Positions 1-64,000 of a stretch of DNA of 64,000 nt are shown one piece after another. Each line of letters begins with the position of its first letter. Position 1 is the first letter of the stretch. The stretch spans positions 145,868-209,867 of the forward strand of contig JAKSQM010000004.1 of assembly GCA_024404115.1 (NCBI GenBank), in the 5' to 3' direction. Position numbers and translations under genes: made by a program. This DNA comes from Clostridia bacterium (GTDB lineage: Bacteria; Bacillota; Clostridia; Oscillospirales; Acutalibacteraceae). The notes beneath the pieces were generated by a model, which saw nothing but the letters and a program-made list of their open reading frames with translations, was not told the origin of the DNA and searched no databases.

Positions 1-2
1 CA

Positions 3-878
3 TCTATGAACGGTGAAATCAACGGCATTGGTGTGAATGTTTCAACAGATAAAAAAAGCGGTTATTTAAAAGTAACATCTGTTTTTGATAACTCACCTGC
101 GTCATCTGCGGGCATCAAAGAGGGCGACCTTATTTCTGTTGTTGACGGCGAAAGAGTTACAAAAAAGAATGCTTCAAAAATGACAGATGCGCTTAACGGC
201 AACAAGCTCACAAGTGTTAAAATCACTTATATTCATAACAACAAAGCAAAGAATGTTTCAGTTATGATGGGCTACTCTGCAAAGTCGGTTTATTATAAAG
301 AAACAGGCTCAGCGGCATATATTAAAATTGACGGATTTTATGCCAACACCGCAAAACAGCTGGATGAAGTTATAAAATCCCTGCCAGACGGAACTGAATC
401 TATCATCTTTGATTTAAGAGGAACATCGGGCGGAACGGTTGAATACACAACAGACGCACTGAAACAGATTGTTCCCATAGCAGGCGAGGGCAGTGGCGCA
501 CTTGCAACTGAAATTGATAAAAAAGGCAACAAAACCTATTATGCTTCAAGCTCAGCAAGCCTCAGCGGTTACTCAATCGTTGTGCTGACAGATAGCGAAA
601 CCTCCTGCTGCGGCGAGCTTTTTGCCTGCGATTTGAGAGATTTCGGTATGGCGCAGATTGTTGGCGAAACCACAAAGGGCAATGCAGATGTGAGCAGGGC
701 ATTTGCTTTAAGCAACGGCAGCGGTGTTGTGCTTACAGTTGCCAAGGTTTACCCTTATATTACCGAAACATTTGACGGCGTTGGTGTTGAGCCAGACATC
801 AAGGTGCTTTCTGAAAAGAATACAGAAGATAAAGATGTTCAGCTTCTCACAGCTATTGATTATCTTTCAAAAAAATAA
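3..878 (+). CDS. S41-family (C-terminal processing protease-like) protein, 5' end outside the window
   Basis: The reading frame is open to the left edge, so the start lies upstream; the first in-frame ATG is at 6. Residues are counted from that ATG. Residues 7-95 form a PDZ domain (GIGVNV, SPASSAGIKEGDLI) that in this family presents substrate. Residues 100-265 are an S41 core: IIFDLRGTSGG at about 133-143, then the nucleophile region TSCCGE at 199-204 and VGETTKGN at 219-226. In canonical CtpA/CtpB proteins these last two read TASASE and GE.T.GKG and carry the Ser-Lys dyad. Here Cys201 aligns with the serine and Asn226 with the lysine, so activity may be altered or lost. Family members normally act outside the membrane. 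The gene ends 70 bp before zur and is not obviously linked to it. Confidence 0.85.
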   Translation, partial: SMNGEINGIGVNVSTDKKSGYLKVTSVFDNSPASSAGIKEGDLISVVDGERVTKKNASKMTDALNGNKLTSVKITYIHNNKAKNVSVMMGYSAKSVYYKETGSAAYIKIDGFYANTAKQLDEVIKSLPDGTESIIFDLRGTSGGTVEYTTDALKQIVPIAGEGSGALATEIDKKGNKTYYASSSASLSGYSIVVLTDSETSCCGELFACDLRDFGMAQIVGETTKGNADVSRAFALSNGSGVVLTVAKVYPYITETFDGVGVEPDIKVLSEKNTEDKDVQLLTAIDYLSKK

Positions 879-881
879 AAC

Positions 882-910
882 TTGCAAAATTTAACATTGT
901 GTGATATACT
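882..910 (+). promoter_or_regulatory. Promoter of the zur-znu operon
   Basis: A -35 box TTGCAA at 882-887 and a -10 box TATACT at 905-910 are separated by 17 bp. Transcription would begin near 917, inside the palindrome at 910-938, so repressor binding there would block initiation. Confidence 0.75.
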
Positions 911-938
911 CCAATTTGATAGTTACTATCAAATTGGA
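910..938. promoter_or_regulatory. Fur/Zur-type operator palindrome
   Basis: Two perfect 13-bp arms (TCCAATTTGATAG and its reverse complement) flank a 3-bp centre. The core TGATAGT-T-ACTATCA has the 7-1-7 form of Fur-superfamily boxes. It starts at the last base of the -10 box, covers the predicted start site and its right arm runs into the GGAG ribosome binding site. The first downstream gene encodes a Fur-family protein followed by zinc transport genes, so autoregulation by zinc is the natural inference. Confidence 0.8.
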
Positions 939-948
939 GCGTTTTATT

Positions 949-1347
949 ATGGGAACAGAAAAATCATATCACACAAAACAAAAAGACAAATTGCTTTCAC
1001 TTTTTAAATCCGACCCTGACAGATGCTTTACATCCCGTGAGATTATCGGCAACAGCTCACTGGGGCTTAGCGAGGCAACTGTTTATCGCCTTATTTCTCA
1101 ATTTGTTAAAGAGGGCAAGCTGAAAAAATTCAAGGGCGAAAAGGGCGCACTTTATCAGTATAATCACTGCGCAGGTTGCACGCACTTTCATATGAAGTGC
1201 CTTCAGTGCGGTGAGCTTTATCATATTGATTCGCCTATACTGAAATCGGCTGAGGAAAGTATCGCAGAAAGCTATGACTTTTTTGTTGACAACGCAAACA
1301 CCACACTTTACGGATATTGCAAAGGATGCAAAAAAGCAGACCAATGA
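949..1347 (+). CDS. zur: Fur-family metalloregulator, probably Zur
   Basis: A 132-residue Fur-family repressor. Residues 1-70 form the winged helix (LSEATVYRLISQFVKEGKL is the recognition region). Residues 73-91 hold a metal-rich segment with H73, H79, H81, C84 and C87. C124 and C127 complete the usual structural zinc site with C84 and C87. The ATG at 949 is chosen over an upstream in-frame GTG (901) because GGAG lies 9 nt before it and the 901 codon falls inside the promoter. The stop overlaps the znuA start (ATGA), and a Fur-type palindrome covers the promoter. Context with a zinc ABC importer favours Zur over Fur or PerR; metal specificity is inferred. Confidence 0.88.
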   Translation: MGTEKSYHTKQKDKLLSLFKSDPDRCFTSREIIGNSSLGLSEATVYRLISQFVKEGKLKKFKGEKGALYQYNHCAGCTHFHMKCLQCGELYHIDSPILKSAEESIAESYDFFVDNANTTLYGYCKGCKKADQ

Positions 1348-2291
1348 AACGGCTTTTTGCAATAATTCTTTCTGTGTGTATGATTTTTGCTTTTGCATCC
1401 TGCTCTGCTCCCCCAAAAAATCAAAATAAAATCAGCATAATTTCAAGCATTTTCCCGTCATATGATTTTGCCCGTCAGATAACCGCAGGTGTTGACGGCG
1501 TGAGCGTTTCAATGCTCATTATCCCCGGCACAGAGCCGCATTCTTATGAGCCTGCTGTCAGACATATGGCAGAGATAAAAGAAAGCTCGCTTTTTATTTA
1601 TCTTGGCGGTGAATCTGATGAATGGGTTGAAGCATTGCTTGAAACATTTGGCGAAAATGAAATCAACACATTAAAAATGACCGATTGCGTTCCGCTTCTT
1701 AATGAAGAAGAAAAAGAGGGAATGCAGACAGGAAAAGAAAAGCCTGAGGGCGATGTTTCTGCCGAGGGTGAGAATGACGAGCATGTGTGGACTTCGCCGA
1801 AAAATGCAATTCTTATCAGCGAAAAAATAAAAAACTGCCTTTGTGAAATTGACAAAGACAATGAAGATAAATACACAGAGAATTTTGAAAATTACAAGAA
1901 AAAGCTTGAGAAATTAGATGGCGAATTCAGAAAAACTTTCAGCCAAAAAGAAACGCTGATGGTGGCAGACCGATTCCCGTTCCGCTATCTTGCAAATGAA
2001 TACGGCTTTGAATATTTTGCCGCTTTCCCCGGATGCTCAACAGAAAGCGACCCAAGTGCGGCAACCATTGCTTTCCTTGAAAAAAAGACAAGGGAGCTGA
2101 AAACAAAGGCTGTTTTTTATACAGAATTTTCATCACAAAAAGTGGCAGACACAATCTGCGAAGCAACAGGCGTTAAAAAGCTGAGGCTTCATTCCTGCCA
2201 CAATGTTTCTCTTGAAGATTTTGAAAACGGAGAAACCTACCTTTCCTTAATGGAGCAAAATTTAAAGAATATACAAGAGGCTTTGAAATAA
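1344..2291 (+). CDS. znuA: Zinc ABC transporter substrate-binding lipoprotein
   Basis: Cluster A-I metal-binding protein that captures zinc outside the membrane and hands it to ZnuBC. The first 20 residues are a lipoprotein signal peptide with lipobox FASC, so Cys20 would carry the lipid. Candidate ligands are H66 in GTEPHSYEP, H147 in DEHVWTSP and the HSCHN motif near the C-terminus. The usual third histidine region reads DRFPFRYL, a variant I associate with a clostridial subfamily. An acidic stretch at 121-146 replaces the His-rich loop of many ZnuA/AdcA proteins. The ATG at 1344 overlaps the zur stop; an in-frame ATG at 1317 would lie within zur and precede the signal peptide. Confidence 0.9.
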   Translation: MKRLFAIILSVCMIFAFASCSAPPKNQNKISIISSIFPSYDFARQITAGVDGVSVSMLIIPGTEPHSYEPAVRHMAEIKESSLFIYLGGESDEWVEALLETFGENEINTLKMTDCVPLLNEEEKEGMQTGKEKPEGDVSAEGENDEHVWTSPKNAILISEKIKNCLCEIDKDNEDKYTENFENYKKKLEKLDGEFRKTFSQKETLMVADRFPFRYLANEYGFEYFAAFPGCSTESDPSAATIAFLEKKTRELKTKAVFYTEFSSQKVADTICEATGVKKLRLHSCHNVSLEDFENGETYLSLMEQNLKNIQEALK

Positions 2292-2292
2292 A

Positions 2293-3000
2293 ATGTCATT
2301 GATAGAATGTAAAAATCTTTCTGTTGCCTATGAGGGCAGAATCGTAGTTAAAAATTTATCTTTCAGCATCAATTCGGGCGATGCTGTGTGCATTGTGGGC
2401 GAAAACGGCTCTGGCAAATCCACGCTGATGAAATCTATGCTTGGGCTTATGAAAACGGCAGGCGGCTCAATTAAATTTGGCGACGGACTTAAACAGAGCG
2501 AAATCGGCTATCTTCCTCAGCAGACCGATGTTCAGCGTGATTTCCCTGCCTCAGTTGGCGAAATCGTTCTTTCAGGATGCCTTAATAAAATGGGAATTTT
2601 TCCGTTTTTTAATAAAAAAATCAAGCTTCGTGCAAATGAAAATATGGAAAAGCTGGGAATTCTTGATTTAAAAGATAGATGCTATCACGAGCTTTCGGGC
2701 GGTCAGCAGCAGAGAGTTCTCCTTGCAAGGGCATTGTGCGCAACAGACAAGCTTCTTTTGCTTGACGAGCCTGTTGCGGGGCTTGACCCAATTGTTACAG
2801 GTGAGCTTTATGAGCTTATTAAAAAGCTTCACGAAGAGGGGATTACCGTTGTAATGGTGTCCCACGATATTGAAGCTTCTCTCGGTTTTGCCGACCATAT
2901 TCTTCATCTGAATCACGATAATTCTTTCTTTGGCACAACTGAAGAATACAAGCGTTCACCTTTTGGCAAGCGCTTTATGGGAGGTGTGCAAAGTGAGTAA
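2293..3000 (+). CDS. znuC: Zinc ABC transporter ATP-binding protein
   Basis: A 235-residue cytoplasmic ATPase that powers zinc import with ZnuB. It has Walker A GENGSGKST near residue 37, the ABC signature LSGGQQQR near 135, Walker B LLLLDEP near 155 and the switch histidine in VMVSHD. The start follows the znuA stop by one base. The last 8 bp overlap znuB, so the two subunits are probably translationally coupled. The length is normal for the family. Confidence 0.93.
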   Translation: MSLIECKNLSVAYEGRIVVKNLSFSINSGDAVCIVGENGSGKSTLMKSMLGLMKTAGGSIKFGDGLKQSEIGYLPQQTDVQRDFPASVGEIVLSGCLNKMGIFPFFNKKIKLRANENMEKLGILDLKDRCYHELSGGQQQRVLLARALCATDKLLLLDEPVAGLDPIVTGELYELIKKLHEEGITVVMVSHDIEASLGFADHILHLNHDNSFFGTTEEYKRSPFGKRFMGGVQSE

Positions 3001-3847
3001 CACTTTCTCGTTGCTCTCCTATTATTTTGGATTCACATTCGTTCAGCGAGCTGTAATTGCAGGCGTGCTGATTTCCCTCTGCGCCGCACTTCTTGGTGTG
3101 AGCCTTGTGCTTAAACGCTACTCAATGATTGGCGACGGACTTTCACATGTTGGCTTTGGCGCAACAGCCATTGCGGCTGCGCTTAACCTTGCGGATGTTT
3201 CACTTTATGTGTCGATTCCCATTGTTGTTGTGTCTGCATTTTTCTTGCTCCGTTTAAGTGAAAACAGCAAAATAAAGGGCGATGCGGCTATCGGAATTAT
3301 ATCGTCTGGTGCGCTGGCAATCGGAACAGTTATTATATCATTCACCAACGGAATGAACACCGATGTGTGCAACTATCTTTTCGGAAGTCCTTTAACAATG
3401 ACACGAAGCGATGTTTATTTAAGCGTTGGACTTTCTGTTGTTGTTATCCTTTTATATGTGCTTTTTTACAACAAGATTTTTGCCGTAACATTTGACGAAA
3501 ACTTTATGAAAGCCACAGGCTTGAGAGCTAACCTTTACAACACAGTTATTGCCGTGCTCACAGCGGTTACAATTGTTCTTGGAATGAAAGTTATGGGAGC
3601 ACTGCTGATTTCTGCACTGATAATTTTCCCTGCCGTCAGCTCAATGAGGCTTTGCAAATCATTCTTTTCAGTTACAATCAGCTCAGCAATTATTTCGGTT
3701 GTGTGCTTCCTCGTTGGCTTGGGCGTTTCCTGTGTTTATGTCAGCCCCAACGGATACACACTTCCCACTGGCGCAACAATCGTTATAATGAACATTATAG
3801 TTTTTGTTGTGTTCACAATAATTCATAAAATAAGAAAAATGTCGTAA
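2993..3847 (+). CDS. znuB: Zinc ABC transporter permease
   Basis: An ABC-3 family permease with about eight hydrophobic segments across roughly 285 residues; it forms the membrane channel of the zinc importer. Conserved features include LGVSLVLKRYSMIGDGLSH and the later GLGVSCVYV segment. A GTG at 2993 is chosen as the start because GGGAGG lies 8 nt upstream; upstream in-frame ATGs lie within znuC and lack such a site. The gene overlaps the end of znuC. No clear hairpin terminator follows before the next promoter at 3881. Confidence 0.9.
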   Translation: MSNTFSLLSYYFGFTFVQRAVIAGVLISLCAALLGVSLVLKRYSMIGDGLSHVGFGATAIAAALNLADVSLYVSIPIVVVSAFFLLRLSENSKIKGDAAIGIISSGALAIGTVIISFTNGMNTDVCNYLFGSPLTMTRSDVYLSVGLSVVVILLYVLFYNKIFAVTFDENFMKATGLRANLYNTVIAVLTAVTIVLGMKVMGALLISALIIFPAVSSMRLCKSFFSVTISSAIISVVCFLVGLGVSCVYVSPNGYTLPTGATIVIMNIIVFVVFTIIHKIRKMS

Positions 3848-3880
3848 CAAAATATTAACATTCATTTTATCATCTGTTAA

Positions 3881-3909
3881 TTGACAATAATCAATCATAA
3901 GAATATAAT
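3881..3909 (+). promoter_or_regulatory. Promoter of the DUF4234-DUF2752 operon
   Basis: Perfect TTGACA at 3881-3886 and TATAAT at 3904-3909 with 17 bp between them. An AAGGAGG ribosome binding site at 3929-3935 follows. Confidence 0.85.
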
Positions 3910-3942
3910 TATAGTATGATAAATAATCAAGGAGGAAAATAT

Positions 3943-4563
3943 ATGCCATTTTGCACTAATTGCGGAAAAGAAATTCTTGAAGGGCAGAAGTTTTGCACCA
4001 ACTGCGGCGTGCCTGTTGAATTTGCACCCGTTCAGAATGAAAATACAGAACCTGTTCAGGATGAGAACACTCAGCCTAATCAGAACATAGACACACAGCC
4101 AATTCAGAATGAAGAGAATGCACAGGGCGGATTTTATCCACCTTACGGTGAAAACGCACAGCCTGAGGGAAACAAATCTTTTGAATTTTTCCAGCAGCCT
4201 GCCGATCTCACTGCACCTGTTAAAAGCAGAAGTATCCTTACCTGCATTCTTCTTTCAATCGTAACTTGCGGAATTTACGGTCTTTACTGGCACTACTGCG
4301 TTGTTCAGGATGTTGCGGCAGCATCTGGTAAAGCAGACGATATGTCCCCTGCAATGGTAGTTCTTGTTTCAGTTATTACCTGCGGAATCTACGGTTGGAT
4401 CTGGTTCTACAATGCTGGCTCAAAGGTTGATGAAATCAAAAAGCGCAACGGCGAGCAGGAATCCAGCCTTAGTATCATCTATCTGATTCTTGCAGTTTGT
4501 GGTCTTTCAATTGTAGATTTAGCTCTTATTCAGACAGAGCTTAACAAAATCGCTGTTGAATAA
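3943..4563 (+). CDS. Zinc-ribbon DUF4234 membrane protein
   Basis: 206 residues. Residues 3-22 form a double-CxxC zinc ribbon (FCTNCG, FCTNCGVP). Residues 28-65 are a low-complexity Gln/Asn/Glu/Pro linker with repeated PVQ-ENT-like units. The rest is a DUF4234 domain with three or four hydrophobic segments and two ITCGIYG/VTCGIYG motifs. Function is unknown; zinc ribbons joined to small membrane domains are common in Clostridia. The ATG at 3943 is chosen because AAGGAGG lies 7 nt upstream. It follows the zinc importer but has its own promoter. Confidence 0.82.
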   Translation: MPFCTNCGKEILEGQKFCTNCGVPVEFAPVQNENTEPVQDENTQPNQNIDTQPIQNEENAQGGFYPPYGENAQPEGNKSFEFFQQPADLTAPVKSRSILTCILLSIVTCGIYGLYWHYCVVQDVAAASGKADDMSPAMVVLVSVITCGIYGWIWFYNAGSKVDEIKKRNGEQESSLSIIYLILAVCGLSIVDLALIQTELNKIAVE

Positions 4564-4566
4564 TCA

Positions 4567-4947
4567 ATGAAACAAAGATTATTGAAGGTTATAAAGATTG
4601 GCGCAGTCATTTTTGCAGTGGGCTGCGCCTATGCTTTATTTGTAATGAAAACGGGTGTTACAATTCCCTGTATGGTGAATTTAATTACAGGACTTAAATG
4701 CCCTGGGTGCGGAATCACCCATATGGCGGTCAATATTATGAGGCTTCATTTTAAAGAAGCGTTCAGATGCAACCCTGCCATTTTTGTGATGCTGCCTGTG
4801 TTTGCTTACCTTGCGGCGGCAAAGCTTTATCGGTACATAAAATTCGACAGCAAAAAGGAACCGACAGTCGAAAAGGTTATTGAAATAACCCTGATTTTTG
4901 CACTGGTTGCCTTTGGAATTGTGAGAAATTTAGTGTCGATTCTCTGA
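4567..4947 (+). CDS. DUF2752 membrane protein
   Basis: 126 residues with about three transmembrane segments. The CPGCGITHM motif near residue 47, followed by the RCNP segment, identifies DUF2752, a family of unknown function. It starts three bases after the preceding stop, so it is the second gene of the DUF4234 operon. No strong terminator is visible between it and the rpmG promoter. Confidence 0.8.
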   Translation: MKQRLLKVIKIGAVIFAVGCAYALFVMKTGVTIPCMVNLITGLKCPGCGITHMAVNIMRLHFKEAFRCNPAIFVMLPVFAYLAAAKLYRYIKFDSKKEPTVEKVIEITLIFALVAFGIVRNLVSIL

Positions 4948-5024
4948 TATTTTGTGTTTATGGATGGCGATTAACACAATTTGCAGACTAAAGCCGAAAA
5001 TATAAAAAATTATGAAAATTTTGC

Positions 5025-5173
5025 TTGACAAGAACCCCTCTGTATGATAAAATTATCGTACCTCTTATAGAGGGTTCTTTTTTTGTGCCCTTATTTAAAA
5101 GCTGATAGGGTAAAGCTTTTATTAAGAGGGAGGCTAAATTCCCGGGATGACCCGGTTAAACGGAGGTGCCGAT
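5025..5173 (+). promoter_or_regulatory. Promoter and structured leader of rpmG-secE-nusG
   Basis: TTGACA at 5025-5030 and TAAAAT at 5048-5053 (17-bp spacing) give a start near 5060. The leader can form CCTC/GAGG at 5061-5073 followed by a run of seven T, an AAAAGCT/AGCTTTT hairpin near 5097-5120, and a CCGGG-ATGA-CCCGG hairpin near 5142-5155. A CGGAGGTG ribosome binding site lies just before rpmG. The first hairpin plus T-run could act as an early attenuator. Confidence 0.6.
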
Positions 5174-5323
5174 ATGAGAGTAAAAGTTACCCTTGCGTGT
5201 ACTGAGTGCAAACAGCGCAACTATGACACGATGAAAAACAAGAAAAACACACCGGACAGGTTGGAGATGAACAAGTATTGCAGATTCTGCAAGAAACACA
5301 CTCTCCACAGAGAAACAAAGTAA
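5174..5323 (+). CDS. rpmG: 50S ribosomal protein L33
   Basis: 49 residues starting [13 protein letters not shown]. Two CxxC pairs (CTEC and CRFC) identify the zinc-binding form of L33. The [20 protein letters not shown] segment and the basic end are typical. CGGAGG lies 7 nt before the ATG. It sits directly before secE, its usual place in Firmicutes. Confidence 0.95.
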
Positions 5324-5338
5324 GCGGAGGTAACCAGT

Positions 5339-5764
5339 ATGGCTAAAAAAGAAAAATCCGAAGCTGCTGAAAAAATTGAAAAGGCCGCAAAAGCAAAGAA
5401 GGCTGGCGCAGCAAAGAAGAAAGAAAACATCTTTGTTCGCATTGGCAAATGGTTTGCTAAATTCTTCAAGGACCTTAAAGGCGACATCAAAAAGATCACC
5501 TGGCCTAACGGCAAAACAGTTCTGAAGAGTACATTGGTCGTAATTGTTTCAATAGCAGTTATCGGTCTTGCTGTTTTCCTGGTTGACTTAGCCCTTTCAA
5601 AGGGCGTTGACGGACTTGAAAGTCTCGCTAGTCACTATTCACAGAGCCAGACCGCTGATGAGGAATCTGCTGATAAGAAAGAAGATTCCAAAACTGCTGA
5701 CGCTGCCGCTAAGGCTGAAACTGCTGTTAAGGCAGACGCTGCCGATGCTAAAGCTGCAGAATAA
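5339..5764 (+). CDS. secE: Preprotein translocase subunit SecE with extended tails
   Basis: The single-spanning SecE subunit of SecYEG. The conserved core is KDLKGDIKKITWPNGKTV followed by one transmembrane helix at about residues 62-85. At 141 residues it is about twice the usual Gram-positive length: residues 1-30 are Ala/Lys rich and residues 100-141 are an Ala/Asp/Lys/Glu-rich low-complexity tail. The family normally ends soon after the helix, so the C-terminal extension is unusual. It lies between rpmG and nusG. Confidence 0.93.
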   Translation: MAKKEKSEAAEKIEKAAKAKKAGAAKKKENIFVRIGKWFAKFFKDLKGDIKKITWPNGKTVLKSTLVVIVSIAVIGLAVFLVDLALSKGVDGLESLASHYSQSQTADEESADKKEDSKTADAAAKAETAVKADAADAKAAE

Positions 5765-5796
5765 CTGAAATAAGGCTGTTTTTCGGAGGAAATGCA

Positions 5797-6354
5797 ATGT
5801 CTATTAACTCCAGATGGTATGTTGTGCATACCTACTCAGGCTACGAAAACAAAGTAGCGGGCAACATTGAAAAGGTCGCCGAAAACCGAAAAATGCAGGA
5901 TCAGATTCTTGAGGTTAAAATCCCCACAGAAACCGTTACAGAGGTTAGAGAGGACAAGACCAAGGAATATGAGCGTAAAATTTTCCCCGGTTATGTAATG
6001 GTCAAAATGGCCGTTGAAATGGACGACAACGATCTCCCCGTTATCAGCGATGAAGCATGGTTTGTTGTTAGAAACACCAGAGGTGTTACAGGCTTCGTAG
6101 GCCCAGAGAGCAAACCCACTCCTCTTACAGAAGAGGAAGTTTATCGCCTTGGCGTTGAAAAACGCACGGTTGAGGTCAACTATGCTGTTGGAGATACTGT
6201 TAATATTATTGACGAAATCTTTGACGGCTTCACTGGCAGAGTTGAATCTATCGACGTTGAAAACAATAGAGTTAACGTTACTGTTTCAGCTCTTTTCGGC
6301 AAGGAAACCATGGTAGAACTTGAGCTTGACCAGGTTGAACCCATTGCCGACTGA
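5797..6354 (+). CDS. nusG: Transcription termination/antitermination protein NusG
   Basis: 185 residues. The N-terminal NGN domain (WYVVHTYSGYENKV) binds RNA polymerase and the C-terminal KOW domain (FDGFTGRVESID) contacts partners such as S10 or Rho. The motif KIFPGYVMVKM is characteristic. An AAATG-preceding GGAGG lies 32 bp after secE. It ends with TGA, showing that TGA is a working stop here. Confidence 0.96.
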   Translation: MSINSRWYVVHTYSGYENKVAGNIEKVAENRKMQDQILEVKIPTETVTEVREDKTKEYERKIFPGYVMVKMAVEMDDNDLPVISDEAWFVVRNTRGVTGFVGPESKPTPLTEEEVYRLGVEKRTVEVNYAVGDTVNIIDEIFDGFTGRVESIDVENNRVNVTVSALFGKETMVELELDQVEPIAD

Positions 6355-6361
6355 AACACTG

Positions 6362-6420
6362 ATAATTAACGGCTTCGCTGTTTAATTATATGCGTCGGCC
6401 TTGACGCATGGAGCTTCACG
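6362..6420 (+). promoter_or_regulatory. Tandem hairpins after nusG
   Basis: Three adjacent inverted repeats: TAATTAAC/GTTTAATTA around a TTCG-containing loop, TGCGTC/GACGCA, and GGAGC/GCTCC. No long T-run follows, so these are more likely leader or processing structures than a terminator. Confidence 0.5.
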
Positions 6421-6488
6421 GCTCCCTGTGGGAGGAGCATAAATTCATTCACTTAGATGCTCCGCCATAACCACATATTTTTGGAGGT
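6421..6488 (+). promoter_or_regulatory. Structured leader motif before rplK, candidate L1 binding site
   Basis: GCTCCCTGTGGGAGGA opens a stem-loop in which GTGG pairs with CCAC and GGAGCAT pairs with ATGCTCC, with unpaired GA opposite CATAA. It is followed by ATATTT and the GGAGGT ribosome binding site. The same primary pattern recurs before rplA at 6923-6969. L1 is known to repress the L11-L1 operon in other bacteria; assignment here is inference. Confidence 0.55.
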
Positions 6489-6495
6489 GCAAGAA

Positions 6496-6921
6496 ATGGC
6501 TCAGAAGGTTGTAGGCTTTATTAAGCTTCAGATCCCCGCCGGTAAAGCAACCCCGGCTCCGCCCGTTGGTCCTGCATTAGGTCAGCACGGCGTTAACATT
6601 ATGGCGTTCACAAAGGAATTCAACGAGCGCACAAAGAACGATGTAGGTCTTACAATTCCTGTTGTTATCACAGTTTATGCAGACCGTACATTCACCTTTA
6701 TCACAAAGACTCCACCCGCTGCTGTTCTTATTAAGAAGGCTTGCGGAATCGAGAGCGGCTCAGGTGTTCCTAACAGAACAAAGGTTGCAACTATTACCGG
6801 TGAGCAGATTAGAAAAATCGCAGAAACAAAAATGCCTGACTTAAATGCAGCAACTATCGAAACAGCTATGAGCATGATCGCTGGTACTGCACGCAGCATG
6901 GGCGTTACTGTTGTTGACTAA
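6496..6921 (+). CDS. rplK: 50S ribosomal protein L11
   Basis: 141 residues starting [18 protein letters not shown], the normal L11 start and length. It has the N-terminal [11 protein letters not shown] motif and the C-terminal rRNA-binding domain. The ATG at 6496 is chosen over an in-frame ATG at 6457 because GGAGGT lies 7 nt upstream and the upstream extension does not match the family. L11 forms the GTPase-associated centre with the L10-L7/L12 stalk encoded just downstream. Confidence 0.97.
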
Positions 6922-6922
6922 T

Positions 6923-6969
6923 GCTCCCTGGTGGGAGGAAAAATCCGATTAACCACTTATTTGGGAGGT
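6923..6969 (+). promoter_or_regulatory. Second copy of the structured leader motif, before rplA
   Basis: GCTCCCTGGTGGGAGGA followed by a short loop, TCCG, ATTAACCAC, TTATTT and GGGAGGT. The same sequence order and pairing (GTGG/CCAC and GGA/TCC around an asymmetric internal loop) occur before rplK. It ends at the rplA ribosome binding site, which fits translational control by L1. Confidence 0.55.
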
Positions 6970-6979
6970 AATTTTACAA

Positions 6980-7690
6980 ATGAAACACGGCAAAAAGTAT
7001 GTCGAAAGCGCTAAGCTCGTAGATAGAGCTAAGCTTTATGAGCCCACAGAGGCTCTTGAAACAGTTATTAAGACTGCTTCAGCTAAATTTGATGAAACAG
7101 TTGAAATGCACATTCGTCTCGGCGTTGACTCTCGTCATGCTGACCAGCAGGTTAGAGGCGCAGTAGTTCTTCCCAACGGTACAGGTAAAACTGTAAGAGT
7201 TGCTGTTTTCGCAAAGGGCGATGCAGCAGATGCAGCTGCAGCAGCAGGTGCAGAGATCGTTGGCGCTGAAGATCTTGTTGCAAAAATCCAGGGCGAAGGC
7301 TTCCTTGATTTCGATGTTGCTATCGCAGCACCTAACATGATGGGTCTTGTTGGTCGTCTTGGTAAAATCCTCGGTCCTCGTGGTCTTATGCCCAGCCCCA
7401 AGGCAGGCACAGTTACACCCGATGTTGCTAAGGCTGTTGTTGAAGCTAAAGCAGGTAAGATCGAGTACCGTCTTGATAAGACAAATATTATTCACTGCCC
7501 CATTGGTAAGGTATCTTTCGGTGCTGACAAACTGATGGAAAACTACAGCACACTTATCACTGCTGTTGAAAAGGCAAAGCCCGCAGCTGCAAAAGGTCAG
7601 TACATTAAGTCCTGCGTTCTTGCAACTACAATGGGTCCTGGCGTTCGTATTAACCCCGCAAAGGCTACAGTATCGGGCACAGAAGAATAA
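6980..7690 (+). CDS. rplA: 50S ribosomal protein L1
   Basis: 236 residues starting [20 protein letters not shown], typical L1. The signature [18 protein letters not shown] is present near residue 130. GGGAGGT lies 10 nt before the ATG. L1 builds the L1 stalk at the ribosomal E site and is a known autogenous repressor in other species. Confidence 0.97.
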
Positions 7691-7700
7691 TAAAAAATAC

Positions 7701-7729
7701 TTGACACAAAGCAATTTGTGTGGTATTAT
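7701..7729 (+). promoter_or_regulatory. Promoter of rplJ-rplL
   Basis: TTGACA at 7701-7706 and TATTAT at 7724-7729 with 17-bp spacing, 10 bp after the rplA stop. It would start the L10 leader transcript near 7736. Confidence 0.8.
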
Positions 7730-7735
7730 ATCTAA

Positions 7736-7900
7736 GCTGTTCTTTGCTTAAGACAGCAGGTGCATTTTGCATAAAGGTTTATCCACCTGCCGAGGTTAGG
7801 ACATATAAAAGTCAATTACTTTTAGTTGATTTATGTATGATTCATCCCTGCCTGCGGTTTTGTGGGCAGGGATTTTGCATTGAACACCGTACTTTATTTA
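7736..7900 (+). ncRNA. Ribosomal protein L10 leader
   Basis: The 5' leader of rplJ-rplL folds into a stem GCAGGTG (7756-7762) with CACCTGC (7784-7790), followed by the CGAGGTTAGGACATA segment. A second stem CCCTGCC (7846-7852) with GGCAGGG (7865-7871) is followed by ATTTTG. This arrangement fits the L10 leader, where L10(L12)4 binding controls expression of its own genes. The second stem may act as a transcription attenuator. Confidence 0.75.
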
Positions 7901-7917
7901 AAGAGGTGAAATAGAAA

Positions 7918-8442
7918 ATGCCAAGTGCAAGCGTATTGGAACAAAAGAAGCAGGTTGTAGCTCAGATCGCTGACAGAATCTCAAACTCTGTTGCTGGTGT
8001 TGTTGTTGAGTTCAAAGGCATCACAGTTGCTGATGATACAGCAATGCGTAAGGAGCTTCGTGAAGCTGGTGTTGAATACACAGTTGTAAAGAATACCCTT
8101 CTCAACCTTGCTATTAAAGACACAAGCCTTGAGAGCATGAACACAGTTCTTGAAGGCACAACCGCTATTGCAACCAGCAAAGAGGATTATGTAGCAGCTG
8201 CTCGTATCCTTAACAATTATGCTGATAAGATTGAGTCTTTCAATCTTAAGTCAGGCTACCTTGACGGTGAGGTTATCTCACTTGACAAGCTTAAAGAGCT
8301 TGCAACACTTCCTTCAAGAGAAGTATTGCTTTCTATGGTTGCAAACGTATTCAGCGCACCTATCGCATCTTTCGCACGTGCGGTTCAGGCTATTGCTGAT
8401 AAAAACGGCGAAGGAGCAGAAGAGGCTCCCGCAGAGGCTTAA
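7918..8442 (+). CDS. rplJ: 50S ribosomal protein L10
   Basis: 174 residues. The N-terminal domain binds 23S rRNA (YTVVKNTLLNLA near residue 60). The C-terminal helix from about 140 onward carries L7/L12 dimers and ends in an acidic Glu/Ala tail. AAAGAGGTG precedes the ATG. The gene is preceded by the L10 leader and followed by rplL. Confidence 0.96.
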   Translation: MPSASVLEQKKQVVAQIADRISNSVAGVVVEFKGITVADDTAMRKELREAGVEYTVVKNTLLNLAIKDTSLESMNTVLEGTTAIATSKEDYVAAARILNNYADKIESFNLKSGYLDGEVISLDKLKELATLPSREVLLSMVANVFSAPIASFARAVQAIADKNGEGAEEAPAEA

Positions 8443-8494
8443 TTGCCCAATTTAATTTTAAAAAAACAACTATTATATTAGGAGGATGACTATC

Positions 8495-8869
8495 ATGGCA
8501 TCAGAAAAGATTACAGCAATCGTTGAAGAGTTAAAGACTCTCTCAGTTCTTGAGCTTTCAGAGCTCGTTAAAGCAGTAGAAGAAGAATTCGGCGTTTCAG
8601 CAGCAGCAGCAGTTGTAGCAGGCCCCGCAGCAGGCGCAGCAGCAGCAGTTGAAGAGAAGACAGAGTTCGACGTAATCCTTGCAGAAGTTGGCGGCCAGAA
8701 GATTAAGGTTGTTAAGGCTGTTAAGGACATCACAGGTCTTGGCCTTGCAGAAGCTAAGGCTCTCGTTGATGGCGCTCCCAAGGCTGTTAAAGAAGCAGTT
8801 TCTAAGGACGAAGCTGAAGAAATCAAAGCTAAGCTCGAAGAAGTTGGCGCAAAAGTTGAGGTTAAATAA
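8495..8869 (+). CDS. rplL: 50S ribosomal protein L7/L12
   Basis: 124 residues: N-terminal dimerisation domain (1-35), an Ala-rich hinge (35-55), and the C-terminal factor-binding domain with EKTEFDVIL and [12 protein letters not shown]. The ATG at 8495 is chosen because AGGAGG at 8480-8485 is 9 nt upstream; the in-frame ATG at 8486 abuts the ribosome binding site. Last gene of the ribosomal block. Confidence 0.96.
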
Positions 8870-8888
8870 GTTAATTACTTATACCGAA

Positions 8889-8925
8889 AAGACCGTAGGA
8901 TTTGTTCCTACGGTCTTGTTTTTTT
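8889..8925 (+). terminator. Rho-independent terminator of rplJ-rplL
   Basis: Perfect 12-bp stem AAGACCGTAGGA/TCCTACGGTCTT with a 5-nt loop, followed by GTTTTTTT. It separates the ribosomal block from convergent maf. Confidence 0.92.
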
Positions 8926-9481
8926 ATAAAAGCGTTTTAAGTTTTCGTGCGGTCTGTGCAATGGGAAGTCCAACCACATTGTAGTAATCGCCGTTGATTC
9001 TTTTTATCAAAGTGCAGCCGCCTGTCTGAATTCCGTATCCGCCAGCCTTGTCAAAGCAATCGCCAGTTGCAATATAAGCGTTGATTTCATCATCGGTGAG
9101 GTCGAAAAATTCAACCTCTGTCTTTTCGCTGAAAGAAATTTCTTCTTTTCCGTCTGTAATGAAAACGCCTGTGTAAACATAATGGCTTCTGCCAGAAAAA
9201 GAGGAGAGCATAGCGTATGCTTCGTCTCTGGTTTTAGGCTTGCCGAGAATTTTATTGTCAATAACAACAACCGTGTCAGCACCGATAACAATTGAATCCT
9301 TGCATTGCTCCGCTACGGCGAGAGCTTTTCTTTTTGAAAGGGTTTTCACTGTTTCTTCGGGGGTAACGGCTTCGGTAATTGTTTCGTCAGTGTCGGCTGT
9401 TTTAACTGTGAAGTCAAAGCCTGCAAGAGATAAAAGCTCCCTGCGTCTTGGCGAAGCGGAGGCGAGAATTATATTTTTCAT
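8924..9481 (-). CDS. maf: Maf-like nucleoside triphosphate pyrophosphatase
   Basis: 185 residues starting MKNIILASASPRRRELL, the Maf signature. Conserved VIGADTVVV and GKPKT(R)DEA motifs surround the active site. Characterised bacterial members hydrolyse dTTP/UTP or modified nucleotides to the monophosphate. The start overlaps the Nudix stop by 4 bp. It is the last gene of a minus-strand operon that starts near 11635. Confidence 0.93.
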   Translation of the reverse strand: MKNIILASASPRRRELLSLAGFDFTVKTADTDETITEAVTPEETVKTLSKRKALAVAEQCKDSIVIGADTVVVIDNKILGKPKTRDEAYAMLSSFSGRSHYVYTGVFITDGKEEISFSEKTEVEFFDLTDDEINAYIATGDCFDKAGGYGIQTGGCTLIKRINGDYYNVVGLPIAQTARKLKTLL

Positions 9482-10026
9482 TCTTCAATTCCGCCTTTGA
9501 CTTTAAGATATGTTTTAAGAATTGCCGCCTGTGTTTTGCCGTCGGGGATTTCATTGTTGAGAACCATCTGAACAGCTTTTTTAAGCGGAATTTTTTCAAG
9601 GTCAACAAATTCATCATCGTCAAGGTGCTGACCCTTGAATGTGAGATTTTTTGCAAGATAAAGATAAATTATCTCATCAGTGTATCCGCAGGAGGGATAG
9701 AATTTGCCGAGAAAATCGTATTCAGCGGCTTCGTATCCTGTTTCTTCAAGAAGCTCACGCTTGCCAGCGGGGAAAGCATCCTCGCCCTTTTCAAGCTTAC
9801 CTGCAGGAAGCTCAAGGAGAATATCCATATAAGGATAACGGAACTGACGAACAAAAATCAGCTCTTCGTCATCTGTTAATGCGGCAACGCAAACACCGCC
9901 GTTATGCTCAACAACCTCTCTTACGCATGGACGACCGTCGGGAAGCTCAGCATCATCACGGCGCAGGTTTATGATTCTGCCGTTATAAATATAATTCTTT
10001 TTGATTGTTTTTTCTTCAAGTTTCAT
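9478..10026 (-). CDS. Nudix hydrolase, ADP-ribose pyrophosphatase type
   Basis: 182 residues. The Nudix box GX5EX7REUXEEXGU is complete: it begins at GKLEKGED and ends at RELLEETGY. The upstream FVRQFRYP segment and the residue Pro about 16 positions after the box are typical of ADP-ribose pyrophosphatases. The enzyme would recycle or detoxify ADP-ribose. It overlaps maf and follows the M20 peptidase by 9 bp. Confidence 0.9.
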   Translation of the reverse strand: MKLEEKTIKKNYIYNGRIINLRRDDAELPDGRPCVREVVEHNGGVCVAALTDDEELIFVRQFRYPYMDILLELPAGKLEKGEDAFPAGKRELLEETGYEAAEYDFLGKFYPSCGYTDEIIYLYLAKNLTFKGQHLDDDEFVDLEKIPLKKAVQMVLNNEIPDGKTQAAILKTYLKVKGGIEE

Positions 10027-10035
10027 AGTTTTCTC

Positions 10036-11418
10036 CTATTTGCACATATCATAAATTACGCCTGCATAAACCTTGGCGGCTGTGATTAAATCCTCAACGG
10101 GCATAAATTCGTCCGCACCGTGCATATTGGTGTTCAGCCCTCTTTTAATTGCACCAAATGCAACACCACCGTCAATATTATGAACATAAGTGCCACCGCC
10201 CATTGAGATACATTCGCCTTTGTCGCCTGTGAACTCCTCGTAGTTTTTCAGAAGTGTCTGAATAAACGATGAGTTTTCGTCAACATAGTGAGGCGGTTTC
10301 ATATTGTTATTTTTAAGGAAAAATCCTTTTTCATTCAGCTTGCCTGCAATAATATCTGCGCAATTTTCATTGTTAGCTTTCATGGGCGTTCTTGAATCAA
10401 AATAGCCTTTGATTTTGCCGTCAGAAAGGTTGAGAATATCAAGAGTCAGTGTAAGCTCACCAAGAATATCTTCCATCTCAACACCAAATGACTTGCCAAG
10501 CCAATCCCCGTGAGGGAAAAGTACGCTCAAAGCTTTGATTTTTTCTGTGCTTTCACAAGCGCTCAGAGGGAGAGATGAAAGGAAAGCAACCATTGCAGTA
10601 ATCGGATTGTTGCCCATAAAGGGGAGAGAAGCGTGAGCAGAAGTGCCTTTGCAGAGGATTTTGCCGCCGCTTATTTCAAACTGCGCCTTTGTTTCTGCTT
10701 CCGCTTTTTTAGAGAATGCAAGAAGCGTTTCATCGTCTATGCCGACAACCTCTGCTTCACAAACAGCAGGGACAGCATTGCCTGCAACGCCGCCATTTAT
10801 TGATTTAACATACTTTTCGGGGCAATTATCCTTGTATTCGCAGGTGAATTCCTTTGAAAAACCGCCTTTTTCACCGTTGGTAACAGGGAAGTTGGCGTCT
10901 GGTGTAATTGACCACGGAGCCGCCTTTTCTTTTGTGAAATAATATTTAAGGTCGCTTGACCCACATTCTTCGTTTGTGCCAAGAACAAGGCGAACATTTT
11001 TTGAAAGTGAAACACCGCTCTCTTTCAGCGCACGCATTGCATAAAGAGCCGCAAGTGCAGGGCCTTTATCGTCGCTGACACCTCTGCCGTAAAGGACACC
11101 GTCTTTTTCAACAACCGTAAAGGGGTCTGTGTGCCAGCCATCGCCTGCGGCAACAACATCAAGGTGAGCAAATATGTTCATTTCAGTTTCAGCGTTGTTA
11201 AAGTCAACTGCGCCAACATAATTGTCATAATTTTTTGTTGCAAAGCCGTAACCCTCTGCCATAGAAAGGGCAGCTTCAAGAGCCTTGCAGGACATTTCGC
11301 CAAAAGGCATGCCATCCTGTGCTTCACCACGGACACTGGGAATAGCCACAAGAGTGCTGATGTCATCAACCAACTGCTGTGTGTGGGTTGAAAAATATTT
11401 ATCAAGTAATTCTTTCAT
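10036..11418 (-). CDS. M20 family dipeptidase (PepV/Sapep type)
   Basis: 460 residues. Metal-binding motifs are in order: FAHLDVV, GVSDDKGP with the bridging Asp, NEECGS with the general base, and a late His in NTNMHGADE. This matches cytoplasmic di-zinc dipeptidases that cleave short peptides. The ATG at 11418 gives the family-typical start MKELLDKYF; a longer in-frame start at 11490 would overlap the upstream zinc-ribbon gene. Only one base separates it from that gene, so they are coupled. Confidence 0.9.
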   Translation of the reverse strand: MKELLDKYFSTHTQQLVDDISTLVAIPSVRGEAQDGMPFGEMSCKALEAALSMAEGYGFATKNYDNYVGAVDFNNAETEMNIFAHLDVVAAGDGWHTDPFTVVEKDGVLYGRGVSDDKGPALAALYAMRALKESGVSLSKNVRLVLGTNEECGSSDLKYYFTKEKAAPWSITPDANFPVTNGEKGGFSKEFTCEYKDNCPEKYVKSINGGVAGNAVPAVCEAEVVGIDDETLLAFSKKAEAETKAQFEISGGKILCKGTSAHASLPFMGNNPITAMVAFLSSLPLSACESTEKIKALSVLFPHGDWLGKSFGVEMEDILGELTLTLDILNLSDGKIKGYFDSRTPMKANNENCADIIAGKLNEKGFFLKNNNMKPPHYVDENSSFIQTLLKNYEEFTGDKGECISMGGGTYVHNIDGGVAFGAIKRGLNTNMHGADEFMPVEDLITAAKVYAGVIYDMCK

Positions 11419-11419
11419 G

Positions 11420-11608
11420 TTAAAACTCGCTTTCCGAAACGCATCTTCTGGTGGAGATAAGTGCACCTTTTTCAATGCAGCCGTTCTCACATCCGCACCA
11501 AGGGCAATAAATGCTTTCGGCAGGAGCCTTTAAATCGGGTGAAATTGGCACAGAAGTATCTCTGATAATTTCAAAACGCTTGTAACAGCCTTCGCACTGT
11601 TTTTTCAT
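11420..11608 (-). CDS. Small zinc-ribbon protein
   Basis: 62 residues with CEGC near the N-terminus, CPWCGCENGC in the middle and one further Cys near the end, so it probably binds zinc. No family name is recognised. The ATG at 11608 is preceded by a weak GAAAG; an in-frame GTG at 11626 would leave a leader of only about 8 nt. First gene of the zinc-ribbon, M20 dipeptidase, Nudix, maf operon. Function unknown. Confidence 0.7.
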   Translation of the reverse strand: MKKQCEGCYKRFEIIRDTSVPISPDLKAPAESIYCPWCGCENGCIEKGALISTRRCVSESEF

Positions 11609-11641
11609 ATTATCACTGTCTTTCACTAAAATTTCAAATAC

Positions 11642-11670
11642 ATTATACCCCTATGGCATAAAATAGTCAA
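11642..11670 (-). promoter_or_regulatory. Promoter of the zinc-ribbon/M20/Nudix/maf operon
   Basis: Read on the minus strand: TTGACT (11670-11665), 17 bp, TATAAT (11647-11642). The start would be near 11635. Confidence 0.8.
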
Positions 11671-11674
11671 CAAA

Positions 11675-11704
11675 AAGGAGCCGTACAATTAAGTACAGCT
11701 CCTT
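11675..11704 (-). terminator. Terminator of serC-serA
   Basis: On the minus strand AAGGAGC-T-GTAC pairs with GTAC-G-GCTCCTT around a short loop, followed by TTTTTG. It lies 13 bp after serA and just upstream of the next promoter. Confidence 0.88.
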
Positions 11705-11717
11705 GAATTTATTTTTT

Positions 11718-12839
11718 TCAGATAACTCTGATTTTGATTATTCCGTCAATGTCGTCAAGTGCGCTTTCATCAGCATCATCTTTAACTGCATAAGCGTAAC
11801 CTTTTCTTGCAGCAGCAAAAACGCCCTCGCCAAGAGCTGATTTAACAGCATCAAGCGCAGACTCTTTGCAGATAACGCATATACGCTTGCCGCTCTTTTC
11901 GGGAAGTCCTGTAAGGTTGGGGAGATTAACTGAATTCTTGATTTCGCCTTTTTCAATATAAAGCATAAGCTGGTCGGCAGCCATCATAGCGCAGTTATCT
12001 TCACTTTCGGGGGTTGATGCACCAAGGTGGGGCAGAGCAGTAACACCCTCAACACCAATCATCTCATCACTGGGGAAGTCAACAACATATGCTGCGCATT
12101 TGCCACTTGCAAGTGCTTCAAGCATAGCGTCAGAGTCAACAAGTCCGCCACGGGCAAAGTTGAGGATTCTTACACCGTATTTGCAAAGAGCAAAAGTATC
12201 TTTGTTTACAGTGCCTTTAGTTGCATCGTTAAGAGGAAGATGAAGTGTGATATAATCACTCTTTTTGAAAATATCGTTAATATCTGTAACAACCTCTGTT
12301 TCGTCAGAAAGCTGAGCTTTAACAGCATCTGAAAGGAACGGGTCATAACCTACGATTTTCATTCCGAGAGCTTCAGCAGCCTTTGCAACCTTAAAGCCGA
12401 TTGCGCCAAGACCGATAACACCAAGTGTTTTACCGCCGATTTCTGGGCCTGCAAAGTTTGACTTGCCTTTTTCAACAAGCTTGCCAACAGCTTCACCCTC
12501 GCCCTTTAAGGTCTTGCACCACTCCAGTGAAGCGGCAACCTTTCTTGAAGCCATGAAAAGACCGCAGATAACAAGCTCCTTAACAGCGTTTGCATTAGCA
12601 CCAGGGGTGTTAAAAACAACAACGCCTTTCTCTGCACAAGTTTCAACAGGGATGTTGTTTGTGCCTGCACCTGCTCTTGCAATGGCAATTGTGCTGTCGC
12701 TCAAAGGTATATCGTGCATAGAAGCGGAGCGAACCATAATAGCTGTGGGGTTCTCTATATCAGCGCCGCAAACATAGTCAGAGGAGAATCTGTCTGTTCC
12801 GCAGGCGGCAATTTTATTAAGAGTTAAAATACTGAACAT
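11718..12839 (-). CDS. serA: D-3-phosphoglycerate dehydrogenase
   Basis: 373 residues. First step of serine synthesis: 3-phosphoglycerate to 3-phosphohydroxypyruvate with NAD. It contains the Rossmann motif GVIGLGAIG, the catalytic region NFARGGLVD and the PHLGAST histidine. The C-terminal region of about 70 residues is short and lacks a clear full ACT domain. The ATG at 12839 is chosen because AAAGGA lies about 9 nt upstream; an in-frame TTG at 12848 is less likely. It follows serC by 27 bp and shares its transcript. Confidence 0.93.
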   Translation of the reverse strand: MFSILTLNKIAACGTDRFSSDYVCGADIENPTAIMVRSASMHDIPLSDSTIAIARAGAGTNNIPVETCAEKGVVVFNTPGANANAVKELVICGLFMASRKVAASLEWCKTLKGEGEAVGKLVEKGKSNFAGPEIGGKTLGVIGLGAIGFKVAKAAEALGMKIVGYDPFLSDAVKAQLSDETEVVTDINDIFKKSDYITLHLPLNDATKGTVNKDTFALCKYGVRILNFARGGLVDSDAMLEALASGKCAAYVVDFPSDEMIGVEGVTALPHLGASTPESEDNCAMMAADQLMLYIEKGEIKNSVNLPNLTGLPEKSGKRICVICKESALDAVKSALGEGVFAAARKGYAYAVKDDADESALDDIDGIIKIRVI

Positions 12840-12866
12840 TAGTTTCAATCCTTTCGCAGGGATTAC

Positions 12867-13949
12867 TTATGAATTTTCTTCTTCAAACTTTTTGAGGAAT
12901 TCAACGAGCTTTTCAACGCCCTCGATAGGCATAGCGTTATAGATTGATGCTCTCATACCGCCAACTGTTTTGTAGCCCTTAATGTTAATAAAGCCAGCCT
13001 CTGCAGCTTCTTTAATAAGCTTTGCGTCAAGCTCTTTATCTCCGCTTACAAATGGAACATTCATAAGTGAACGGTCTTCGGGAACAACTGTACTGCTGAA
13101 CATTTTGCTTGAATCAAGGAAATCGTAAAGAATCTTTGCCTTTGCAATGTTTCTCTTTTTCATTTCTTCAAGACCGCCAAGCTCTTTTATCCATTCAAGA
13201 ACGAGCTTGCACATATAAATGATGTAGCAGGGGGGAGTGTTATACATTGAGCCGTTATCAGCGTGAACCTGCCAGTTGAGCATCTTAGGAGTAATATCTC
13301 TTGCTTTGCCCAGCATATCTTCACGAACGATAGCAATAACAACGCCAGCAGGGGCAACGTTCTTCTGTGCACCGCCATAAACAACAGCGAATTTTGAAAT
13401 ATCAAGAGGCTCTGAGAAGAAGCATGATGATACGTCTGTAATAAGAGGAATATCGCCAGTGTCGGGGATATAGGGAGCTTTAGTGCCGAAAATTGTGTTG
13501 TTCATGCAATAATAAACATAGTCGGCATCTTCTCTGAAATCTTCTTTTTTAGTTTTGGGGAAATATGAATAATTCTTATCAACTGAATTAGCTGTAACAA
13601 CAACATCACCGTATCTTGCAGCCTCTTCATAAGCACGCTTGCCCCACTGACCAGAAACAATGTAGTCAGCCTTGCCTGTACCATTCATAAAGTTAAGCGG
13701 AATTGCTGCAAACTGTGTTGAAGCGCCGCCCTGCAAGAAAAGAACCTTGTAGTTATCAGGGACATTATAAAGCTCACGAACGAGAGCCTCTGCTTCATCA
13801 ATAATTTCTTTGTACTCTTTTGAGCGGTGAGACATTTCCATTACGGACTGACCTGTGGATTTGTACTCAAGCATTTCTGCCGCAGCTTTTTTAAGGACTT
13901 CCTCAGGAAGCATTGAGGGTCCTGCTGAAAAGTTATAAACTCGGGACAT
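12867..13949 (-). CDS. serC: Phosphoserine aminotransferase
   Basis: 360 residues, class V PLP aminotransferase; converts phosphohydroxypyruvate to phosphoserine. Start MSRVYNFSAGPSMLP is typical. K196 in GGAQKNVAPAG is the PLP-binding lysine, and MSHRSKE plus the FLQGGAS region are conserved. GGAGG precedes the start. A serB gene is not seen nearby, so phosphoserine phosphatase must be encoded elsewhere. Confidence 0.95.
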   Translation of the reverse strand: MSRVYNFSAGPSMLPEEVLKKAAAEMLEYKSTGQSVMEMSHRSKEYKEIIDEAEALVRELYNVPDNYKVLFLQGGASTQFAAIPLNFMNGTGKADYIVSGQWGKRAYEEAARYGDVVVTANSVDKNYSYFPKTKKEDFREDADYVYYCMNNTIFGTKAPYIPDTGDIPLITDVSSCFFSEPLDISKFAVVYGGAQKNVAPAGVVIAIVREDMLGKARDITPKMLNWQVHADNGSMYNTPPCYIIYMCKLVLEWIKELGGLEEMKKRNIAKAKILYDFLDSSKMFSSTVVPEDRSLMNVPFVSGDKELDAKLIKEAAEAGFINIKGYKTVGGMRASIYNAMPIEGVEKLVEFLKKFEEENS

Positions 13950-13973
13950 AATTTTTCCTCCAAAAAGTTATTT

Positions 13974-13987
13974 GGTGAAGCTTCACC
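13974..13987. promoter_or_regulatory. Perfect palindrome in the serC leader
   Basis: GGTGAAGCTTCACC is a 14-bp perfect palindrome a few bases after the predicted serC transcription start. Its position suits an operator for a dimeric regulator or a short hairpin. No regulator is assigned. Confidence 0.45.
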
Positions 13988-13997
13988 ATCTGAGTGT

Positions 13998-14026
13998 ATT
14001 ATAAAACTTTGTTTCTGTTTAGTCAA
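13998..14026 (-). promoter_or_regulatory. Promoter of serC-serA
   Basis: On the minus strand TTGACT (14026-14021), 17 bp, TATAAT (14003-13998). Start expected near 13991. Confidence 0.8.
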
Positions 14027-14048
14027 TATTAAAATTAGCCAATGAGTT

Positions 14049-16616
14049 TTAACCATTTTTTATAGCATCACCAAAGAGAATTTCGGGTGCATCATCCTTC
14101 ATTTTTTTGAGGACTTCACTGATTTTTCCGTGAACTCTGTCAACTTCTTCTTCAAATTCTCTTGCAGACATTCTCAAAACACCTGCCCTCACTGCAGAAA
14201 GCTGAATAAGTCCGTCAGATGTTACAACTCGTACTCTTTCGTTTTTGCCAATTTCTGAAATGAGCTTTTCAATATAAACATCGCCAAGCTCCCTTTCTTT
14301 TGTGAAAACAACGTGGATGTTGTGAAAATCAAACCGTTTTGTTTGATTGCCTGGGACTTTATAAGCGTCAAAAACAAGCACAACATTATTTTTAGTGAAT
14401 GCCGCATAGTTGCAAAGAATGTGCATAAGTCGTTCTCTTGCAGATTCAAGGCTGATTTCTGCCATCTGCTTCAAATCATCCCACGCAAAAATAACATTGT
14501 AGCCGTCAACAATAACATATTGCTTGCGTATTTCAAAGTCGATTACACGCTCTGTCTGCTTCTGTGGCTGATTTTTGGGGCGATAAAGGTCATACTTGAC
14601 CTTGCCAAATTCACGCTCCATAATAGCCTCTAACTCTTTGTCATCTATGTGCAGATTTCGGTGATTGACCTGCGCAGAATATGGCTTCTCTTTTTTTATA
14701 CAGGATTCAAGGTGCATATATTCGTGAACTTTGTTCCACTTAACATTGAATCCGCCGCCGTGAGCGCAGAAAACTGAATCGGGAGTGTTTTCAAGGTCAG
14801 CTTCGGGGTTATAAGCAAATTCTTCAATAACTTGCTGTGCGTTATGACATTCGCCATAGCCTGCAACCTCACAAAAAAGTCTGCCTCGACCGCCTGTGTA
14901 TGAGGCAACCTCTGCCGCATAGCCGTTAAGGCTTGTAACAGGTGCGGTACCCTTTAAAAGGGACATTTCACCTGAGTCCTCCGGGGAGTCAAAGGTGCCT
15001 GATCTCATTCTTATATCGTTTATGGCTCTGCCAAGCTGTTCGGGCGGAACTTCAAGGCGGAAGTTGTAGTATGGCTCAAGGAGCTTGCTTTCGGCATTCA
15101 TAAGACCGTGGCGGATTGCACGGTATGTTGCCTGCCTGAAATCGCCGCCCTCTGTATGTTTAATATGTGCTCTGCCAGCAGCAAGGGTGATTTTCATATC
15201 TGTAATGGGTGAACCTGTGAGAACGCCTAAATGCTGTTTCTCTTTAAGGTGCATCATAATAAGTCGCTGCCAGTTTCTGTCAAGGCTATCCTCACTGCAA
15301 AGAGTTTCTAACTTTATGCCACTGCCAACGGGCAATGGCTCCATAATAAGGTGAACCTCGGCATAGTGGCGAAGCGGTTCATAATGCCCCACACCCTCAA
15401 CACGGTTAGTGATTGTTTCTTTATATAGCACACGGCCGCTGTCGATTTCAACATCAACAGAGAAACGCTCAGAAATAAGACTTTTCAGAATTTCGGTCTG
15501 CACCTCGCCCATAAGTCCCACATGAATTTCCTGTAAATGGCTGTTCCACGTGATTTTAAGCTGAGGGTCTTCCTCCTCCAACATACGAAGCTTTGGCAGC
15601 ATTACCTGCGGGTCGCAACCCTTTGGCAAAACAATTCTGTAATTCATAACAGGTTCAAGAACAGCCTTGGATGTGGATGCTTCAAAGCCAAGACCTTGCC
15701 CGTTTTTAAGAGAATCAAGACCTGCAACGGCGCAGATCTCGCCTGCGCAGACTTCATCTGCCGTCTGATATTTTGCCCCAGAGTAAATTCTTATCTGACC
15801 AATTTTTTCTTCTTTTTCGCCAGTGTTTATAGAATCACGCACCCTTATTTTGCCACCTGTTACTTTTATATGCACAAGTCGGGTGCTTTGTTCACGGGTA
15901 ATTTTAAATGCCTTTGCACCGAATGTGTCGGGGTAGCTGTTGGGGGTGATGAATCTGTCAAGGGAGTCAAGGAAATATTCGATGCCGTCAATTTTTAATC
16001 CAGAGCCAAAAAAGCAGGGGAAAACAAGACGGCTTTTAATAGCCTTTGAAATATCTTCGTCAGAGATTTCTCCGTCAGAAAGATATTTTTCAAGTAAATC
16101 CTCTTTGCACATGGCAACAGCTTCGTTTCGCTCATCTTCATTTTCTGGCGAAAAATCAACACAACCCTCGCCAAGCTCACTTGTCAGCTCGTCCATAAGC
16201 TCCTGACGGCTCTTTCGTGCAAAATCCATTTTGGTAATAAAAATAAACGCAGGTATCCCGTAATGAGAAAGAAGTTTCCACAGAGTTCTTGTGTGAGCCT
16301 GAACACCGTCAATGCCGCTGATAACCATAACCGCATAGTCAAGCACACGCAAAGTGCGCTCCGTTTCGGCAGAGAAATCCACATGACCTGGTGTATCAAG
16401 CAAAGTGAACTGTGAATTTTTATAATTCAGCACAGCCTGACTTGAAAAAATAGTGATTCCACGCTCTTTTTCAAGGGAATGGGTGTCAAGCGCTGTGTCG
16501 CCATTGTCAACCCTGCCAAGCTTTCTGACACTGCCCGTTACATAAAGCATAGCCTCTGCAAGGGTGGTTTTGCCAGCGTCAACATGGGCAAGTATTCCTA
16601 TAACAGATTTTTTCAT
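14049..16616 (-). CDS. EF-G/TetM-like translation GTPase fused to a YacP/Rae1-type NYN nuclease domain
   Basis: 855 residues. Residues 1 to about 660 resemble ribosomal-protection/EF-G-like GTPases: G1 AHVDAGKTT, G3 DTPGHVD, G4 TKMD, then EF-G domains II-V including TGGRGRLFCEV. Residues 699 to about 840 form an NYN domain of the YacP family: VDGYNVIFAW (D704), VFDAYK (D750), ELGDVYIEKL (D779) and VTSDGL (D801). In Bacillus, the YacP protein Rae1 cleaves mRNA in the ribosomal A site. A fused enzyme could bind stalled ribosomes and cut their mRNA. The ATG at 16616 is used because it begins the GTPase fold after GGGGAT; an in-frame start at 16664 overlaps the promoter. It is not a plain tet(M), which is about 640 residues. 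Whether it gives drug tolerance is unknown. Confidence 0.85.
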   Translation of the reverse strand: MKKSVIGILAHVDAGKTTLAEAMLYVTGSVRKLGRVDNGDTALDTHSLEKERGITIFSSQAVLNYKNSQFTLLDTPGHVDFSAETERTLRVLDYAVMVISGIDGVQAHTRTLWKLLSHYGIPAFIFITKMDFARKSRQELMDELTSELGEGCVDFSPENEDERNEAVAMCKEDLLEKYLSDGEISDEDISKAIKSRLVFPCFFGSGLKIDGIEYFLDSLDRFITPNSYPDTFGAKAFKITREQSTRLVHIKVTGGKIRVRDSINTGEKEEKIGQIRIYSGAKYQTADEVCAGEICAVAGLDSLKNGQGLGFEASTSKAVLEPVMNYRIVLPKGCDPQVMLPKLRMLEEEDPQLKITWNSHLQEIHVGLMGEVQTEILKSLISERFSVDVEIDSGRVLYKETITNRVEGVGHYEPLRHYAEVHLIMEPLPVGSGIKLETLCSEDSLDRNWQRLIMMHLKEKQHLGVLTGSPITDMKITLAAGRAHIKHTEGGDFRQATYRAIRHGLMNAESKLLEPYYNFRLEVPPEQLGRAINDIRMRSGTFDSPEDSGEMSLLKGTAPVTSLNGYAAEVASYTGGRGRLFCEVAGYGECHNAQQVIEEFAYNPEADLENTPDSVFCAHGGGFNVKWNKVHEYMHLESCIKKEKPYSAQVNHRNLHIDDKELEAIMEREFGKVKYDLYRPKNQPQKQTERVIDFEIRKQYVIVDGYNVIFAWDDLKQMAEISLESARERLMHILCNYAAFTKNNVVLVFDAYKVPGNQTKRFDFHNIHVVFTKERELGDVYIEKLISEIGKNERVRVVTSDGLIQLSAVRAGVLRMSAREFEEEVDRVHGKISEVLKKMKDDAPEILFGDAIKNG

Positions 16617-16646
16617 ATAATCCCCGCATTTAAATTTGATTAACCT

Positions 16647-16675
16647 ATTATAATGCTTTTTCAAAAAAATTGCAA
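16647..16675 (-). promoter_or_regulatory. Promoter of the GTPase-NYN gene
   Basis: On the minus strand TTGCAA (16675-16670), 17 bp, TATAAT (16652-16647), with a short leader of about 25 nt. No tet(M)-like attenuator leader is present. Confidence 0.75.
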
Positions 16676-16694
16676 TTGAAAAAGTAAAACAAAA

Positions 16695-16723
16695 ATGGCT
16701 GTGGGAATATCACTCACAGCCAT
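16695..16723 (-). terminator. Terminator after the alpha/beta hydrolase gene
   Basis: ATGGCTGTG/CACAGCCAT stem with an 11-nt loop; on the minus strand it is followed by TTTTTGTTTT. Confidence 0.88.
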
Positions 16724-16739
16724 CGGGTTAGGTTTTTAT

Positions 16740-17669
16740 TTATCCAACATATTTGTCGGCAAATGCAATAATATCTGCCGCAACTGTATCACGGTCAAGT
16801 TCATTGAGAATTTCGTGTCTGTCGCCCTCATAAAGCTTCATTTCAGCCTTGTCATGACCTGTTTCAACAAGCATATCAAAAACTTTCTTTACGCCCTCAC
16901 CATAAGAACCAACGGGGTCCTCTGCACCAGCAATAAGAAGCAGGGGAAGTCTTTCGGGAACTCGCTGCGCCCAGCCTTTTTTAGAAACAAAATTCAGCGC
17001 ACTGAAAAGATCTCTGTAGCCTGCTGTTGTGAACATAAATCCGCAATATTTATCGTCAATATATTTATCAACAATTGCCTCATCTTTTGTGAGCCAGTCA
17101 AAAGGAGTTCTGCCGGGGCAACGCTTGTTGTATGCGCCAAATGCCATTTTATCAATAAGAGGACTGCGATACATAACGCCCTTTGTTTTGCCGATTGTGT
17201 TTGCAACTGCAATGCCCATAGCGGCGGCAGGGTTAGGTCCGCCTGTTCCGCAATAAATAGCGGCATCAATATCGGTGTACATGCTTGTGTATGCACGGCA
17301 GATAAATGAGCCCATGCTATGACCAAAAACAATAAAGGGCAGGTCGGGATATTCTTTCTTTGCCAGCTCAGTTGTTTTGCGCATATCCTCAACAAGGTTC
17401 ATCCAGCCGTCTTTTTTGCCAAAGAAGCCAAGCATATCATCATCTTTAACAGATTCTTTATGACCGAGGTGGTTATTCATAAAAACAGCATAGCCTGCAT
17501 CGCAAAGCTTCTCTGCAAACCAGTTGTAGCGGTCTGCGTGCTCTGCCATGCCGTGAGCCATCTGAAAAACAGCCTTGATTTTTGACTCGTCTTCAGGCAG
17601 CCAGCAACGAACATAAATATCGCCTAATTCAGAAACAGAGGGGAAAGAGTATTCTTTAATTGTGCTCAT
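16740..17669 (-). CDS. Alpha/beta hydrolase, monoacylglycerol lipase type
   Basis: 309 residues, no signal peptide. The nucleophile elbow GHSMGS lies near residue 116, preceded by the oxyanion region HGMAEHADRY that is typical of lysophospholipase/monoglyceride lipase-like enzymes. The acid is probably in AGAEDPVG and the histidine in GDRHEILNE. AAAGGAG precedes the ATG. It lies 27 bp after the papain-like protease gene with no promoter seen between, so it may share its transcript. Confidence 0.85.
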   Translation of the reverse strand: MSTIKEYSFPSVSELGDIYVRCWLPEDESKIKAVFQMAHGMAEHADRYNWFAEKLCDAGYAVFMNNHLGHKESVKDDDMLGFFGKKDGWMNLVEDMRKTTELAKKEYPDLPFIVFGHSMGSFICRAYTSMYTDIDAAIYCGTGGPNPAAAMGIAVANTIGKTKGVMYRSPLIDKMAFGAYNKRCPGRTPFDWLTKDEAIVDKYIDDKYCGFMFTTAGYRDLFSALNFVSKKGWAQRVPERLPLLLIAGAEDPVGSYGEGVKKVFDMLVETGHDKAEMKLYEGDRHEILNELDRDTVAADIIAFADKYVG

Positions 17670-17696
17670 GGAAAATTCTCCTTTATTTTGGGTTAA

Positions 17697-19730
17697 TTAT
17701 ATATACCACAGCCAGCCAAAGAGCAGAATAATAATCAGCCATTGTGCGAAGCTGTATTTAACAGTTACATTACATTTAGCGGTTAAGGTGTTGCCGTATT
17801 TATCTTTAGCGGTGCAGATAACAGTTGCAGGGGTTTTGGTGCGTCTGTAGCCTAAAACTGAACCGTCTGGTGCGGCAATAACATAATCTGGGTCGTTTGA
17901 GTGGTATGTAATTTCGTATTCAACACCACTGCCAATGTCAACCGAAACAGGGATTTTTGCAATATCAAGATAGTTAATGGTAACATCCTTTGCAGAGAAG
18001 CTCTTTAAACCGTCTTTTGGAATTTCTTTAACAGTTATTTGGAAGCTGACGGATTTGCCGCCATAGGTTATTGTAACATTTTTTGCGCCAGCGGTGTCAA
18101 GCTTCGGAGCATTGCAGGCGAAACCACTTGAAATAATAACCTTTTCACCGTTTTTAAGTGTGGCAAGAAGCGAAAGACCGTCTGTTGAGAAAGTGCTTCC
18201 TTTGTAATACTCTGTTTTTAATGGAAGCGTTTTAATTGAAATGGAAGAAACATCTTTGCCTGTTGTTAAAAAAGCTTTTACAGGAACATTTCCATAGGAG
18301 CCTGTGCTTTGCCATTTGCTGTTGGCGGATTTATAAAAGCTCTGCCCGTCTGATGAAGCATAAGAAATGGTAAGACCGCTTTCTCTGATAGGCTCGCCCT
18401 CACACGGAATGTAGCAGGCATCATCATAGCAATAAAGCTTTGCCACAACAGAGAAATAACTGCCTTTCTTTACCGAATAAGTATTGTTGAAATTCACCAT
18501 ATAATACCCCTGCTCAACAGAAGAAACGGTCTGCGTTTCGCAAAGCTTTCCGCTTGCGGGGTCAGATTTATCTTTTAAATCGGTATAAAGAGAAATCTGT
18601 GCCTTATACCAGCACGGTGCATTGAGAAGAATTGATGCGGCGCTGATAACTGCATTTTTACGGGCAGGGAAAATATTTGCCATATATGCTTCTTTGTTTT
18701 CACATGGAAGTATGTCGGAGCAATATACACCGTCATACTGATAAATTTCGTCATAACTGCCTGCGGGCACAACCCTTATCTGCGTAAATTCATCGAATGT
18801 CATATCGTAGAAAGAGAGATAGAAATAGCCGTTTGTTCCCCAGTCGGTACCCCAGCTGTTTTTAACAATCCATGCACCGTTGCCCTCTGGCTTTACAGAG
18901 AAATTATCGGCAGAAAAGTTGTCATCCCAGCCAACAATTGTAACCATATGGTTGGATTCATAATAGCTTGGGCAGTAATAGCAGTAGCCGTTTTTTGAGT
19001 TTTTATAATAGCGGTTTACATCCGCACAGTAGCAGGCGGTAACACTTCCGCTTTCAAGGATAGCTTTTTTAACATTATTAACGCTTGTGTCATAGCTGGT
19101 TTCAGATGAAACAAGCTGATAATTACATTTGTATTTGGAGGAGGTGCTGTATCCCGATTTCGCTTTTTCATCAGAATAAGGAAAATCTTTTTCTTTTGCA
19201 AAGCCAGAACCTCTTGCAAGGGTGGCGTCTGCAATAAAAGAGTTACCGCCAAAATCAAACGGATCTTTAACTGAGAGCGTGTCTTCGTCTGCATCTCATA
19301 AAATATCGCTTTTTGTGTGCCCTGTGAACCATGCAAGATGACCCTCTGAAAGGTCAACTGTGTTTTTCTTTTCAAAGCCCTGCATAATAAGGCTTGTTTC
19401 AGCGGCGGAGCAATATGCAAATGCCCAGCAGGCACCGTAAGGCTCCTGATTTTTAACGCTGGTTACATAGCCGAAATCCCTTGAATCATATTTTGCAGGG
19501 TAATTAGCATTATATATTTCATCGGCAGTGAATTCTGCCACGGAGCGGTTGCGTGGGATAGGCTTGCCATATTCATCATAATAAACGAGCTTTGATACTT
19601 CACCGTTTGTTATGATTTCACTTCTTTTGGCAGGTGAAGAATTTTTGCTTTCTGCCTGCACAGATACATTGGATATGAATGGAATAATTATTAAAACAGC
19701 CATAAAAAATGATGTAAACTTTTTCAACAT
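17697..19730 (-). pseudogene. Papain-like (C1) surface protease with one in-frame TGA
   Basis: Read through, the frame encodes 677 codons: signal peptide 1-26, C1 peptidase with Cys101 (GACWAFAYC), His261 (SNHMVTIVGW) and Asn291 (KNSWGTDWG). These are followed by a lectin-like beta domain, a Big_3-type Ig-like domain, a second Ig-like region and a C-terminal hydrophobic tail ending LLFGWLWYI. Codon 145 is TGA (19298-19296), between the catalytic Cys and His. The frame is otherwise intact on both sides, so a single recent nonsense change or a sequencing error is likeliest. Selenocysteine is unlikely because the codon sits in a linker. Termination there would remove most of the enzyme. GGAGTGG precedes the ATG. 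Confidence 0.85.
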
Positions 19731-19752
19731 TTTTACCACTCCAATCAAGTTA

Positions 19753-19781
19753 ATTTTATTCTGTTTTTCACAATTTGTCAA
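19753..19781 (-). promoter_or_regulatory. Promoter of the papain-like protease gene
   Basis: On the minus strand TTGACA (19781-19776), 17 bp, TAAAAT (19758-19753), just after the terminator at 19785-19818. Confidence 0.78.
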
Positions 19782-19784
19782 TAA

Positions 19785-19818
19785 AAAAATAGCAGAGAAA
19801 CATTTCTGCTTCTCTGCT
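19785..19818 (-). terminator. Terminator after the 39-residue peptide gene
   Basis: On the minus strand AGCAGAGAA pairs with TTCTCTGCT around a 10-nt loop and is followed by ATTTTTTTATT. It would end the transcript that contains tagF, ychF, the FAD oxidoreductase and the small peptide. Confidence 0.88.
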
Positions 19819-19853
19819 GTGGATTCATTGCCCGACAATGCTGTTAAATCAGA

Positions 19854-19973
19854 TTACATAAGTTTACCAAGAAGATTGTTGATAATAGTATCCCAAGGGA
19901 TTCTGTTGAAAATAGCAGCAAAATTTGTAAGGAAGTTTACGAATCCTTCGATAAAGCTGTTAATATACTCCAT
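19854..19973 (-). CDS. 39-residue hydrophobic/amphipathic peptide
   Basis: A small open frame starting MEYINSFIEGFVNFL and ending NNLLGKLM, rich in Phe, Ile and Asn with few charges. It has a good ribosome binding site (AAAGGTGG about 9 nt before the ATG) and is followed by a strong terminator, both of which favour a real gene. It lies 33 bp after the FAD oxidoreductase. Possible roles are a membrane-active peptide or a small regulatory protein; nothing more can be said from sequence. Confidence 0.5.
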   Translation of the reverse strand: MEYINSFIEGFVNFLTNFAAIFNRIPWDTIINNLLGKLM

Positions 19974-20006
19974 TATTTTACACCACCTTTCTCTCTGTTT
20001 TTTATC

Positions 20007-21632
20007 TTAATTTTTAGTAGTGAACCAGTTTAAATATTCTCCGCTTAAAACGGCGTTTGCACAGCGCATTCCGTCAACCGCAGATGAAACAATTCCGCCT
20101 GCGTAGCCTGCACCCTCGCCACAGGGGTAAAGTCCACGGAGACTCACGCTCTGATAATATTCATCACGCAAAATGCGAACAGGGGAGGACGAGCGTGTTT
20201 CGGGAGCGGTGAGGACAGCATCAGGTCTGTCAAAGCCTTTAAGCTGAGTTCCCATTTTAACAAGTGCGTCTGCCATAATATCTGTAACTTTTTTTGGCAA
20301 CGTTTTTCTTATATCGCCCAGCTTAACTCCAGTGGGGCAGGTGGGCTCAATATCGCCAAAAGCGGTTGATGGTTTGTTATTAAGAAAATCGCCAACAAGC
20401 TGAGCTGGTGCAGAGTAATCACTTCCGCCCTCAATGAATGCTTTATGCTCAATCTCGTGCTGGAGGTCAAAGCCTGCAAGTGGATGCTCGCTGCCGAAAT
20501 CCTCTGGCTCAACACCAACAAGGATAGCGGAGTTTGAGTTTCTGCCATCTCGTGCATGGTAACTCATACCGTTGACAACAACAGTGTTTTCTTCACTTGC
20601 CGCCGCAACAACTGTACCGCCCGGGCACATACAGAATGTATAAGCACCTCTGCCGCCCTGAGGATGGCATGATAATTTGTAGCTTGCCGCACCAAGAGCA
20701 GGATGCCCTGCATAGTCGCCATACTGTGCTTTATCAATCATCTCACGGGGATGCTCAATTCGTGCGCCAACGCTGAAAGGCTTCTGCATCATCTTGATGC
20801 CTTTATTATAAAGCATTTCAACTGTGTCCCTTGCAGAATGTCCGATTGCTAAAATCAGTGCATCTGTTTCAAGGTCGTGCTTTTCGCCTTGTGCGTCAAC
20901 ATAGCTTACGCCCTGAATAACGCCGTTGAATGCGAAAATATCTGTCAGCTGACAATTAAATCGAACCTCACCGCCAAGACGGATAATTTCTTTTCTTATA
21001 TTTTTAACAATGGAGCAGAGTTTGTCTGTTCCTATATGGGGGAGCCACGAATAAAGAATATCTTCGTTTGCTCCGAATTCAACAAAATCAATTGCAACCT
21101 GACGGCAAAGCGGGTCTTTGATGCCCGTTGTCAGCTTGCCGTCTGAAAATGTTCCTGCGCCACCCTCGCCAAACTGAACGTTGGATTTCACATTCAGCTT
21201 GCCAGTGCTCCAGAAAGCATCAACATCCTTTTGCCTTGTGTCAACATCTGCGCCACGCTCAAGGACTATGGGGCAGGCACCTGCCCTTGCAAGGTTAAGG
21301 GCGGCGAACATTCCACCTGGGCCAAAACCTGCAACAACAGGTCTTAATGTGCCTGTGCGCCTGTTTTCGGGTACAGTGTATGAAAAAGGCTCAACAATAG
21401 AAGCTTTTTTATATTTTGATTTTGCAAGAATTTTTTCTTCATCTCCGTCAACAGTGATGTCAACGCTATAAACAAAAAACAGATTATCTTTCTTTCGTGA
21501 GTCAAGAGATTTCTTAATTATCTGAAGCGATTTAATCTTGTCTTTTGGAATTTTCAATGCTCTTGCGGCATAAAATTCAAGCTCTGCATCAAGTTTATCA
21601 ACAGAGATTTTAATTTCATTAACTCTTATCAT
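20007..21632 (-). CDS. FAD-dependent dehydrogenase (COG2509 type)
   Basis: 541 residues. An N-terminal region of about 85 residues precedes the FAD-binding motif GFGPGGMFAALNLARAG near residue 104. QFGEGGAGTFSDGKL and the C-terminal LYPCGEGAGYAGGI are characteristic of the uncharacterised NAD(FAD)-utilising dehydrogenases of COG2509. Substrate unknown. The ATG at 21632 lacks a strong ribosome binding site. It follows ychF by 44 bp on the same strand. Confidence 0.88.
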   Translation of the reverse strand: MIRVNEIKISVDKLDAELEFYAARALKIPKDKIKSLQIIKKSLDSRKKDNLFFVYSVDITVDGDEEKILAKSKYKKASIVEPFSYTVPENRRTGTLRPVVAGFGPGGMFAALNLARAGACPIVLERGADVDTRQKDVDAFWSTGKLNVKSNVQFGEGGAGTFSDGKLTTGIKDPLCRQVAIDFVEFGANEDILYSWLPHIGTDKLCSIVKNIRKEIIRLGGEVRFNCQLTDIFAFNGVIQGVSYVDAQGEKHDLETDALILAIGHSARDTVEMLYNKGIKMMQKPFSVGARIEHPREMIDKAQYGDYAGHPALGAASYKLSCHPQGGRGAYTFCMCPGGTVVAAASEENTVVVNGMSYHARDGRNSNSAILVGVEPEDFGSEHPLAGFDLQHEIEHKAFIEGGSDYSAPAQLVGDFLNNKPSTAFGDIEPTCPTGVKLGDIRKTLPKKVTDIMADALVKMGTQLKGFDRPDAVLTAPETRSSSPVRILRDEYYQSVSLRGLYPCGEGAGYAGGIVSSAVDGMRCANAVLSGEYLNWFTTKN

Positions 21633-21676
21633 AATATATCTCGGTTAACCTGCTATAAATAATTTATAAACAAATC

Positions 21677-22771
21677 TTAAACATTGAATCTGAAAAGAAC
21701 AATGTCGCCGTCTTTCATTACATATTCCTTGCCCTCACTGCGAACAAGACCCTTTTCTTTTGCAGCAGCCATTGAGCCGTTTGCAATAAGGTCGTCAAAT
21801 GCAATAACCTCTGCACGGATAAATCCACGCTCAAAATCTGAATGGATTTTACCTGCTGCCTGAGGAGCTTTTGTGCCGTCTTTAATAGTCCATGCTCTTA
21901 CTTCGGGAGTGCCTGCTGTAAGGTAAGAAATAAGACCGAGAAGAGAGTAACTGCGCTGGATAAGCAGGTCAAGACCGCCCTGCTCAACACCAAGCTCTGA
22001 AAGGAACATTTCTTTTTCGTCCTTGTCAAGTGAAGCGATTTCTGCCTCAAGCTCTGCACAGATAGGAAGAACCTCTGCACCCTCTGCCTTTGCAATTTCG
22101 CAAACCTTTTTGTAGCCCTCGTTTGAGTCAAGACCATTTGCAAAATCGTCCTCGCTCATATTGCAGGCATAAATAACAGGCTTTGCTGTGAGAAGTGCGG
22201 TTGTGTTGATAATTTCCTGCTCGTCATCATCACATTCAACGTTTCTTGCAGGGATTCCGTTTTCAAGGGACTCTTTAAGACGCTTTAAGAATTCAACCTC
22301 TTTTGCAAGGGATTTATCGCCTTTCATAGCCTTTATTGTTCTGTCAAGTCTGCGCTCAACAATTTCAATATCAGAGAAAATAAGCTCAAGGTTGATTGTT
22401 TCAATATCTCTTGCAGGGTCAATGCTGCCGTCAACATGGATAATGTCATCATTTATGAAGCAGCGAACAACATGGATAATAGCGTCAACCTCACGAATGT
22501 GTGAAAGGAACTTGTTGCCAAGACCCTCGCCCTTTGATGCGCCCTTAACAAGACCAGCAATGTCAACGAATTCGATTGTGGCAGGTGTGGTCTTTGCAGG
22601 GTTATACATTTCTGTAAGCTTATCAAGCCTTTTATCGGGCACTGCAACAACGCCAACATTTGGCTCGATTGTGCAGAAAGCGTAGTTTGCAGACTGTGCG
22701 CCTGCATTTGTGATTGCGTTAAAAAGTGTGCTCTTGCCAACGTTGGGCAAGCCGACAATACCTAATTTCAT
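21677..22771 (-). CDS. ychF: Redox-regulated ATPase YchF (Obg family)
   Basis: 364 residues. P-loop GLPNVGKST at residues 6-14, the switch region DIAGLVKGASKGEGLGN, and the ACNMSE motif that replaces NKxD and gives ATP preference. The C-terminal TGS domain (TWTIKDG-like AWTIKDGTKAPQAAG) is complete. AAGGATG precedes the start, which is 15 bp after the GT2-TagF gene. Confidence 0.95.
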   Translation of the reverse strand: MKLGIVGLPNVGKSTLFNAITNAGAQSANYAFCTIEPNVGVVAVPDKRLDKLTEMYNPAKTTPATIEFVDIAGLVKGASKGEGLGNKFLSHIREVDAIIHVVRCFINDDIIHVDGSIDPARDIETINLELIFSDIEIVERRLDRTIKAMKGDKSLAKEVEFLKRLKESLENGIPARNVECDDDEQEIINTTALLTAKPVIYACNMSEDDFANGLDSNEGYKKVCEIAKAEGAEVLPICAELEAEIASLDKDEKEMFLSELGVEQGGLDLLIQRSYSLLGLISYLTAGTPEVRAWTIKDGTKAPQAAGKIHSDFERGFIRAEVIAFDDLIANGSMAAAKEKGLVRSEGKEYVMKDGDIVLFRFNV

Positions 22772-22786
22772 AGTTAAGACATCCTT

Positions 22787-25426
22787 TTATTCTTTTATAA
22801 GATTATTATATAACTCTTCTGAGTGATTTTCAATATCGAAGAAAAGACCGTTCATTTTATTAACATATTTCTCTTCTGGAACACAGTTGTTTTCAATAAG
22901 AGAAATAACATCGTCAATTGCCTTTTCGCAGGTGGTGGAAAGCTCACCAAATCCCTTGTCAAGAGGAATATCAAGCTCACGGTAATGGTTAAGACCTGCG
23001 TCAAACAAATCCTTATCGGGAACAAAATAAAGAATTGGTCTTTTAAGATAAATGAAGTCAAAAACAAAAGATGAAAAATCTGTTATGAAAATGCTGTAAG
23101 AAAATTCATCAACAGTTTTGTCTGCAATGCGGATTGTTTCACCGTCAACATCATAATATTTATCATAAAATTTAAAGTTGGGGTGAAGCTTGAAATCAAG
23201 CACATATCCGTTATCTTCAAGAGCCTTTTTAAGGCGGGGACTTGAAAGAAATTCAGAAGTGATTTTGTAAAATTCTGAATTAAGGAACGGCTTCTCTTTC
23301 GGCTTCCAGTAGCCTTTGCCGTCTGCCTGAACAAGGAATTTACGCCACGAGGGAGCGAAAAGAATTTTCTTCTCTGCTTTTTTGGTTGTGTCAATGTGGT
23401 CATATCTTGGCATACCGCATTTAATAAGGAAGCTCTCATCAAAGCAGTAATTCTCACAAAGATTCTCTGCCTCAAATTCTGTTGAAACAACCTCTTTATC
23501 AAGAATCATTCTGTCAAGTGAATACATTGTGGGCAGGTGAGCGTGAAGAACACCGTGCTGTAAATAAATAACATCAAAATTAATGAGGTCAAAGAAATAT
23601 TTCATAGCACCGCTGGGGTATGAAAGTATATCACGAAGTCCGTAAAAAGAAGTGAGAACCTTGTCAGCACACAAGCCATAAAGTCTGTGCTTCAAAGAGC
23701 CGTAGGGGACAAGGTGGCTCTTTAAAGAATCGTCAAACCAGCCCTTGATGTCTGTTTGCGGATTATAAATATAATATCGCTCAATACCGTCTTTCTTTTT
23801 AACATCGTGGAGGAACTGATAATATGCGTTGTCTTTAACAGTTTTGGATGAATCACAATAAAGCCAGATTTTGTGCTGAGCTTTATAAGACGGAGCCTGA
23901 AGCCTTGTGATAGTGTTGCGATAGCCGATTTTTGGTGCAAATCGAATATTTCTCAAAAGGTCATAGAGGCGGTTGAAAACAGAAGTCTTTTTGAAAATGA
24001 ATGATGCAACATCGTCTGTTTCGTAATATTTTATGTGAAGTCCCTCGCAGTTGTAGGACATTCTTTTAAGCCCTCTGTTAAAGGGACTTGTGTTGCCTGC
24101 AAAAGAGAAATGGACAGGGTAATTAACTCCGTTTACAGCCGCTTTGAATTCAATTGATTTCAAGCCTGCAACAGGTCTTTTTATAACAAACATTTTGAAT
24201 TTGTTTGTTTCGGTTTTTGATGCACAGATGCTAAGTGAAGAACGCTTCAATTGAAGGTCAACTGTTTCATCTGTTTCGCCCTTAAAAATTGCCTGAGCGG
24301 ATATGTCATCTGTGAAGTTTGCCGCAAGGCATTTAATAACACCGATAAGGGTGAGCATACCGTTCTTGACTTTGAATCTTGTGGTATAAATCTCGATTTT
24401 TTCAAATGTCAGCTTCGGCTCGTCATCAAGGCAGATTGAGTATTCTTTTTCGTCTGTTTTAACACTCATTCTGTCGCCGTATTTCATTTCAAAAATATAT
24501 GTTTTGTGGGCAGGGATAAGCCACGGGAAGCTTTCAATAACATCATCGTCAACACGCTTGAAAAGCTCAACAATTCTGTTTCTCTGCTTTACAAATTCTT
24601 CGCCTGTGTAGTGATATGGCCACACAACGTCAGAGCGGATTTTCCATCTGAAATCATTAACAAAATAAGCCTGAACATATTTTGGAACATTCTCTGTGTT
24701 AAAGAAATGCTCCCACATTTCGATAGTTTTGTCATAGATATAGTAGGGGTGAGATCTGTTCATTCCGCTGGCACCGTCTGCATTGTCAAGGTAAATATAA
24801 CTTGCCTTGGCGCAGAAGCCGATTTTTTGCTTATCTTCAAGAACAGAGAGGATGAATTTCTGATCCTCATGATAAATCATTGTGGTGTCAAATTTTACAT
24901 TGTTTTCGCCACGGTTTTTGATGCAGATGTTCATATGAGTCTGAACAAAATACATATACTCAGGGTCGTTCAGATCATAAACACCTGTTTTATTTATTAC
25001 ATTATATCTGTAATGATTTATCTTTTTGATTTCATCATCTTTGCAGCGAAGCTCTTCGTATGTAACAATATCAATTTCATCATAATGCTTGTTGAAAAAT
25101 GATACGATATTTTTAATAGATTTTTTGGTAAGCCAGTCGTCAGAATCAAGGAACAGAATATACTTGCCGTGGGCGTTATCTATACCGTAATTTCTTGCAG
25201 AAGAAACACCGCCGTTCTCAACATGGTGAACGTGAATGAAGTCATATTCTTTTGCGAATTTGTCGCAGATTTCAGGGCTGGAATCTGTTGAGCCGTCATC
25301 AACAAGAACAACTTCAATTTTTGACTTGTCGATTGTCTGTTCAAGCAGAGAGTTAATACATTTTTCAAGGTATTTCTCTACATTATAAACAGGGATGACG
25401 ATTGAAACTTCATATTCAAAATTCAA
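22787..25426 (-). CDS. GT2 glycosyltransferase fused to CDP-glycerol glycerophosphotransferase (TagF-like)
   Basis: About 879 residues. The N-terminal 250 are a GT-A family 2 glycosyltransferase (SIVIPVYNVEKYL, VDDGSTDSS, FLDSDDW). A middle region of about 200 residues is beta-rich and unassigned. The C-terminal 390 match teichoic acid glycerophosphotransferases: YLQHGVLHAHLP, KCGMPRYD, LFAPSWRKF and FSSFVFDFIYL. Fused GT2-TagF proteins build surface polymers at the inner membrane face. A TTG at 25426 is the best start, with GGAGG 8 nt upstream; an ATG at 25441 lacks a site. It heads a likely operon with ychF. Confidence 0.87.
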   Translation of the reverse strand: MNFEYEVSIVIPVYNVEKYLEKCINSLLEQTIDKSKIEVVLVDDGSTDSSPEICDKFAKEYDFIHVHHVENGGVSSARNYGIDNAHGKYILFLDSDDWLTKKSIKNIVSFFNKHYDEIDIVTYEELRCKDDEIKKINHYRYNVINKTGVYDLNDPEYMYFVQTHMNICIKNRGENNVKFDTTMIYHEDQKFILSVLEDKQKIGFCAKASYIYLDNADGASGMNRSHPYYIYDKTIEMWEHFFNTENVPKYVQAYFVNDFRWKIRSDVVWPYHYTGEEFVKQRNRIVELFKRVDDDVIESFPWLIPAHKTYIFEMKYGDRMSVKTDEKEYSICLDDEPKLTFEKIEIYTTRFKVKNGMLTLIGVIKCLAANFTDDISAQAIFKGETDETVDLQLKRSSLSICASKTETNKFKMFVIKRPVAGLKSIEFKAAVNGVNYPVHFSFAGNTSPFNRGLKRMSYNCEGLHIKYYETDDVASFIFKKTSVFNRLYDLLRNIRFAPKIGYRNTITRLQAPSYKAQHKIWLYCDSSKTVKDNAYYQFLHDVKKKDGIERYYIYNPQTDIKGWFDDSLKSHLVPYGSLKHRLYGLCADKVLTSFYGLRDILSYPSGAMKYFFDLINFDVIYLQHGVLHAHLPTMYSLDRMILDKEVVSTEFEAENLCENYCFDESFLIKCGMPRYDHIDTTKKAEKKILFAPSWRKFLVQADGKGYWKPKEKPFLNSEFYKITSEFLSSPRLKKALEDNGYVLDFKLHPNFKFYDKYYDVDGETIRIADKTVDEFSYSIFITDFSSFVFDFIYLKRPILYFVPDKDLFDAGLNHYRELDIPLDKGFGELSTTCEKAIDDVISLIENNCVPEEKYVNKMNGLFFDIENHSEELYNNLIKE

Positions 25427-25484
25427 AGCTTGTCCCTCCATCAAATTTGAATTGAAAAAGCGTATAATTACACATATTCAATTT

Positions 25485-25513
25485 ATTCTAACACATATGT
25501 TAAAATTTATCAA
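25485..25513 (-). promoter_or_regulatory. Promoter of the GT2-tagF/ychF operon
   Basis: On the minus strand TTGATA (25513-25508), 17 bp, TAGAAT (25490-25485). Confidence 0.65.
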
Positions 25514-25546
25514 TGAGAAAACGAAAAATAAATTGCAAAAGAAAAA

Positions 25547-25640
25547 GGGACTGTCGAATTTAGATGCAGAAAGCGTTCTTTCGCTCCGAAGGTGTATGCG
25601 ATACTCCGAGAGGGCGAAAAAACGCTTAGAAAAACTTCTG
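25547..25640 (+). repeat. Structured repeat, degenerate copy A
   Basis: Begins GGGACTGTCGAATTTAGATG and continues CAGAAAG, a diverged form of the sequence in copies B and C. It is followed by a long imperfect hairpin in which GCGTTCTTTCGC pairs with GCGAAAAAACGC and an inner GGTGTAT pairs with ATACTCC. It faces copy B head to head, so the pair gives inverted ends about 210 bp apart. Confidence 0.55.
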
Positions 25641-25664
25641 TTACTTATTAGTTAACATAAAAAT

Positions 25665-25757
25665 AAGGGATTTAAAGTTTAAACCTGAGTTTCAGTTAAC
25701 CTTAAATCCCTTTTATTTTTTATTTTGTTTTTCGGTCTGCGCTAAATGCGGCAGTCC
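25665..25757 (-). repeat. Structured repeat copy B, also a bidirectional terminator
   Basis: On the minus strand it starts GGGACTGCCGCATTTAGCGC and continues AGACCGAAAA; 29 bases are identical to copy C at 40777-40805. An A-rich spacer follows, then a hairpin with 11-bp arms AAGGGATTTAA/TTAAATCCCTT (25665-25711) and T-rich flanks on both sides. It begins 16 bp after the ispH-rpsA stop and can end that transcript. Confidence 0.75.
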
Positions 25758-25773
25758 CTCGGCGAAAACTTAA

Positions 25774-27819
25774 TTATTCAACAACTTCCTCTGCGGGAGC
25801 TTCTTCTGCTGCTTCTTCAGCAACTTCTTCCTCTGCTGCGAGGAGCTCACGGATTGAAAGGCTTACACGGCTCTTCTCAAAATCAACAGCTGTGATTTTA
25901 ACCTGAACCTTCTCACCAACTTTAAGTACATCTGCAGGATGCTTGATGTGCTGGTTAGCGATCTGTGAAATGTGGATAAGACCGTCAATGCCGGGGATAA
26001 CTGTTGCGAATGCACCGAAAGCTGTAAGGCCAACGATTTCTGATTCAACAACTGTGCCAACGGGATAATCTCTCTTGAGGATTTCCCAGGGATTGTCCTC
26101 AGCTTTTTTGTAGCCAAGAGAAATCTTCTTGTTCTCTTTGTCAACAGCCTTAACAAAAACGTTAACGTCCTGACCAACTGTGAGAACATCTGAAGGATGC
26201 TTAATTCTCTTCCATGAAAGCTCAGAAATATGTACCATTCCGTCTACGCCGCCGATGTCAACAAATGCACCGTAGCTTGTGAGAGACTTAACTTTTCCGT
26301 CATATGTCTGACCTTCTTCGATCTGTGCCCAAAAAGCTTCTTCCTTAGCCTTGCGCTCTTCTTTAAGTACGCTGCGGATTGAACCAACAGCTCTTCTGCG
26401 CTGACGGTTAACGTCGATGATTCTGAGTTTAACTTTTGTTTTAAGGAGCTCTTCAAGAGAGTCGCCCTTAGATGCAGTTGCAAGTGATGCGGGAACGAAT
26501 ACACGAACGCCGTTTGCAACAACGATGATGCCGCCCTTGATAACTTCTGTAACTGTGCCTTCAAGAATCTCTTCTGATTCCTGAGCTGCAGTCATCTTGT
26601 CCCAAGCACCCTGAGCATCAAAACGCTTCTTAGAAAGCATGATTGTGCCTTCCTGATCGTTAGTCTTCATGATGATAAGACCGATTTCGTCGCCAATCTT
26701 GAGCTCTTTCATTGGGTCGGCTGTAGGATCTGCACTGTATTCATCAGCGGGAACATAGCCTGTCTGTTTTCTGCCTATATCAACCTGAATCTCGCCAGCT
26801 GAAATAGCTGTAACGATACCACGAACCTTCTGGTCGTTGTTCATATTTTTAAGATTCTCTTCAAGTAAGTTAGAGAAGTCTAATTCTTCATCTGGCTGAG
26901 CAGCTTCCTGCACCTCCTCTGTCTGAGCCTGCACTGCAGTCTCAATGATTTCGTTTTCCTGTTCGTTTAAAATTTCGGACATGGTTGTTAGTACCTCCTT
27001 TATTATGCCAGCGGGAGTGGATGCCCCCGCAGTAACGCCAATACGGCTAAAACCGCTAAGGTCGATTTCTGATAACTCTTTTGCGGTTTCAATAAGATAA
27101 GTCGGGCAATTGCCCTCACACACAGCTTTGAGCTTTGCCGTGTTGGAGCTTTGCCTGCCACCGATGATTATCATAGCGTCGCACTGACCCGAAAGTTTAA
27201 GTGCTTCACTCTGACGTTCATTGGTTGCATTACATATTGTATCAAAAATAATTGCGTTTGTATAGTGTTTTTTTATTTTTTTTATACAAATTTCCCACTC
27301 TTTTATACTAAAAGTGGTCTGCGCAACGCAAATTATTTTCTTTTTTGTCAAATCTGAGGGATTTTGCGTAATTTCTTCCAGTTCATCTGAATTTATGAAG
27401 GTGAAAATCTCGCCGCTGCAATAGCTCATAATGCCTTTGACTTCGGGATGATTTTTATCTCCTGCAACAAAAACGGCTGTATTTTCGTCAGAATTCTCTT
27501 TTACAATTCTGTGAATTTTCTTAACAAACGGGCAGGTGGCATCGCAATAATCCATCTTTGCATTGTCAAGAAAATCAAGAATATTCCTTTCAACACCGTG
27601 TGTTCTTAACACAAGCTTAGTGTCTTTCGGGAGCTTTTCGGGGCTGTCAATTATCATAACGCCCTTGCTTTCAAGGTCAGAAATTACCTGCGGATTATGT
27701 ATGATAGGTCCTAATGTGCAGACCTTTTCGCCATCATCAACCATTTTATAAAGCATATCAACAGCACGGTTAACGCCGAAGCAGAAGCCTGCTGTTTTGG
27801 CAAGAATTATCTCATGCAT
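25774..27819 (-). CDS. ispH-rpsA: Bifunctional IspH / ribosomal protein S1
   Basis: 681 residues. Residues 1-279 are 4-hydroxy-3-methylbut-2-enyl diphosphate reductase, last step of the MEP isoprenoid pathway; the 4Fe-4S cysteines are C13, C96 and C196, with H41 and H124 in the pocket. Residues 280-681 hold four S1 RNA-binding repeats (for example GKVKSLTSYGAFVDIGG and GLTAFGAFATVIPG) and an acidic Glu/Ala tail. The fusion is known in Clostridia. The ATG at 27819 overlaps plsC by 8 bp and starts the canonical MHEIILAKTAGFCFG. A strong internal ribosome binding site and ATG sit exactly at the domain junction, so free S1 may also be made. Confidence 0.95.
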   Translation of the reverse strand: MHEIILAKTAGFCFGVNRAVDMLYKMVDDGEKVCTLGPIIHNPQVISDLESKGVMIIDSPEKLPKDTKLVLRTHGVERNILDFLDNAKMDYCDATCPFVKKIHRIVKENSDENTAVFVAGDKNHPEVKGIMSYCSGEIFTFINSDELEEITQNPSDLTKKKIICVAQTTFSIKEWEICIKKIKKHYTNAIIFDTICNATNERQSEALKLSGQCDAMIIIGGRQSSNTAKLKAVCEGNCPTYLIETAKELSEIDLSGFSRIGVTAGASTPAGIIKEVLTTMSEILNEQENEIIETAVQAQTEEVQEAAQPDEELDFSNLLEENLKNMNNDQKVRGIVTAISAGEIQVDIGRKQTGYVPADEYSADPTADPMKELKIGDEIGLIIMKTNDQEGTIMLSKKRFDAQGAWDKMTAAQESEEILEGTVTEVIKGGIIVVANGVRVFVPASLATASKGDSLEELLKTKVKLRIIDVNRQRRRAVGSIRSVLKEERKAKEEAFWAQIEEGQTYDGKVKSLTSYGAFVDIGGVDGMVHISELSWKRIKHPSDVLTVGQDVNVFVKAVDKENKKISLGYKKAEDNPWEILKRDYPVGTVVESEIVGLTAFGAFATVIPGIDGLIHISQIANQHIKHPADVLKVGEKVQVKITAVDFEKSRVSLSIRELLAAEEEVAEEAAEEAPAEEVVE
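26980..26999 (-). promoter_or_regulatory. Internal ribosome binding site and start codon for free S1
   Basis: On the minus strand AGGAGG (26999-26994) lies 11 nt before an in-frame ATG (26982-26980) beginning MSEILNEQE. Starting here gives a 402-residue protein, the normal size of a Gram-positive S1-like protein. The IspH part before it is exactly one IspH domain long. Confidence 0.65.
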
Positions 27820-28429
27820 GACCCTGCCTCCACAGCTCAATAATTCTGTTCATAATAACATCGGCAATCTGCTGGTAATCGTTTCTGCCTTTTTCTTTTA
27901 TTCCCAGCTCTTCAACAGAAATGGGCTCGCCGAATCTTACAGTCAGCTTTGTGAAAAGCTTGCCCTTTTTTTCGTTATAAAGGCTGATGGGAATAACGGG
28001 GCATTTACATCTGCTTGCAAGGAAGCCGACGCCTGCCTTGGCACGCTTTGGAAGGTCGGCTTCAAGGTTACATCTTCCCTCGGGGAAAATGCCGATTGAG
28101 CCGCCTGCCTTAATAATCTCCTCTGCACGCCTTAAAGATGTTCTGTCTGAAGTATCTCTCTTAACAGGGAAAGCATTCATCTTTCTTAAAAAAGCGGCAA
28201 GAAGCTTATTCTGGAATAATTCACTTTTAGCCATATAATAAAGCTCTTTACGGCTGCCAAGACCAACATAAAAGGGGTCAAGGATAGTGATGTGGTTGGC
28301 GGCATAAATAAAGTTGCCGTCTTTCGGAATATTCTCTCTTCCCACAAACTTCACTCTGAAAAGAATGTGCATAAGAAGATTATTGTATTTTATAAAATTA
28401 AGTGCGAATTTGTTTGGTTTAAGTTCCAT
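27812..28429 (-). CDS. plsC: 1-acyl-sn-glycerol-3-phosphate acyltransferase
   Basis: 205 residues. Catalytic NHX4D is N45-H46...D51 (NHITILD), and the phosphate-binding motif FPEGRCN follows near residue 116. The enzyme adds the second acyl chain to make phosphatidic acid at the membrane. It starts directly after the cmk stop and overlaps ispH. The cmk-plsC-ispH order is common in Clostridia. Confidence 0.92.
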   Translation of the reverse strand: MELKPNKFALNFIKYNNLLMHILFRVKFVGRENIPKDGNFIYAANHITILDPFYVGLGSRKELYYMAKSELFQNKLLAAFLRKMNAFPVKRDTSDRTSLRRAEEIIKAGGSIGIFPEGRCNLEADLPKRAKAGVGFLASRCKCPVIPISLYNEKKGKLFTKLTVRFGEPISVEELGIKEKGRNDYQQIADVIMNRIIELWRQGHA

Positions 28430-29101
28430 TTATTTATCCAACTTTTCTTTTATTACTGCCATAACAGCGTCAACGCTTCCGTCAAAATCATAATTGCTTG
28501 TGTCAACAAGAACAGCGTCATCTGCCTGCTTGAGAGGAGCGATTTCACGGTGAGTATCCTGATAATCTCTCTTGATAAGATCGTCGAGAACATCCTCAAA
28601 TTTTACATCAGAGCCTTTTTCAACAAGCTCCTTGTATCTGCGCATTGCTCTTGTTTCAGGTGAAGCAGTGAGGAAGATTTTAACCTGTGCATCTGGCAAA
28701 ACAACTGTGCCGATATCTCTGCCGTCCATAAGGCAATCGTTCTCTTTTGCAATGTCTTTCTGTAAATCAAAAAGGAATTCTCGTACCTTTGGGATAGATG
28801 AAACATTTGATGCGCCCATTGATGCTTCTGGTGTGCGGATTGCTTCTGAAACATCCTCGCCGTTAAGATAAACTCTCTGCTCTCCGTCTTTAAAACCAAG
28901 TGTGATTTTAATATCGCCAAGTGTTTCAACAACGCTTTCTGCATTTTTTGTGTCAAAGCCTTTTCTGATTGAATAAAGACCGACGGTGCGGTAAAGAGCA
29001 CCTGTATCCACATAAATATAACCGAGCTTTTTAGCGGCTGTTCTTGCAATTGTGCTTTTGCCTGCACCTGCAGGGCCGTCTATTGCTACATTAACTGACA
29101 T
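28430..29101 (-). CDS. cmk: Cytidylate kinase
   Basis: 223 residues. P-loop DGPAGAGKST at residues 8-17, then YVDTGALYR and the DGRDIGTVV motif of CMP kinases. It phosphorylates CMP/dCMP. GGAGG precedes the ATG. It follows the HI0933-like gene by 15 bp and abuts plsC. Confidence 0.95.
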   Translation of the reverse strand: MSVNVAIDGPAGAGKSTIARTAAKKLGYIYVDTGALYRTVGLYSIRKGFDTKNAESVVETLGDIKITLGFKDGEQRVYLNGEDVSEAIRTPEASMGASNVSSIPKVREFLFDLQKDIAKENDCLMDGRDIGTVVLPDAQVKIFLTASPETRAMRRYKELVEKGSDVKFEDVLDDLIKRDYQDTHREIAPLKQADDAVLVDTSNYDFDGSVDAVMAVIKEKLDK

Positions 29102-29116
29102 AATATTTCCTCCATT

Positions 29117-30346
29117 TTATACATTCTCACCAGCCAGATGACCAGTTGAAAATGCTATTTGCAAATTGAATCCGCCGGTGTAGGCATCAACATCAATAAC
29201 CTCACCTGCAAAATACAAATTACTTACTAATTTTGATTCCATTGTTTTGGGATTTATCTCGCTTGTTTTTACTCCGCCCGATGTAACAATTGCTTCCTCA
29301 ACGGGGCTGAAATCGGTAACAGTAACCTTAATATCTTTAAGAACCTGCACCAGCTTCTGACGTTGCTCTTTTGTTATCTGATTTACCTTTTCAGTGGGGC
29401 GGATCCCGCTTAATTTAACTGCAACGGGAATCATTTTTCGTGGCAGTAATCCACCAAGAGAATTGATGAAATTTTTATTATTATTCTCAGAAAAATCTCT
29501 TAATATTCTTGTGTCAAGCTGTTCAGCTGTGAGCCTCGGTTTAAGGTCAATGTGAATCTCATATCTTCCTTTTTCCATCTCTCTCATATGAGAGCTGGCA
29601 GAGAGAATCATAGGACCTGAAACACCGAAGTGGGTGAAAAGCATTTCACCAAAATCTTCATAAATGATTTTATTCTTTTTAGTGTCAACAGCTTTTATTT
29701 CAACATTTTTTAATGCAAGACCCATTAAGTCTGTGCAGAATCCCTCATGACATTCAAGTGAAACAAGAGAGGGCTTAATTGGAACAATCGTATGACCTGC
29801 CTGCTGAGCGAGGATATAGCCATCACCGCTTGAGCCTGTTGCAGGGTAAGATTTTCCTCCTGTGGCAATAATCACTTTTTCTGCAAAAATCTTTTCGCCG
29901 TCATATGTAACTGCACCTTTAACAGTGCCGTTTTCAATTATAAGCTCCTTAGCTCTGCCTTTGATGATTTTTGCGCCGTCATCTGTTGCAAATGCCACAA
30001 GTGCATCAACAATATCTGCCGCTTTATCAGAAACAGGGAAAACTCTGTTGCCTCTTTCTGTTTTTAATTCAACACCCATATCTTCAATAAGCTCCATTGT
30101 GTCTGCGGGCATGAAGCGTGAAAATGCGCTGTAAAGAAATCTGCCGTTTACGGGAACATTTGCAATAAGGTCGTCAAGGGAATTGCAGTTGTTTGTAACA
30201 TTGCATCTTCCTTTGCCTGTTATCATAACCTTGCGTGCGGGGCGGTCATTTCTTTCAAGCAAAACTACACTTTTGCCTGCCATGGAGGCAACGCCTGCCG
30301 CCATAAGCCCAGCCGCACCGGCACCAATAATAAGAACATCTGACAT
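29117..30346 (-). CDS. HI0933/BaiN-type flavoprotein
   Basis: 409 residues. FAD-binding GAGAAGLMAAGVASMAG near the N-terminus, KVMITGKGRCNVTN typical of the HI0933 family, ATGGKSYPATGSSGDGY in the middle and a C-terminal FAGEVIDVDAYTGGFN. The family is widespread and mostly uncharacterised; some relatives act in bile acid reduction, but that cannot be claimed here. First gene of the operon with cmk, plsC and ispH-rpsA. Confidence 0.9.
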   Translation of the reverse strand: MSDVLIIGAGAAGLMAAGVASMAGKSVVLLERNDRPARKVMITGKGRCNVTNNCNSLDDLIANVPVNGRFLYSAFSRFMPADTMELIEDMGVELKTERGNRVFPVSDKAADIVDALVAFATDDGAKIIKGRAKELIIENGTVKGAVTYDGEKIFAEKVIIATGGKSYPATGSSGDGYILAQQAGHTIVPIKPSLVSLECHEGFCTDLMGLALKNVEIKAVDTKKNKIIYEDFGEMLFTHFGVSGPMILSASSHMREMEKGRYEIHIDLKPRLTAEQLDTRILRDFSENNNKNFINSLGGLLPRKMIPVAVKLSGIRPTEKVNQITKEQRQKLVQVLKDIKVTVTDFSPVEEAIVTSGGVKTSEINPKTMESKLVSNLYFAGEVIDVDAYTGGFNLQIAFSTGHLAGENV

Positions 30347-30375
30347 TTTTGTATCTCCAACTATATAATAAAAAT

Positions 30376-30404
30376 ATTCTACTATATTATTTCTGAAATT
30401 GCAA
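30376..30404 (-). promoter_or_regulatory. Promoter of the HI0933-cmk-plsC-ispH-rpsA operon
   Basis: On the minus strand TTGCAA (30404-30399), 17 bp, TAGAAT (30381-30376). Confidence 0.72.
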
Positions 30405-30423
30405 GATTATACTTTATATTTAA

Positions 30424-30453
30424 TTGACTTTACTGACGCTAAAATGATATAAT
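30424..30453 (+). promoter_or_regulatory. Promoter of the GH95-HAD operon
   Basis: TTGACT at 30424-30429, 18 bp, TATAAT at 30448-30453; CGGAGGG follows before the ATG at 30480. It is divergent from the HI0933 promoter. Confidence 0.75.
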
Positions 30454-30479
30454 TTAAAAAAATCCACGGAGGGAAAACA

Positions 30480-32774
30480 ATGACAAACGCTTCAAATACA
30501 TTATGGTATAACCATCCTGCAAAAACATGGGTTCATTCATTGCTTCTTGGCAACGGAAGCCTTGGCGCCGCACTTTATGGCAGAACAGACACAGAGTGCG
30601 TTGAATTGAACCTTGATACTCTCTGGTCAGGCTATCCCGACAGAGTTGCACCTTTTGACGGCGACCCATATGAAACATTCAAAAAGGCAAGGGAGCTTTC
30701 ACTTGAAGGCAAAAACTTCGAGGCACAGGAGCTTATTGAAAAGAAATTTTCATCCCATAACAGCCAGTTTTATCTGCCCCTTGGCAAATTGCTTATTACA
30801 TCAAAAAGCGGCTTGAAGCCAAGAAAATATAAAAGACAGCTTGATTTAAAAACCGCTGTTCATAAGGTTACATATACCCTTGGGGGCAAGTGCGTTGAAA
30901 GTGAAGCTTTCGTAAGTGCGCCAGCAGATGTTTTTGTAATGAAAACAAAGTCAGAGGGAATACTTCCCGATTACAGCTACACAATCACAAATGTTGTAAA
31001 GCACGATGTTACAACTGACGGCGAGTTCCTTATTCTCAAAGGTCTTTGCCCCTCTGAAATCACAGATGACGGCGAGGATGTTTACCTTGACGGCAAAAAG
31101 AAAGGTATGGAATTCTGTGCCGCAGTTAAATTTGTTACAGACGGCGAAGTTAAATTCAACAAAAATAATGTAAGCATCAGCGGTGCAAAAGAGATTACAA
31201 TAATCCTCGGTGCTGACGATAGCTTTAAGAAGTGGAACGAAGTTCCCGATAAAGAATATTTTGAGCCCTGCAAGGCTAAAGTAAGAGCCGCCGCAGAGGT
31301 CAAGTATGAAACACTCAAGGCAGAGCATATTAAAGATTATCAGAGCCTTTACAACCGTGTTTCTCTCGATCTTGGGGAAAGCAACAAAGAAAACACCGTT
31401 ACATCATCCCGCCTGCTTCAGTTCCTCAGATGCAAAAATGACATTGAGCTTTATACACTTCTCTTTAACTTCGGCAGATACCTTGCAATCTCTGCTTCAA
31501 GAGAGGGCAGTCAGGCAATGACATTGCAGGGCATATGGACTTATAAAAAAGTATCTCCATGGCGCTCAAATTACACTGTAAACATCAATACAGAGATGAA
31601 CTACTGGCCGCTTCTCGCTTGCAATCTTCCCGAGCTTTGCAAACCGCTTAATTCTTTTGTTGAGGAGCTTGCAGAATCGGGCAAGGAAACAGCAAAAAGA
31701 CTTTATGGCGCAAGAGGCTTTACCTGCCACCACAATGTTGATTTGTGGCGAATGACAACACCTGTAAACGGATGTGCTTCATGGCTTTTCTGGAATATGT
31801 CTGGTGCATGGTTCACAAGGCATCTTTATGAATATTATGAATACACAGGCGATAAAGAATATTTAAGAAACGAGGCTTATCCCGTTATTCTTGAATCTGC
31901 AAAATTCTGCATGGATATTCTTGTTGACGATGGAAACGGCTACCTTATTGCCGCACCCTCAACCTCACCAGAGAATAAATATCTTGATGAAAAGGGCAAT
32001 GATGTTGCAGTAAGTCAGACAACAACAATGACTATGAGCATTATTAAAGATAATCTTCAAAATGCGTTGAATTGTGCTGAAATCCTTGGCGATAATGACC
32101 CTGCGATTGACGAAATTAAAGAGGTGCTTCCAAAGCTTCTTCCATTTAAAATCGGCAAAGACGGCAGACTTCTTGAATGGTATGAGGAAAAGCCTGAGGA
32201 AGAAGTTAAGCACAGACATGTTTCACATCTTTACGGACTTTTCCCTGCAAATCTTATTGATGTTGAGCGCACACCCGAGCTTGTTGATGCGGCAGTGAAA
32301 ACCCTTAAAAAGAGAGGGGACGGCGGCACAGGCTGGAGCCTTGGCTGGAAAATCAACTTCTTTGCAAGACTTCGAGACGGCAACCACGCATTGAAGCTTA
32401 TCAATAATCAGCTCCGTTACATTCCCAACCCAGAGGTAAGGGGCAGAGGCGGCACATACCCCAATATGCTTGACGCTCATCCACCTTTCCAGATTGACGG
32501 TAACTTCGGCGCAGTCAGCGGAATTGCACAGCTTTTCGTTCAGTCATTCGGCAACAGAGTGCTTGTACTTCCTGCACTTCCCGATGCGTGGAAAGACGGC
32601 TCAATTAAGGGCATGCTTGTTAAAGGCGGTGCAACTGTAAATATTGAGTGGAAAGACGGCAAGCTTTCAAAGCTTACAGCTTGTGGCAAAGGCGAATTTG
32701 AATTTGTTTATGGCGGCAAGAGCGTTACTGTTACACTTGACGGCAGTGAGAAAGAGATAGGCGAGCTTGTATGA
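30480..32774 (+). CDS. GH95 alpha-L-fucosidase (or alpha-galactosidase) family protein
   Basis: 764 residues, no signal peptide, so it is probably intracellular. N-terminal NHPAKTWVHSLLLGNGSLGA and the ELNLDTLWSG motif are typical GH95. Catalytic-domain landmarks are NINTEMNYWP, HHNVDLW, APSTSPEN, RHVSHLYGLFP, GDGGTGWSLGWK and HPPFQIDGNFG. GH95 enzymes mainly remove alpha-1,2-fucose from host glycans or milk oligosaccharides. It overlaps the HAD gene by 4 bp. Confidence 0.9.
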   Translation: MTNASNTLWYNHPAKTWVHSLLLGNGSLGAALYGRTDTECVELNLDTLWSGYPDRVAPFDGDPYETFKKARELSLEGKNFEAQELIEKKFSSHNSQFYLPLGKLLITSKSGLKPRKYKRQLDLKTAVHKVTYTLGGKCVESEAFVSAPADVFVMKTKSEGILPDYSYTITNVVKHDVTTDGEFLILKGLCPSEITDDGEDVYLDGKKKGMEFCAAVKFVTDGEVKFNKNNVSISGAKEITIILGADDSFKKWNEVPDKEYFEPCKAKVRAAAEVKYETLKAEHIKDYQSLYNRVSLDLGESNKENTVTSSRLLQFLRCKNDIELYTLLFNFGRYLAISASREGSQAMTLQGIWTYKKVSPWRSNYTVNINTEMNYWPLLACNLPELCKPLNSFVEELAESGKETAKRLYGARGFTCHHNVDLWRMTTPVNGCASWLFWNMSGAWFTRHLYEYYEYTGDKEYLRNEAYPVILESAKFCMDILVDDGNGYLIAAPSTSPENKYLDEKGNDVAVSQTTTMTMSIIKDNLQNALNCAEILGDNDPAIDEIKEVLPKLLPFKIGKDGRLLEWYEEKPEEEVKHRHVSHLYGLFPANLIDVERTPELVDAAVKTLKKRGDGGTGWSLGWKINFFARLRDGNHALKLINNQLRYIPNPEVRGRGGTYPNMLDAHPPFQIDGNFGAVSGIAQLFVQSFGNRVLVLPALPDAWKDGSIKGMLVKGGATVNIEWKDGKLSKLTACGKGEFEFVYGGKSVTVTLDGSEKEIGELV

Positions 32775-33328
32775 CAGCCGACCTTTACGATTTTGACAAA
32801 ACAGTTTTCCCGAAAGATTCTGCATCGGCATTCTGGCTTTTTTGCTTAAAAAAGAAGCCTGCGATTATAAAACATCTTCCCCGTCAGGTAATGGGCGCAG
32901 TAAAATTTTTCTTAAAAAAATATACGCTTACCCAGTTTAAAGAGCAGTTTTTTTGCTTCTTGAAATCTGTTGACGGCGAAGAAATGGCAGAGCTTTTCTG
33001 GCAGAAAAATGAAGATAAAATTTTCGAGTGGTTTAATCCAAAAGAAAATGATGTTTTGACAGTTGTCTGCTCCGCTTCACCAGAATTTGAAATAAGTCCT
33101 ATTTTAAAAAGGTTAGGTGTTGATATAATTCTCGGCACACAAATGGACCCGAAAACAGGAAAAATCACAGGCGAAAACTGCAAAGGCAAAGAAAAAGTGA
33201 AACGCATAAAAGAAGTGCTTCCCGATTGCAAATTCAGAAACGCATTTACTGATAATCCAAAATCCGACGCGCCAATGCTTTCCCTTGCCGAAAACAAATT
33301 TATTGTTAAAAATAAAAAAGTGATGTAA
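32771..33328 (+). CDS. HAD-IB family phosphatase
   Basis: 185 residues. HAD motif I DFDKT (D7, D9), motif II CSASP, and motif IV AFTDNPKSDAPML are present, with a small helical cap between I and II. The NCKGKEK segment resembles HAD-IB/phosphoserine phosphatase-like enzymes that use phosphate monoesters. The ATGA overlap with the GH95 gene shows co-translation. Substrate unknown. Confidence 0.85.
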   Translation: MTADLYDFDKTVFPKDSASAFWLFCLKKKPAIIKHLPRQVMGAVKFFLKKYTLTQFKEQFFCFLKSVDGEEMAELFWQKNEDKIFEWFNPKENDVLTVVCSASPEFEISPILKRLGVDIILGTQMDPKTGKITGENCKGKEKVKRIKEVLPDCKFRNAFTDNPKSDAPMLSLAENKFIVKNKKVM

Positions 33329-33330
33329 TA

Positions 33331-33371
33331 AAAAAATCACCGCAGAGAGCAAATCTTTGCGGTGATTTTTG
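33331..33371. terminator. Bidirectional terminator
   Basis: AATCACCGCA (33335-33344) pairs with TGCGGTGATT (33358-33367), with A-run and T-run on either side. It serves the HAD gene on plus and the tail-anchored protein on minus. Confidence 0.9.
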
Positions 33372-33388
33372 TTAGTTAAAATGCTTTA

Positions 33389-34090
33389 TCAATACCATAT
33401 AAAACCGAGAAGTAAAATCCATATAATCCACTGAACAAAAGTGAATTTTACATTGAATGTTACATCAACAATTTTGTAGTTGCCTTTTGTATCAACAACA
33501 ATTGCAGAGATTGTGTCTGTTCCTTTTTTGATGCCACGAACGCAATCACTGCCCTCAACTGAAACGGCATCCCCGTAAAAATGATTGGGCAAAATGATGT
33601 ATGTAAAAGCATCCCCGTTCGTTTTAACGCTGGGTGAAATATATGTTGTGTCTTTATAATTCATATTTACTGTTATGTCATAAGCCGCTGCAAGTGTGCC
33701 CTTTGCCGCCTTGCTCACAGAATCAACAACAATGCCTATGCAGGTGATTGCCCAGATGAGATTGTGGTTTTTGTCATATTCATAAATTGTTATGATTGTT
33801 GCACCGCAGTTTACTCCACGAAGCTTCATATCGCCTGCAACAGATATAATGCTTTCGTCATCAGAATAAAACTCAAAATATTTTGCACCGCTGTAAATTT
33901 TCGGCACAGTAACTGTTGTGGTTTTGCCAGAATCAATAATGAATGTTCCTGCATTCTGATAATTTTTGTATGTGGTGATGTAGTCGTCATTACGGCTCAT
34001 GGTAGATATTGCGGCGGCAGAAACCGAGCCGCCCATAAGCAGAATGAGAGCCATAACCAGTGCTAAAGTACGCCTAAAAATTTTTTTCAT
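33389..34090 (-). CDS. Secreted protein with Ig-like domains and C-terminal QWIIWILLLGFIWY tail
   Basis: 233 residues. Signal peptide 1-28 (MKKIFRRTLALVMALILLMG...) is followed by two beta-rich regions that look like bacterial Ig-like (Big_2-type) domains. The last 14 residues, QWIIWILLLGFIWY, closely resemble the end of the papain-like protease at 17697-19730. A tail with no basic residues after the helix is not an LPXTG signal. The ATG at 34090 is chosen because GGAGTGG lies just upstream and the signal peptide begins there; an in-frame start at 34147 is not supported. Function unknown. Confidence 0.8.
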   Translation of the reverse strand: MKKIFRRTLALVMALILLMGGSVSAAAISTMSRNDDYITTYKNYQNAGTFIIDSGKTTTVTVPKIYSGAKYFEFYSDDESIISVAGDMKLRGVNCGATIITIYEYDKNHNLIWAITCIGIVVDSVSKAAKGTLAAAYDITVNMNYKDTTYISPSVKTNGDAFTYIILPNHFYGDAVSVEGSDCVRGIKKGTDTISAIVVDTKGNYKIVDVTFNVKFTFVQWIIWILLLGFIWY

Positions 34091-34291
34091 TTTACCACTC
34101 CTTTTCTTTGGTAAAAATAATATAACATATATTTTAAAACGGCACAAGTGAAGAAAATATACAAATTTTTGGGAGGATTTTTTAATTCTCCTTTATTTTT
34201 GCAGTTTTTTCATTCACAAAAGGTGAATTTCAAAGTAAGGATGAAAGGCATCATCAAAAACACTCAGTGCCTTTTAACGAAAGGAGCGCAA
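34091..34291. promoter_or_regulatory. Divergent region between the tail-anchored protein and the phage head module
   Basis: On the minus strand a TTGTGC-17-TATATT promoter can serve the tail-anchored gene. Toward the terminase there is a TTCAC/GTGAA palindrome near 34212-34226 and an AAAGGCA/TGCCTTT hairpin near 34245-34277 followed by TT, just before the AAAGGAG site of the small terminase. No strong plus-strand promoter is recognised, so the head module may need an activator. Confidence 0.45.
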
Positions 34292-34783
34292 ATGGATAAT
34301 AAACTTAAACCAAGAGAAAGGCTTTTTTGCTTTTATTTTTGTCAAAGCAGAAGCCCACGGTTGGCGGCGGCAAACGCAGGCTACGGAGTCTTTGCAAAAC
34401 GAGCGGCTGCAAAGCTTATATGCAGAACTGATATTCAATCGGAAATTGAAAGACTTGATTCTGTGATGCCTGTCAGCGAAAAAGAAATTGTCAGCGGATA
34501 CCGCAATCTTGCATTCGGCTCAGCGGCAGACGCTTTTTCGCTTGTTTTGTGCGATGCCGAAACTCTTGGCGAAATGGAAATTGAGAACCTTGACCTTTTA
34601 AATGTGAGCGAAATAAAAAAGCCAAAAGGCGGCGGAATTGAAATAAAATTTTTTGACCGCCTTAAAGCTCTTGAAAAATTGCAGGAGCTTTCATCCTCAC
34701 AGGGTGGCGGTGAAACGCCTGCATTTTATGACGCAATTGAAAAAAGTGCCGCTGCATTAAAGGAGGATTTTAATGCGGAATAG
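34292..34783 (+). CDS. Phage terminase small subunit
   Basis: 163 residues. The start MDNKLKPRERLFCFYFCQS and the helix-turn-helix AAANAGYGVFAKRAAAKLI resemble Terminase_2 (PBSX XtmA-type) proteins that recognise packaging DNA. AAAGGAG lies 6 nt before the ATG at 34292; the frame extends to 34148 without a plausible start. It overlaps the large terminase by 11 bp. Confidence 0.85.
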   Translation: MDNKLKPRERLFCFYFCQSRSPRLAAANAGYGVFAKRAAAKLICRTDIQSEIERLDSVMPVSEKEIVSGYRNLAFGSAADAFSLVLCDAETLGEMEIENLDLLNVSEIKKPKGGGIEIKFFDRLKALEKLQELSSSQGGGETPAFYDAIEKSAAALKEDFNAE

Positions 34784-36065
34784 CACAGCGGCAAATTTTG
34801 AAAAATTCTCACAAAAACAGCTCACCGTTCTTAACTGGTGGAGCAGAACATCGCCTTACAGAGAAAAGGATGCAATTATCTGTGATGGCGCAGTTCGCTC
34901 CGGCAAAACCGTGTGTACTTCTCTTTCGTTTATTATCTGGTCCTTTTATGATTTCAACGATACTTCATTTGCTCTTTGCGGCAAAACCATTGCATCATTA
35001 AAACGAAATTTAATTGTGCCAATGAAGCCTTTACTTACCTCCCTCGGTTTTGAATGTAAAGAAAAAATGTCAAAGAATCTTATGGAAATTTCATACAGGA
35101 ACAGAACAAACCGATTTTATCTTTTCGGCGGAAAAGATGAAGGCTCAGCTTCACTTATTCAGGGCATGACCTTAGGCGGAATTCTCCTTGACGAGGTGGC
35201 GCTTATGCCACGCTCCTTTGTGGAGCAGGCTATCGCCCGATGCTCCCTCGAAAACTCTCGCCTTTGGTTTAACTGTAATCCAGAGCATCCAATGCACTGG
35301 TTTTACAGGGAATGGATAAAGAAAGCACAAGAGAAAAACTGCCTTTATCTTCACTTCACAATGAAAGATAATCCAGGTCTTTCAGCAGGTATCAGAAAGC
35401 GATATGAATCTCTTTATTCGGGTGCTTTTTATCAGAGATTTGTGGAGGGTAAATGGGTTGCCGCCTATGGCACTGTTTACCCGATGTTCAGCCACGATAT
35501 TCATGTTAAAGAGCCACCCGAAGGTGAGGCAGAGGAATATTATATTTCCTGCGACTACGGAACAGTGAACCCATGCTCGGCGGGGCTTTGGGGAAGATTT
35601 GGCGGCAAGTGGTACAGAATAGACGAATACTATTATGATTCACGCAGGGAGGGGGAGCAGAAAACCGATTTTGAGCATTACCTTGCAATCGATAAGCTTG
35701 CAAGGCAAAGAGAAATCGAAGCGATTATTGTTGACCCCTCTGCCGCCAGCTTCATTCAGTGTATCCGCCGTGAGGGAAAATTCAAGGTTATTCCAGCCAA
35801 AAATGATGTTGTTGACGGCATAAGGCTGGTGTCTGACGCTCTTAAAAAAAGAGAGTTTTTTATATCGCCAAGGTGCCACGATATTCTGAGAGAATTTTCA
35901 CTTTACAGATGGGACGAAAAGTCGTTGAGGGACGCACCTCTTAAAGAGAATGACCACGCAATGGACGATATGCGTTATTTCATTGCAACGGCATTGAACA
36001 GACCCGAAAGCGACTTTTTCGCCCTGAGTGTTGACAGAAAGGAGAAACAGAATTGGGACTTTTAA
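34773..36065 (+). CDS. Phage terminase large subunit (PBSX type)
   Basis: 430 residues. ATPase domain with Walker A GAVRSGKT near residue 40 and Walker B GILLDEVAL near 137; RNase H-like nuclease with CDYGTVNP near 254, VDPSAAS and DHAMDDMRYF near the end. All key acidic residues are present, so it looks functional. It packages DNA into procapsids through the portal. The end overlaps the portal gene. Confidence 0.93.
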   Translation: MRNSTAANFEKFSQKQLTVLNWWSRTSPYREKDAIICDGAVRSGKTVCTSLSFIIWSFYDFNDTSFALCGKTIASLKRNLIVPMKPLLTSLGFECKEKMSKNLMEISYRNRTNRFYLFGGKDEGSASLIQGMTLGGILLDEVALMPRSFVEQAIARCSLENSRLWFNCNPEHPMHWFYREWIKKAQEKNCLYLHFTMKDNPGLSAGIRKRYESLYSGAFYQRFVEGKWVAAYGTVYPMFSHDIHVKEPPEGEAEEYYISCDYGTVNPCSAGLWGRFGGKWYRIDEYYYDSRREGEQKTDFEHYLAIDKLARQREIEAIIVDPSAASFIQCIRREGKFKVIPAKNDVVDGIRLVSDALKKREFFISPRCHDILREFSLYRWDEKSLRDAPLKENDHAMDDMRYFIATALNRPESDFFALSVDRKEKQNWDF

Positions 36066-37201
36066 AAAGACTTTCTGAATCTAAAACGGCTGTATCGGTG
36101 CCGCAGACATATAAGCCCAATCCGTTCAACTTCTTAAACGGCTATGTTCCGCTTTTTAACGGCTACACAAGCCTTTACCGTGAGCTTCGTGAGGCAATCC
36201 CCATAATTGATGCGGCAATTTACAAGCTTGTTCGCCTTACAGTGGGGTTCAGAATAGAATGTACCGATGAAAAAAATACAGAGAAAATCAACAGCTTTTT
36301 AGGTGAAATCCCAGTTGGTTCAAACAGATACGGCATTTATGAGTTTATCTCCTCTTATTTTGAACAGCTTCTCACCTATGGCACAGCAGTTGGTGAAATG
36401 GTAACAGATAAAAGAGGAAATCTTGCCGCTCTTTTTAATGCGGATTTAAGAAATATCGAGCTTAAAAAGAGTGATGACGGCATGAAAACTCTTGTCTGCA
36501 CAGGCTCCTTAGGAATGGCTGAGCCTGTGAAATATCAGAATCTTGTGCTTTTATCGGTGCTTAACCCTGAGGGGGACAGCATTTGCGGTGTATCGCTTCT
36601 GAAAGGATTGCCTTTTGTCAGCGGAATTATCACAAAAATTTTCACCACAATCGGTGAAAACTGGGAGAGGGCAGGCAATGTCCGCTATGCCGTTACATAC
36701 AAGCCTCAGAATGATGTAATGGATAGAGCCTATGCCAGAGAACGGGCACAGCAGGTTGCAAAGGAATGGGGCGAAGCTATGAAAGCAGGCGGCCCCGTAA
36801 GAGATTTTGTTGCTGTTGGCGATGTTTCAATCAAAGCCATTGGTGCAGATAATCAGATACTTGACTGCGAAGTTCCCGCAAGGCTTATGCTGGAGCAGAT
36901 AGTGGCAAAAACGGGCATTCCTCCTTTTCTTTTAGGTCTTTCATGGTCATCAACAGAGCGAATGTCAAGCCAGCAGGCAGATTTGCTCACAAGCGAGCTT
37001 GAAGCTTACAGGCGAATACTCACACCCGTCATTCTGAAAATCTGCAGCACTTACCTTAAACTTAACGGTATTGCAGATAAGCCCACCGTTGTGTGGGATG
37101 ACATAACGCTTCAGGATGAGGTTGAGCAGAGCAGGGCAAGGCTTTATGATGCCCAGAGGATGAAAATTGAAAACGAACTGAAAGGAGAAAACAATGGCTG
37201 A
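36053..37201 (+). CDS. Phage portal protein
   Basis: 382 residues; matches HK97/SPP1-type portals in layout. The N-terminus anchors (VPLFNGYTSLYRELREA), followed by a central wing-stem-clip region and GIPPFLLGLSWSSTERMSS, a stretch typical of portals. A TTG start at 36053 is used with AAAGGAG 8 nt upstream. It overlaps terL by 13 bp and the protease gene by 8 bp. The predicted product is intact. Confidence 0.9.
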   Translation: MGLLKRLSESKTAVSVPQTYKPNPFNFLNGYVPLFNGYTSLYRELREAIPIIDAAIYKLVRLTVGFRIECTDEKNTEKINSFLGEIPVGSNRYGIYEFISSYFEQLLTYGTAVGEMVTDKRGNLAALFNADLRNIELKKSDDGMKTLVCTGSLGMAEPVKYQNLVLLSVLNPEGDSICGVSLLKGLPFVSGIITKIFTTIGENWERAGNVRYAVTYKPQNDVMDRAYARERAQQVAKEWGEAMKAGGPVRDFVAVGDVSIKAIGADNQILDCEVPARLMLEQIVAKTGIPPFLLGLSWSSTERMSSQQADLLTSELEAYRRILTPVILKICSTYLKLNGIADKPTVVWDDITLQDEVEQSRARLYDAQRMKIENELKGENNG

Positions 37202-38162
37202 AAACTATAAACCGCAGGCAAAGGGCGTTTCAGCACAGGAGCTGGCGCTGATAAATAAATTAACCTATAAAGAGCTTTCGGCAGAAGAGGTTTTTTCATT
37301 CAGCGTTAATCTTTGCGATAATGAAATTGACAGGGACGGCGATTGCTTTGACGACATGGCACTTGAAAAACTCAGTGAGCTTTTTATAGGCGTAACGGGA
37401 ATTTTTGACCATATTCATTCAAGCAAGAATCAGACAGCAAGAATATATTCTGCCTCTGTTGTGGGTGCAGAGGGCAGGCTCACTTCACAGGGCAAGCCTT
37501 ATAAAGCACTGAGAGCCAAGGCGTATATGCCAAAAACTGATGACACTGTCCCCATCATGGAAAAAATAAATGCAGGCATTTTAAAGGAGGTCAGCGTTTG
37601 CTGTTCCGTTGAAAATTACACCTGCTCAATTTGCGGAAACGATTTAAGAAGTGAAAAATGCACCCATATCAAGGGTGTGGAATATAACGGCAGTCTTTGT
37701 TATTGCGTTCTCAAAGAGCCTAAAGATGCCTACGAGTGGTCTTTCGTCGCCATACCTGCTCAGCCGGGTGCAGGCGTAACAAAAGGTTTTGAAAAAAGCA
37801 AGGTTGCCAAAACCTTTTCTGAATGCGAAAAATCCTTGAAATCAGGACGAGAAATCCTGATAGACAGCGTTCTTTCAAAAAAGATGGGCGAAAAGCTCAC
37901 AAAGCTTCAGAAAGATGCGGCTTTGGGCAGAGAATACAAAAACGATATTACGGCGCAGATTATCCGTTATTCATCAATGATTCTTGATGATTTCGATTCC
38001 GCCTCTGTTAAGAAAATGTGCGAAACACTTGATATTGACGAGCTGAAAGCATTGCGTGAATCACTTGTTTCAAAGGTGGCACAGCAGGTTCCACTTGAGC
38101 CTCAGCTTGTGTGCGCACCTGTTAAGGCAGAGAGCGGCTCAAACAACGATTTTATATTTTAA
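37194..38162 (+). CDS. Phage capsid maturation protease with scaffold-like C-terminus
   Basis: 322 residues. The N-terminal 200 resemble prohead proteases (FSVNLCDNEIDRDGDCFDD, GIFDHIHSS, KEVSVCCSVE with the likely Ser nucleophile, WSFVAIPAQPGAGVTKGF). A CSICGNDL-C-H segment at about 142-155 could bind metal. The C-terminal 120 are helical and would act as scaffold. It sits between portal and capsid, the usual place. The family call rests on position and motif pattern. Confidence 0.75.
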   Translation: MAENYKPQAKGVSAQELALINKLTYKELSAEEVFSFSVNLCDNEIDRDGDCFDDMALEKLSELFIGVTGIFDHIHSSKNQTARIYSASVVGAEGRLTSQGKPYKALRAKAYMPKTDDTVPIMEKINAGILKEVSVCCSVENYTCSICGNDLRSEKCTHIKGVEYNGSLCYCVLKEPKDAYEWSFVAIPAQPGAGVTKGFEKSKVAKTFSECEKSLKSGREILIDSVLSKKMGEKLTKLQKDAALGREYKNDITAQIIRYSSMILDDFDSASVKKMCETLDIDELKALRESLVSKVAQQVPLEPQLVCAPVKAESGSNNDFIF

Positions 38163-38176
38163 CAAGGAGGTTTTTT

Positions 38177-39220
38177 ATGTCTTTTGACAATTTAAGACTT
38201 GAAAAAGGAATGTACGGCAACGGCTGCACATTCACTCAGATGCTCGAAAAGGCAGACCCATCTGAAAATTACAGAGGTACTGCCCTTGAGGGTCTTGACG
38301 CATTCCAGCGTCAGCTTAAAAGATTTGATATAAAGGTGTCGGGACCCGACAGCAGTGTTGTTGGCAAATTCTTCCAGACATCAGATGCGGCGGTGCTTTT
38401 CCCCGAATATCTCACAAGGGTTATCCGCTGCGGAATTGACGAGGCAAATTATCTTTCAAGCATTGTTGCAACCACAACAAATGTTGACTCAATGGATTAC
38501 AGAGCTGTTGATTTCAAGCTGGATTATGACACTGCAACAGATGCAAAGAAAAGAGAAATATGGCCGTCTCTTCCTGAGGGTGAGCTGGTGCCCGAGGTAC
38601 AGTATACAATCGGGGACAGGCTTGTAAGGCTTCGCAAAAGAGGCAAAATGTTCTCTGCTTCTTACGATGCTATCCGCTTCCAGCGTCTTGATGTTGTGGC
38701 GGTTGCGCTCAAAAAAATCGGTGCATCAATGGCTCACAATATTACAGCCGACGCTATGAAAACAATCTATGACGGTGATGATGCAGACGGCACAAACGCT
38801 GCCGAGGTCAAATCCGTCAGCACATTCAATTTCAACAATCTTGTTGATTTCTGGGCAGGCTTTTCGCCCTATAAGCTGACAACGCTTATCACAACCCCTG
38901 CGGTGGCGGCAACGCTTATTAAAATGACCGAATTCAGAGATGCGGCGGCAGGTCTTGACTTCCACGGCACAGGCAAGCTCATTTCGCCATTTGGTGCAGA
39001 CCTTATCTCTGCAAAGGGACTTGTGCCCGACTCCGCAATTGTTGGCCTTGATAAGAGCTGTGCCCTTGAACATCTCAAGGTTGGCGATATTGAGGTTGAA
39101 TACGGCAAGCTTATTGACCATCAGCTGGAGCAGGTGGTTATAACATCAATTAACGGCTTTGCAAAAATCTTTGAGGGCGCAAGCGGAGTTATGGCAACCT
39201 CCGGTGGCGATAAATGGTAA
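38177..39220 (+). CDS. Phage major capsid protein
   Basis: 347 residues. Position after the protease, length and the long Lys/Arg-rich central region fit an HK97-fold capsid protein (FPEYLTRVIRCGIDEA, RLRKRGKMFSASYDAIRFQ). AAGGAGG lies 7 nt before the ATG. The gene is intact and overlaps the next by 7 bp. Confidence 0.85.
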   Translation: MSFDNLRLEKGMYGNGCTFTQMLEKADPSENYRGTALEGLDAFQRQLKRFDIKVSGPDSSVVGKFFQTSDAAVLFPEYLTRVIRCGIDEANYLSSIVATTTNVDSMDYRAVDFKLDYDTATDAKKREIWPSLPEGELVPEVQYTIGDRLVRLRKRGKMFSASYDAIRFQRLDVVAVALKKIGASMAHNITADAMKTIYDGDDADGTNAAEVKSVSTFNFNNLVDFWAGFSPYKLTTLITTPAVAATLIKMTEFRDAAAGLDFHGTGKLISPFGADLISAKGLVPDSAIVGLDKSCALEHLKVGDIEVEYGKLIDHQLEQVVITSINGFAKIFEGASGVMATSGGDKW

Positions 39221-39594
39221 ACGAGCTTGATGTTTATGAGGTTCTGAAGCATCTGACAGCGGTGGACAGCACTCAGGAAATCATTGATTTATGCGCCCAG
39301 TGCTTTGAGTCAATCGTTAAAGAGCTGAAAAGCGGAACGGATACAGACGACCCGAGAATCCTTAATGCGGCTGCGGCAAAGGCGTTTTATCTTCTTTGCG
39401 TTAAAGAGAAATCAGCTCAGACGGGCGGTGAAATCACTTCCTTTAAAGCAGGCGATTTAAGCGTTTCACAAAAAAGCAGTGAGGCTGGCAGTAAGCTTGA
39501 AGCTGCCAGAAAGCTCTATGAATCTGAATTGAAAAAGCTCACCCCTTTATATGAGGACACAGGCTTTTTTGCAGGAAAGGTTGATATTACATGA
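39214..39594 (+). CDS. Phage head-tail connector-size protein
   Basis: 126 residues, mostly helical (MVNELDVYEVLKHLTAVDST...). Size, helical content and place after the capsid gene fit a connector or head-completion protein. No specific family is recognised. It overlaps both neighbours, as in tightly packed phage operons. Confidence 0.6.
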   Translation: MVNELDVYEVLKHLTAVDSTQEIIDLCAQCFESIVKELKSGTDTDDPRILNAAAAKAFYLLCVKEKSAQTGGEITSFKAGDLSVSQKSSEAGSKLEAARKLYESELKKLTPLYEDTGFFAGKVDIT

Positions 39595-39938
39595 ATGGAC
39601 TTGATATCAGCACAATGTTCAAAAAATTCGGCAGAGAAATAAGGCTTACCCGCGATGACGGCTGGTATTCGCCGATTTTTCACGGATTCATTCAGCCGCT
39701 GCGTTATAAAAATAAAATCTACCTTGACGGTGTTTATACGGTTATCGGCTTTGATAATCAGGGCAAATATCTTTATATCGGTCCGCCGGAGCATGACCTT
39801 ACAGTTTTTGACACAACGCAGGGTTATATTGAGGCGGACGGAGTTAAATACACCGTTGACCGAGCAGAAAAAGTTTATTATTCAGACACGCCTGTTTATA
39901 TATGGGCAATTATCAGAGAAGTTGTGGAGGTGTTATAA
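39591..39938 (+). CDS. Phage head-closure-size protein
   Basis: 115 residues, beta-rich with GWYSPIFHGFIQPLRYKNK and a DRAEKVYYSDTPVYIWAI end. Minor head or stopper proteins at this operon position have similar size and fold content. Its last base is shared with the next start. Family not firmly assigned. Confidence 0.6.
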   Translation: MNGLDISTMFKKFGREIRLTRDDGWYSPIFHGFIQPLRYKNKIYLDGVYTVIGFDNQGKYLYIGPPEHDLTVFDTTQGYIEADGVKYTVDRAEKVYYSDTPVYIWAIIREVVEVL

Positions 39939-40771
39939 TGGATTCAATAGTTGCACTGCCCTCAAAAATTGTTGACTGGCTTTCAACAAGACCTCAGCTC
40001 AGGGATATAAATTTCTTTACTGAATTTCCTCCTATCAATAAAGCTGTCCCCCTTAAAAAAGCCATTGTTGCAGTTGGCATACAGGAGCTGAAAATCGTTG
40101 ACAAGTTTGTTGAGAATGCAGAGGGCATTCTTGAAAGGCAGGAATATTGCAGAACGGCAGATATTCACGCAAGGCTCAGCATATGTGTGCCTTATTCGTA
40201 CGGTGGCTCAGCTTGCCATGAGATTTTCACAAAAATTATGGACGAGCTGACATTCTGCACGGATCTGAATATTACAGAATCTGACTGCGGAGAGATTGAA
40301 TCCGACAGAAACACCAGCGCACTTGTGCTGGGAGGCGGCTTTAAAATCAGCGCAGATTTCTGCCCTGGCGAGGTTGCCGATGACCATTATATTTCATTTC
40401 TTGATAAGGAGTTCCTTTGCGGCTCTCATATCAGAAATGAAGAGGTTCATGTTACCAACGAGGATAAAGCCAAATGGAACAACCCGTTTTTTGTGGGTAC
40501 ATATTTTGGCACAGGCTCAACCAGCAGGACAATTGAAGTCGGTTTCAAGCCAAGAATGATAATTCTTTTTTGCAGCGATTGCGCACCGTTTGAAATAAAT
40601 TTCGGCACGCAAAAGATTTTTGTGAATTTTGCCTTTGGTTCGGGCAATTACTGCACGCAGGGCATTTCGCTTACATCAAACGGATTCAAGGTCAGCAAAA
40701 GCACATTCAATAACTGCACCACTTCATTTAATGATACGGGCATGATATATTGCTATGCGGCAATGAAATAA
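39938..40771 (+). CDS. Neck-type protein fused to a tail-fibre-like C-terminal domain
   Basis: 277 residues. Residues 1-150 resemble small neck or tail-completion proteins in size and fold content. Residues 167-180 contain HVTNEDKAKWN, a linker pattern common in phage fibres. Residues 185-277 (GTYFGTGSTSRTIEVGFKP, then TGMIYCYAAMK at the end) resemble fibre tip domains of the GxxxGxGxxSRTIxLGFxPK type. The ATG at 39938 has GTGGAGG upstream. It is the last gene of the head module; no tail tube or tape measure follows. Confidence 0.6.
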   Translation: MDSIVALPSKIVDWLSTRPQLRDINFFTEFPPINKAVPLKKAIVAVGIQELKIVDKFVENAEGILERQEYCRTADIHARLSICVPYSYGGSACHEIFTKIMDELTFCTDLNITESDCGEIESDRNTSALVLGGGFKISADFCPGEVADDHYISFLDKEFLCGSHIRNEEVHVTNEDKAKWNNPFFVGTYFGTGSTSRTIEVGFKPRMIILFCSDCAPFEINFGTQKIFVNFAFGSGNYCTQGISLTSNGFKVSKSTFNNCTTSFNDTGMIYCYAAMK

Positions 40772-40776
40772 AAAAT

Positions 40777-40861
40777 GGACTGCCGCATTTAGCGCAGACC
40801 GAAAAGTAAAAAATAAAAAAGATGGTTTTAAAAGTAGAAACTACTGTTTAAGACCATCTTT
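40777..40861 (+). repeat. Structured repeat copy C, also a bidirectional terminator
   Basis: Starts GGACTGCCGCATTTAGCGCA and continues GACCGAAAA, 29 bases identical to copy B. An A-rich spacer and a hairpin with arms AAAGATGGT (40818-40826) and ACCATCTTT (40853-40861) follow. Loop and inner stem keep GAAACT and GTTTAA as in copy B although the outer stem sequence differs. It separates the phage head module from the convergent CPBP gene. Confidence 0.75.
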
Positions 40862-40914
40862 GTTTTATTGTGAAATATTATTTAAAATTGATTTTACTTT
40901 TCTAAGTGTTTTTG

Positions 40915-42129
40915 CTAGCTTTCAGAGTCATCAAGAATCTGCGATACACTTTCTTTACTGCTCTGTGTTCGCTTTTCAACTTCTTTTGCATATTCACGGT
41001 AAAAATCATTGATGTTTATATCTTTTAAATCAACAAGATTATCGTCTTTAGCATCATCTGAAAAAGAGGATGAGCCGTGGTGCATATGAAGATTTGTATG
41101 TGAAAATTCGTCGATTTTCTGCTGAACGCTGCCTTTTGAAAAATCATCAAGAAGCTTTTCGTTAGACTTTGCGTTAATATCATTCTGCTCTTTCATTCCG
41201 TCAATGGCTTCAACGCCACGCTCACGCTTTTGGCGGTATTCAATCTCTGCAAGCTCCTTTTGAAGCTTGTACTTTTCTCTTTCTGCCATTTTCTTTTTAT
41301 AATAAATCCAGACCATTACGAAAGAGATAATCTGAACAAGCATCAGCTTTATCATTGTTTGCCAGTTTGTGATTTTGCTCTGAGAAAAGAAAAGAGAAAA
41401 TGCAAGGAAATTATAAATATAATGGTCAAAGAAAACGAGCCATATATCGCCGCTGACTCTTGCCAGAAGACCCCATTTAATGCCTGTCATAAATTCATGA
41501 ATTACATAAAATGCAGCAATGGCAATCATAAATGTGATTCGTTCAAAAGCATAACCGTATGTATTGAAAACAACATTTCTTGCGTGATTCACAAGTGGCA
41601 GGGGAATATAAAGAATTGCCTGAATCAGGTTGGCATCAAAGAACTGATAAACGGGTCTTGCACTTCTTAAAGCGTAGCCTCTGAAAAACAGTTCTTTCAT
41701 AAAAACGCTCACAGCGATTGTTACAGCATAAATAAATGTAGCTTTTGGTATGCTTGCACCGTTACTGTAGTTAAGATTGGGAGGAATAAACTGAACCTTT
41801 GCCCACTCAAAACCAAGTGCTGCATAAATAAGCGCAAAAAGCCCAGCCACAATTGCAATGGGGACAAGAGAGAAAATTGCACCTCTGTAAAGACCTTTGA
41901 AGATTCTTTTTGGGCGGAGGTCAACGCCATACGCCCTTACATCTTTTTTCTTAATAAGGCAGGCGACAAAAATGCAGATTATGCCAATAACATGACCGTA
42001 AAGATTTGTGCCAAAAATTGTTGAATCGCCCCTGAGCTTCAGTGCAAAAACATCAATGCAGTGAGCTACAAGAACAAACAGATAAACATTAAAAATCTGA
42101 GGGAGAACTTTACTTTTCGGATTCGCCAT
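40915..42129 (-). CDS. CPBP family membrane metalloprotease-like protein
   Basis: 404 residues with about eight transmembrane segments in the first 260. Motif 1 reads KELFFRG instead of the usual EExxxR, so the first glutamate is lysine. A later HYIYN fits motif 3 HxxxN. A charged cytoplasmic C-terminal region of about 140 residues (KKKMAEREKYKLQKELAE...) is an unusual addition. CPBP proteins cleave prenylated or signal-like peptides, or act as bacteriocin immunity proteins. It has its own promoter. Confidence 0.75.
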   Translation of the reverse strand: MANPKSKVLPQIFNVYLFVLVAHCIDVFALKLRGDSTIFGTNLYGHVIGIICIFVACLIKKKDVRAYGVDLRPKRIFKGLYRGAIFSLVPIAIVAGLFALIYAALGFEWAKVQFIPPNLNYSNGASIPKATFIYAVTIAVSVFMKELFFRGYALRSARPVYQFFDANLIQAILYIPLPLVNHARNVVFNTYGYAFERITFMIAIAAFYVIHEFMTGIKWGLLARVSGDIWLVFFDHYIYNFLAFSLFFSQSKITNWQTMIKLMLVQIISFVMVWIYYKKKMAEREKYKLQKELAEIEYRQKRERGVEAIDGMKEQNDINAKSNEKLLDDFSKGSVQQKIDEFSHTNLHMHHGSSSFSDDAKDDNLVDLKDININDFYREYAKEVEKRTQSSKESVSQILDDSES

Positions 42130-42147
42130 CTAAAACACCTCTGCCGC

Positions 42148-42176
42148 ATTATATCATAAAAAAATAATGTTTACAA
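42148..42176 (-). promoter_or_regulatory. Promoter of the CPBP gene
   Basis: On the minus strand TTGTAA (42176-42171), 17 bp, TATAAT (42153-42148). The -35 box overlaps the end of the FkbM gene. Confidence 0.7.
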
Positions 42177-43244
42177 TATGTTATTCTGTGTAACAGCATA
42201 AAAATTTGATTCCCACGCAGGGATATACCTGTGATGATAAAAATAAAATCTGTAATTTTCACAAATAGAGTTTACAAGCAGGGGAATGGCGTACATATCA
42301 CTGTTTCTGTGGTATGCACACATATAAAGCTTAGGCAGATATTTTTTAATGGATTTCTGAGCGCCAGTGATTGCTTTCTCTTCACTTCCTTCAACATCCA
42401 TCTTTAAAAGTGTGAATTTTTCATGGATAAGCGAGTCAATATCCGTTGCCTCAACTTCAACATTTCCGCTCTTTGAAAGCTTTGAATTTCTGCCTTTCTT
42501 TTTTTCAAAAAGGAGGGTTTCTTTTTTATCCCACGCTGCAAGATTATATGTAAAAATATTTTCAGTTTCTTCAGTATTTTTTAAAAGCTTTTTGTAATTT
42601 TTTGCGTCAGCTTCAAGTGCAAAAATTTTTCTGTATTTTCCGTTTGTAAGGTCAATGAATTCTCTCACAGTGTCGCCGTCATAAGCGCCTAAATCAACAA
42701 AAACTTCATCATCGCCAAGGTGAAAAATTTCGCTGTAAATATAGCTCTTATCTTTTTCAGAACTGAAAAGGTATTGGATTTTTCCGCTGACTTTAAAGTT
42801 TAAAATATTGATGTAATTCTGCCTTGATTCATCGTCTGCAAGAAGAGAGTATGCTCTGTCAAATTCACTGTCGTGCTCCTCGATAAATTCACGGGTAAAA
42901 ACTCCGCTGTCTGCCACAGGAACATTCGGCGCAACAAACGGATGCTCAGAAGAAATCTTTTTTATAAAATCAATTGTTTCATCATCGTGAACGGCAAAGC
43001 ACATCACAATAAAAAAGTCCTTATATTCTTCGCAGATTTCACTGTATTTTTTTACTCTTTTTCCGTGAAAAATCTGACCTCTTACAAAGGCATCACCTGC
43101 AAAAATATCCGCAAACTCAACGCCCCTTTTCTGAAGCTCATCAATGACCATATCGGCGCCGTTGCCCATGCCGTAAAGAATAATGGGAAGCTCTGTGCTT
43201 TTGAGCACATCCCACACATTCTGTTCTATAATTTTTTCTATCAT
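42171..43244 (-). CDS. FkbM family methyltransferase
   Basis: 357 residues. The C-terminal 200 carry the SAM-dependent FkbM fold: VFVDLGAYDGDTVREF, ALEADAKNYKKL, then LLKMDVEGSEEKAI. The N-terminal 150 begin with ILYGMGNGAD, resembling a nucleotide-binding-like segment often fused to FkbM domains in surface glycan loci. Substrate unknown. AATAGGAGAT precedes the ATG. Confidence 0.87.
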   Translation of the reverse strand: MIEKIIEQNVWDVLKSTELPIILYGMGNGADMVIDELQKRGVEFADIFAGDAFVRGQIFHGKRVKKYSEICEEYKDFFIVMCFAVHDDETIDFIKKISSEHPFVAPNVPVADSGVFTREFIEEHDSEFDRAYSLLADDESRQNYINILNFKVSGKIQYLFSSEKDKSYIYSEIFHLGDDEVFVDLGAYDGDTVREFIDLTNGKYRKIFALEADAKNYKKLLKNTEETENIFTYNLAAWDKKETLLFEKKKGRNSKLSKSGNVEVEATDIDSLIHEKFTLLKMDVEGSEEKAITGAQKSIKKYLPKLYMCAYHRNSDMYAIPLLVNSICENYRFYFYHHRYIPAWESNFYAVTQNNIL

Positions 43245-43258
43245 CGCAAAATCTCCTA

Positions 43259-43306
43259 TTGTTTATGCTCTCTTATTATGATACAATATATTTAAGAATT
43301 TTGCAA
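43259..43306. promoter_or_regulatory. Overlapping divergent promoters of the FkbM and glycosidase genes
   Basis: Minus strand: TTGCAA (43306-43301), 17 bp, TATCAT (43283-43278). Plus strand: TTGTTT (43259-43264), 17 bp, TACAAT (43282-43287). The two -10 boxes overlap, so the promoters probably compete. Confidence 0.6.
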
Positions 43307-43319
43307 GGATTGTGATTCT

Positions 43320-45512
43320 ATGAATTTTGAAATTAAAAACAACATCATTTCAGCAAAGGGCGATGTGGCTGTTAAAGCGGCGCAGCTTTTTGCAGAAGAA
43401 TTAAAAATGAGAACAGGCAAGAGCTTTGAAATCGGCGAAGAAAGTGAAGCATCTTTCTTTTTTGAGATTTCAGCTCCATCTGATTGCGAAAGCTTTTCCA
43501 TAAGTGAAAAGTGCGGCGGACTTCTTTTTTCTGCTCACAGGCTCAGAGGTCTGATTTATGCTTACTCAATGTTTTTGAGAAAGGCTGTTTTCACTGACGG
43601 CAAGGCAGAGCTTGTGAAAGACATCTGCGGCGAATATTCACCCGAAATGCCCGTCAGAGGTCATCAGATTGGCTACAGAGATGCAAACAATACATACGAT
43701 TTGTGGGACGCACAGCAGTACCGCAGATATTTCCTTGATATAATGGCATTCGGTGCAAATATTTATGAGGGAATCCCTGGCGGTGAGGATGAGAAAAATT
43801 CATTTATGGCAATGAGCGGCAACGAAATGCTTGCCGTAACATCTGCTATCTGCAAGGAGCTTGACCTTGATATGTGCTCATGGCATCCCGAAGAAAAAAG
43901 CAGGGATGACGAAACGGCAGTGCGCCTCGCAGTTGAGGCTTATTCCGTTCTTCCAAAGCTTGACTGCCTGTTTGTCCCCGGCGGCGACCCCGGCGACCTT
44001 ATGCCACACGAGCTTTTTGAGCGTTGCAGAAAAATAAAAGAAGCGGTGAAGAAATATCATCCCAATTTAAAAATGTGGATTTCTGCTCAAGCTCCCCACG
44101 AATATGAGGATTGGGGCGAAAAATTTGCAGAGGAAATCAAGAAGTGTCCCGACTTCCTTGAGGGCATTATTTTCGGGCCAAACCACGCAATGACTTTGCC
44201 CGAACTTCGAGAGTGCGTTCCGCAGAAATATCCCATAAGATTTTACCCCGATGTTACTCACAATGTAAGAAGTGAATATCCCGTTCATTTTGAAGAGAAT
44301 GACTGGAGCAATGTTTTTGCTTCAACTCTCAGTCGTGAAAGCATCAACCCCCGCCCCCTTGAATATAAGCACCTGCACGATATAACAAAAGAATATGTTT
44401 GCGGCAGTGTTTCTTATTCTGACGGAATAAATGACGATGTAAATAAAATAATTTTCAGTGCCAGCGATTTTGATTCATCATGCACAGCTGAGGAGGCACT
44501 TGAGGATTATTCAAGAATGTATCTGTGGGAAATTGATGCAAAGAATTTTGCAAAATGTATCCTTAATCTTGAAGAAAACTGGGTGGGTCATCCTGCACAG
44601 AATGAGGGGATAGAAAAGACACTTTCTGCTCTTCAGAAAATCGGTGAGGACACTCCAGAAGTTAACGAAAATTACAGATATATTATGTGCCTTTTCAGAG
44701 CAGAATGTGATGCACTTGTAAGACGCAGATTTATTTTTGAAACTGACCTTGTTGAAAAAGCAAAAGAGAAAATTTTTGCAGGCGATGTTGACGGTGCAAA
44801 AGAAATTCTTTCAAAAGATTTTGACTGCGAATACAAAAAGCTTCGAGAAAAAATTGACGCTCACGGTGCCGACCTTAACAGACTTATCGGCATGCAGCTT
44901 GATGTTGCAAATTATTTCGGCAAGAGCTGGGAGCGTGGCTGTACCCTTGAAACAATCGACAGACCTGTTACAGACAGAGCATATCTTTTGAATGCTATTG
45001 AAAGCGGTCTGGATGCCGAAAAAATCAAAAAGCTTATTGAAAGAAACTGCGTAAATGACGGCGAGGTTTATTTCTCCTTTGCCCTCGACGGCGTTAATAA
45101 ACTGACACCGCAGGTTGGCGAATTTTATATGGATTTTGAGGGCGATTCACCTAAGAATGACGGCACTGTTCCAATGAGCCTTTTGAATCTCTATGACCAC
45201 TACAGTTTAAGATTTGATTTTGATGTTGAAGCAAACAAAAATTACATTTTAGAGGTTACATATTTCAACAGAAAATTCAAAGAAAATGCAGTTGATTTCT
45301 GCGTGAATGTAAACGGCAAAGAGCTTTATCACGGCGTGCCTTATTCAGAAGAAATTGATGAAGAAATGAAAGCACTTCTTCCAGCAGGGTACATTCCTGC
45401 CGTTTATAAAATCCCTGCGGAAATTATAAATGACGGCAAAATTTCAGCACTTATTGAGGAGCCTACAAGAGGATTCCTTGTAAGCGAATTCAGAATAATC
45501 AAGGGAGAATAA
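43320..45512 (+). CDS. Putative glycoside hydrolase with GH67/GH20-like N-terminal domain
   Basis: 730 residues, no signal peptide. The N-terminal 110 look like the alpha/beta domain found before GH67 and GH20 barrels (AAQLFAEELKMRTGKSFEIG, LIYAYSMFLRKA). The central region starts MPVRGHQIGYRDANNTYDLW and contains LFVPGGDPGDLMPHE and WISAQAP, consistent with a TIM barrel. The C-terminal 150 are a beta-sandwich. I cannot place it in a named family. A CE2-like esterase follows two bases later, so both probably act on the same decorated glycan. Confidence 0.6.
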   Translation: MNFEIKNNIISAKGDVAVKAAQLFAEELKMRTGKSFEIGEESEASFFFEISAPSDCESFSISEKCGGLLFSAHRLRGLIYAYSMFLRKAVFTDGKAELVKDICGEYSPEMPVRGHQIGYRDANNTYDLWDAQQYRRYFLDIMAFGANIYEGIPGGEDEKNSFMAMSGNEMLAVTSAICKELDLDMCSWHPEEKSRDDETAVRLAVEAYSVLPKLDCLFVPGGDPGDLMPHELFERCRKIKEAVKKYHPNLKMWISAQAPHEYEDWGEKFAEEIKKCPDFLEGIIFGPNHAMTLPELRECVPQKYPIRFYPDVTHNVRSEYPVHFEENDWSNVFASTLSRESINPRPLEYKHLHDITKEYVCGSVSYSDGINDDVNKIIFSASDFDSSCTAEEALEDYSRMYLWEIDAKNFAKCILNLEENWVGHPAQNEGIEKTLSALQKIGEDTPEVNENYRYIMCLFRAECDALVRRRFIFETDLVEKAKEKIFAGDVDGAKEILSKDFDCEYKKLREKIDAHGADLNRLIGMQLDVANYFGKSWERGCTLETIDRPVTDRAYLLNAIESGLDAEKIKKLIERNCVNDGEVYFSFALDGVNKLTPQVGEFYMDFEGDSPKNDGTVPMSLLNLYDHYSLRFDFDVEANKNYILEVTYFNRKFKENAVDFCVNVNGKELYHGVPYSEEIDEEMKALLPAGYIPAVYKIPAEIINDGKISALIEEPTRGFLVSEFRIIKGE

Positions 45513-45514
45513 AA

Positions 45515-46492
45515 ATGTTTTACGATTATAAAAACAGTGCAATAGATTTTGTTGGCAGATGGGCAGAGTATGACAATGCCAAATGTACCACTACCCCTGG
45601 TGCATTTTTAAGATTTGCTTTTAAGGGCAACAGTGCCGTGCTTGTTTTTAACACCCTCTGGAATGTAAGACCATATGGGCATGTGTGGATTCAGCTTGAC
45701 GGCGGCGCAAAAATTGAAGCAACCATAGAGGATTTTATAAGAGTTGAAGCTGAGACTGACGGCATACATAATGTTACAGTTATTTATAAAAGTAATGTTG
45801 AAATGCACCACAGATGGCACACTCCTTTGGTAGGCAAGCTGTCTTTTAAAGGCTTTGAGGCAGATGAGATTGCCGAGGTTGAGCCCGACAACAGAAAGAC
45901 AATTGAATTTGTCGGCGACTCAATCACCGAGGGTGTTCTTATTGACGATTTCAGAGAGCCTGATAGAAACCACGGTCAGTATAACAGACCGTTTCAGGAT
46001 GATTCAACTGCCACATATGCCTTTATCACTGCAAAAAATCTTAATCTCCGCCCCCTTGTTATGGGATATGGTGCAGTTGGCGTTACCCACGGCGGATGCG
46101 GCGGCACAGTAAAGGCGGCAGACGGCTATCCCTATTGCTTTGAGGGCAAAGAGGTTGAATACGGCGCACCCGATTATATTCTTATAAATCACGGCGCAAA
46201 TGACAGAGGTGCAGGCGCAGAAAAATATCTTGCAGAGTATGCACATCTTCTTGATGTAATCAGAGAGAAAAATCCCACTTCACAGCTTATTTCTCTCTCC
46301 GCTTTCTGCGGTGCATACCACGAGGAGCTGGACCATTTCATTAAGGAATATAACGAAAAGAACGGCTGCGATATTCTCTATATTGATTCCAACGGCTGGG
46401 TGCCTGTTGAGCCACTTCACCCAAGAAGAGACGGGCATAAAAAAATAGCGGAAAATCTCACCGCTATTCTTAAAGAAAAATTTGATTTATAA
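45515..46492 (+). CDS. SGNH esterase, carbohydrate esterase family 2-like
   Basis: 325 residues. An N-terminal beta-sandwich (1-120) precedes the SGNH domain, as in CE2 deacetylases. Catalytic Ser is in FVGDSITEG, the oxyanion Asn in NHGAND, and the Asp/His pair in HPRRDGH. CE2 enzymes remove acetyl groups from xylan or mannan side sugars. AAGGGAG precedes the ATG. It is coupled to the preceding putative glycosidase. Confidence 0.85.
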   Translation: MFYDYKNSAIDFVGRWAEYDNAKCTTTPGAFLRFAFKGNSAVLVFNTLWNVRPYGHVWIQLDGGAKIEATIEDFIRVEAETDGIHNVTVIYKSNVEMHHRWHTPLVGKLSFKGFEADEIAEVEPDNRKTIEFVGDSITEGVLIDDFREPDRNHGQYNRPFQDDSTATYAFITAKNLNLRPLVMGYGAVGVTHGGCGGTVKAADGYPYCFEGKEVEYGAPDYILINHGANDRGAGAEKYLAEYAHLLDVIREKNPTSQLISLSAFCGAYHEELDHFIKEYNEKNGCDILYIDSNGWVPVEPLHPRRDGHKKIAENLTAILKEKFDL

Positions 46493-46499
46493 ATAAAAC

Positions 46500-46527
46500 G
46501 GGGATTGCCTTAATCGGTAATCCCCAA
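46500..46527. terminator. Bidirectional terminator
   Basis: GGGGATTGCC and GGTAATCCCC arms around a short loop, followed by AAAATTTTTGTTTTT. It ends the glycosidase-esterase operon and, on the other strand, the SdpI-like gene. Confidence 0.82.
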
Positions 46528-46538
46528 AATTTTTGTTT

Positions 46539-47000
46539 TTATTTTGATTTCTTCTCTGCTTTTTCAGCCTTTTTCTTTTCTTTCTTTTCAATTGCTTCGT
46601 TTTCAGCTGCAATTGATTCTTCAGTTCTTGCGCCACGGTCATCAAAATTCTTTTTAAGTCGTCCTTCAACAACAAGAATTGTGATGATGATTGCAACTAT
46701 CTGAAGAGCCTGAACAAGAATTGTGAAAATGCTGATTTCGTCAACATTTTTATTAAAAGCCAGCGCAAAAATTCCCGCTGAAACAGGGATAAGAATAAGA
46801 CCTGTCAGTCGCCAGATTTTGCCCAGCTGATTGTGTGCATAAGCCCAGCTATCCCATGTTTTAATTGAACGCTGTGTGCGATAACCAAAAACTGTGTTTA
46901 TTTTTTTAGGTGCACCATCTTTATAAAAATGCTGACCGAAAAATATCAGCAAAACAGGAATAATAAGAACAATAACAAGCATACATAACCAGTAACCCAT
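46539..47000 (-). CDS. SdpI family membrane protein
   Basis: 153 residues with three or four transmembrane segments. The FGYRTQRSIKTWDSWAYAH motif is diagnostic of the SdpI family, whose type member gives immunity to the SdpC toxin in Bacillus. No toxin gene is seen nearby. The end is an unusual Lys/Glu-rich cytoplasmic tail. AAGGAGG lies 8 nt before the ATG. Confidence 0.82.
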   Translation of the reverse strand: MGYWLCMLVIVLIIPVLLIFFGQHFYKDGAPKKINTVFGYRTQRSIKTWDSWAYAHNQLGKIWRLTGLILIPVSAGIFALAFNKNVDEISIFTILVQALQIVAIIITILVVEGRLKKNFDDRGARTEESIAAENEAIEKKEKKKAEKAEKKSK

Positions 47001-47019
47001 AAAACCGCCTCCTTAAACC

Positions 47020-47048
47020 ATTCTATCACATATTTTCTTATTTTTCAA
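47020..47048 (-). promoter_or_regulatory. Promoter of the SdpI-like gene
   Basis: On the minus strand TTGAAA (47048-47043), 17 bp, TAGAAT (47025-47020). Confidence 0.6.
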
Positions 47049-47066
47049 CAATTTGTTTTGTGTTTC

Positions 47067-47591
47067 TTAACGAGAAGCGTCCTCAGCATCTGCCCAGTTG
47101 AATTTTGTAAGCTTGCCTTCGCAAAGAAGTTCGGGAAAATCCCACTGGCGAAGCACCTCATATGCGGCAATTGCAACGGAGTTTGAAAGGTTAAGGCTTC
47201 TTGCGGCGGCATTGTTTATCATAGGGATTCTGACGCAATTTTCGGGATTGTTAAAAAGCAAATCCTCTGGAAGTCCCTTTGTTTCTTTGCCAAAAAACAG
47301 ATACGAATTATCTTCGTATTTCACATCAGAATATCTGTTAAGAGCCTTTGTTGTGAAAAAATAAAAATTGCCCTTATTTTTGCTGAAAAAATCATCAAGA
47401 TTTTTATAATATGTAATATCAAGCAGGTGCCAGTAATCAAGACCTGCTCTTTTTAATTTTTTATCGTCAATTGTGAAACCCATTGGCTCAATTATGTGAA
47501 GCCTTGCACCAGTTGCAGCACAGGTTCTTGCAATGTTGCCTGTGTTCTGTGGAATTTCGGGCTCAACTAAAACAATATTTAAAACAGACAT
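47067..47591 (-). CDS. trmL: tRNA (cytidine(34)-2'-O)-methyltransferase
   Basis: 174 residues, SPOUT fold. N-terminal VLVEPEIPQNTGNIART and the knot motifs YLFFGKETKGLP and RSLNLSNSVAIAAYEVLRQ match TrmL, which methylates the wobble base of tRNA-Leu. The ATG at 47591 gives MSVLNIVLVEP; a TTG two codons upstream is less likely. Confidence 0.93.
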   Translation of the reverse strand: MSVLNIVLVEPEIPQNTGNIARTCAATGARLHIIEPMGFTIDDKKLKRAGLDYWHLLDITYYKNLDDFFSKNKGNFYFFTTKALNRYSDVKYEDNSYLFFGKETKGLPEDLLFNNPENCVRIPMINNAAARSLNLSNSVAIAAYEVLRQWDFPELLCEGKLTKFNWADAEDASR

Positions 47592-47672
47592 TTTCAAATT
47601 CTTCTTTCGGTTTAATAGAATATTCAGCTTAATTCTTCAGATAATAATAAAAAATATAATGGAGGAATTAAG

Positions 47673-47858
47673 ATGCAGAAAAAAACATCAGCAGTTGTTA
47701 AATCTGTAGGCTTCGGTATGCTTGCAGGCGGAGCTGTGGCAGCAATGGGCAGCCTTATGATGGGCTCTTCAAGCCATAAATACCGCAAGATAATGAATAA
47801 AGCCGCAAAAAATGCAGGCAATTTCATTGACTCGATTTCAAACACACTGGGAATGTAA
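47673..47858 (+). CDS. Small alanine/glycine-rich protein of unknown function
   Basis: 61 residues: a hydrophobic Gly/Ala/Met segment at 13-31 (one membrane helix or hairpin), then a basic region with SSSHKYRKIMNKAAKNAG. It has a clean GGAGG 7 nt before the ATG and a terminator after the stop, so it looks real. The pattern resembles small DUF-type spore or envelope proteins of Clostridia, without firm match. Confidence 0.6.
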   Translation: MQKKTSAVVKSVGFGMLAGGAVAAMGSLMMGSSSHKYRKIMNKAAKNAGNFIDSISNTLGM

Positions 47859-47871
47859 CACTGATTATAAC

Positions 47872-47914
47872 AAAAACAGCTCAGTAAAGCAAGTGCCTTA
47901 CGGGGCTGTTTTTT
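47872..47914. terminator. Bidirectional terminator between the small gene and pth
   Basis: AACAGC (47875-47880) pairs with GCTGTT (47905-47910), with an inner GTAA/TTAC stem and A-run/T-run flanks. Confidence 0.8.
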
Positions 47915-47917
47915 ATG

Positions 47918-48520
47918 TTAATTAAACTTGTTCATCGCCAAATCTGTTTTGCCGTCTGCAATAAGCCTTAAAGCTTCGCAGGCATTGACAATAGCGGATT
48001 TCAGCTCTTCCATTTCATCTTTTTTGAATGTGGAAAGCACCCAGTCTGCAAGGTCATAATCGGGGTGAGGCTTTGCGCCAACGCCAACCTTAACTCTTGG
48101 AAAAGCATCACTTTTTAAATGGTAGATAATGCTTTTGATGCCGTTGTGTCCTCCGTCAGAGCCTTTTCTGCGAACTCTCAGCTTTCCGCAGGGGAGAGAA
48201 ATATCGTCAAAAATAACAATAACTTTTTCAGGCGGAATTTTATAAAAAGCACATACCTCTCTGACAGCTTCACCGCTGTTGTTCATAAAGGTCTGGGGTT
48301 TAATAACAATGCACCTGTGCCCGTTGAGCTTAACCTCGCCCATAAGCGATTTGAACTTGATTTTGTTGATTTTAAAATTTTCTTCTGCTGCCAGCCTGTC
48401 CAGTGTGAGAAAGCCTGTGTTGTGGCGGGTGTATTCATATTTATCGCCAGGGTTGCCAAGACCCACAATAAGAAATTCGGGCGCAGAAGAATCTGAAAAC
48501 TCTTTTTTCTTAAAAAACAT
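47918..48520 (-). CDS. pth: Peptidyl-tRNA hydrolase
   Basis: 200 residues. VGLGNPGDKYEYTRHNTGF contains catalytic His33, and KPQTFMNNSGEAV plus GSDGGHNGIKSI complete the active site. It recycles tRNA from peptidyl-tRNA released by stalled ribosomes. The first 14 residues are a short extension compared with most family members. It follows glmU and the lipoprotein, a classical glmU-pth neighbourhood. Confidence 0.95.
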   Translation of the reverse strand: MFFKKKEFSDSSAPEFLIVGLGNPGDKYEYTRHNTGFLTLDRLAAEENFKINKIKFKSLMGEVKLNGHRCIVIKPQTFMNNSGEAVREVCAFYKIPPEKVIVIFDDISLPCGKLRVRRKGSDGGHNGIKSIIYHLKSDAFPRVKVGVGAKPHPDYDLADWVLSTFKKDEMEELKSAIVNACEALRLIADGKTDLAMNKFN

Positions 48521-48529
48521 CTTAACCTC

Positions 48530-49219
48530 TTAGTGAATATCCATGGTTTTGAGCTGAGAGTTTTCCCAGTCAATGTCGCCCATTGTGCTGTCAACAAGTA
48601 TATATTCAAGCTGAATAGAAATATCCTTGAATGCTTCTTCAAGTGCTTTTTCATCATATTTTGACATATCTGCAATGCCGAGAACATCAACCTGATAAAC
48701 TGAACCGGGAACAATGGCATATTCAGCATCAAGAGCTGTTTTAATCCAGATGTCTTTTTTGCCGTGATAATCAACCTTTAGGCTTCTGAAAGCCATTGCT
48801 TTGTTTGATTTATTTTCAATGTATTCAACAAAAGAAAATTCCTGAAAATCTGATTTTTCATCTTTTGCTTTCTCAACTTCTTCTTTTGTCATATGATAAT
48901 CTCTTTCACCAACAGTTGAAGAGAAGCGTTTGCTTTGGATTTCACCAGTTTCAGCGATTTCGATTTTATCTGCGTTATCAAAATCAATGTTTATCTGAGC
49001 TTCCTTTTCTTTTCCGTCAGGTGTGGTAACTTTATAAGTATAAACGGCAGTTCCGTCTTTCTGTGAAAGATTGCTGTAGTCAATAACTCCACCGTCTTTG
49101 TTTGAGTTTGTTTTTTTGCTTGTGTCGCCGCCGCTTCTGCTTACTGTGCAGCTGCAAAATGAACCCATAATTGAAAATACACATAAAAGGCTGATAGCTT
49201 TTATAAATTTGCTTTTCAT
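48530..49219 (-). CDS. Lipoprotein of unknown function
   Basis: 229 residues. MKSKFIKAISLLCVFSIMG followed by SFCSC is a lipoprotein signal peptide with lipidated Cys. The mature part is Lys/Asp/Glu-rich with DGTAVYTYKVTTPDGKEKE and later strands; no family is recognised. The ATG at 49219 overlaps the glmU stop and has AGGAGG upstream. It lies 9 bp before pth, so it belongs to the glmU operon. Confidence 0.78.
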   Translation of the reverse strand: MKSKFIKAISLLCVFSIMGSFCSCTVSRSGGDTSKKTNSNKDGGVIDYSNLSQKDGTAVYTYKVTTPDGKEKEAQINIDFDNADKIEIAETGEIQSKRFSSTVGERDYHMTKEEVEKAKDEKSDFQEFSFVEYIENKSNKAMAFRSLKVDYHGKKDIWIKTALDAEYAIVPGSVYQVDVLGIADMSKYDEKALEEAFKDISIQLEYILVDSTMGDIDWENSQLKTMDIH

Positions 49220-50622
49220 TTTGTTTCCTCCTTTTTCTGCCATCTGTATGGCTTAACCTTATTTACCCAATCCTCTTTGACAACCTGTCTTGAGCGTGCA
49301 ATTGCAAGGGCGTCTTTCGGTACATCCTCTGTTATAACAGAGCCTGCGGCAGTGAAAGCGTTTTCGCCAACCTCAACGGGGGCAACAAGATATGTGCTGC
49401 AGCCGATAAATGCGTTATCGCCAACAATAGTTTTGTTTTTATCTCTGCCGTTAAAGTTAACTGTTGCGCAGCCGCAGCCAACATTGATGTTTTTGCCGAA
49501 TTCAGCATCACCAATATAAGAAAGGTGAGAAACAGAGGTCTTTTCGCCGATTCTTGCATTTTTAAGCTCAACAAAGTTGCCGACTCTCACATTTTCACCA
49601 ACAACGCAATCGGGTCTGATTCTTACAAACGGGCCGATATGTGCGCCAGCCTTAACCTCAGATGAATAAACCTGTGTGCTGTTAAGCTCAACACCGTCAT
49701 GGACTACAGAGTTTTCAATAAGGCTGTTGGGGCCGATTTCACATTCCTTGCCGATTGTGCAATTGCCTTTGATAATTGTGCCGGGGAGTATCTGAGTATC
49801 TGCGCCGATTTCAGCGTCGGGGCTGATGATAACTCCGTCAATGCAGGGGATTGAAACACCGTTTTTCATGTGCTTAACAAGAATCTGCTTTCTTGCAATT
49901 TCGTTAAGCTCATAAAGCTGTGCTCTGTCGTTTGCACCAAGAACAACATCAGCTGTTTTTGCAGTGAATGCTGCCGCTTTGCCACCCTTTGAAAGGATGA
50001 TTTCAATAGCGTCTGTAAGATAGTATTCTTTTGAAGCGTCTGTGTGATTCTCTGCAAGAGTGTCAAGTGCAGATAAAAGTGCCTTTGCACTGAACCAGAA
50101 TGCGCCAGAGTTTACCTCGTCAATCTTTTTCTGCTCCTCAGTGGCTTCTTTCTGCTCAACAATTTTCTGAAGCAGACCGTCATCACTTCGCTGAATTCTG
50201 CCGTAGCCAAAGGGATTAGCCACTTTTGCAGAAATAACAGTTGCGCAGTTGCCGCTTTCTTTATGGAACTGAAGAGCGTTGCTGATTGTTTCAGAATCCA
50301 TAAGCGGAGCATCACCGTTAAGGATAAGCACATCGCCGTCAATATGCTCCTTTATAAAATCCTTTGCCTGCATAACCGCATGACCTGTGCCAAGTCGCTG
50401 GGACTGGAAAACAGTTGCACATTTGCCGTCAAGATGCTCTTCAAGAATTTCGTGTCTGTAGCCTGTAACAACGCAGATGTCCTCTACTCCGCCACCCTGA
50501 GCCGCTGAAATAACCCAGTTTATCATTGGCTTGAAAAGCACCTGTGCCATTACCTTTGGTTTTGACGATTTCATTCTTGTACCCTCGCCACCTGCAAGAA
50601 TAACTGAACAAACAGAATTCAT
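49216..50622 (-). CDS. glmU: Bifunctional UDP-N-acetylglucosamine pyrophosphorylase / glucosamine-1-phosphate acetyltransferase
   Basis: 468 residues. The N-terminal uridyltransferase has LAGGEGTRMKSSKPKVM; the C-terminal half is a left-handed beta-helix with acetyltransferase motifs such as RIRPDCVVGENVRVGNFVE and SYIGDAEFG. Product UDP-GlcNAc feeds peptidoglycan. The ATG at 50622 is best: AGGAGG ends 7 nt upstream, while the in-frame ATG at 50628 is too close. Confidence 0.95.
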   Translation of the reverse strand: MNSVCSVILAGGEGTRMKSSKPKVMAQVLFKPMINWVISAAQGGGVEDICVVTGYRHEILEEHLDGKCATVFQSQRLGTGHAVMQAKDFIKEHIDGDVLILNGDAPLMDSETISNALQFHKESGNCATVISAKVANPFGYGRIQRSDDGLLQKIVEQKEATEEQKKIDEVNSGAFWFSAKALLSALDTLAENHTDASKEYYLTDAIEIILSKGGKAAAFTAKTADVVLGANDRAQLYELNEIARKQILVKHMKNGVSIPCIDGVIISPDAEIGADTQILPGTIIKGNCTIGKECEIGPNSLIENSVVHDGVELNSTQVYSSEVKAGAHIGPFVRIRPDCVVGENVRVGNFVELKNARIGEKTSVSHLSYIGDAEFGKNINVGCGCATVNFNGRDKNKTIVGDNAFIGCSTYLVAPVEVGENAFTAAGSVITEDVPKDALAIARSRQVVKEDWVNKVKPYRWQKKEETK

Positions 50623-50650
50623 ATACATACCTCCTGATGTTGTATATCAT

Positions 50651-50678
50651 ATTATACACATTATGTTTAAAATTACAA
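50651..50678 (-). promoter_or_regulatory. Promoter of the glmU operon
   Basis: On the minus strand TTGTAA (50678-50673), 16 bp, TATAAT (50656-50651). It lies just after the phage repressor gene stop. Confidence 0.65.
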
Positions 50679-50694
50679 GTGAGAATTTTTCCAC

Positions 50695-51288
50695 TTAAAA
50701 TTTTCTTCTTAATTCCACAACCTTGCCGACTATTGAAACAGGCAGGCGTGAAATATCCTCTGCACTGAAATCCATAACAGAGTAATCTGTGTTAAAGGGA
50801 ATGAGCGAAATGCCCGTTCCTTTTTTTACTACCTTTTTAACAGTTGCGTCCATTGAATTAACAAGCACAACTGCCACATCACCGCTGTCAATATCTGCCT
50901 GCTTTCTGACGATTACAACATCGCCCTCATACATTTTTGGCTCCATACTGTTTCCTTTAATATATAGGGCAAAAAATTCGCCGCTTTTTGCAAGGGACGG
51001 TGATATTTCTTCATAATCCACAACCTCTTCAATTGCTTCAACAGGAATACCTGCTCTCACATATCCAAGCACAGGAATTTTAATTCCCGCTGAGGTAGAT
51101 TCTCTGCCGCCGAGAATTGCGTCGATTGAAGCACCGAGCACCTGAGAAAGAATTCTCAACGATTCAGTGTCGGGCATTGTTCTGCCCTTTTCCCACTGGC
51201 TGACCGCTGTCTGGTGAACTCCGCACAGCTGTGCAAGCCTTGCCTGAGTGAGATTTTTCTCTGTTCTGAGTGCTTTTATGTTGTTCAT
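50695..51288 (-). CDS. LexA/CI-type self-cleaving repressor
   Basis: 197 residues. Residues 1-60 form an XRE helix-turn-helix (LTQARLAQLCGVHQTAVSQW). Residues 70-197 form an S24 peptidase: cleavage site Ala79-Gly80 in GYVRAGIP, nucleophile Ser114 in GNSMEP and base Lys151 in DATVKKV. Such repressors cleave themselves when RecA is activated by DNA damage. The ATG at 51288 has GGAGG 8 nt upstream. It is divergent from the lysis cassette and shares operators with it. Confidence 0.92.
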   Translation of the reverse strand: MNNIKALRTEKNLTQARLAQLCGVHQTAVSQWEKGRTMPDTESLRILSQVLGASIDAILGGRESTSAGIKIPVLGYVRAGIPVEAIEEVVDYEEISPSLAKSGEFFALYIKGNSMEPKMYEGDVVIVRKQADIDSGDVAVVLVNSMDATVKKVVKKGTGISLIPFNTDYSVMDFSAEDISRLPVSIVGKVVELRRKF

Positions 51289-51322
51289 TTTCCCGTCCTC
51301 CAAAAACGATTGCTCTTATATT

Positions 51323-51351
51323 ATTATGAGCTATTCTATTATTTATGTCAA
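51323..51351 (-). promoter_or_regulatory. Promoter of the repressor gene
   Basis: On the minus strand TTGACA (51351-51346), 17 bp, CATAAT (51328-51323). The operator at 51329-51361 covers its spacer and -35 box. Confidence 0.7.
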
Positions 51352-51361
51352 TAGAATAGCT
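51329..51361. promoter_or_regulatory. Operator 1: 12-bp inverted repeat
   Basis: AGCTATTCTATT (51329-51340) and AATAGAATAGCT (51350-51361) are perfect inverted arms with a 9-bp spacer. It covers the repressor's own promoter, which suggests autorepression. Confidence 0.75.
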
Positions 51362-51379
51362 TTAAAAACAGAAAAACTA

Positions 51380-51408
51380 TTGACAAACCGAACAAATGTT
51401 CTTATAAT
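51380..51408 (+). promoter_or_regulatory. Promoter of the lysis cassette
   Basis: TTGACA at 51380-51385, 17 bp, TATAAT at 51403-51408: a consensus promoter that would need repression to stay silent. Confidence 0.8.
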
Positions 51409-51416
51409 AATAGATG

Positions 51417-51432
51417 TGCTATTCAATTAGCA
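51417..51432. promoter_or_regulatory. Operator 2 at the lysis cassette start site
   Basis: TGCTATTCAATTAGCA is an imperfect palindrome with TGCTA/TAGCA arms. It repeats the GCTATTC half-site of operator 1 and lies at the predicted transcription start of the lysis cassette. Confidence 0.65.
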
Positions 51433-51463
51433 TATGGTATTCGCCGCTCAAAGGAGGTAAGAG

Positions 51464-52108
51464 GTGAACACAATAACTGATAACTCAATTTTACTTACCG
51501 AAGCTGAATTTGCCCTTAAAGAAATGAAAAAATGCGGCTATGAAGCTGATGAAAGTCTGGAAACTATAGATTCATATGTCAACAGAATCAGAACTGTTTC
51601 TGTTTCACGACTTGTGAACTATGTTATAGAAAACAAACTCACCGAAATTCAGAAATATTGTCTGAAGGATTATTGGTTTAATGATATAACCCCTGCTGAA
51701 ACGGCGCAGAAATTATCCGTGTCTGTGAGGACAGTGTACTCCTCACGGGCAAAGGCGCAGAATATTTTAAAAGAATATCTGGAGCCTGTTATTATGTATC
51801 TGCGTTCACTTCCTTCGGCAGACATTATGCCTGCGGTGATTGATGAATCACGAAGAATCCTGAAAGCAAAAAGCGCACAGGGTCAAAATTTTGAAAGTGC
51901 GCTTAAAGACATCCGACTGACTTTCGGAGCTGAAACTGCACTTGCGGCAGCAGCTTTGGGGATTGAAGAAAAGGAACTGATTAAAAAAGAAGAATCAAAC
52001 AGCCAGCCGACCCTTGCGGAGCTTGCAGCTTACAGCAAGGCGTTCAAAACAAAAATCACGCTTGAATTTAACAACGGAAACGGGGAGATAAAATGGAAAA
52101 AACATTAA
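51464..52108 (+). CDS. Phage-type regulator with sigma-70 region 4-like helix-turn-helix
   Basis: 214 residues. Residues 60-105 (LTEIQKYCLKDYWFNDITPA, then ETAQKLSVSVRTVYSSRAKA) form a sigma region 4-like helix-turn-helix found in phage late regulators. The C-terminal 80 residues are of unknown fold. A GTG start at 51464 follows AAAGGAGG by 7 nt. As first gene under the repressed promoter it may activate the rest of the cassette or other loci such as the head module; that is inference. Confidence 0.75.
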   Translation: MNTITDNSILLTEAEFALKEMKKCGYEADESLETIDSYVNRIRTVSVSRLVNYVIENKLTEIQKYCLKDYWFNDITPAETAQKLSVSVRTVYSSRAKAQNILKEYLEPVIMYLRSLPSADIMPAVIDESRRILKAKSAQGQNFESALKDIRLTFGAETALAAAALGIEEKELIKKEESNSQPTLAELAAYSKAFKTKITLEFNNGNGEIKWKKH

Positions 52109-52323
52109 CCCAGCTGGGACTTGAATATCTTGAAGCGGCACAGAGGATGGACTACCTGATTAAAAAATGCACACATGACCTGAAGGTTGCAACAGCCGAA
52201 AGAGATTATAGAAAATGCCTCATCCTCAAGCAGAAAAGGCTCGTTTTTTATAGTCAGAAAAGAGATCTTATGGAAACCGCATATAAACTTCAGAATTATT
52301 ACCGAAGGGAGGGATGCCAGTGA
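52093..52323 (+). CDS. Small coiled-coil protein of the lysis cassette
   Basis: 76 residues, almost fully helical and charged (LGLEYLEAAQRMDYLIKKC...), consistent with a coiled coil. It overlaps the upstream gene by 16 bp and the next start by 4 bp. No family recognised. Confidence 0.6.
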   Translation: MEKTLTQLGLEYLEAAQRMDYLIKKCTHDLKVATAERDYRKCLILKQKRLVFYSQKRDLMETAYKLQNYYRREGCQ

Positions 52324-52703
52324 ATAACATCAGCTTAACTGTAAACGGCAATAAATTATCATATTCGGGCGGCACAATGCCCGCAAGCGGCAGCTGCCAA
52401 TATGATAAATGCCTTTTCAGTTTTGACTCTGAATGGAACACATTCTCAAAAACAATTGTTTTCTCAAAAGGAAACGGCGAGGAATATAAAGAAATTCTCA
52501 CAGGCTCATATTGCACAATACCTGAGGAGGTGCTGAGAACGGCAGGTGTGCTTAAAATCGGCGTTGTGGGCATAAACAATGCAGGCACAATCATCTCAAC
52601 CAATCAGGTGTCCGTCAGGGTAAGGCGAGGGGCAAATGAATCAGAAACGGTGCCCGTTGCCCTTGCACTTAATATGCTTGACAGCGGAGGTGCAGTTGGT
52701 TGA
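52320..52703 (+). CDS. Phage fibre/baseplate-associated protein
   Basis: 127 residues, beta-rich. The pattern FSFDSEWNTFSKTIVFSKG, CTIPEEVL, LKIGVVGIN and STNQVSVRVRRGA resembles N-terminal domains of receptor-binding or baseplate proteins of Gram-positive phages. A GTG at 52320 is preferred over ATG 52314 because GGGAGG is 7 nt before the GTG and the GTGA overlap couples it to the gene before. Exact role unknown. Confidence 0.6.
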   Translation: MNNISLTVNGNKLSYSGGTMPASGSCQYDKCLFSFDSEWNTFSKTIVFSKGNGEEYKEILTGSYCTIPEEVLRTAGVLKIGVVGINNAGTIISTNQVSVRVRRGANESETVPVALALNMLDSGGAVG

Positions 52704-53386
52704 GCCATGTTACAGACATAATTTTTAATTATGAAAGCAATTATCTCACATCGCCGTTTGGCAAAAGGGCGGTGATTTCCACCTCGGCAGGGGATACTTC
52801 ATCTTTTCACAACGGGGCGGATTATGGCACAAACGGCAAAAAGCTTCCCCAGTTTGCCCTTGAGGACGGCATAATTCTCTCTTGCGGAACAGCGGCAGAC
52901 GGCGCAAATTACATATGGATAAGTTACCCCAGAATCGGCAAAAAACTGCTTCATTATCATCTTGATTCAATATCTGTTAAGGCAGGTCAGCGTGTTGTGA
53001 AAGGCACACGACTTGGCACAACGGGCATGACAGGCAAGGCGACGGGGATTCATCTTCATTTAGGTGTTAAAGACCTTGACACAAATAAATATGAAGACCC
53101 CGAAATTTTTTCGCAAAATTACACTGAGCCTACATCTAAAAGAGCAGGAGTTTATAAGGTAACAGCTGATATTCTCAATGTAAGAACGGGAGCGGCAATA
53201 TCGTATGCAGTGAGAAAATTCAGCAGCTTAACCAAAGAAGCTCAAAGGCAGATAAAAGCTCTTTGCGGTTATGAATGTAACGGATATGTCAAGGGTGTTG
53301 TCTGTGATGTTTCGCAGGTAGAAAACCGTTGCTGGGGCAAAACTCCCTCTGGCTGGATTGACCTTGATTATTGCACGGAGCTTTAA
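52700..53386 (+). CDS. M23-family endolysin with C-terminal wall-binding region
   Basis: 228 residues. Residues 10-135 are an M23 metallopeptidase: FHNGADYG (HxxxD zinc ligands) and HLHLG (HxH). Residues 145-228 form an SH3-like wall-binding domain (YKVTADILNVRTG, SGWIDLDYC). No signal peptide, so release would depend on the holin. A TTG start at 52700 is used with GGAGG 9 nt upstream and overlap with the previous stop. Confidence 0.87.
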   Translation: MSHVTDIIFNYESNYLTSPFGKRAVISTSAGDTSSFHNGADYGTNGKKLPQFALEDGIILSCGTAADGANYIWISYPRIGKKLLHYHLDSISVKAGQRVVKGTRLGTTGMTGKATGIHLHLGVKDLDTNKYEDPEIFSQNYTEPTSKRAGVYKVTADILNVRTGAAISYAVRKFSSLTKEAQRQIKALCGYECNGYVKGVVCDVSQVENRCWGKTPSGWIDLDYCTEL

Positions 53387-53387
53387 T

Positions 53388-53621
53388 ATGACAAATGAAA
53401 CACTGATAGCTTTTCTCTCTTTTTCGGGAACGCTTATTGGCACCATGGGAGGTATAATTGCGTCAAGCAGGCTGACAAGCTACAGAATATCTCAGCTTGA
53501 AAAAAAGGTGGAAAAGCACAACAACCTTGTTGAAAGAATGGTGAGCGTTGAGGATTCTGTGAAATCTGCTCACCATAGAATAGATGAAATTGTGGCAGAT
53601 AAAAAAGGGGGGAACGGATGA
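53388..53621 (+). CDS. XhlA-like lysis accessory protein
   Basis: 77 residues: one N-terminal transmembrane segment (FLSFSGTLIGTMGGIIAS) followed by a coiled coil (QLEKKVEKHNNLVERMVSVE). This layout matches XhlA/hemolysin-type proteins encoded next to holins. The ATG at 53388 has GGAG upstream; the stop overlaps the holin start. Confidence 0.75.
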   Translation: MTNETLIAFLSFSGTLIGTMGGIIASSRLTSYRISQLEKKVEKHNNLVERMVSVEDSVKSAHHRIDEIVADKKGGNG

Positions 53622-53878
53622 ATAAGCTTAACTTAAAAAGCGTGGATAAATCCACATGGATCAGAACTATCGTTCTTTTTGCGGCACTTCTTAATCAGGC
53701 ACTTGTGATGTTTGGCGTTACAAGAAATGCTATTGATGAAAATTCCCTTGCCCATATCCTGTCTTACATAATGACAGTGGCAAGTGCTGTCTGGAGCTGG
53801 TGGAAAAATAACAGCTTCACAGAAAAGGCACAGGAGGCAGACGGCTACCTTAAAGGAGAATACGGCGCAAAGGGTTAA
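53618..53878 (+). CDS. Phage holin, phiLC3 family
   Basis: 86 residues. Start MNKLNLKSVDKSTWIRTIVL, two transmembrane segments, and WSWWKNNSFTEKAQEAD near the end are typical of the phiLC3 holin family. It would open the membrane to let the endolysin reach the wall. Last gene of the cassette. Confidence 0.9.
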   Translation: MNKLNLKSVDKSTWIRTIVLFAALLNQALVMFGVTRNAIDENSLAHILSYIMTVASAVWSWWKNNSFTEKAQEADGYLKGEYGAKG

Positions 53879-53891
53879 AATAAACTTATTA

Positions 53892-53927
53892 AATCGGCAC
53901 GGCTCAATTGAGCTGTGCTGATTTTTT
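53892..53927 (+). terminator. Terminator of the lysis cassette
   Basis: AATCGGCACGGCTC pairs with GAGCTGTGCTGATT (with G-U pairs) around AATT, followed by TTTTTT. Confidence 0.88.
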
Positions 53928-53973
53928 GTGTTCAAAAACAGAATTATTCTCTATGTAGAGCGTAGCTTTTTTG

Positions 53974-54002
53974 TTGACATTACAAATCACTGCGGTTATA
54001 AT
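53974..54002 (+). promoter_or_regulatory. Promoter of the GT4-GH38 operon
   Basis: Perfect TTGACA at 53974-53979 and TATAAT at 53997-54002 with 17-bp spacing. Confidence 0.85.
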
Positions 54003-54037
54003 GTAAAAGAGTTATTTTGACTTTTCGGAGTGATGAA

Positions 54038-55237
54038 ATGAAAAAAATTCTTATTGTTTCTCACACAATGGAACTTGGCGGTGCAGAGCGTGCATTGCTT
54101 GGGCTTCTTAACAATATTGATTATGAAAAATATCAGGTGGATTTGTTCCTTGAACGCCATTTTGGCGAGCTTTTAAGTGCAATTCCAAAAGAGGTGAACC
54201 TGTTGCCTGAAAAGGCGGCATACGCTTCAATGGGCGTGCCTTTTTCACAGGTTGTCAAAAACGGTCAGCCTGCCGTTGCCGCAGGTCGATTCCTCGGCAA
54301 AAAGAAAGCGGAGAAATTCATAAACCAAAAAGGCTACAAAAGCGGAGCAGATGTTTTTATAAATTACAGCCACCGATACACCTACAAAGCTATGCCTATG
54401 ATTTCAAATGAGGATTATGACCTTGTTATCAGCTTTCTCACCCCTCATTATTATGCTTTGCATAAGTCAAAGGGCAAAACTAAAATTGCGTGGATTCACA
54501 CTGACTACAAGGCAATTGAAACTGATGTTGATTCTGAGCTTCAGATGTGGCAGGGCTACGATAAAATTGTTTCAATTTCAACGGAAGTTACAAAAAATTT
54601 CACAGAGGTTTTTCCATCTCTTAAAGAAAAAATTGTGCTTGTTGAAAATATGCACCCAGCCCAGTTTATAAAATCTGAAAGTGAAAAATTTGTGCCGCAG
54701 GATGAAATGCCCGACGACGGCTCTGTGAAGCTTCTTTCTGTTGGCAGATATTGCGTTGCAAAGAATTTTGACAATGTTCCGTTTATCTGCAAAGAGCTTG
54801 TGGAAAAGCACGGCATCAATGCAAAGTGGTATATCGTTGGCTACGGCACAGACGAGGAGCTTATTAAAAATAAAATTGCCGAGGCAGGAATGGAAAAAAG
54901 AGTTATTCTTTTAGGCAAAAAGGATAATCCCTATCCTTATATAAAGCACTGCGATTTTTACATTCAGCCGTCAAGGTTTGAGGGTAACGCAGTTACTGTC
55001 AATGAAGCGCTCATCCTTTCAAAAAAGGTTATTTTAACCGATTATTCCACTGCACACGGTCAGGTTCAGCAAGGTGTTGACGGAGTTATCGTTCCCCTTG
55101 AAAACAGCGGCTGTGCAAAGGGAATAGCCGATTATATAAATGATAAAGAAAAGCAAAATAAAATTCAGCAAAATGTTTCTGCAAATGATTATTCAAAATC
55201 TGCGGAAGTTGAAAAAATCTATAGTTTAATGGGGTAA
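54038..55237 (+). CDS. GT4 family glycosyltransferase
   Basis: 399 residues, GT-B fold. N-terminal ILIVSHTMELGGAERALLGLL and the C-terminal nucleotide-sugar site (SVGRYCVAKNFD, then QPSRFEGNAVTVNEALILSK with the conserved Glu) are typical of GT4. Likely adds a sugar to a surface polymer. The ATG at 54038 gives the family start MKKILIVSH, with CGGAG upstream. The GH38 gene follows by 4 bp. Confidence 0.9.
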   Translation: MKKILIVSHTMELGGAERALLGLLNNIDYEKYQVDLFLERHFGELLSAIPKEVNLLPEKAAYASMGVPFSQVVKNGQPAVAAGRFLGKKKAEKFINQKGYKSGADVFINYSHRYTYKAMPMISNEDYDLVISFLTPHYYALHKSKGKTKIAWIHTDYKAIETDVDSELQMWQGYDKIVSISTEVTKNFTEVFPSLKEKIVLVENMHPAQFIKSESEKFVPQDEMPDDGSVKLLSVGRYCVAKNFDNVPFICKELVEKHGINAKWYIVGYGTDEELIKNKIAEAGMEKRVILLGKKDNPYPYIKHCDFYIQPSRFEGNAVTVNEALILSKKVILTDYSTAHGQVQQGVDGVIVPLENSGCAKGIADYINDKEKQNKIQQNVSANDYSKSAEVEKIYSLMG

Positions 55238-55241
55238 ATTT

Positions 55242-58200
55242 ATGCTTAACGACCTTACAGTTGAAAAAATTGAAACCATGCTCGAAAAAATTGAAGAGCA
55301 GATAACGCCTGTAAGAATAAAAATTTCAGGCTTCAAAACCCAAAAGTGCGGTTATAAAGAGAACAACATCGTGCCCGCAGTTGATGACACTTGGGAGGAC
55401 TTCGGCGACCTTGACCGCTGGGGAACAGATGTTGAAGAGCACAGATGGTTCTTTAAAAAAATCACTATTCCAGACGAGCTTGTTGGCAAAGACCTTGAGC
55501 TTTACATCAGCTCAACAGATAAAAATAACGAGCAGTGGGAGCCGCAGTACATGGCTTATGTTGACGGCAAATTCATCCGTGGCATTGATTCACAGCACCG
55601 TTATTTAAAGCTTGATTCAAATAAAAAAGAGCAGGAGATTCATGTTTACGCATATTCAACCCCTCACGGTCAGATTTCAGAGTTCCATTGCGAGCTTTGC
55701 CTTTTCCAGCGTGATGTTGAGAAGCTTTATTATGATATTTTCACTCCCTTTATGGCATTTGAGCTTCTTGACCCGATTTCAAAGGATTATGTTACAATCA
55801 AAACCTGCCTTCATAACGCAGTTAAGATGCTTGACTGGAGAAGACCGGGCAGTGAAGACTTTGTTGAAAGTGCAAAGAAAGCCAGCAAATATCTTTCAGA
55901 AGAATTTTATGAAAAAGAGTGTTACACAGTTGGCAAGGTAGCATCATGTATCGGTCATACTCACATTGACGTTGCTTGGCGCTGGACTTATCAGCAGTCA
56001 AGAGAAAAGGCACAGAGAACATTCTCAAGTGTCTGTGCTCTTATGGAAAAATATCCTGAGTTCAAGTTTATGTCAAGCCAGCCTCAGCTTTTTGAATATG
56101 TAAAAGAAGAGATTCCCGAATACTATGAAAAAATCAAAGAGTATATTAAAGAGGGTCGTTTTGAAGCCGAGGGCGGAATGTGGGTTGAAGCAGACTGCAA
56201 CCTTATCAGCGGTGAAAGCTTTGTAAGACAGTTCCTTTTCGGCAAAAGATTCTTTAAAGAAGAGTTTGGCATCGACAACCACATTCTCTGGCTTCCCGAT
56301 GTTTTCGGCTACAGCGCCGCAATGCCTCAGATTCTTAAAAAATGCGGTATCGATTCATTTGTAACATCAAAAATCAGCTGGAACGAGTTTGACCGTATGC
56401 CATACGATAACTTTAACTGGTACGGTATTGACGGCACAAGTGTTTTCTCAACATTCCTTACAGCTGTTGACCTTGCAGGCGGCAGATTCAGAAGAACAAC
56501 ATACACTCCAAAACTTACACCCTCATATATCAAAGGCTCTTATGACAGGTATGAGCCAAAGGAGCTTAACTCCAACACAATCGTAACATTTGGCAGAGGA
56601 GATGGCGGCGGCGGCCCCAAGGATGAGGATATTGAATTCCACAGACGAATGAAGTACGGTCTTCCTGGTATTCCTGCAACAAAAATCGAGTTTGCAGGGG
56701 ACTATGTAAGCCGTATGAAAGAAAAGATGGAAAATGACCCCAAGCTTCCACGCTGGGTTGGCGAGCTTTATCTTGAATTCCACCGTGGCACATACACATC
56801 TGTTGGCAAGAACAAGAGAAACAACAGAAAGAGCGAGTTCCTTTATCAGAACGCTGAAACAGCCGCTTATACTGCAAAGGTTCTCACTGGCTTCGGCTAT
56901 GATAAAGAGAAGCTTAACAGCGGATGGAAAACAATTCTTCTCAATCAGTTCCACGATATTCTCCCCGGCTCTTCAATCAGCTTTGTTTATGATAAGTGCG
57001 ATGAAGATTACGCTATTATAAAAGAAAAGGGTACATCCGTTCTTGACGGAGCAAGAAAAGCTGTTGCAGATAATATCAAAACAGACGGCGGCGTTCTTGT
57101 ATTCAACCCCAATTCATTTATGTCAAGTGGAGCTGTAGAGCTTGACGGCAAATATATTTACGCAGAGAATATTCCTGCAAAGGGATACAAAGTTATCACT
57201 CCTTGTGAAGCCAAGGCAAACTGCACATTTGATGGCAAAACTCTTGAAACAGAATTTTACATTGTTGAGTTTAACGATGACTACACAATTTCAAGACTCT
57301 TTGATAAAAAGAATCAGAGAGAAGTTCTCAAAGCAGGCGGCAGAGCAAATGTTATTGAAGCTTTTGAGGATTATCCTTATCAGTACGATAACTGGGAGCT
57401 TTCAAATTATTATGAGGATACAAAATACGAAATCGACTCTGTTGAGGATGTTCAGTTCTTTGACGAGGGCGAGCGTTTCGGTATTCAGATAAAGAGAAAA
57501 TTCCTTGATTCAGATTTCACACAGAAAATCTGCTTCTATAATCACGATGAAAGAATCGACTTTGACACAGTTGCAGACTGGCATCAGGAGCATTATATGG
57601 TTAAAGCCGCATTTGATGTTGATGTAAACACAGATAAGGCAACATATGATATTCAGTTCGGTACTCTTGAAAGATCAACTCACCAGAACACTTCATGGGA
57701 TGCTGCCAAGTTTGAGGTGTGCGCTCACAAGTTTATGGATATGGGCGAATACGGCTACGGTGTCAGCCTTATGAACGATTGCAAATACGGTCATAATGTT
57801 AAGAACGGCACAATGAAAATTTCACTTTTCAAGTGCGGAACTCATCCCGACCCCAATGCAGATAAATGCGTTCATATTTTCACTTATTCTCTTTATCCTC
57901 ATAAGGATGGCTACAGAGAAGCTGGCACAATCAAAAAGGCTTTCCAGCTTAATAATCCTATGGAAGCTGTTAAAATCGGCAAGCAGGACGGCACTCTTTC
58001 AGATGAATATTCATTCATCACCTGCAACGCAGACAACTTTATTGTTGACACTGCAAAAATGGCAGAGGATGATGATGCACTTATTGTCCGTGGCTATGAA
58101 TGTTTCAATAAAAAGACAACTGTTACTCTTGACTTCGGCTTTGACATTTCATCTGCTGAAATTTGCGATATGATGGAAAACAGTGAAACACCTCTTGAAG

Positions 58201-58265
58201 TAAACGGCAGAAGCGTAAGCTTCACAGCAAAGCCTTTTGAAATTGTTACACTTAAAATTAAATAA
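55242..58265 (+). CDS. GH38 alpha-mannosidase
   Basis: 1007 residues, cytoplasmic (no signal). H239-T-H241-I-D243 in GHTHIDVAWRW binds zinc and D353 in LPDVFGYSAAMPQI is the nucleophile. The middle domain has LNQFHDILPGSSI and the C-terminal half is beta-sandwich. It removes alpha-mannose from imported mannosides. It directly follows a glycosyltransferase in a shared operon. Confidence 0.93.
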   Translation: MLNDLTVEKIETMLEKIEEQITPVRIKISGFKTQKCGYKENNIVPAVDDTWEDFGDLDRWGTDVEEHRWFFKKITIPDELVGKDLELYISSTDKNNEQWEPQYMAYVDGKFIRGIDSQHRYLKLDSNKKEQEIHVYAYSTPHGQISEFHCELCLFQRDVEKLYYDIFTPFMAFELLDPISKDYVTIKTCLHNAVKMLDWRRPGSEDFVESAKKASKYLSEEFYEKECYTVGKVASCIGHTHIDVAWRWTYQQSREKAQRTFSSVCALMEKYPEFKFMSSQPQLFEYVKEEIPEYYEKIKEYIKEGRFEAEGGMWVEADCNLISGESFVRQFLFGKRFFKEEFGIDNHILWLPDVFGYSAAMPQILKKCGIDSFVTSKISWNEFDRMPYDNFNWYGIDGTSVFSTFLTAVDLAGGRFRRTTYTPKLTPSYIKGSYDRYEPKELNSNTIVTFGRGDGGGGPKDEDIEFHRRMKYGLPGIPATKIEFAGDYVSRMKEKMENDPKLPRWVGELYLEFHRGTYTSVGKNKRNNRKSEFLYQNAETAAYTAKVLTGFGYDKEKLNSGWKTILLNQFHDILPGSSISFVYDKCDEDYAIIKEKGTSVLDGARKAVADNIKTDGGVLVFNPNSFMSSGAVELDGKYIYAENIPAKGYKVITPCEAKANCTFDGKTLETEFYIVEFNDDYTISRLFDKKNQREVLKAGGRANVIEAFEDYPYQYDNWELSNYYEDTKYEIDSVEDVQFFDEGERFGIQIKRKFLDSDFTQKICFYNHDERIDFDTVADWHQEHYMVKAAFDVDVNTDKATYDIQFGTLERSTHQNTSWDAAKFEVCAHKFMDMGEYGYGVSLMNDCKYGHNVKNGTMKISLFKCGTHPDPNADKCVHIFTYSLYPHKDGYREAGTIKKAFQLNNPMEAVKIGKQDGTLSDEYSFITCNADNFIVDTAKMAEDDDALIVRGYECFNKKTTVTLDFGFDISSAEICDMMENSETPLEVNGRSVSFTAKPFEIVTLKIK

Positions 58266-58272
58266 TAAAACG

Positions 58273-59151
58273 ATGTTGAAATTAAAAAGATGTTTAATCT
58301 TTGCAGTTGCCGCCGTTCAGATTATTCTGTTTTCTGGTATTTGCACCCTTGCGGTTGATGTGGACGGCATATGCGGCAATGCGGAGTGGAGAGAAAGTGC
58401 CGTCTTTGATCTTAACGAGCAAAAGATTTTTGGCAATGAAATTAAATCGGCTGTCGTCAAAACTCTTGACGGCGAAAAATACGGCTGTGTTTATCTTGCA
58501 ATTTTTCAGGAATTTGAAAAGAATGGCGATATAAACGACGGCATGGTGAGGCTTCGCATAAATGACGGTGAAGATATTTTTATCACTGTTTCTGACGGAG
58601 TAACTGAAAGTGCAGTCTACGAAATAGAAGCTGTTTCAGATTATGACCAGTTGACCTATTGCGCTGTTACAGAGGTTGCAATTCATTTGAGGGACGGGGT
58701 AAAACCGTCTGACGAATTTAAAATAAATCTCTTTGATTTAAACGGCAGGGAGTCGAATACTTTCACGGTTAATTTTCCACAGGCAGAGGACGAACCTGTG
58801 GAAAACTCCGAGGCTACAGAAAAAACATCTAAAACAAAAACATCAAGAACAACCAAATATAAAACAACAAAATACAAAACCACCAAAAAGGCTTCTTCAA
58901 GAAGAAAAGCCACCACCAAAGCTTTCAATTATAAAAAGGTGGATAAAAATAAATATGCAGACGATTATGAGGATGAGGACGAATATTATTATAATGAAAA
59001 CGCTCCTCAGCTTATAAAGGCAGAAAGCAAAGCACCCTCGCAAAATATGAAATATGTTTATGTTATTGCAGGAACGGTCTGCGCAATGGGTGTTGCTGTT
59101 GCGGCTGTTGTCAGTGCAATGAAATCTGCCGATTCAAAAGACAAAAAATAA
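58273..59151 (+). CDS. Membrane-anchored protein with Lys/Thr-rich repeat
   Basis: 292 residues. Signal-like segment at 5-30, a beta-rich extracellular domain, then a low-complexity stretch with repeated TKYKTTKYKTTKK at about 190-215 and an acidic Tyr-rich part. A C-terminal helix (YVYVIAGTVCAMGVAVAAVV) anchors it. It resembles wall-spanning stalk proteins. Ribosome binding site weak. Function unknown. Confidence 0.72.
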   Translation: MLKLKRCLIFAVAAVQIILFSGICTLAVDVDGICGNAEWRESAVFDLNEQKIFGNEIKSAVVKTLDGEKYGCVYLAIFQEFEKNGDINDGMVRLRINDGEDIFITVSDGVTESAVYEIEAVSDYDQLTYCAVTEVAIHLRDGVKPSDEFKINLFDLNGRESNTFTVNFPQAEDEPVENSEATEKTSKTKTSRTTKYKTTKYKTTKKASSRRKATTKAFNYKKVDKNKYADDYEDEDEYYYNENAPQLIKAESKAPSQNMKYVYVIAGTVCAMGVAVAAVVSAMKSADSKDKK

Positions 59152-59175
59152 ATCCCCTTTTGAAAGGAGAATTAT

Positions 59176-60516
59176 ATGAAAAAAACAGTAAAGGTCATTT
59201 CTCTGTGCCTTGCAATGATTATTGCCTTTTCGTGCGTTGCCGCCGCTGGCTCTAACTTTGTTTTCACAGAGGATGAAAGAAACGCAGTTGCCGAAAAGTG
59301 GGATGATGTTCAGGTGGACGATACTGTAATCACCCTCTCTGTTGGCAGTGAGGCAGGAAGTGTCGGATTCAGCTGGCTCTCTAATATTTTTGACGGAGCA
59401 CAGAAAATCCGCATTGCCGATAACGAAGAAATGAAGGATGCCAAAAATCTTTCTGTAAAAACTTCGCTTACTCTTTATGCAAAGCTTTCCAATAAGGCTG
59501 TTGCCGAGGGACTTGAAACAGGCAAAGCATACTGGTATTCCTACACCAAAAACGGTGAATGGAGCGAGCCGCAAAAATTCGTTTCACAGGATGGCAGTGA
59601 ATACACAGCTGTTTTCACTTCTGATGCACAAATCGGCAGGTCTGGCGATGCCTATGATAAAGATGTGCTTATTAACGATACCTGCGGCTGGCAGAGGACA
59701 GTGCGTATGGCGGCAGAAAGATTCCCCGATACTGCATTTTTCATTTCATCAGGGGATCAGACTGAGTACGGCTTCAGCCTTAAACAGTATAAGGCTTTCC
59801 TTTCACCAAAGGAGCTTCGCAGTTATCCGATAGTCAAGGCTGTTGGCAATCACGATTTCTATTTCCCTGCATACACTTATTTTTCAAATAACCCCAATCA
59901 GGTCAAAGAGGTGCTTGATTCACCTGCTGGCAAAGGCTTCTATTTTCTTTATGGCGACGCACTTTATATTGTAATAAATTCAAACAATATGATTGCACCA
60001 GATCAGAAAGCACTTTTTGAAGCCGCAGTTAAAGCTTACCCAGATGCAAAATGGCGCATTGCAGTGCTTCACCATAGCGCATACTCTGCTTATTATGATG
60101 AGGGTGAGTTCGTGTTTGAGCGCAGTGTTTTTGCCCCTCTTTTTGATACATATGATATTGACCTTGCCCTTAGCGGACACGACCATATGTATTCCTGCAC
60201 ATACCCTGTTTACAGTGGCGAAATAAACGATAACGGCACAGTTTATCTTCAGGCTTCTTCTGCTTCTGGAGGTAACATCTATGGTGCAAAGCAAAACCTC
60301 GGTGTTATCCGATATGCTTTTGATGAGGCTGTTGCAACATACACCGCTCTTTCATTTAAGGGCGATAACCTCACTATCGAAACATACAGAACAGATACAG
60401 ACGCAAAGGTGGATTCTGTAACTCTTACAAAAACAGAGAAGCAGAGCAAAACGGCTATTGAATATTTCATTGAATGGTTCAGATGCTTCATCAAAACATT
60501 CAGTGCAATGTTATAA
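59176..60516 (+). CDS. Secreted metallophosphoesterase, purple acid phosphatase-like
   Basis: 446 residues with signal peptide (MKKTVKVISLCLAMIIAFS). A fibronectin-like N-terminal domain precedes the catalytic domain with SDAQIG, SSGDQTEYG, GNHDFY, LHHSAYS and GHDHMYS, the metal ligand order of the family. The first motif has DAQ instead of DxH. The C-terminal tail IEYFIEWFRCFIKTF is amphipathic and may bind membranes. AAAGGAG precedes the ATG. Confidence 0.88.
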   Translation: MKKTVKVISLCLAMIIAFSCVAAAGSNFVFTEDERNAVAEKWDDVQVDDTVITLSVGSEAGSVGFSWLSNIFDGAQKIRIADNEEMKDAKNLSVKTSLTLYAKLSNKAVAEGLETGKAYWYSYTKNGEWSEPQKFVSQDGSEYTAVFTSDAQIGRSGDAYDKDVLINDTCGWQRTVRMAAERFPDTAFFISSGDQTEYGFSLKQYKAFLSPKELRSYPIVKAVGNHDFYFPAYTYFSNNPNQVKEVLDSPAGKGFYFLYGDALYIVINSNNMIAPDQKALFEAAVKAYPDAKWRIAVLHHSAYSAYYDEGEFVFERSVFAPLFDTYDIDLALSGHDHMYSCTYPVYSGEINDNGTVYLQASSASGGNIYGAKQNLGVIRYAFDEAVATYTALSFKGDNLTIETYRTDTDAKVDSVTLTKTEKQSKTAIEYFIEWFRCFIKTFSAML

Positions 60517-60528
60517 GGAGGAATATAA

Positions 60529-62067
60529 ATGAAAAAAGTATTATCAGTTATTTTGGCGGCAGTGCTTTTGTTCTCTGTTTGCGTAACAGGCTTTGCCGCA
60601 CCCAAAAGCGTAACCCCCGTTATAATAGTTGACGGTGTTGGCTGCCGTGGCTATTATATGGATCCCGGTACAGAAAACGAAAAAAGTGTATTTCCGCCAA
60701 CAGTTGATGTGAAGTATGTTGTTATTCAGGCTCTCACAGGCATTGCAAAAACGCTTCTCACACTCAATCTTGATTACACTTCACAGATGACCGCAAATAT
60801 TCTTGAAAATATTTTTGACGGCTTTATGTGCAATGGCGACGGCGATTCAAAATATGATAATGTAGATACTCTTTATTATCCTCTTTCTGTGGATAATTAC
60901 GAGCTTGATTACAGCAATGATGTTCCCGAGGTTGCAATTGCAGGCTCTGCGGCAAAGGCTATTGGCTCAGAGAATACATATTTCTATAATTATGACTGGC
61001 GACTTGACCCACTTGCAAACGCTGATTTGCTGAGAGAGCAGATAGAATCTGCAAAAGAAAAAGCTGGCAGTGATAAAGTTATTCTTATTCCCTGTAGTAT
61101 GGGCGGTGTTCAGACCCTTGCATATCTTTCAAAATATGGCTGTGATGATATTGAAAAAATCATCTTTATGTCATCTGCTCACAAGGGACTTCTCTTTGTA
61201 AGTGAGCTTTTCAGCGGCAATATGCAGTTAAGTCAGAAAGATGTTTTCAAATATATCTCTGATTTTGTTAATCTCAAGAACGAAAATGTTGATAACATTT
61301 TTGACTTTGTTATGTCATATTTCGGCAACGCATGGTATCTTAAACCCATTTTCAATTTCCTTGATAAATTCGCAAAGGATGTCAGCAACGAAACTGTTTA
61401 TGCTTCATTAAGAAAAGTTCTCGGCTCAATGCCTGGTATGTGGGCATTTGTTTGCAATGAGTATTATGATGATGCAAGAGCATTTATGACAACTGCTGAT
61501 ACATCAAAGGCACTTCTTGAAAAAATAGATACATATCACGAAAAGGTTGGCAGTGTAAACGATAAACTTCTCAAAGATGCCGCAGATAAAGGCGTTGCAA
61601 TCTGCATCTGCTCACATTATGGCAAAGGCTCAATCCCAGTAACTCCCAAGGCTTGTGTTGAGGGCGATTATCTTATTGAAACTATTTCCACAAGTAACGG
61701 CGCAACAATTGCCAATGCTGGTGAATATCTCCCCGATGGTTACACACAGGCCGTTGCAGACGGTCATAACCACCTTTCACCCGACGGCAAAATTGACGCT
61801 TCCACCTGTCTTTTCCCCGATTCAACATGGCTTATTAAAAATGTAGGTCATGTTGGTTGCAACTATGGCTCAGATTATGGCGAAATGGTTCAGTGGATGA
61901 TTAAAACAGAGGGTCAGCCCACTGTTTATGATAACGAAAAATATCCCCAGTTCATTAAGGCAAGTATGGATGAGAATTCTTTTACACCACTTTCATCAGA
62001 TGATAAAGTTACATTTGAAAATGGCGTAAAGGCTCTTATAAAATATGTTAAAGAGGAGATAAAATAA
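60529..62067 (+). CDS. Secreted LCAT-like alpha/beta hydrolase
   Basis: 512 residues with signal peptide (MKKVLSVILAAVLLFSVCV). YNYDWRLDP followed by the nucleophile motif PCSMGGVQTLAYL matches lecithin:cholesterol acyltransferase-like lipases. HNHLSPDG or VGHVGCN may give the catalytic His. It would act on lipids outside the cell. AAGGAGG precedes the ATG; its stop shares a base with the GtrA start. Confidence 0.82.
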   Translation: MKKVLSVILAAVLLFSVCVTGFAAPKSVTPVIIVDGVGCRGYYMDPGTENEKSVFPPTVDVKYVVIQALTGIAKTLLTLNLDYTSQMTANILENIFDGFMCNGDGDSKYDNVDTLYYPLSVDNYELDYSNDVPEVAIAGSAAKAIGSENTYFYNYDWRLDPLANADLLREQIESAKEKAGSDKVILIPCSMGGVQTLAYLSKYGCDDIEKIIFMSSAHKGLLFVSELFSGNMQLSQKDVFKYISDFVNLKNENVDNIFDFVMSYFGNAWYLKPIFNFLDKFAKDVSNETVYASLRKVLGSMPGMWAFVCNEYYDDARAFMTTADTSKALLEKIDTYHEKVGSVNDKLLKDAADKGVAICICSHYGKGSIPVTPKACVEGDYLIETISTSNGATIANAGEYLPDGYTQAVADGHNHLSPDGKIDASTCLFPDSTWLIKNVGHVGCNYGSDYGEMVQWMIKTEGQPTVYDNEKYPQFIKASMDENSFTPLSSDDKVTFENGVKALIKYVKEEIK

Positions 62068-62609
62068 TGGCATTAAAAGAAATTGATAAAAAAGCCGCCG
62101 AAAAAGGCGCAGGTATGGAAACATTCTGGCAGTTTATTAAGTTTATCGTTGTAAGCCTCGGTGCCTGTATCGTTCAGATAACTGCACTTGCAATCCTTTA
62201 TAATATCCCTGCAATCAAAGAGTTAAGCACAACAGCATTCCACTGGTTCGTTTTTGATTATCCTGTAATCGAGGGCGAGCGTTGCGGTCTTGCACTTTTC
62301 ATTGCAAGCAACACTGCAAATATCCTTGCACAGATCGTTTCATTCTTTATCAATAAAGAAAAAACATTCAATTCAAGCGCAAATGTTGCGGTAACACTTC
62401 CTATATATATTGTATTCACAGTTGCACTCATCTGCTTCTCCGCATGGCTCAACCCTGTAATCTTCAAGATGTGCGTAACAAGATTTGGCCTTGGCAGTGG
62501 TCTTGCACTTACAATTGCAACAGCAGTTTGCGCAACAATCCAGTTCGTTCTCTATTTCCCCGTTGATAAAATACTCTTCCACAAGAAAAAAGAAGAAGCC
62601 ACAGCATAA
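62067..62609 (+). CDS. GtrA-like membrane protein
   Basis: 180 residues with four transmembrane segments. FWQFIKFIVVSLGACIVQ and the SFFINKEKTF motif are typical of the GtrA family, which is linked to lipid-linked sugar transfer across the membrane. Last gene of the GT4-GH38 operon. Confidence 0.83.
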   Translation: MALKEIDKKAAEKGAGMETFWQFIKFIVVSLGACIVQITALAILYNIPAIKELSTTAFHWFVFDYPVIEGERCGLALFIASNTANILAQIVSFFINKEKTFNSSANVAVTLPIYIVFTVALICFSAWLNPVIFKMCVTRFGLGSGLALTIATAVCATIQFVLYFPVDKILFHKKKEEATA

Positions 62610-62618
62610 AAAAGAAAG

Positions 62619-62652
62619 CTCCGTGAATCCAAAAAATTCACGGAGTATTTTT
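62619..62652. terminator. Bidirectional terminator
   Basis: CTCCGTGAAT (62619-62628) pairs with ATTCACGGAG (62636-62645), then TATTTTTTAT. It ends the GtrA operon and the convergent dUTPase gene. Confidence 0.9.
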
Positions 62653-62661
62653 TATATGGTT

Positions 62662-63171
62662 TTATTTGGTTGTGCTGCCAAATCCGCCGTTGCGAATATC
62701 TGTAACATCATCGTCATATGTGATGCCGTATTCTGTGAAAATGCCCTGCGCAAATCCATTGCCTTTTTTAAGCTCAACGGTTTTGCCCTCACGGCTGTCA
62801 TTTGTTATTTTTATAAAAATATGACCCTCGTTGTCAGAGTAATAATAGTCGCTGTCAATTATACCAACAGTGTTGTTAAGCTGAAGTCTGAATTTAAAGC
62901 CTAAACCGCTTCTTGGATAAATTTTCAATACCCAACCTTCGTCAATCTTAACACGGATACCCGTTGGAATCTTAATGCACTCATTTGGTGCAAGAGTGAA
63001 ATCAGCAGGGGAGAATATATCATAACCAGCCGAGCCTGATGTTGCTCTTCGTGGAAGAGCGATAGAATCGTATATTTCTTTTATTTCCTCTTCGCTTCCG
63101 CCAAATGTATCTGCCCATCCCTCGTAAAACTGCTTGAAGCTAACCTTTTCAAATTTTGCAATCCTTTTCAT
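62662..63171 (-). CDS. dut: dUTP diphosphatase family protein
   Basis: 169 residues. All five trimeric dUTPase motifs are present: SAGYDIFSP, PRSGLGFK, GIIDSDYY with GHIFIKITND, GNGFAQGIF and the C-terminal RNGGFGSTTK. An N-terminal extension of about 40 residues precedes motif 1. The enzyme keeps dUTP out of DNA. The ATG at 63171 is chosen because AAAGGATG lies upstream; the longer frame to 63420 crosses its promoter. A dCTP-deaminase-like role is possible but less likely. Confidence 0.88.
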   Translation of the reverse strand: MKRIAKFEKVSFKQFYEGWADTFGGSEEEIKEIYDSIALPRRATSGSAGYDIFSPADFTLAPNECIKIPTGIRVKIDEGWVLKIYPRSGLGFKFRLQLNNTVGIIDSDYYYSDNEGHIFIKITNDSREGKTVELKKGNGFAQGIFTEYGITYDDDVTDIRNGGFGSTTK

Positions 63172-63192
63172 ACAATCACATCCTTTTGCAGG

Positions 63193-63221
63193 ATTATACC
63201 ATATATATAGTACATAATCAA
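63193..63221 (-). promoter_or_regulatory. Promoter of dut
   Basis: On the minus strand TTGATT (63221-63216), 17 bp, TATAAT (63198-63193). Confidence 0.75.
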
Positions 63222-63410
63222 CGGTCATCTTCCGAAAATGTAATTTGCTTTTAATTACATATAATTGTATGGGATAGCGTCCCCGACAACCCATACATAT
63301 ATAATAGAGAACCCGCCACCAACTTATGACCAACGAAAAGCGTAACAATCCCCCAAACTCATTAAAAACTAAGGGTAAAGAGCGAAAACAGAGCCCATAA
63401 TGAAAAATAA

Positions 63411-63682
63411 CTAAAGCCAAAAAACGAGAAAAAAGGGAAAAAATAGGGTAGAAAGCAACCCAGAATAGTGTAGAAAGATAGTGGAAAAGTAAATAAAAGG
63501 AAAGAAAATGTAATAAAAAGATAAAAAGATTGAAATAAAATGAGGGAAATAAAGTTCAGAAAAGGAATAAAACACGGAATATGTAGTGTTTAAGAGGATA
63601 GAATATACAATATATAGTAAAAAGCGGTAAAAAGGAGCCAAAAGACACGCGCGGAAGCGAGGTAAAAAGGCTAAAAAAAGAG
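63411..63682 (+). other. Purine-rich tract upstream of the rrn promoter
   Basis: The plus strand consists mainly of A and G, with many A-runs and AGGAA/GAAAA words and few pyrimidines. It ends at the rrn -35 box. It could supply UP-element-like activation, DNA curvature or R-loop-prone sequence. Confidence 0.55.
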
Positions 63683-63711
63683 TTGACAAAAAGAGGAAGG
63701 TGTGATAATAT
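63683..63711 (+). promoter_or_regulatory. Promoter of the rRNA operon
   Basis: TTGACA at 63683-63688, 17 bp, TAATAT at 63706-63711, preceded by A-rich sequence. Start near 63718, about 230 bp before 16S. Confidence 0.8.
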
Positions 63712-63947
63712 AACGGAGCTGTCGGCGAGAGAGACACGAAAGAGTCGAAGACGCAGATAGCGGATGCACCTTGAAAATTAAACAACGATAGAAACAAGGA
63801 ACCCTGAGATTTTTCTAAAGAGTTTTTCAGAAATGAGAAACCGTACAGTAAGATTTCGGAAACGAAACAAAAGAGTAACGTCAGCAATGACGCAATGAGC
63901 GAATTAAAGCTCTAAAGATGATTTAAACACGAAAGTGTTAAATACAA
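63712..63947 (+). promoter_or_regulatory. rRNA leader
   Basis: Transcribed leader containing CCTTGAAAATTAAACAA, a sequence common in rrn leaders, and an ATTTAACAC-type hairpin around a GAAA loop at 63921-63943 just before 16S, likely part of processing. Confidence 0.65.

Positions 63948-64000
<53 letters not shown>

Follow-up and report, generated by a model that had tools for sequence, protein, structure and literature searches.

PBSX of Bacillus subtilis is SOS-induced and packs host DNA that it does not inject; its repressor, sigma-like late activator and XhlA, holin and endolysin genes lie in one cluster with a contractile tail. Capsid-forming PICIs (cf-PICIs) are satellites that move between genomes by means of their own integrase and replication genes; they encode heads and packaging enzymes but no tail. 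RcGTA, the gene transfer agent (GTA) of Rhodobacter capsulatus, has a siphovirus-type tail and control circuits other than those described below, and its host phylum is unrelated to the Clostridia. Its head and lysis genes stand at separate loci, according to the sections of PMC9638019 that treat them.

The two-locus kind of GTA is already known from FpGTA of Faecalibacterium, described in January 2026 (PMC12946183, Nat Commun 2026). In the main text of that report, all 12 Faecalibacterium genomes have a terminase-portal-scaffold-capsid operon; a second operon, which encodes fibre, receptor-binding and lysis proteins, was detected in 5 of them. FpGTA I is given there as ten ORFs in 10.5 kb and FpGTA II as holding baseplate genes; replication genes are reported absent, and the particles are without identifiable tails. 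The same text, in which the word 'regulator' does not appear, also describes packing of a GTA-like kind for Ruminococcus callidus, CAG-115 and Gemmiger, with no gene cluster named for it in section 9.

We analysed a 64,000-nucleotide stretch of a clostridial contig (the window), whose source genome is a 2.43 Mb draft, 83.8% complete. The window holds two phage-derived loci that, together with a probable third locus for fibres, we believe to form a domesticated, vertically inherited, GTA-like particle system, a reading that we consider probable. Like FpGTA as its main text describes it, the system keeps its lysis genes in the second of two operons, a comparison of layout and description; the separation of head and lysis genes is also that given for RcGTA in the source cited above. 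Unlike PBSX, it occupies two or three loci with no recognised tail, and unlike the cf-PICIs it is vertically inherited and has a lysis locus of its own.

Head and neck genes and the apparent loss of the tail

Locus I (34292-40771), on the forward strand, comprises eight head and neck genes; the module is intact, with all its frames open. It begins with terS (34292..34783, open frame from 34148), encoding the small terminase (PF03592, Terminase_2, E 2.3e-7; phrog_51/2606), terL for the large terminase (34773..36065; phrog_2, E 1.2e-48) and the portal gene (36053..37201; phrog_30703, E 1.2e-132). A probable protease/scaffold-type head protein follows (37194..38162), matching phrog_16951 (E 3.5e-98), for which no function is annotated, and weakly phrog_4523, a 'major head and protease' family. 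Next come the major capsid protein (38177..39220; phrog_3922, E 4.4e-70; PF25209, E 1.3e-11) and a head-tail adaptor (39214..39594; phrog_541, E 1.6e-4), the latter in the same order in relatives. The initial annotation had listed intact terS, terL, portal, protease, capsid and neck genes here, and the profile matches at 34.15-39.6 kb and the open frames bear this out, with the protease only probable. Alignment with relatives shows that TerS keeps a conserved N-terminal region, presumably an HTH; FpGTA TerS is reported without an obvious DNA-binding domain in the text of PMC12946183.

The last two genes, at 39591 and 39902, matched no confident family in Pfam and phrog profile searches, so the identities of their products were taken from the gene maps of relatives. 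That at 39591..39938 holds the position of a head-closure-type neck protein, in the same order in relatives. The gene at 39902..40771, with a conserved start at 39938, had been read as a further neck gene, and we correct this reading: the protein is a fusion of an N-terminal tail-terminator-like part, reaching to about residue 150, and a C-terminal fibre-tip domain. An ordinary neck protein was rejected on finding that the two halves match places about 4.5 kb apart in three relatives (L055-L057), and gene maps and alignment show the counterparts of the N and C parts as separate genes flanking the tail genes in relatives. The C part has a dN/dS of 0.296. Judged from its sequence, the fusion protein could serve a tail-less particle as its receptor-binding collar.

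Baseplate genes, and in some cases sheath genes, come after the head module in many relatives. Within the genus of the window these are gone: profile searches for Baseplate_J (PF04865) found no match in 18 of 18 genomes, and the sheath, sought in the same 18, was not found either. These two families are the scope of the genome-wide tail search, made for the window in a draft genome and taking up in part the proposal of the initial annotation that tail genes be sought elsewhere on the chromosome. The missing Baseplate_J match is also a difference from FpGTA, whose second operon has baseplate genes in the published description. For tail classes, 40 loci were mapped, hand-picked from the 229 capsid carriers of the family with the best scores first and mostly one per genus, so that class counts do not represent a random sample. 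The comparison suggests an order of reduction across relatives, from loci with sheath and baseplate, through loci with a baseplate and no recognised sheath, to tail-less loci with the fused protein.

Upstream of the module, 56 bases before the terS start codon, lies a conserved element on the forward strand, TA(A/T)GG(G/A)TGA(A/G)(A/G) (34236..34248). It occurs in the window and in 15/15 genus relatives that have this stretch, as compared with 3/62 other loci and a background of 0.009 per stretch, for a pattern derived from the genus sequences themselves. We consider it a candidate promoter or regulatory site of the head operon.

The repressor and lysis locus and its control elements

Locus II (50695-53878) comprises a CI-type repressor, a regulator, a truncated fibre gene, an M23 endolysin, an XhlA-like protein and an SPP1-type holin. 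The repressor, on the reverse strand (50695..51303), carries HTH_3 (E 5e-16) and an S24 peptidase domain (PF00717, E 4e-26), with Ser, Lys and Ala-Gly motifs that we take to be those of that domain. All other genes lie on the forward strand. The regulator (51464..52108) has a sigma-70 region-4-like domain, weakly matched, and a C-terminal HTH; a sequence search against solved structures gave no significant match. We infer it to be a candidate activator of the head operon. A conserved small protein (52093..52323) is found between regulator and fibre, in the same place in relatives. The fibre/adaptor protein (52314..52703) is truncated to 129 aa; 13 genus genomes have it at 615-659 aa, and the one copy scanned contains an M14 carboxypeptidase domain. 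The locus closes with the M23 endopeptidase (52700..53386; PF01551, E 5.9e-13), the XhlA-like small protein (53358..53621; phrog_1863, E 1.8e-16, function not annotated) and the holin (53618..53878; PF04688, E 5.4e-29). Repressor, regulator, endolysin and holin of the earlier gene list are thereby backed by profile matches; XhlA stands by size and position only, and the 'fibre-associated protein' turns out to be the truncated fibre.

The regulator promoter, TTGACA-17 bp-TATAAT (51380..51408, forward strand), contains a LexA/SOS box, GAACAAATGTTC, at 51390-51401. Two candidate CI operators lie nearby, AATAGATGTGCTATT (51409..51423), which matches the CI operator pattern, and TTATGAGCTATTCTATT (51324..51340), which has similar sites in relatives and in the window falls outside the pattern used for the count. 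That pattern was found at 12/12 genus loci with cI and 0/5 without it. The SOS box before the regulator is exact in 14/17 loci; among the five genus genomes that lack cI, one (G007) also lacks the box.

Genome-wide, GAACAWWTGTTC occurs at four places in 2.43 Mb: before the regulator, at fibre locus III, at a Y-family polymerase (Pfam IMS) and at one place with no evident target. The first three share the TTGACA-17-TATAAT arrangement. Locus III, at a different place in this genome, consists of a fibre pair with the same SOS promoter as the regulator. Its fibre was found at a good score only in this genome and in G017 (35% identity), where the 2.8 kb around the gene contain no SOS box, and we do not claim locus III as a genus-wide feature.

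Near-full-length homologues of the regulator, picked by hand as matches of E 1e-18 or better covering most of both domains, were found in 38 family genomes, 37 of which also carry the capsid (229/398 overall); an unfiltered search matched 398/398 family genomes through generic HTH parts. Counted by genus, as genome counts are not independent, co-occurrence is 11/11 carrier genera against 82/135 (p 0.003). Because 192 of the 229 capsid carriers have no near-full-length copy of the regulator, the SOS/regulator wiring is not general in the family.

Distribution, selection and descent

The capsid was found in 18/18 genus genomes, 12/19 other genomes of the family and 1/23 genomes of other families in the order; across the family, 229/398 genomes and 82/135 genera carry it, in single copy in 226 of the 229. 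Head gene order is the same across the genus. Locus II genes are present in each genus genome, with endolysin and regulator each in 17/18 (the endolysin at high score) and the misses at contig ends; since endolysin relatives also exist as second copies (e.g. in G017, G008 and G020), the endolysin alone is not diagnostic. The conserved position that the initial annotation had asked about holds in part: the order is the same, and neighbours on either side are shared within two subclades, one of 4 genomes and one of 8, but the head module has other neighbours in G011, G016 and G017, the last of which adjoins the window in the head tree; the module therefore has no single fixed place across the genus.

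Every one of the 15 gene sets has a median dN/dS far below 1. In the head module it is 0.056 for terL, 0.109 for terS, 0.105 for the portal and 0.117 for the capsid; in locus II it is 0.170 for the regulator, 0.150 for the endolysin and 0.179 for the holin. These values are of the same order as the 0.105 of the housekeeping gene glmU, and the purifying selection looked for is thus seen at both loci. Frameshifts or relaxed selection, named earlier as contrary evidence, are not apparent in the window's open frames or in the low dN/dS values, but the portal of G010 is truncated to 92 residues.

Both loci follow the housekeeping-gene tree, as expected of vertical inheritance. Distance correlations are 0.92 for head and glmU, 0.86 for locus II and glmU and 0.85 for head and locus II (0/2000 permutations), and 9, 8 and 8 of 14 tree splits are shared in the three pairings (shuffled means, 0.2-0.3); capsid distances alone correlate more weakly, at 0.76 with glmU and 0.62 with locus II. 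These results weigh against the view that a prophage was split by rearrangement and decayed, losing its integrase, replication and tail genes while the remainder drifts. Such decay would fit the fibre gene, which G006 has in split form and G003, like the window, in a short one, the truncated G010 portal, the absence of tail genes near the head and the three genomes with other neighbours. A drifting remnant does not fit capsid frames open in 18/18 species, the low dN/dS of every gene set, the same two-locus split in relatives, the congruent trees or the conserved promoter elements. With the tests of selection and descent already speaking against it, a decayed prophage seems to us highly improbable.

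The genes between and beside the loci are of host type (GH95, HAD, FkbM methyltransferase, GDSL lipase, SdpI, SpoU methylase, Pth, GH38). Of the housekeeping genes first placed between the loci, profiles confirm Pth and the SpoU methylase (then called trmL); glmU served as a search query. A Pfam scan of 29 window frames, among them two outside the loci with no Pfam match at all, gave no integrase or replication match, in agreement with the initial annotation. The integrase, replication and complete tail genes of an intact prophage are accordingly not seen in the window, and no mapped locus shows the single prophage spanning both gene sets that had been named as a refutation.

Capsid alignment against viral contigs gave 294 relatives; 80 were retained, and those of at least 11 kb, 30 in number, were mapped. 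The portal alone had no match there. Only one contig, L167, has an integrase beside the head module. It was rejected as an autonomous phage with this head, since its integrase and CI belong to a different prophage alongside, which has a terminase of its own. Five matches were to 'Bacteriophage sp.' records, which pointed at first to genuine phages; the longest of the five, MT835508, proved to be a fragment of bacterial chromosome with genes for ribosomal protein S5 and SecY.

The prophage adjoining the tail-less module in L167 might be seen as a helper, and a head-and-packaging set without a tail fits the content of cf-PICIs, which make their own heads and borrow tails from a helper phage. We nevertheless think a capsid-forming satellite very unlikely. 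The integrase and replication genes of such a mobile element had no match among the 29 window frames, the 30 viral loci have no family outside the structural set common to more than six of them, and descent is vertical, with a co-inherited lysis and regulator locus and a binding part fused to the module's own protein.

A killing or self-lysis device, in which SOS-induced lysis would release heads that bind and harm relatives or would serve as altruistic suicide, is compatible with parts that resemble the control and lysis genes of PBSX (repressor, sigma-like activator, XhlA, holin) and with the failure to find an injection machine. There is, on the other hand, no tail to kill with, and strong purifying selection on terminase, portal and neck genes counts against a pure killing device, which would not need them. 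We judge this explanation unlikely.

Proposed particle and its significance

The GTA-like reading thus draws on chromosomal structural and packaging genes of phage origin that are vertically inherited under purifying selection, with no linked integrase or replication genes in the 29 frames or in relatives' maps, as far as the unshared ORFs there were identified. The initial annotation had already suggested a domesticated particle or DNA-transfer system that DNA damage might induce; capsid distribution, gene order, selection, congruent trees and the SOS box support this proposal, in which particles that carry and deliver DNA are the predicted product.

Given the control elements observed, DNA damage would free the box in the regulator promoter of LexA and lead the CI-type repressor to cleave itself. 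Regulator and lysis genes would then be made, and the regulator may switch on the distant head operon through the element before terS. TerS/TerL, portal, protease-type protein and capsid would yield a DNA-filled head, and since no linked genes for replication or integration were found, the packed DNA should be that of the host. The head would be closed by neck proteins together with a ring of the fusion protein, the ring replacing the tail as receptor-binding organ, and holin and endolysin, by their families, would lyse the producing cell. A tail-less particle has no proven route for DNA delivery.

More tentatively, and at somewhat short of an even chance, the system may be a minimal tail-less GTA, with a terminator ring fused to a fibre tip, a head that binds recipients by its neck and three loci under SOS and activator control, standing at the end of the series from sheathed through sheathless to tail-less forms. 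Our literature search found no account of the tail-less anatomy, the fusion, the control wiring or the family-wide range.

If the GTA-like reading is true, host-made DNA-packing particles would be old and widespread in a large Ruminococcus-related family of Clostridia, beyond Faecalibacterium, and the capsid family is a direct candidate for the GTA-like packing of Ruminococcus callidus, CAG-115 and Gemmiger. The tail-less form with its fused terminator and binding domain, if true, would indicate how far a DNA carrier of phage origin can shrink and still function.

Organization, position and descent of the two loci

The genome that holds the window, on its contig C34, is a draft of 2.43 Mb and 83.8% complete. 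Locus I (34292–40771, plus strand) starts with terS, terL and portal; a protein probably of protease/scaffold type, the major capsid, the adaptor and another two neck genes follow, and all frames are open. Locus II (50695–53878) encodes a divergent CI repressor of S24 type, a regulator with a weak match to sigma-70 region 4 and two small proteins, followed by an M23 endolysin, a protein called XhlA-like for its size and place, and the SPP1 holin. Host-type genes lie between and beside them (SpoU methylase, Pth, SdpI, GDSL lipase, FkbM methyltransferase, GH95, GH38 and others), and the two separate phage-derived loci of the initial annotation are thus real. A minus-strand gene for a Big_2-domain protein (33389–34147) stands directly upstream of the head operon; it is absent there in the three relatives with the same flanks.

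Throughout the genus the head module has the identical eight genes in identical order. At coverage of 80% or more, capsid, protease-type protein, adaptor, closure protein and both halves of the last gene were found in 18/18 genomes, and terL, terS and portal in 16/18; genomes G001 and G007 lose the first module genes at contig ends. The portal of G010 (locus L036, 11551–11826) comprises the first 92 residues only, through either a deletion or an assembly error, and the same genome is without cI.

Flanking genes at either end of the module are common to the window, G013, G005 and G009, and another set to eight genomes (G002, G003, G004, G006, G010, G012, G014 and G015), whose downstream neighbour recurs in G008 and G001. 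The neighbours in G017, G011 and G016 belong to neither of these sets; the G007 locus is truncated. The module has therefore kept its place within subclades and changed it between them.

Among 17 genus genomes, the head set, the locus II set and the housekeeping gene glmU have protein distances that correlate at 0.85–0.92 (0/2000 permutations reach the observed values), and their trees have 8 or 9 of 14 splits in common, versus 0.2–0.3 with shuffled labels. With capsid alone, the correlation falls to 0.76 against glmU and to 0.62 against locus II. The correlated distances and shared splits argue that descent of both loci is mainly vertical, not by repeated infection.

Selection, fibres and loss of recognised tail genes

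Median pairwise NG86 dN/dS over genus pairs with dS <2 (10–100 pairs per gene), readable at a gross level only because dS is imprecise at genus distances, was 0.056 for terL, 0.105 for portal, 0.109 for terS and for the closure protein, 0.117 for capsid, 0.142 for the protease-type protein and 0.180 for adaptor; 0.084 and 0.296 for the N and C halves of the last head gene; 0.170 for the locus II regulator, 0.150 for the small protein and for endolysin, 0.142 for the XhlA-like protein and 0.179 for holin; and 0.105 for glmU. At that level the range of 0.056–0.296 against 0.105 for glmU bears out purifying selection on both loci. The fast-evolving C half fits a receptor-binding part.

Locus II runs in the order regulator, small protein, fibre, endolysin, XhlA-like protein, holin. 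The endolysin was found at high score in 17/18 genus genomes and the regulator likewise in 17/18; further related endolysin copies occur, for example in G017, G008 and G020. Divergent cI is present in 12 genus genomes and absent from five (G003, G007, G010, G014 and G015), its place being not visible in G017. The fibre has 615–659 aa in 13 genomes, with an M14 carboxypeptidase domain in that of G005. It runs into contig ends in two others (the G007 contig stops inside the gene, at 595 aa, and the G017 contig starts inside it, leaving 529 aa), and is short or split in the window (129 aa), G003 (120 aa) and G006 (two frames). Signs of erosion in single species, in the G010 portal and in the fibres of G003, G006 and the window, show that the system is not indispensable everywhere. 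The window's genome has a second fibre pair on contig C1 (L318, 9949–12061; 304 and 404 aa), without a Pfam match, whose first protein is related to the N-terminus of the locus II fibre.

Forty further family loci, hand-picked from 229 carriers, were mapped: four have sheath and baseplate, 24 a baseplate without recognised sheath, four are tail-less with the fused last gene, five tail-less with the N half only, and three cut off or unclear. The sheath family (phrog_279, E 1e-49) occurs in 26/30 viral loci of at least 11 kb; families outside the structural set are common to six of these loci at most. A Pfam scan of 10 unshared viral-locus ORFs from six loci gave matches to integrase, to S24 repressor and, weakly, to Rep, all from L167. 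This viral-database record (L167/L344, IMGVR_UViG_3300001598_003442) holds both a tail-less head module and, ~0.7 kb downstream, a temperate prophage distinct from it that has an integrase, a CI and a terminase of its own.

Tailed forms carry the counterparts of the two halves of the window's last gene (39902–40771) apart: that of the N half, with ~20% identity only, as a small gene of its own ahead of the tail genes, and that of the C half as the terminal part of a gene that follows the baseplate. In the window's genus both halves are joined in one protein with nothing between; among its 18 genomes Baseplate_J gave no match and sheath nothing above cut-off, with one weak sub-threshold sheath match in G003.

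Control elements

The regulator promoter (51380–51408) has the form TTGACA-17 bp-TATAAT with GAACAAATGTTC in the spacer. The box GAACNNNNGTTC, which we take to be a LexA/SOS box by the Gram-positive LexA consensus, is exact in 14/17 loci having upstream DNA, one base off in G005 and G009, and missing from G007. The pattern GAACAWWTGTTC has four sites in the window's whole genome, and none when read backwards: before the regulator, ending ~36 bases upstream of the fibre pair on C1, upstream of a Y-family DNA polymerase (Pfam IMS, E 2e-26), and at one place without evident target. The first three have the same promoter geometry, and the polymerase's box provides an internal check on the SOS reading. 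The C1 pair, under this SOS-type promoter, is possibly a replacement for the truncated locus II fibre. DNA-damage-type control, as first proposed, is supported by the promoter box; induction itself would follow from it. The box is kept in four of the five cI-less loci. A CI operator pattern, derived from the very sequences scored, is found in 12/12 loci with cI and 0/5 without.

Before terS, the element TA(N)GG(N)TGA(R) occurs in the window, in 15/15 genus relatives having that stretch and in 3/62 other loci (expected 0.009 per stretch); it may be the site of action of the locus II regulator.

Distribution and comparison with gene transfer agents

The capsid protein search was positive in 31/60 relatives: 18/18 of the genus (window's included), 12/19 elsewhere in the family and 1/23 in other families of the order. 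The G021 capsid has an internal stop. G004 has two copies, the second, more divergent, lying with neck genes on the 3.4 kb contig C152 (L050; 52–55% identity to the window), either as a second element or as contamination. In even draws, capsid was found in 229/398 family genomes (189/287 of good quality; 82/135 genera), as a single copy in 226/229, and in 11/391 genomes of the class. The eleven named public relatives (44–49% identity) comprise Clostridium minihomine and uncultured genomes of Ruminococcus, Clostridia and Clostridiales, and the carrying family is probably a Ruminococcus-allied family of Clostridia. One record retrieved through its embedded head module (L157, MT835508.1), deposited as Bacteriophage sp., was rejected as a phage: it is a piece of bacterial chromosome that carries the genes for ribosomal protein S5 and SecY.

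A near-full-length regulator (E 1e-18 or better) was found in 38/398 family genomes, 37 of them also with capsid; the sole exception is 56% complete. This co-occurrence (hypergeometric 6e-9; by genus 11/11 versus 82/135, p 0.003) is one-way, 192/229 capsid carriers being without such a regulator. In genus g298 (six sampled), G811 is the single capsid carrier and also the regulator carrier.

The passages of PMC12946183 (January 2026) on FpGTA, the two-locus gene transfer agent (GTA) of Faecalibacterium, describe an operon of 10.5 kb for packaging and capsid in 12/12 genomes, a second, 5.5 kb operon with fibre and lysis genes in 5/12 (~125 kb away in one strain), and 40 nm particles without identifiable tails that packed 8.4–9 kb of host DNA. 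They report GTA-like packing also in R. callidus (4.6 kb), CAG-115 and Gemmiger, with no FpGTA homologue found in the last, describe no regulator or SOS box for FpGTA, and call GTAs in general likely SOS-inducible. The window's system has a layout of the same kind, and is likened to FpGTA by layout, not by sequence.

The genes and their conservation, the selection on them, their descent, the promoter sites, the fused last gene and the loss of recognised tail genes support the domesticated system of the initial annotation. A system that is domesticated, SOS-controlled and GTA-like fits by far the best, and we consider it likely. In such a system the SOS response would induce locus II, its regulator would activate the head operon, the heads would pack host DNA, the fused last-gene protein would bind a receptor, and DNA may be transferred to other cells.
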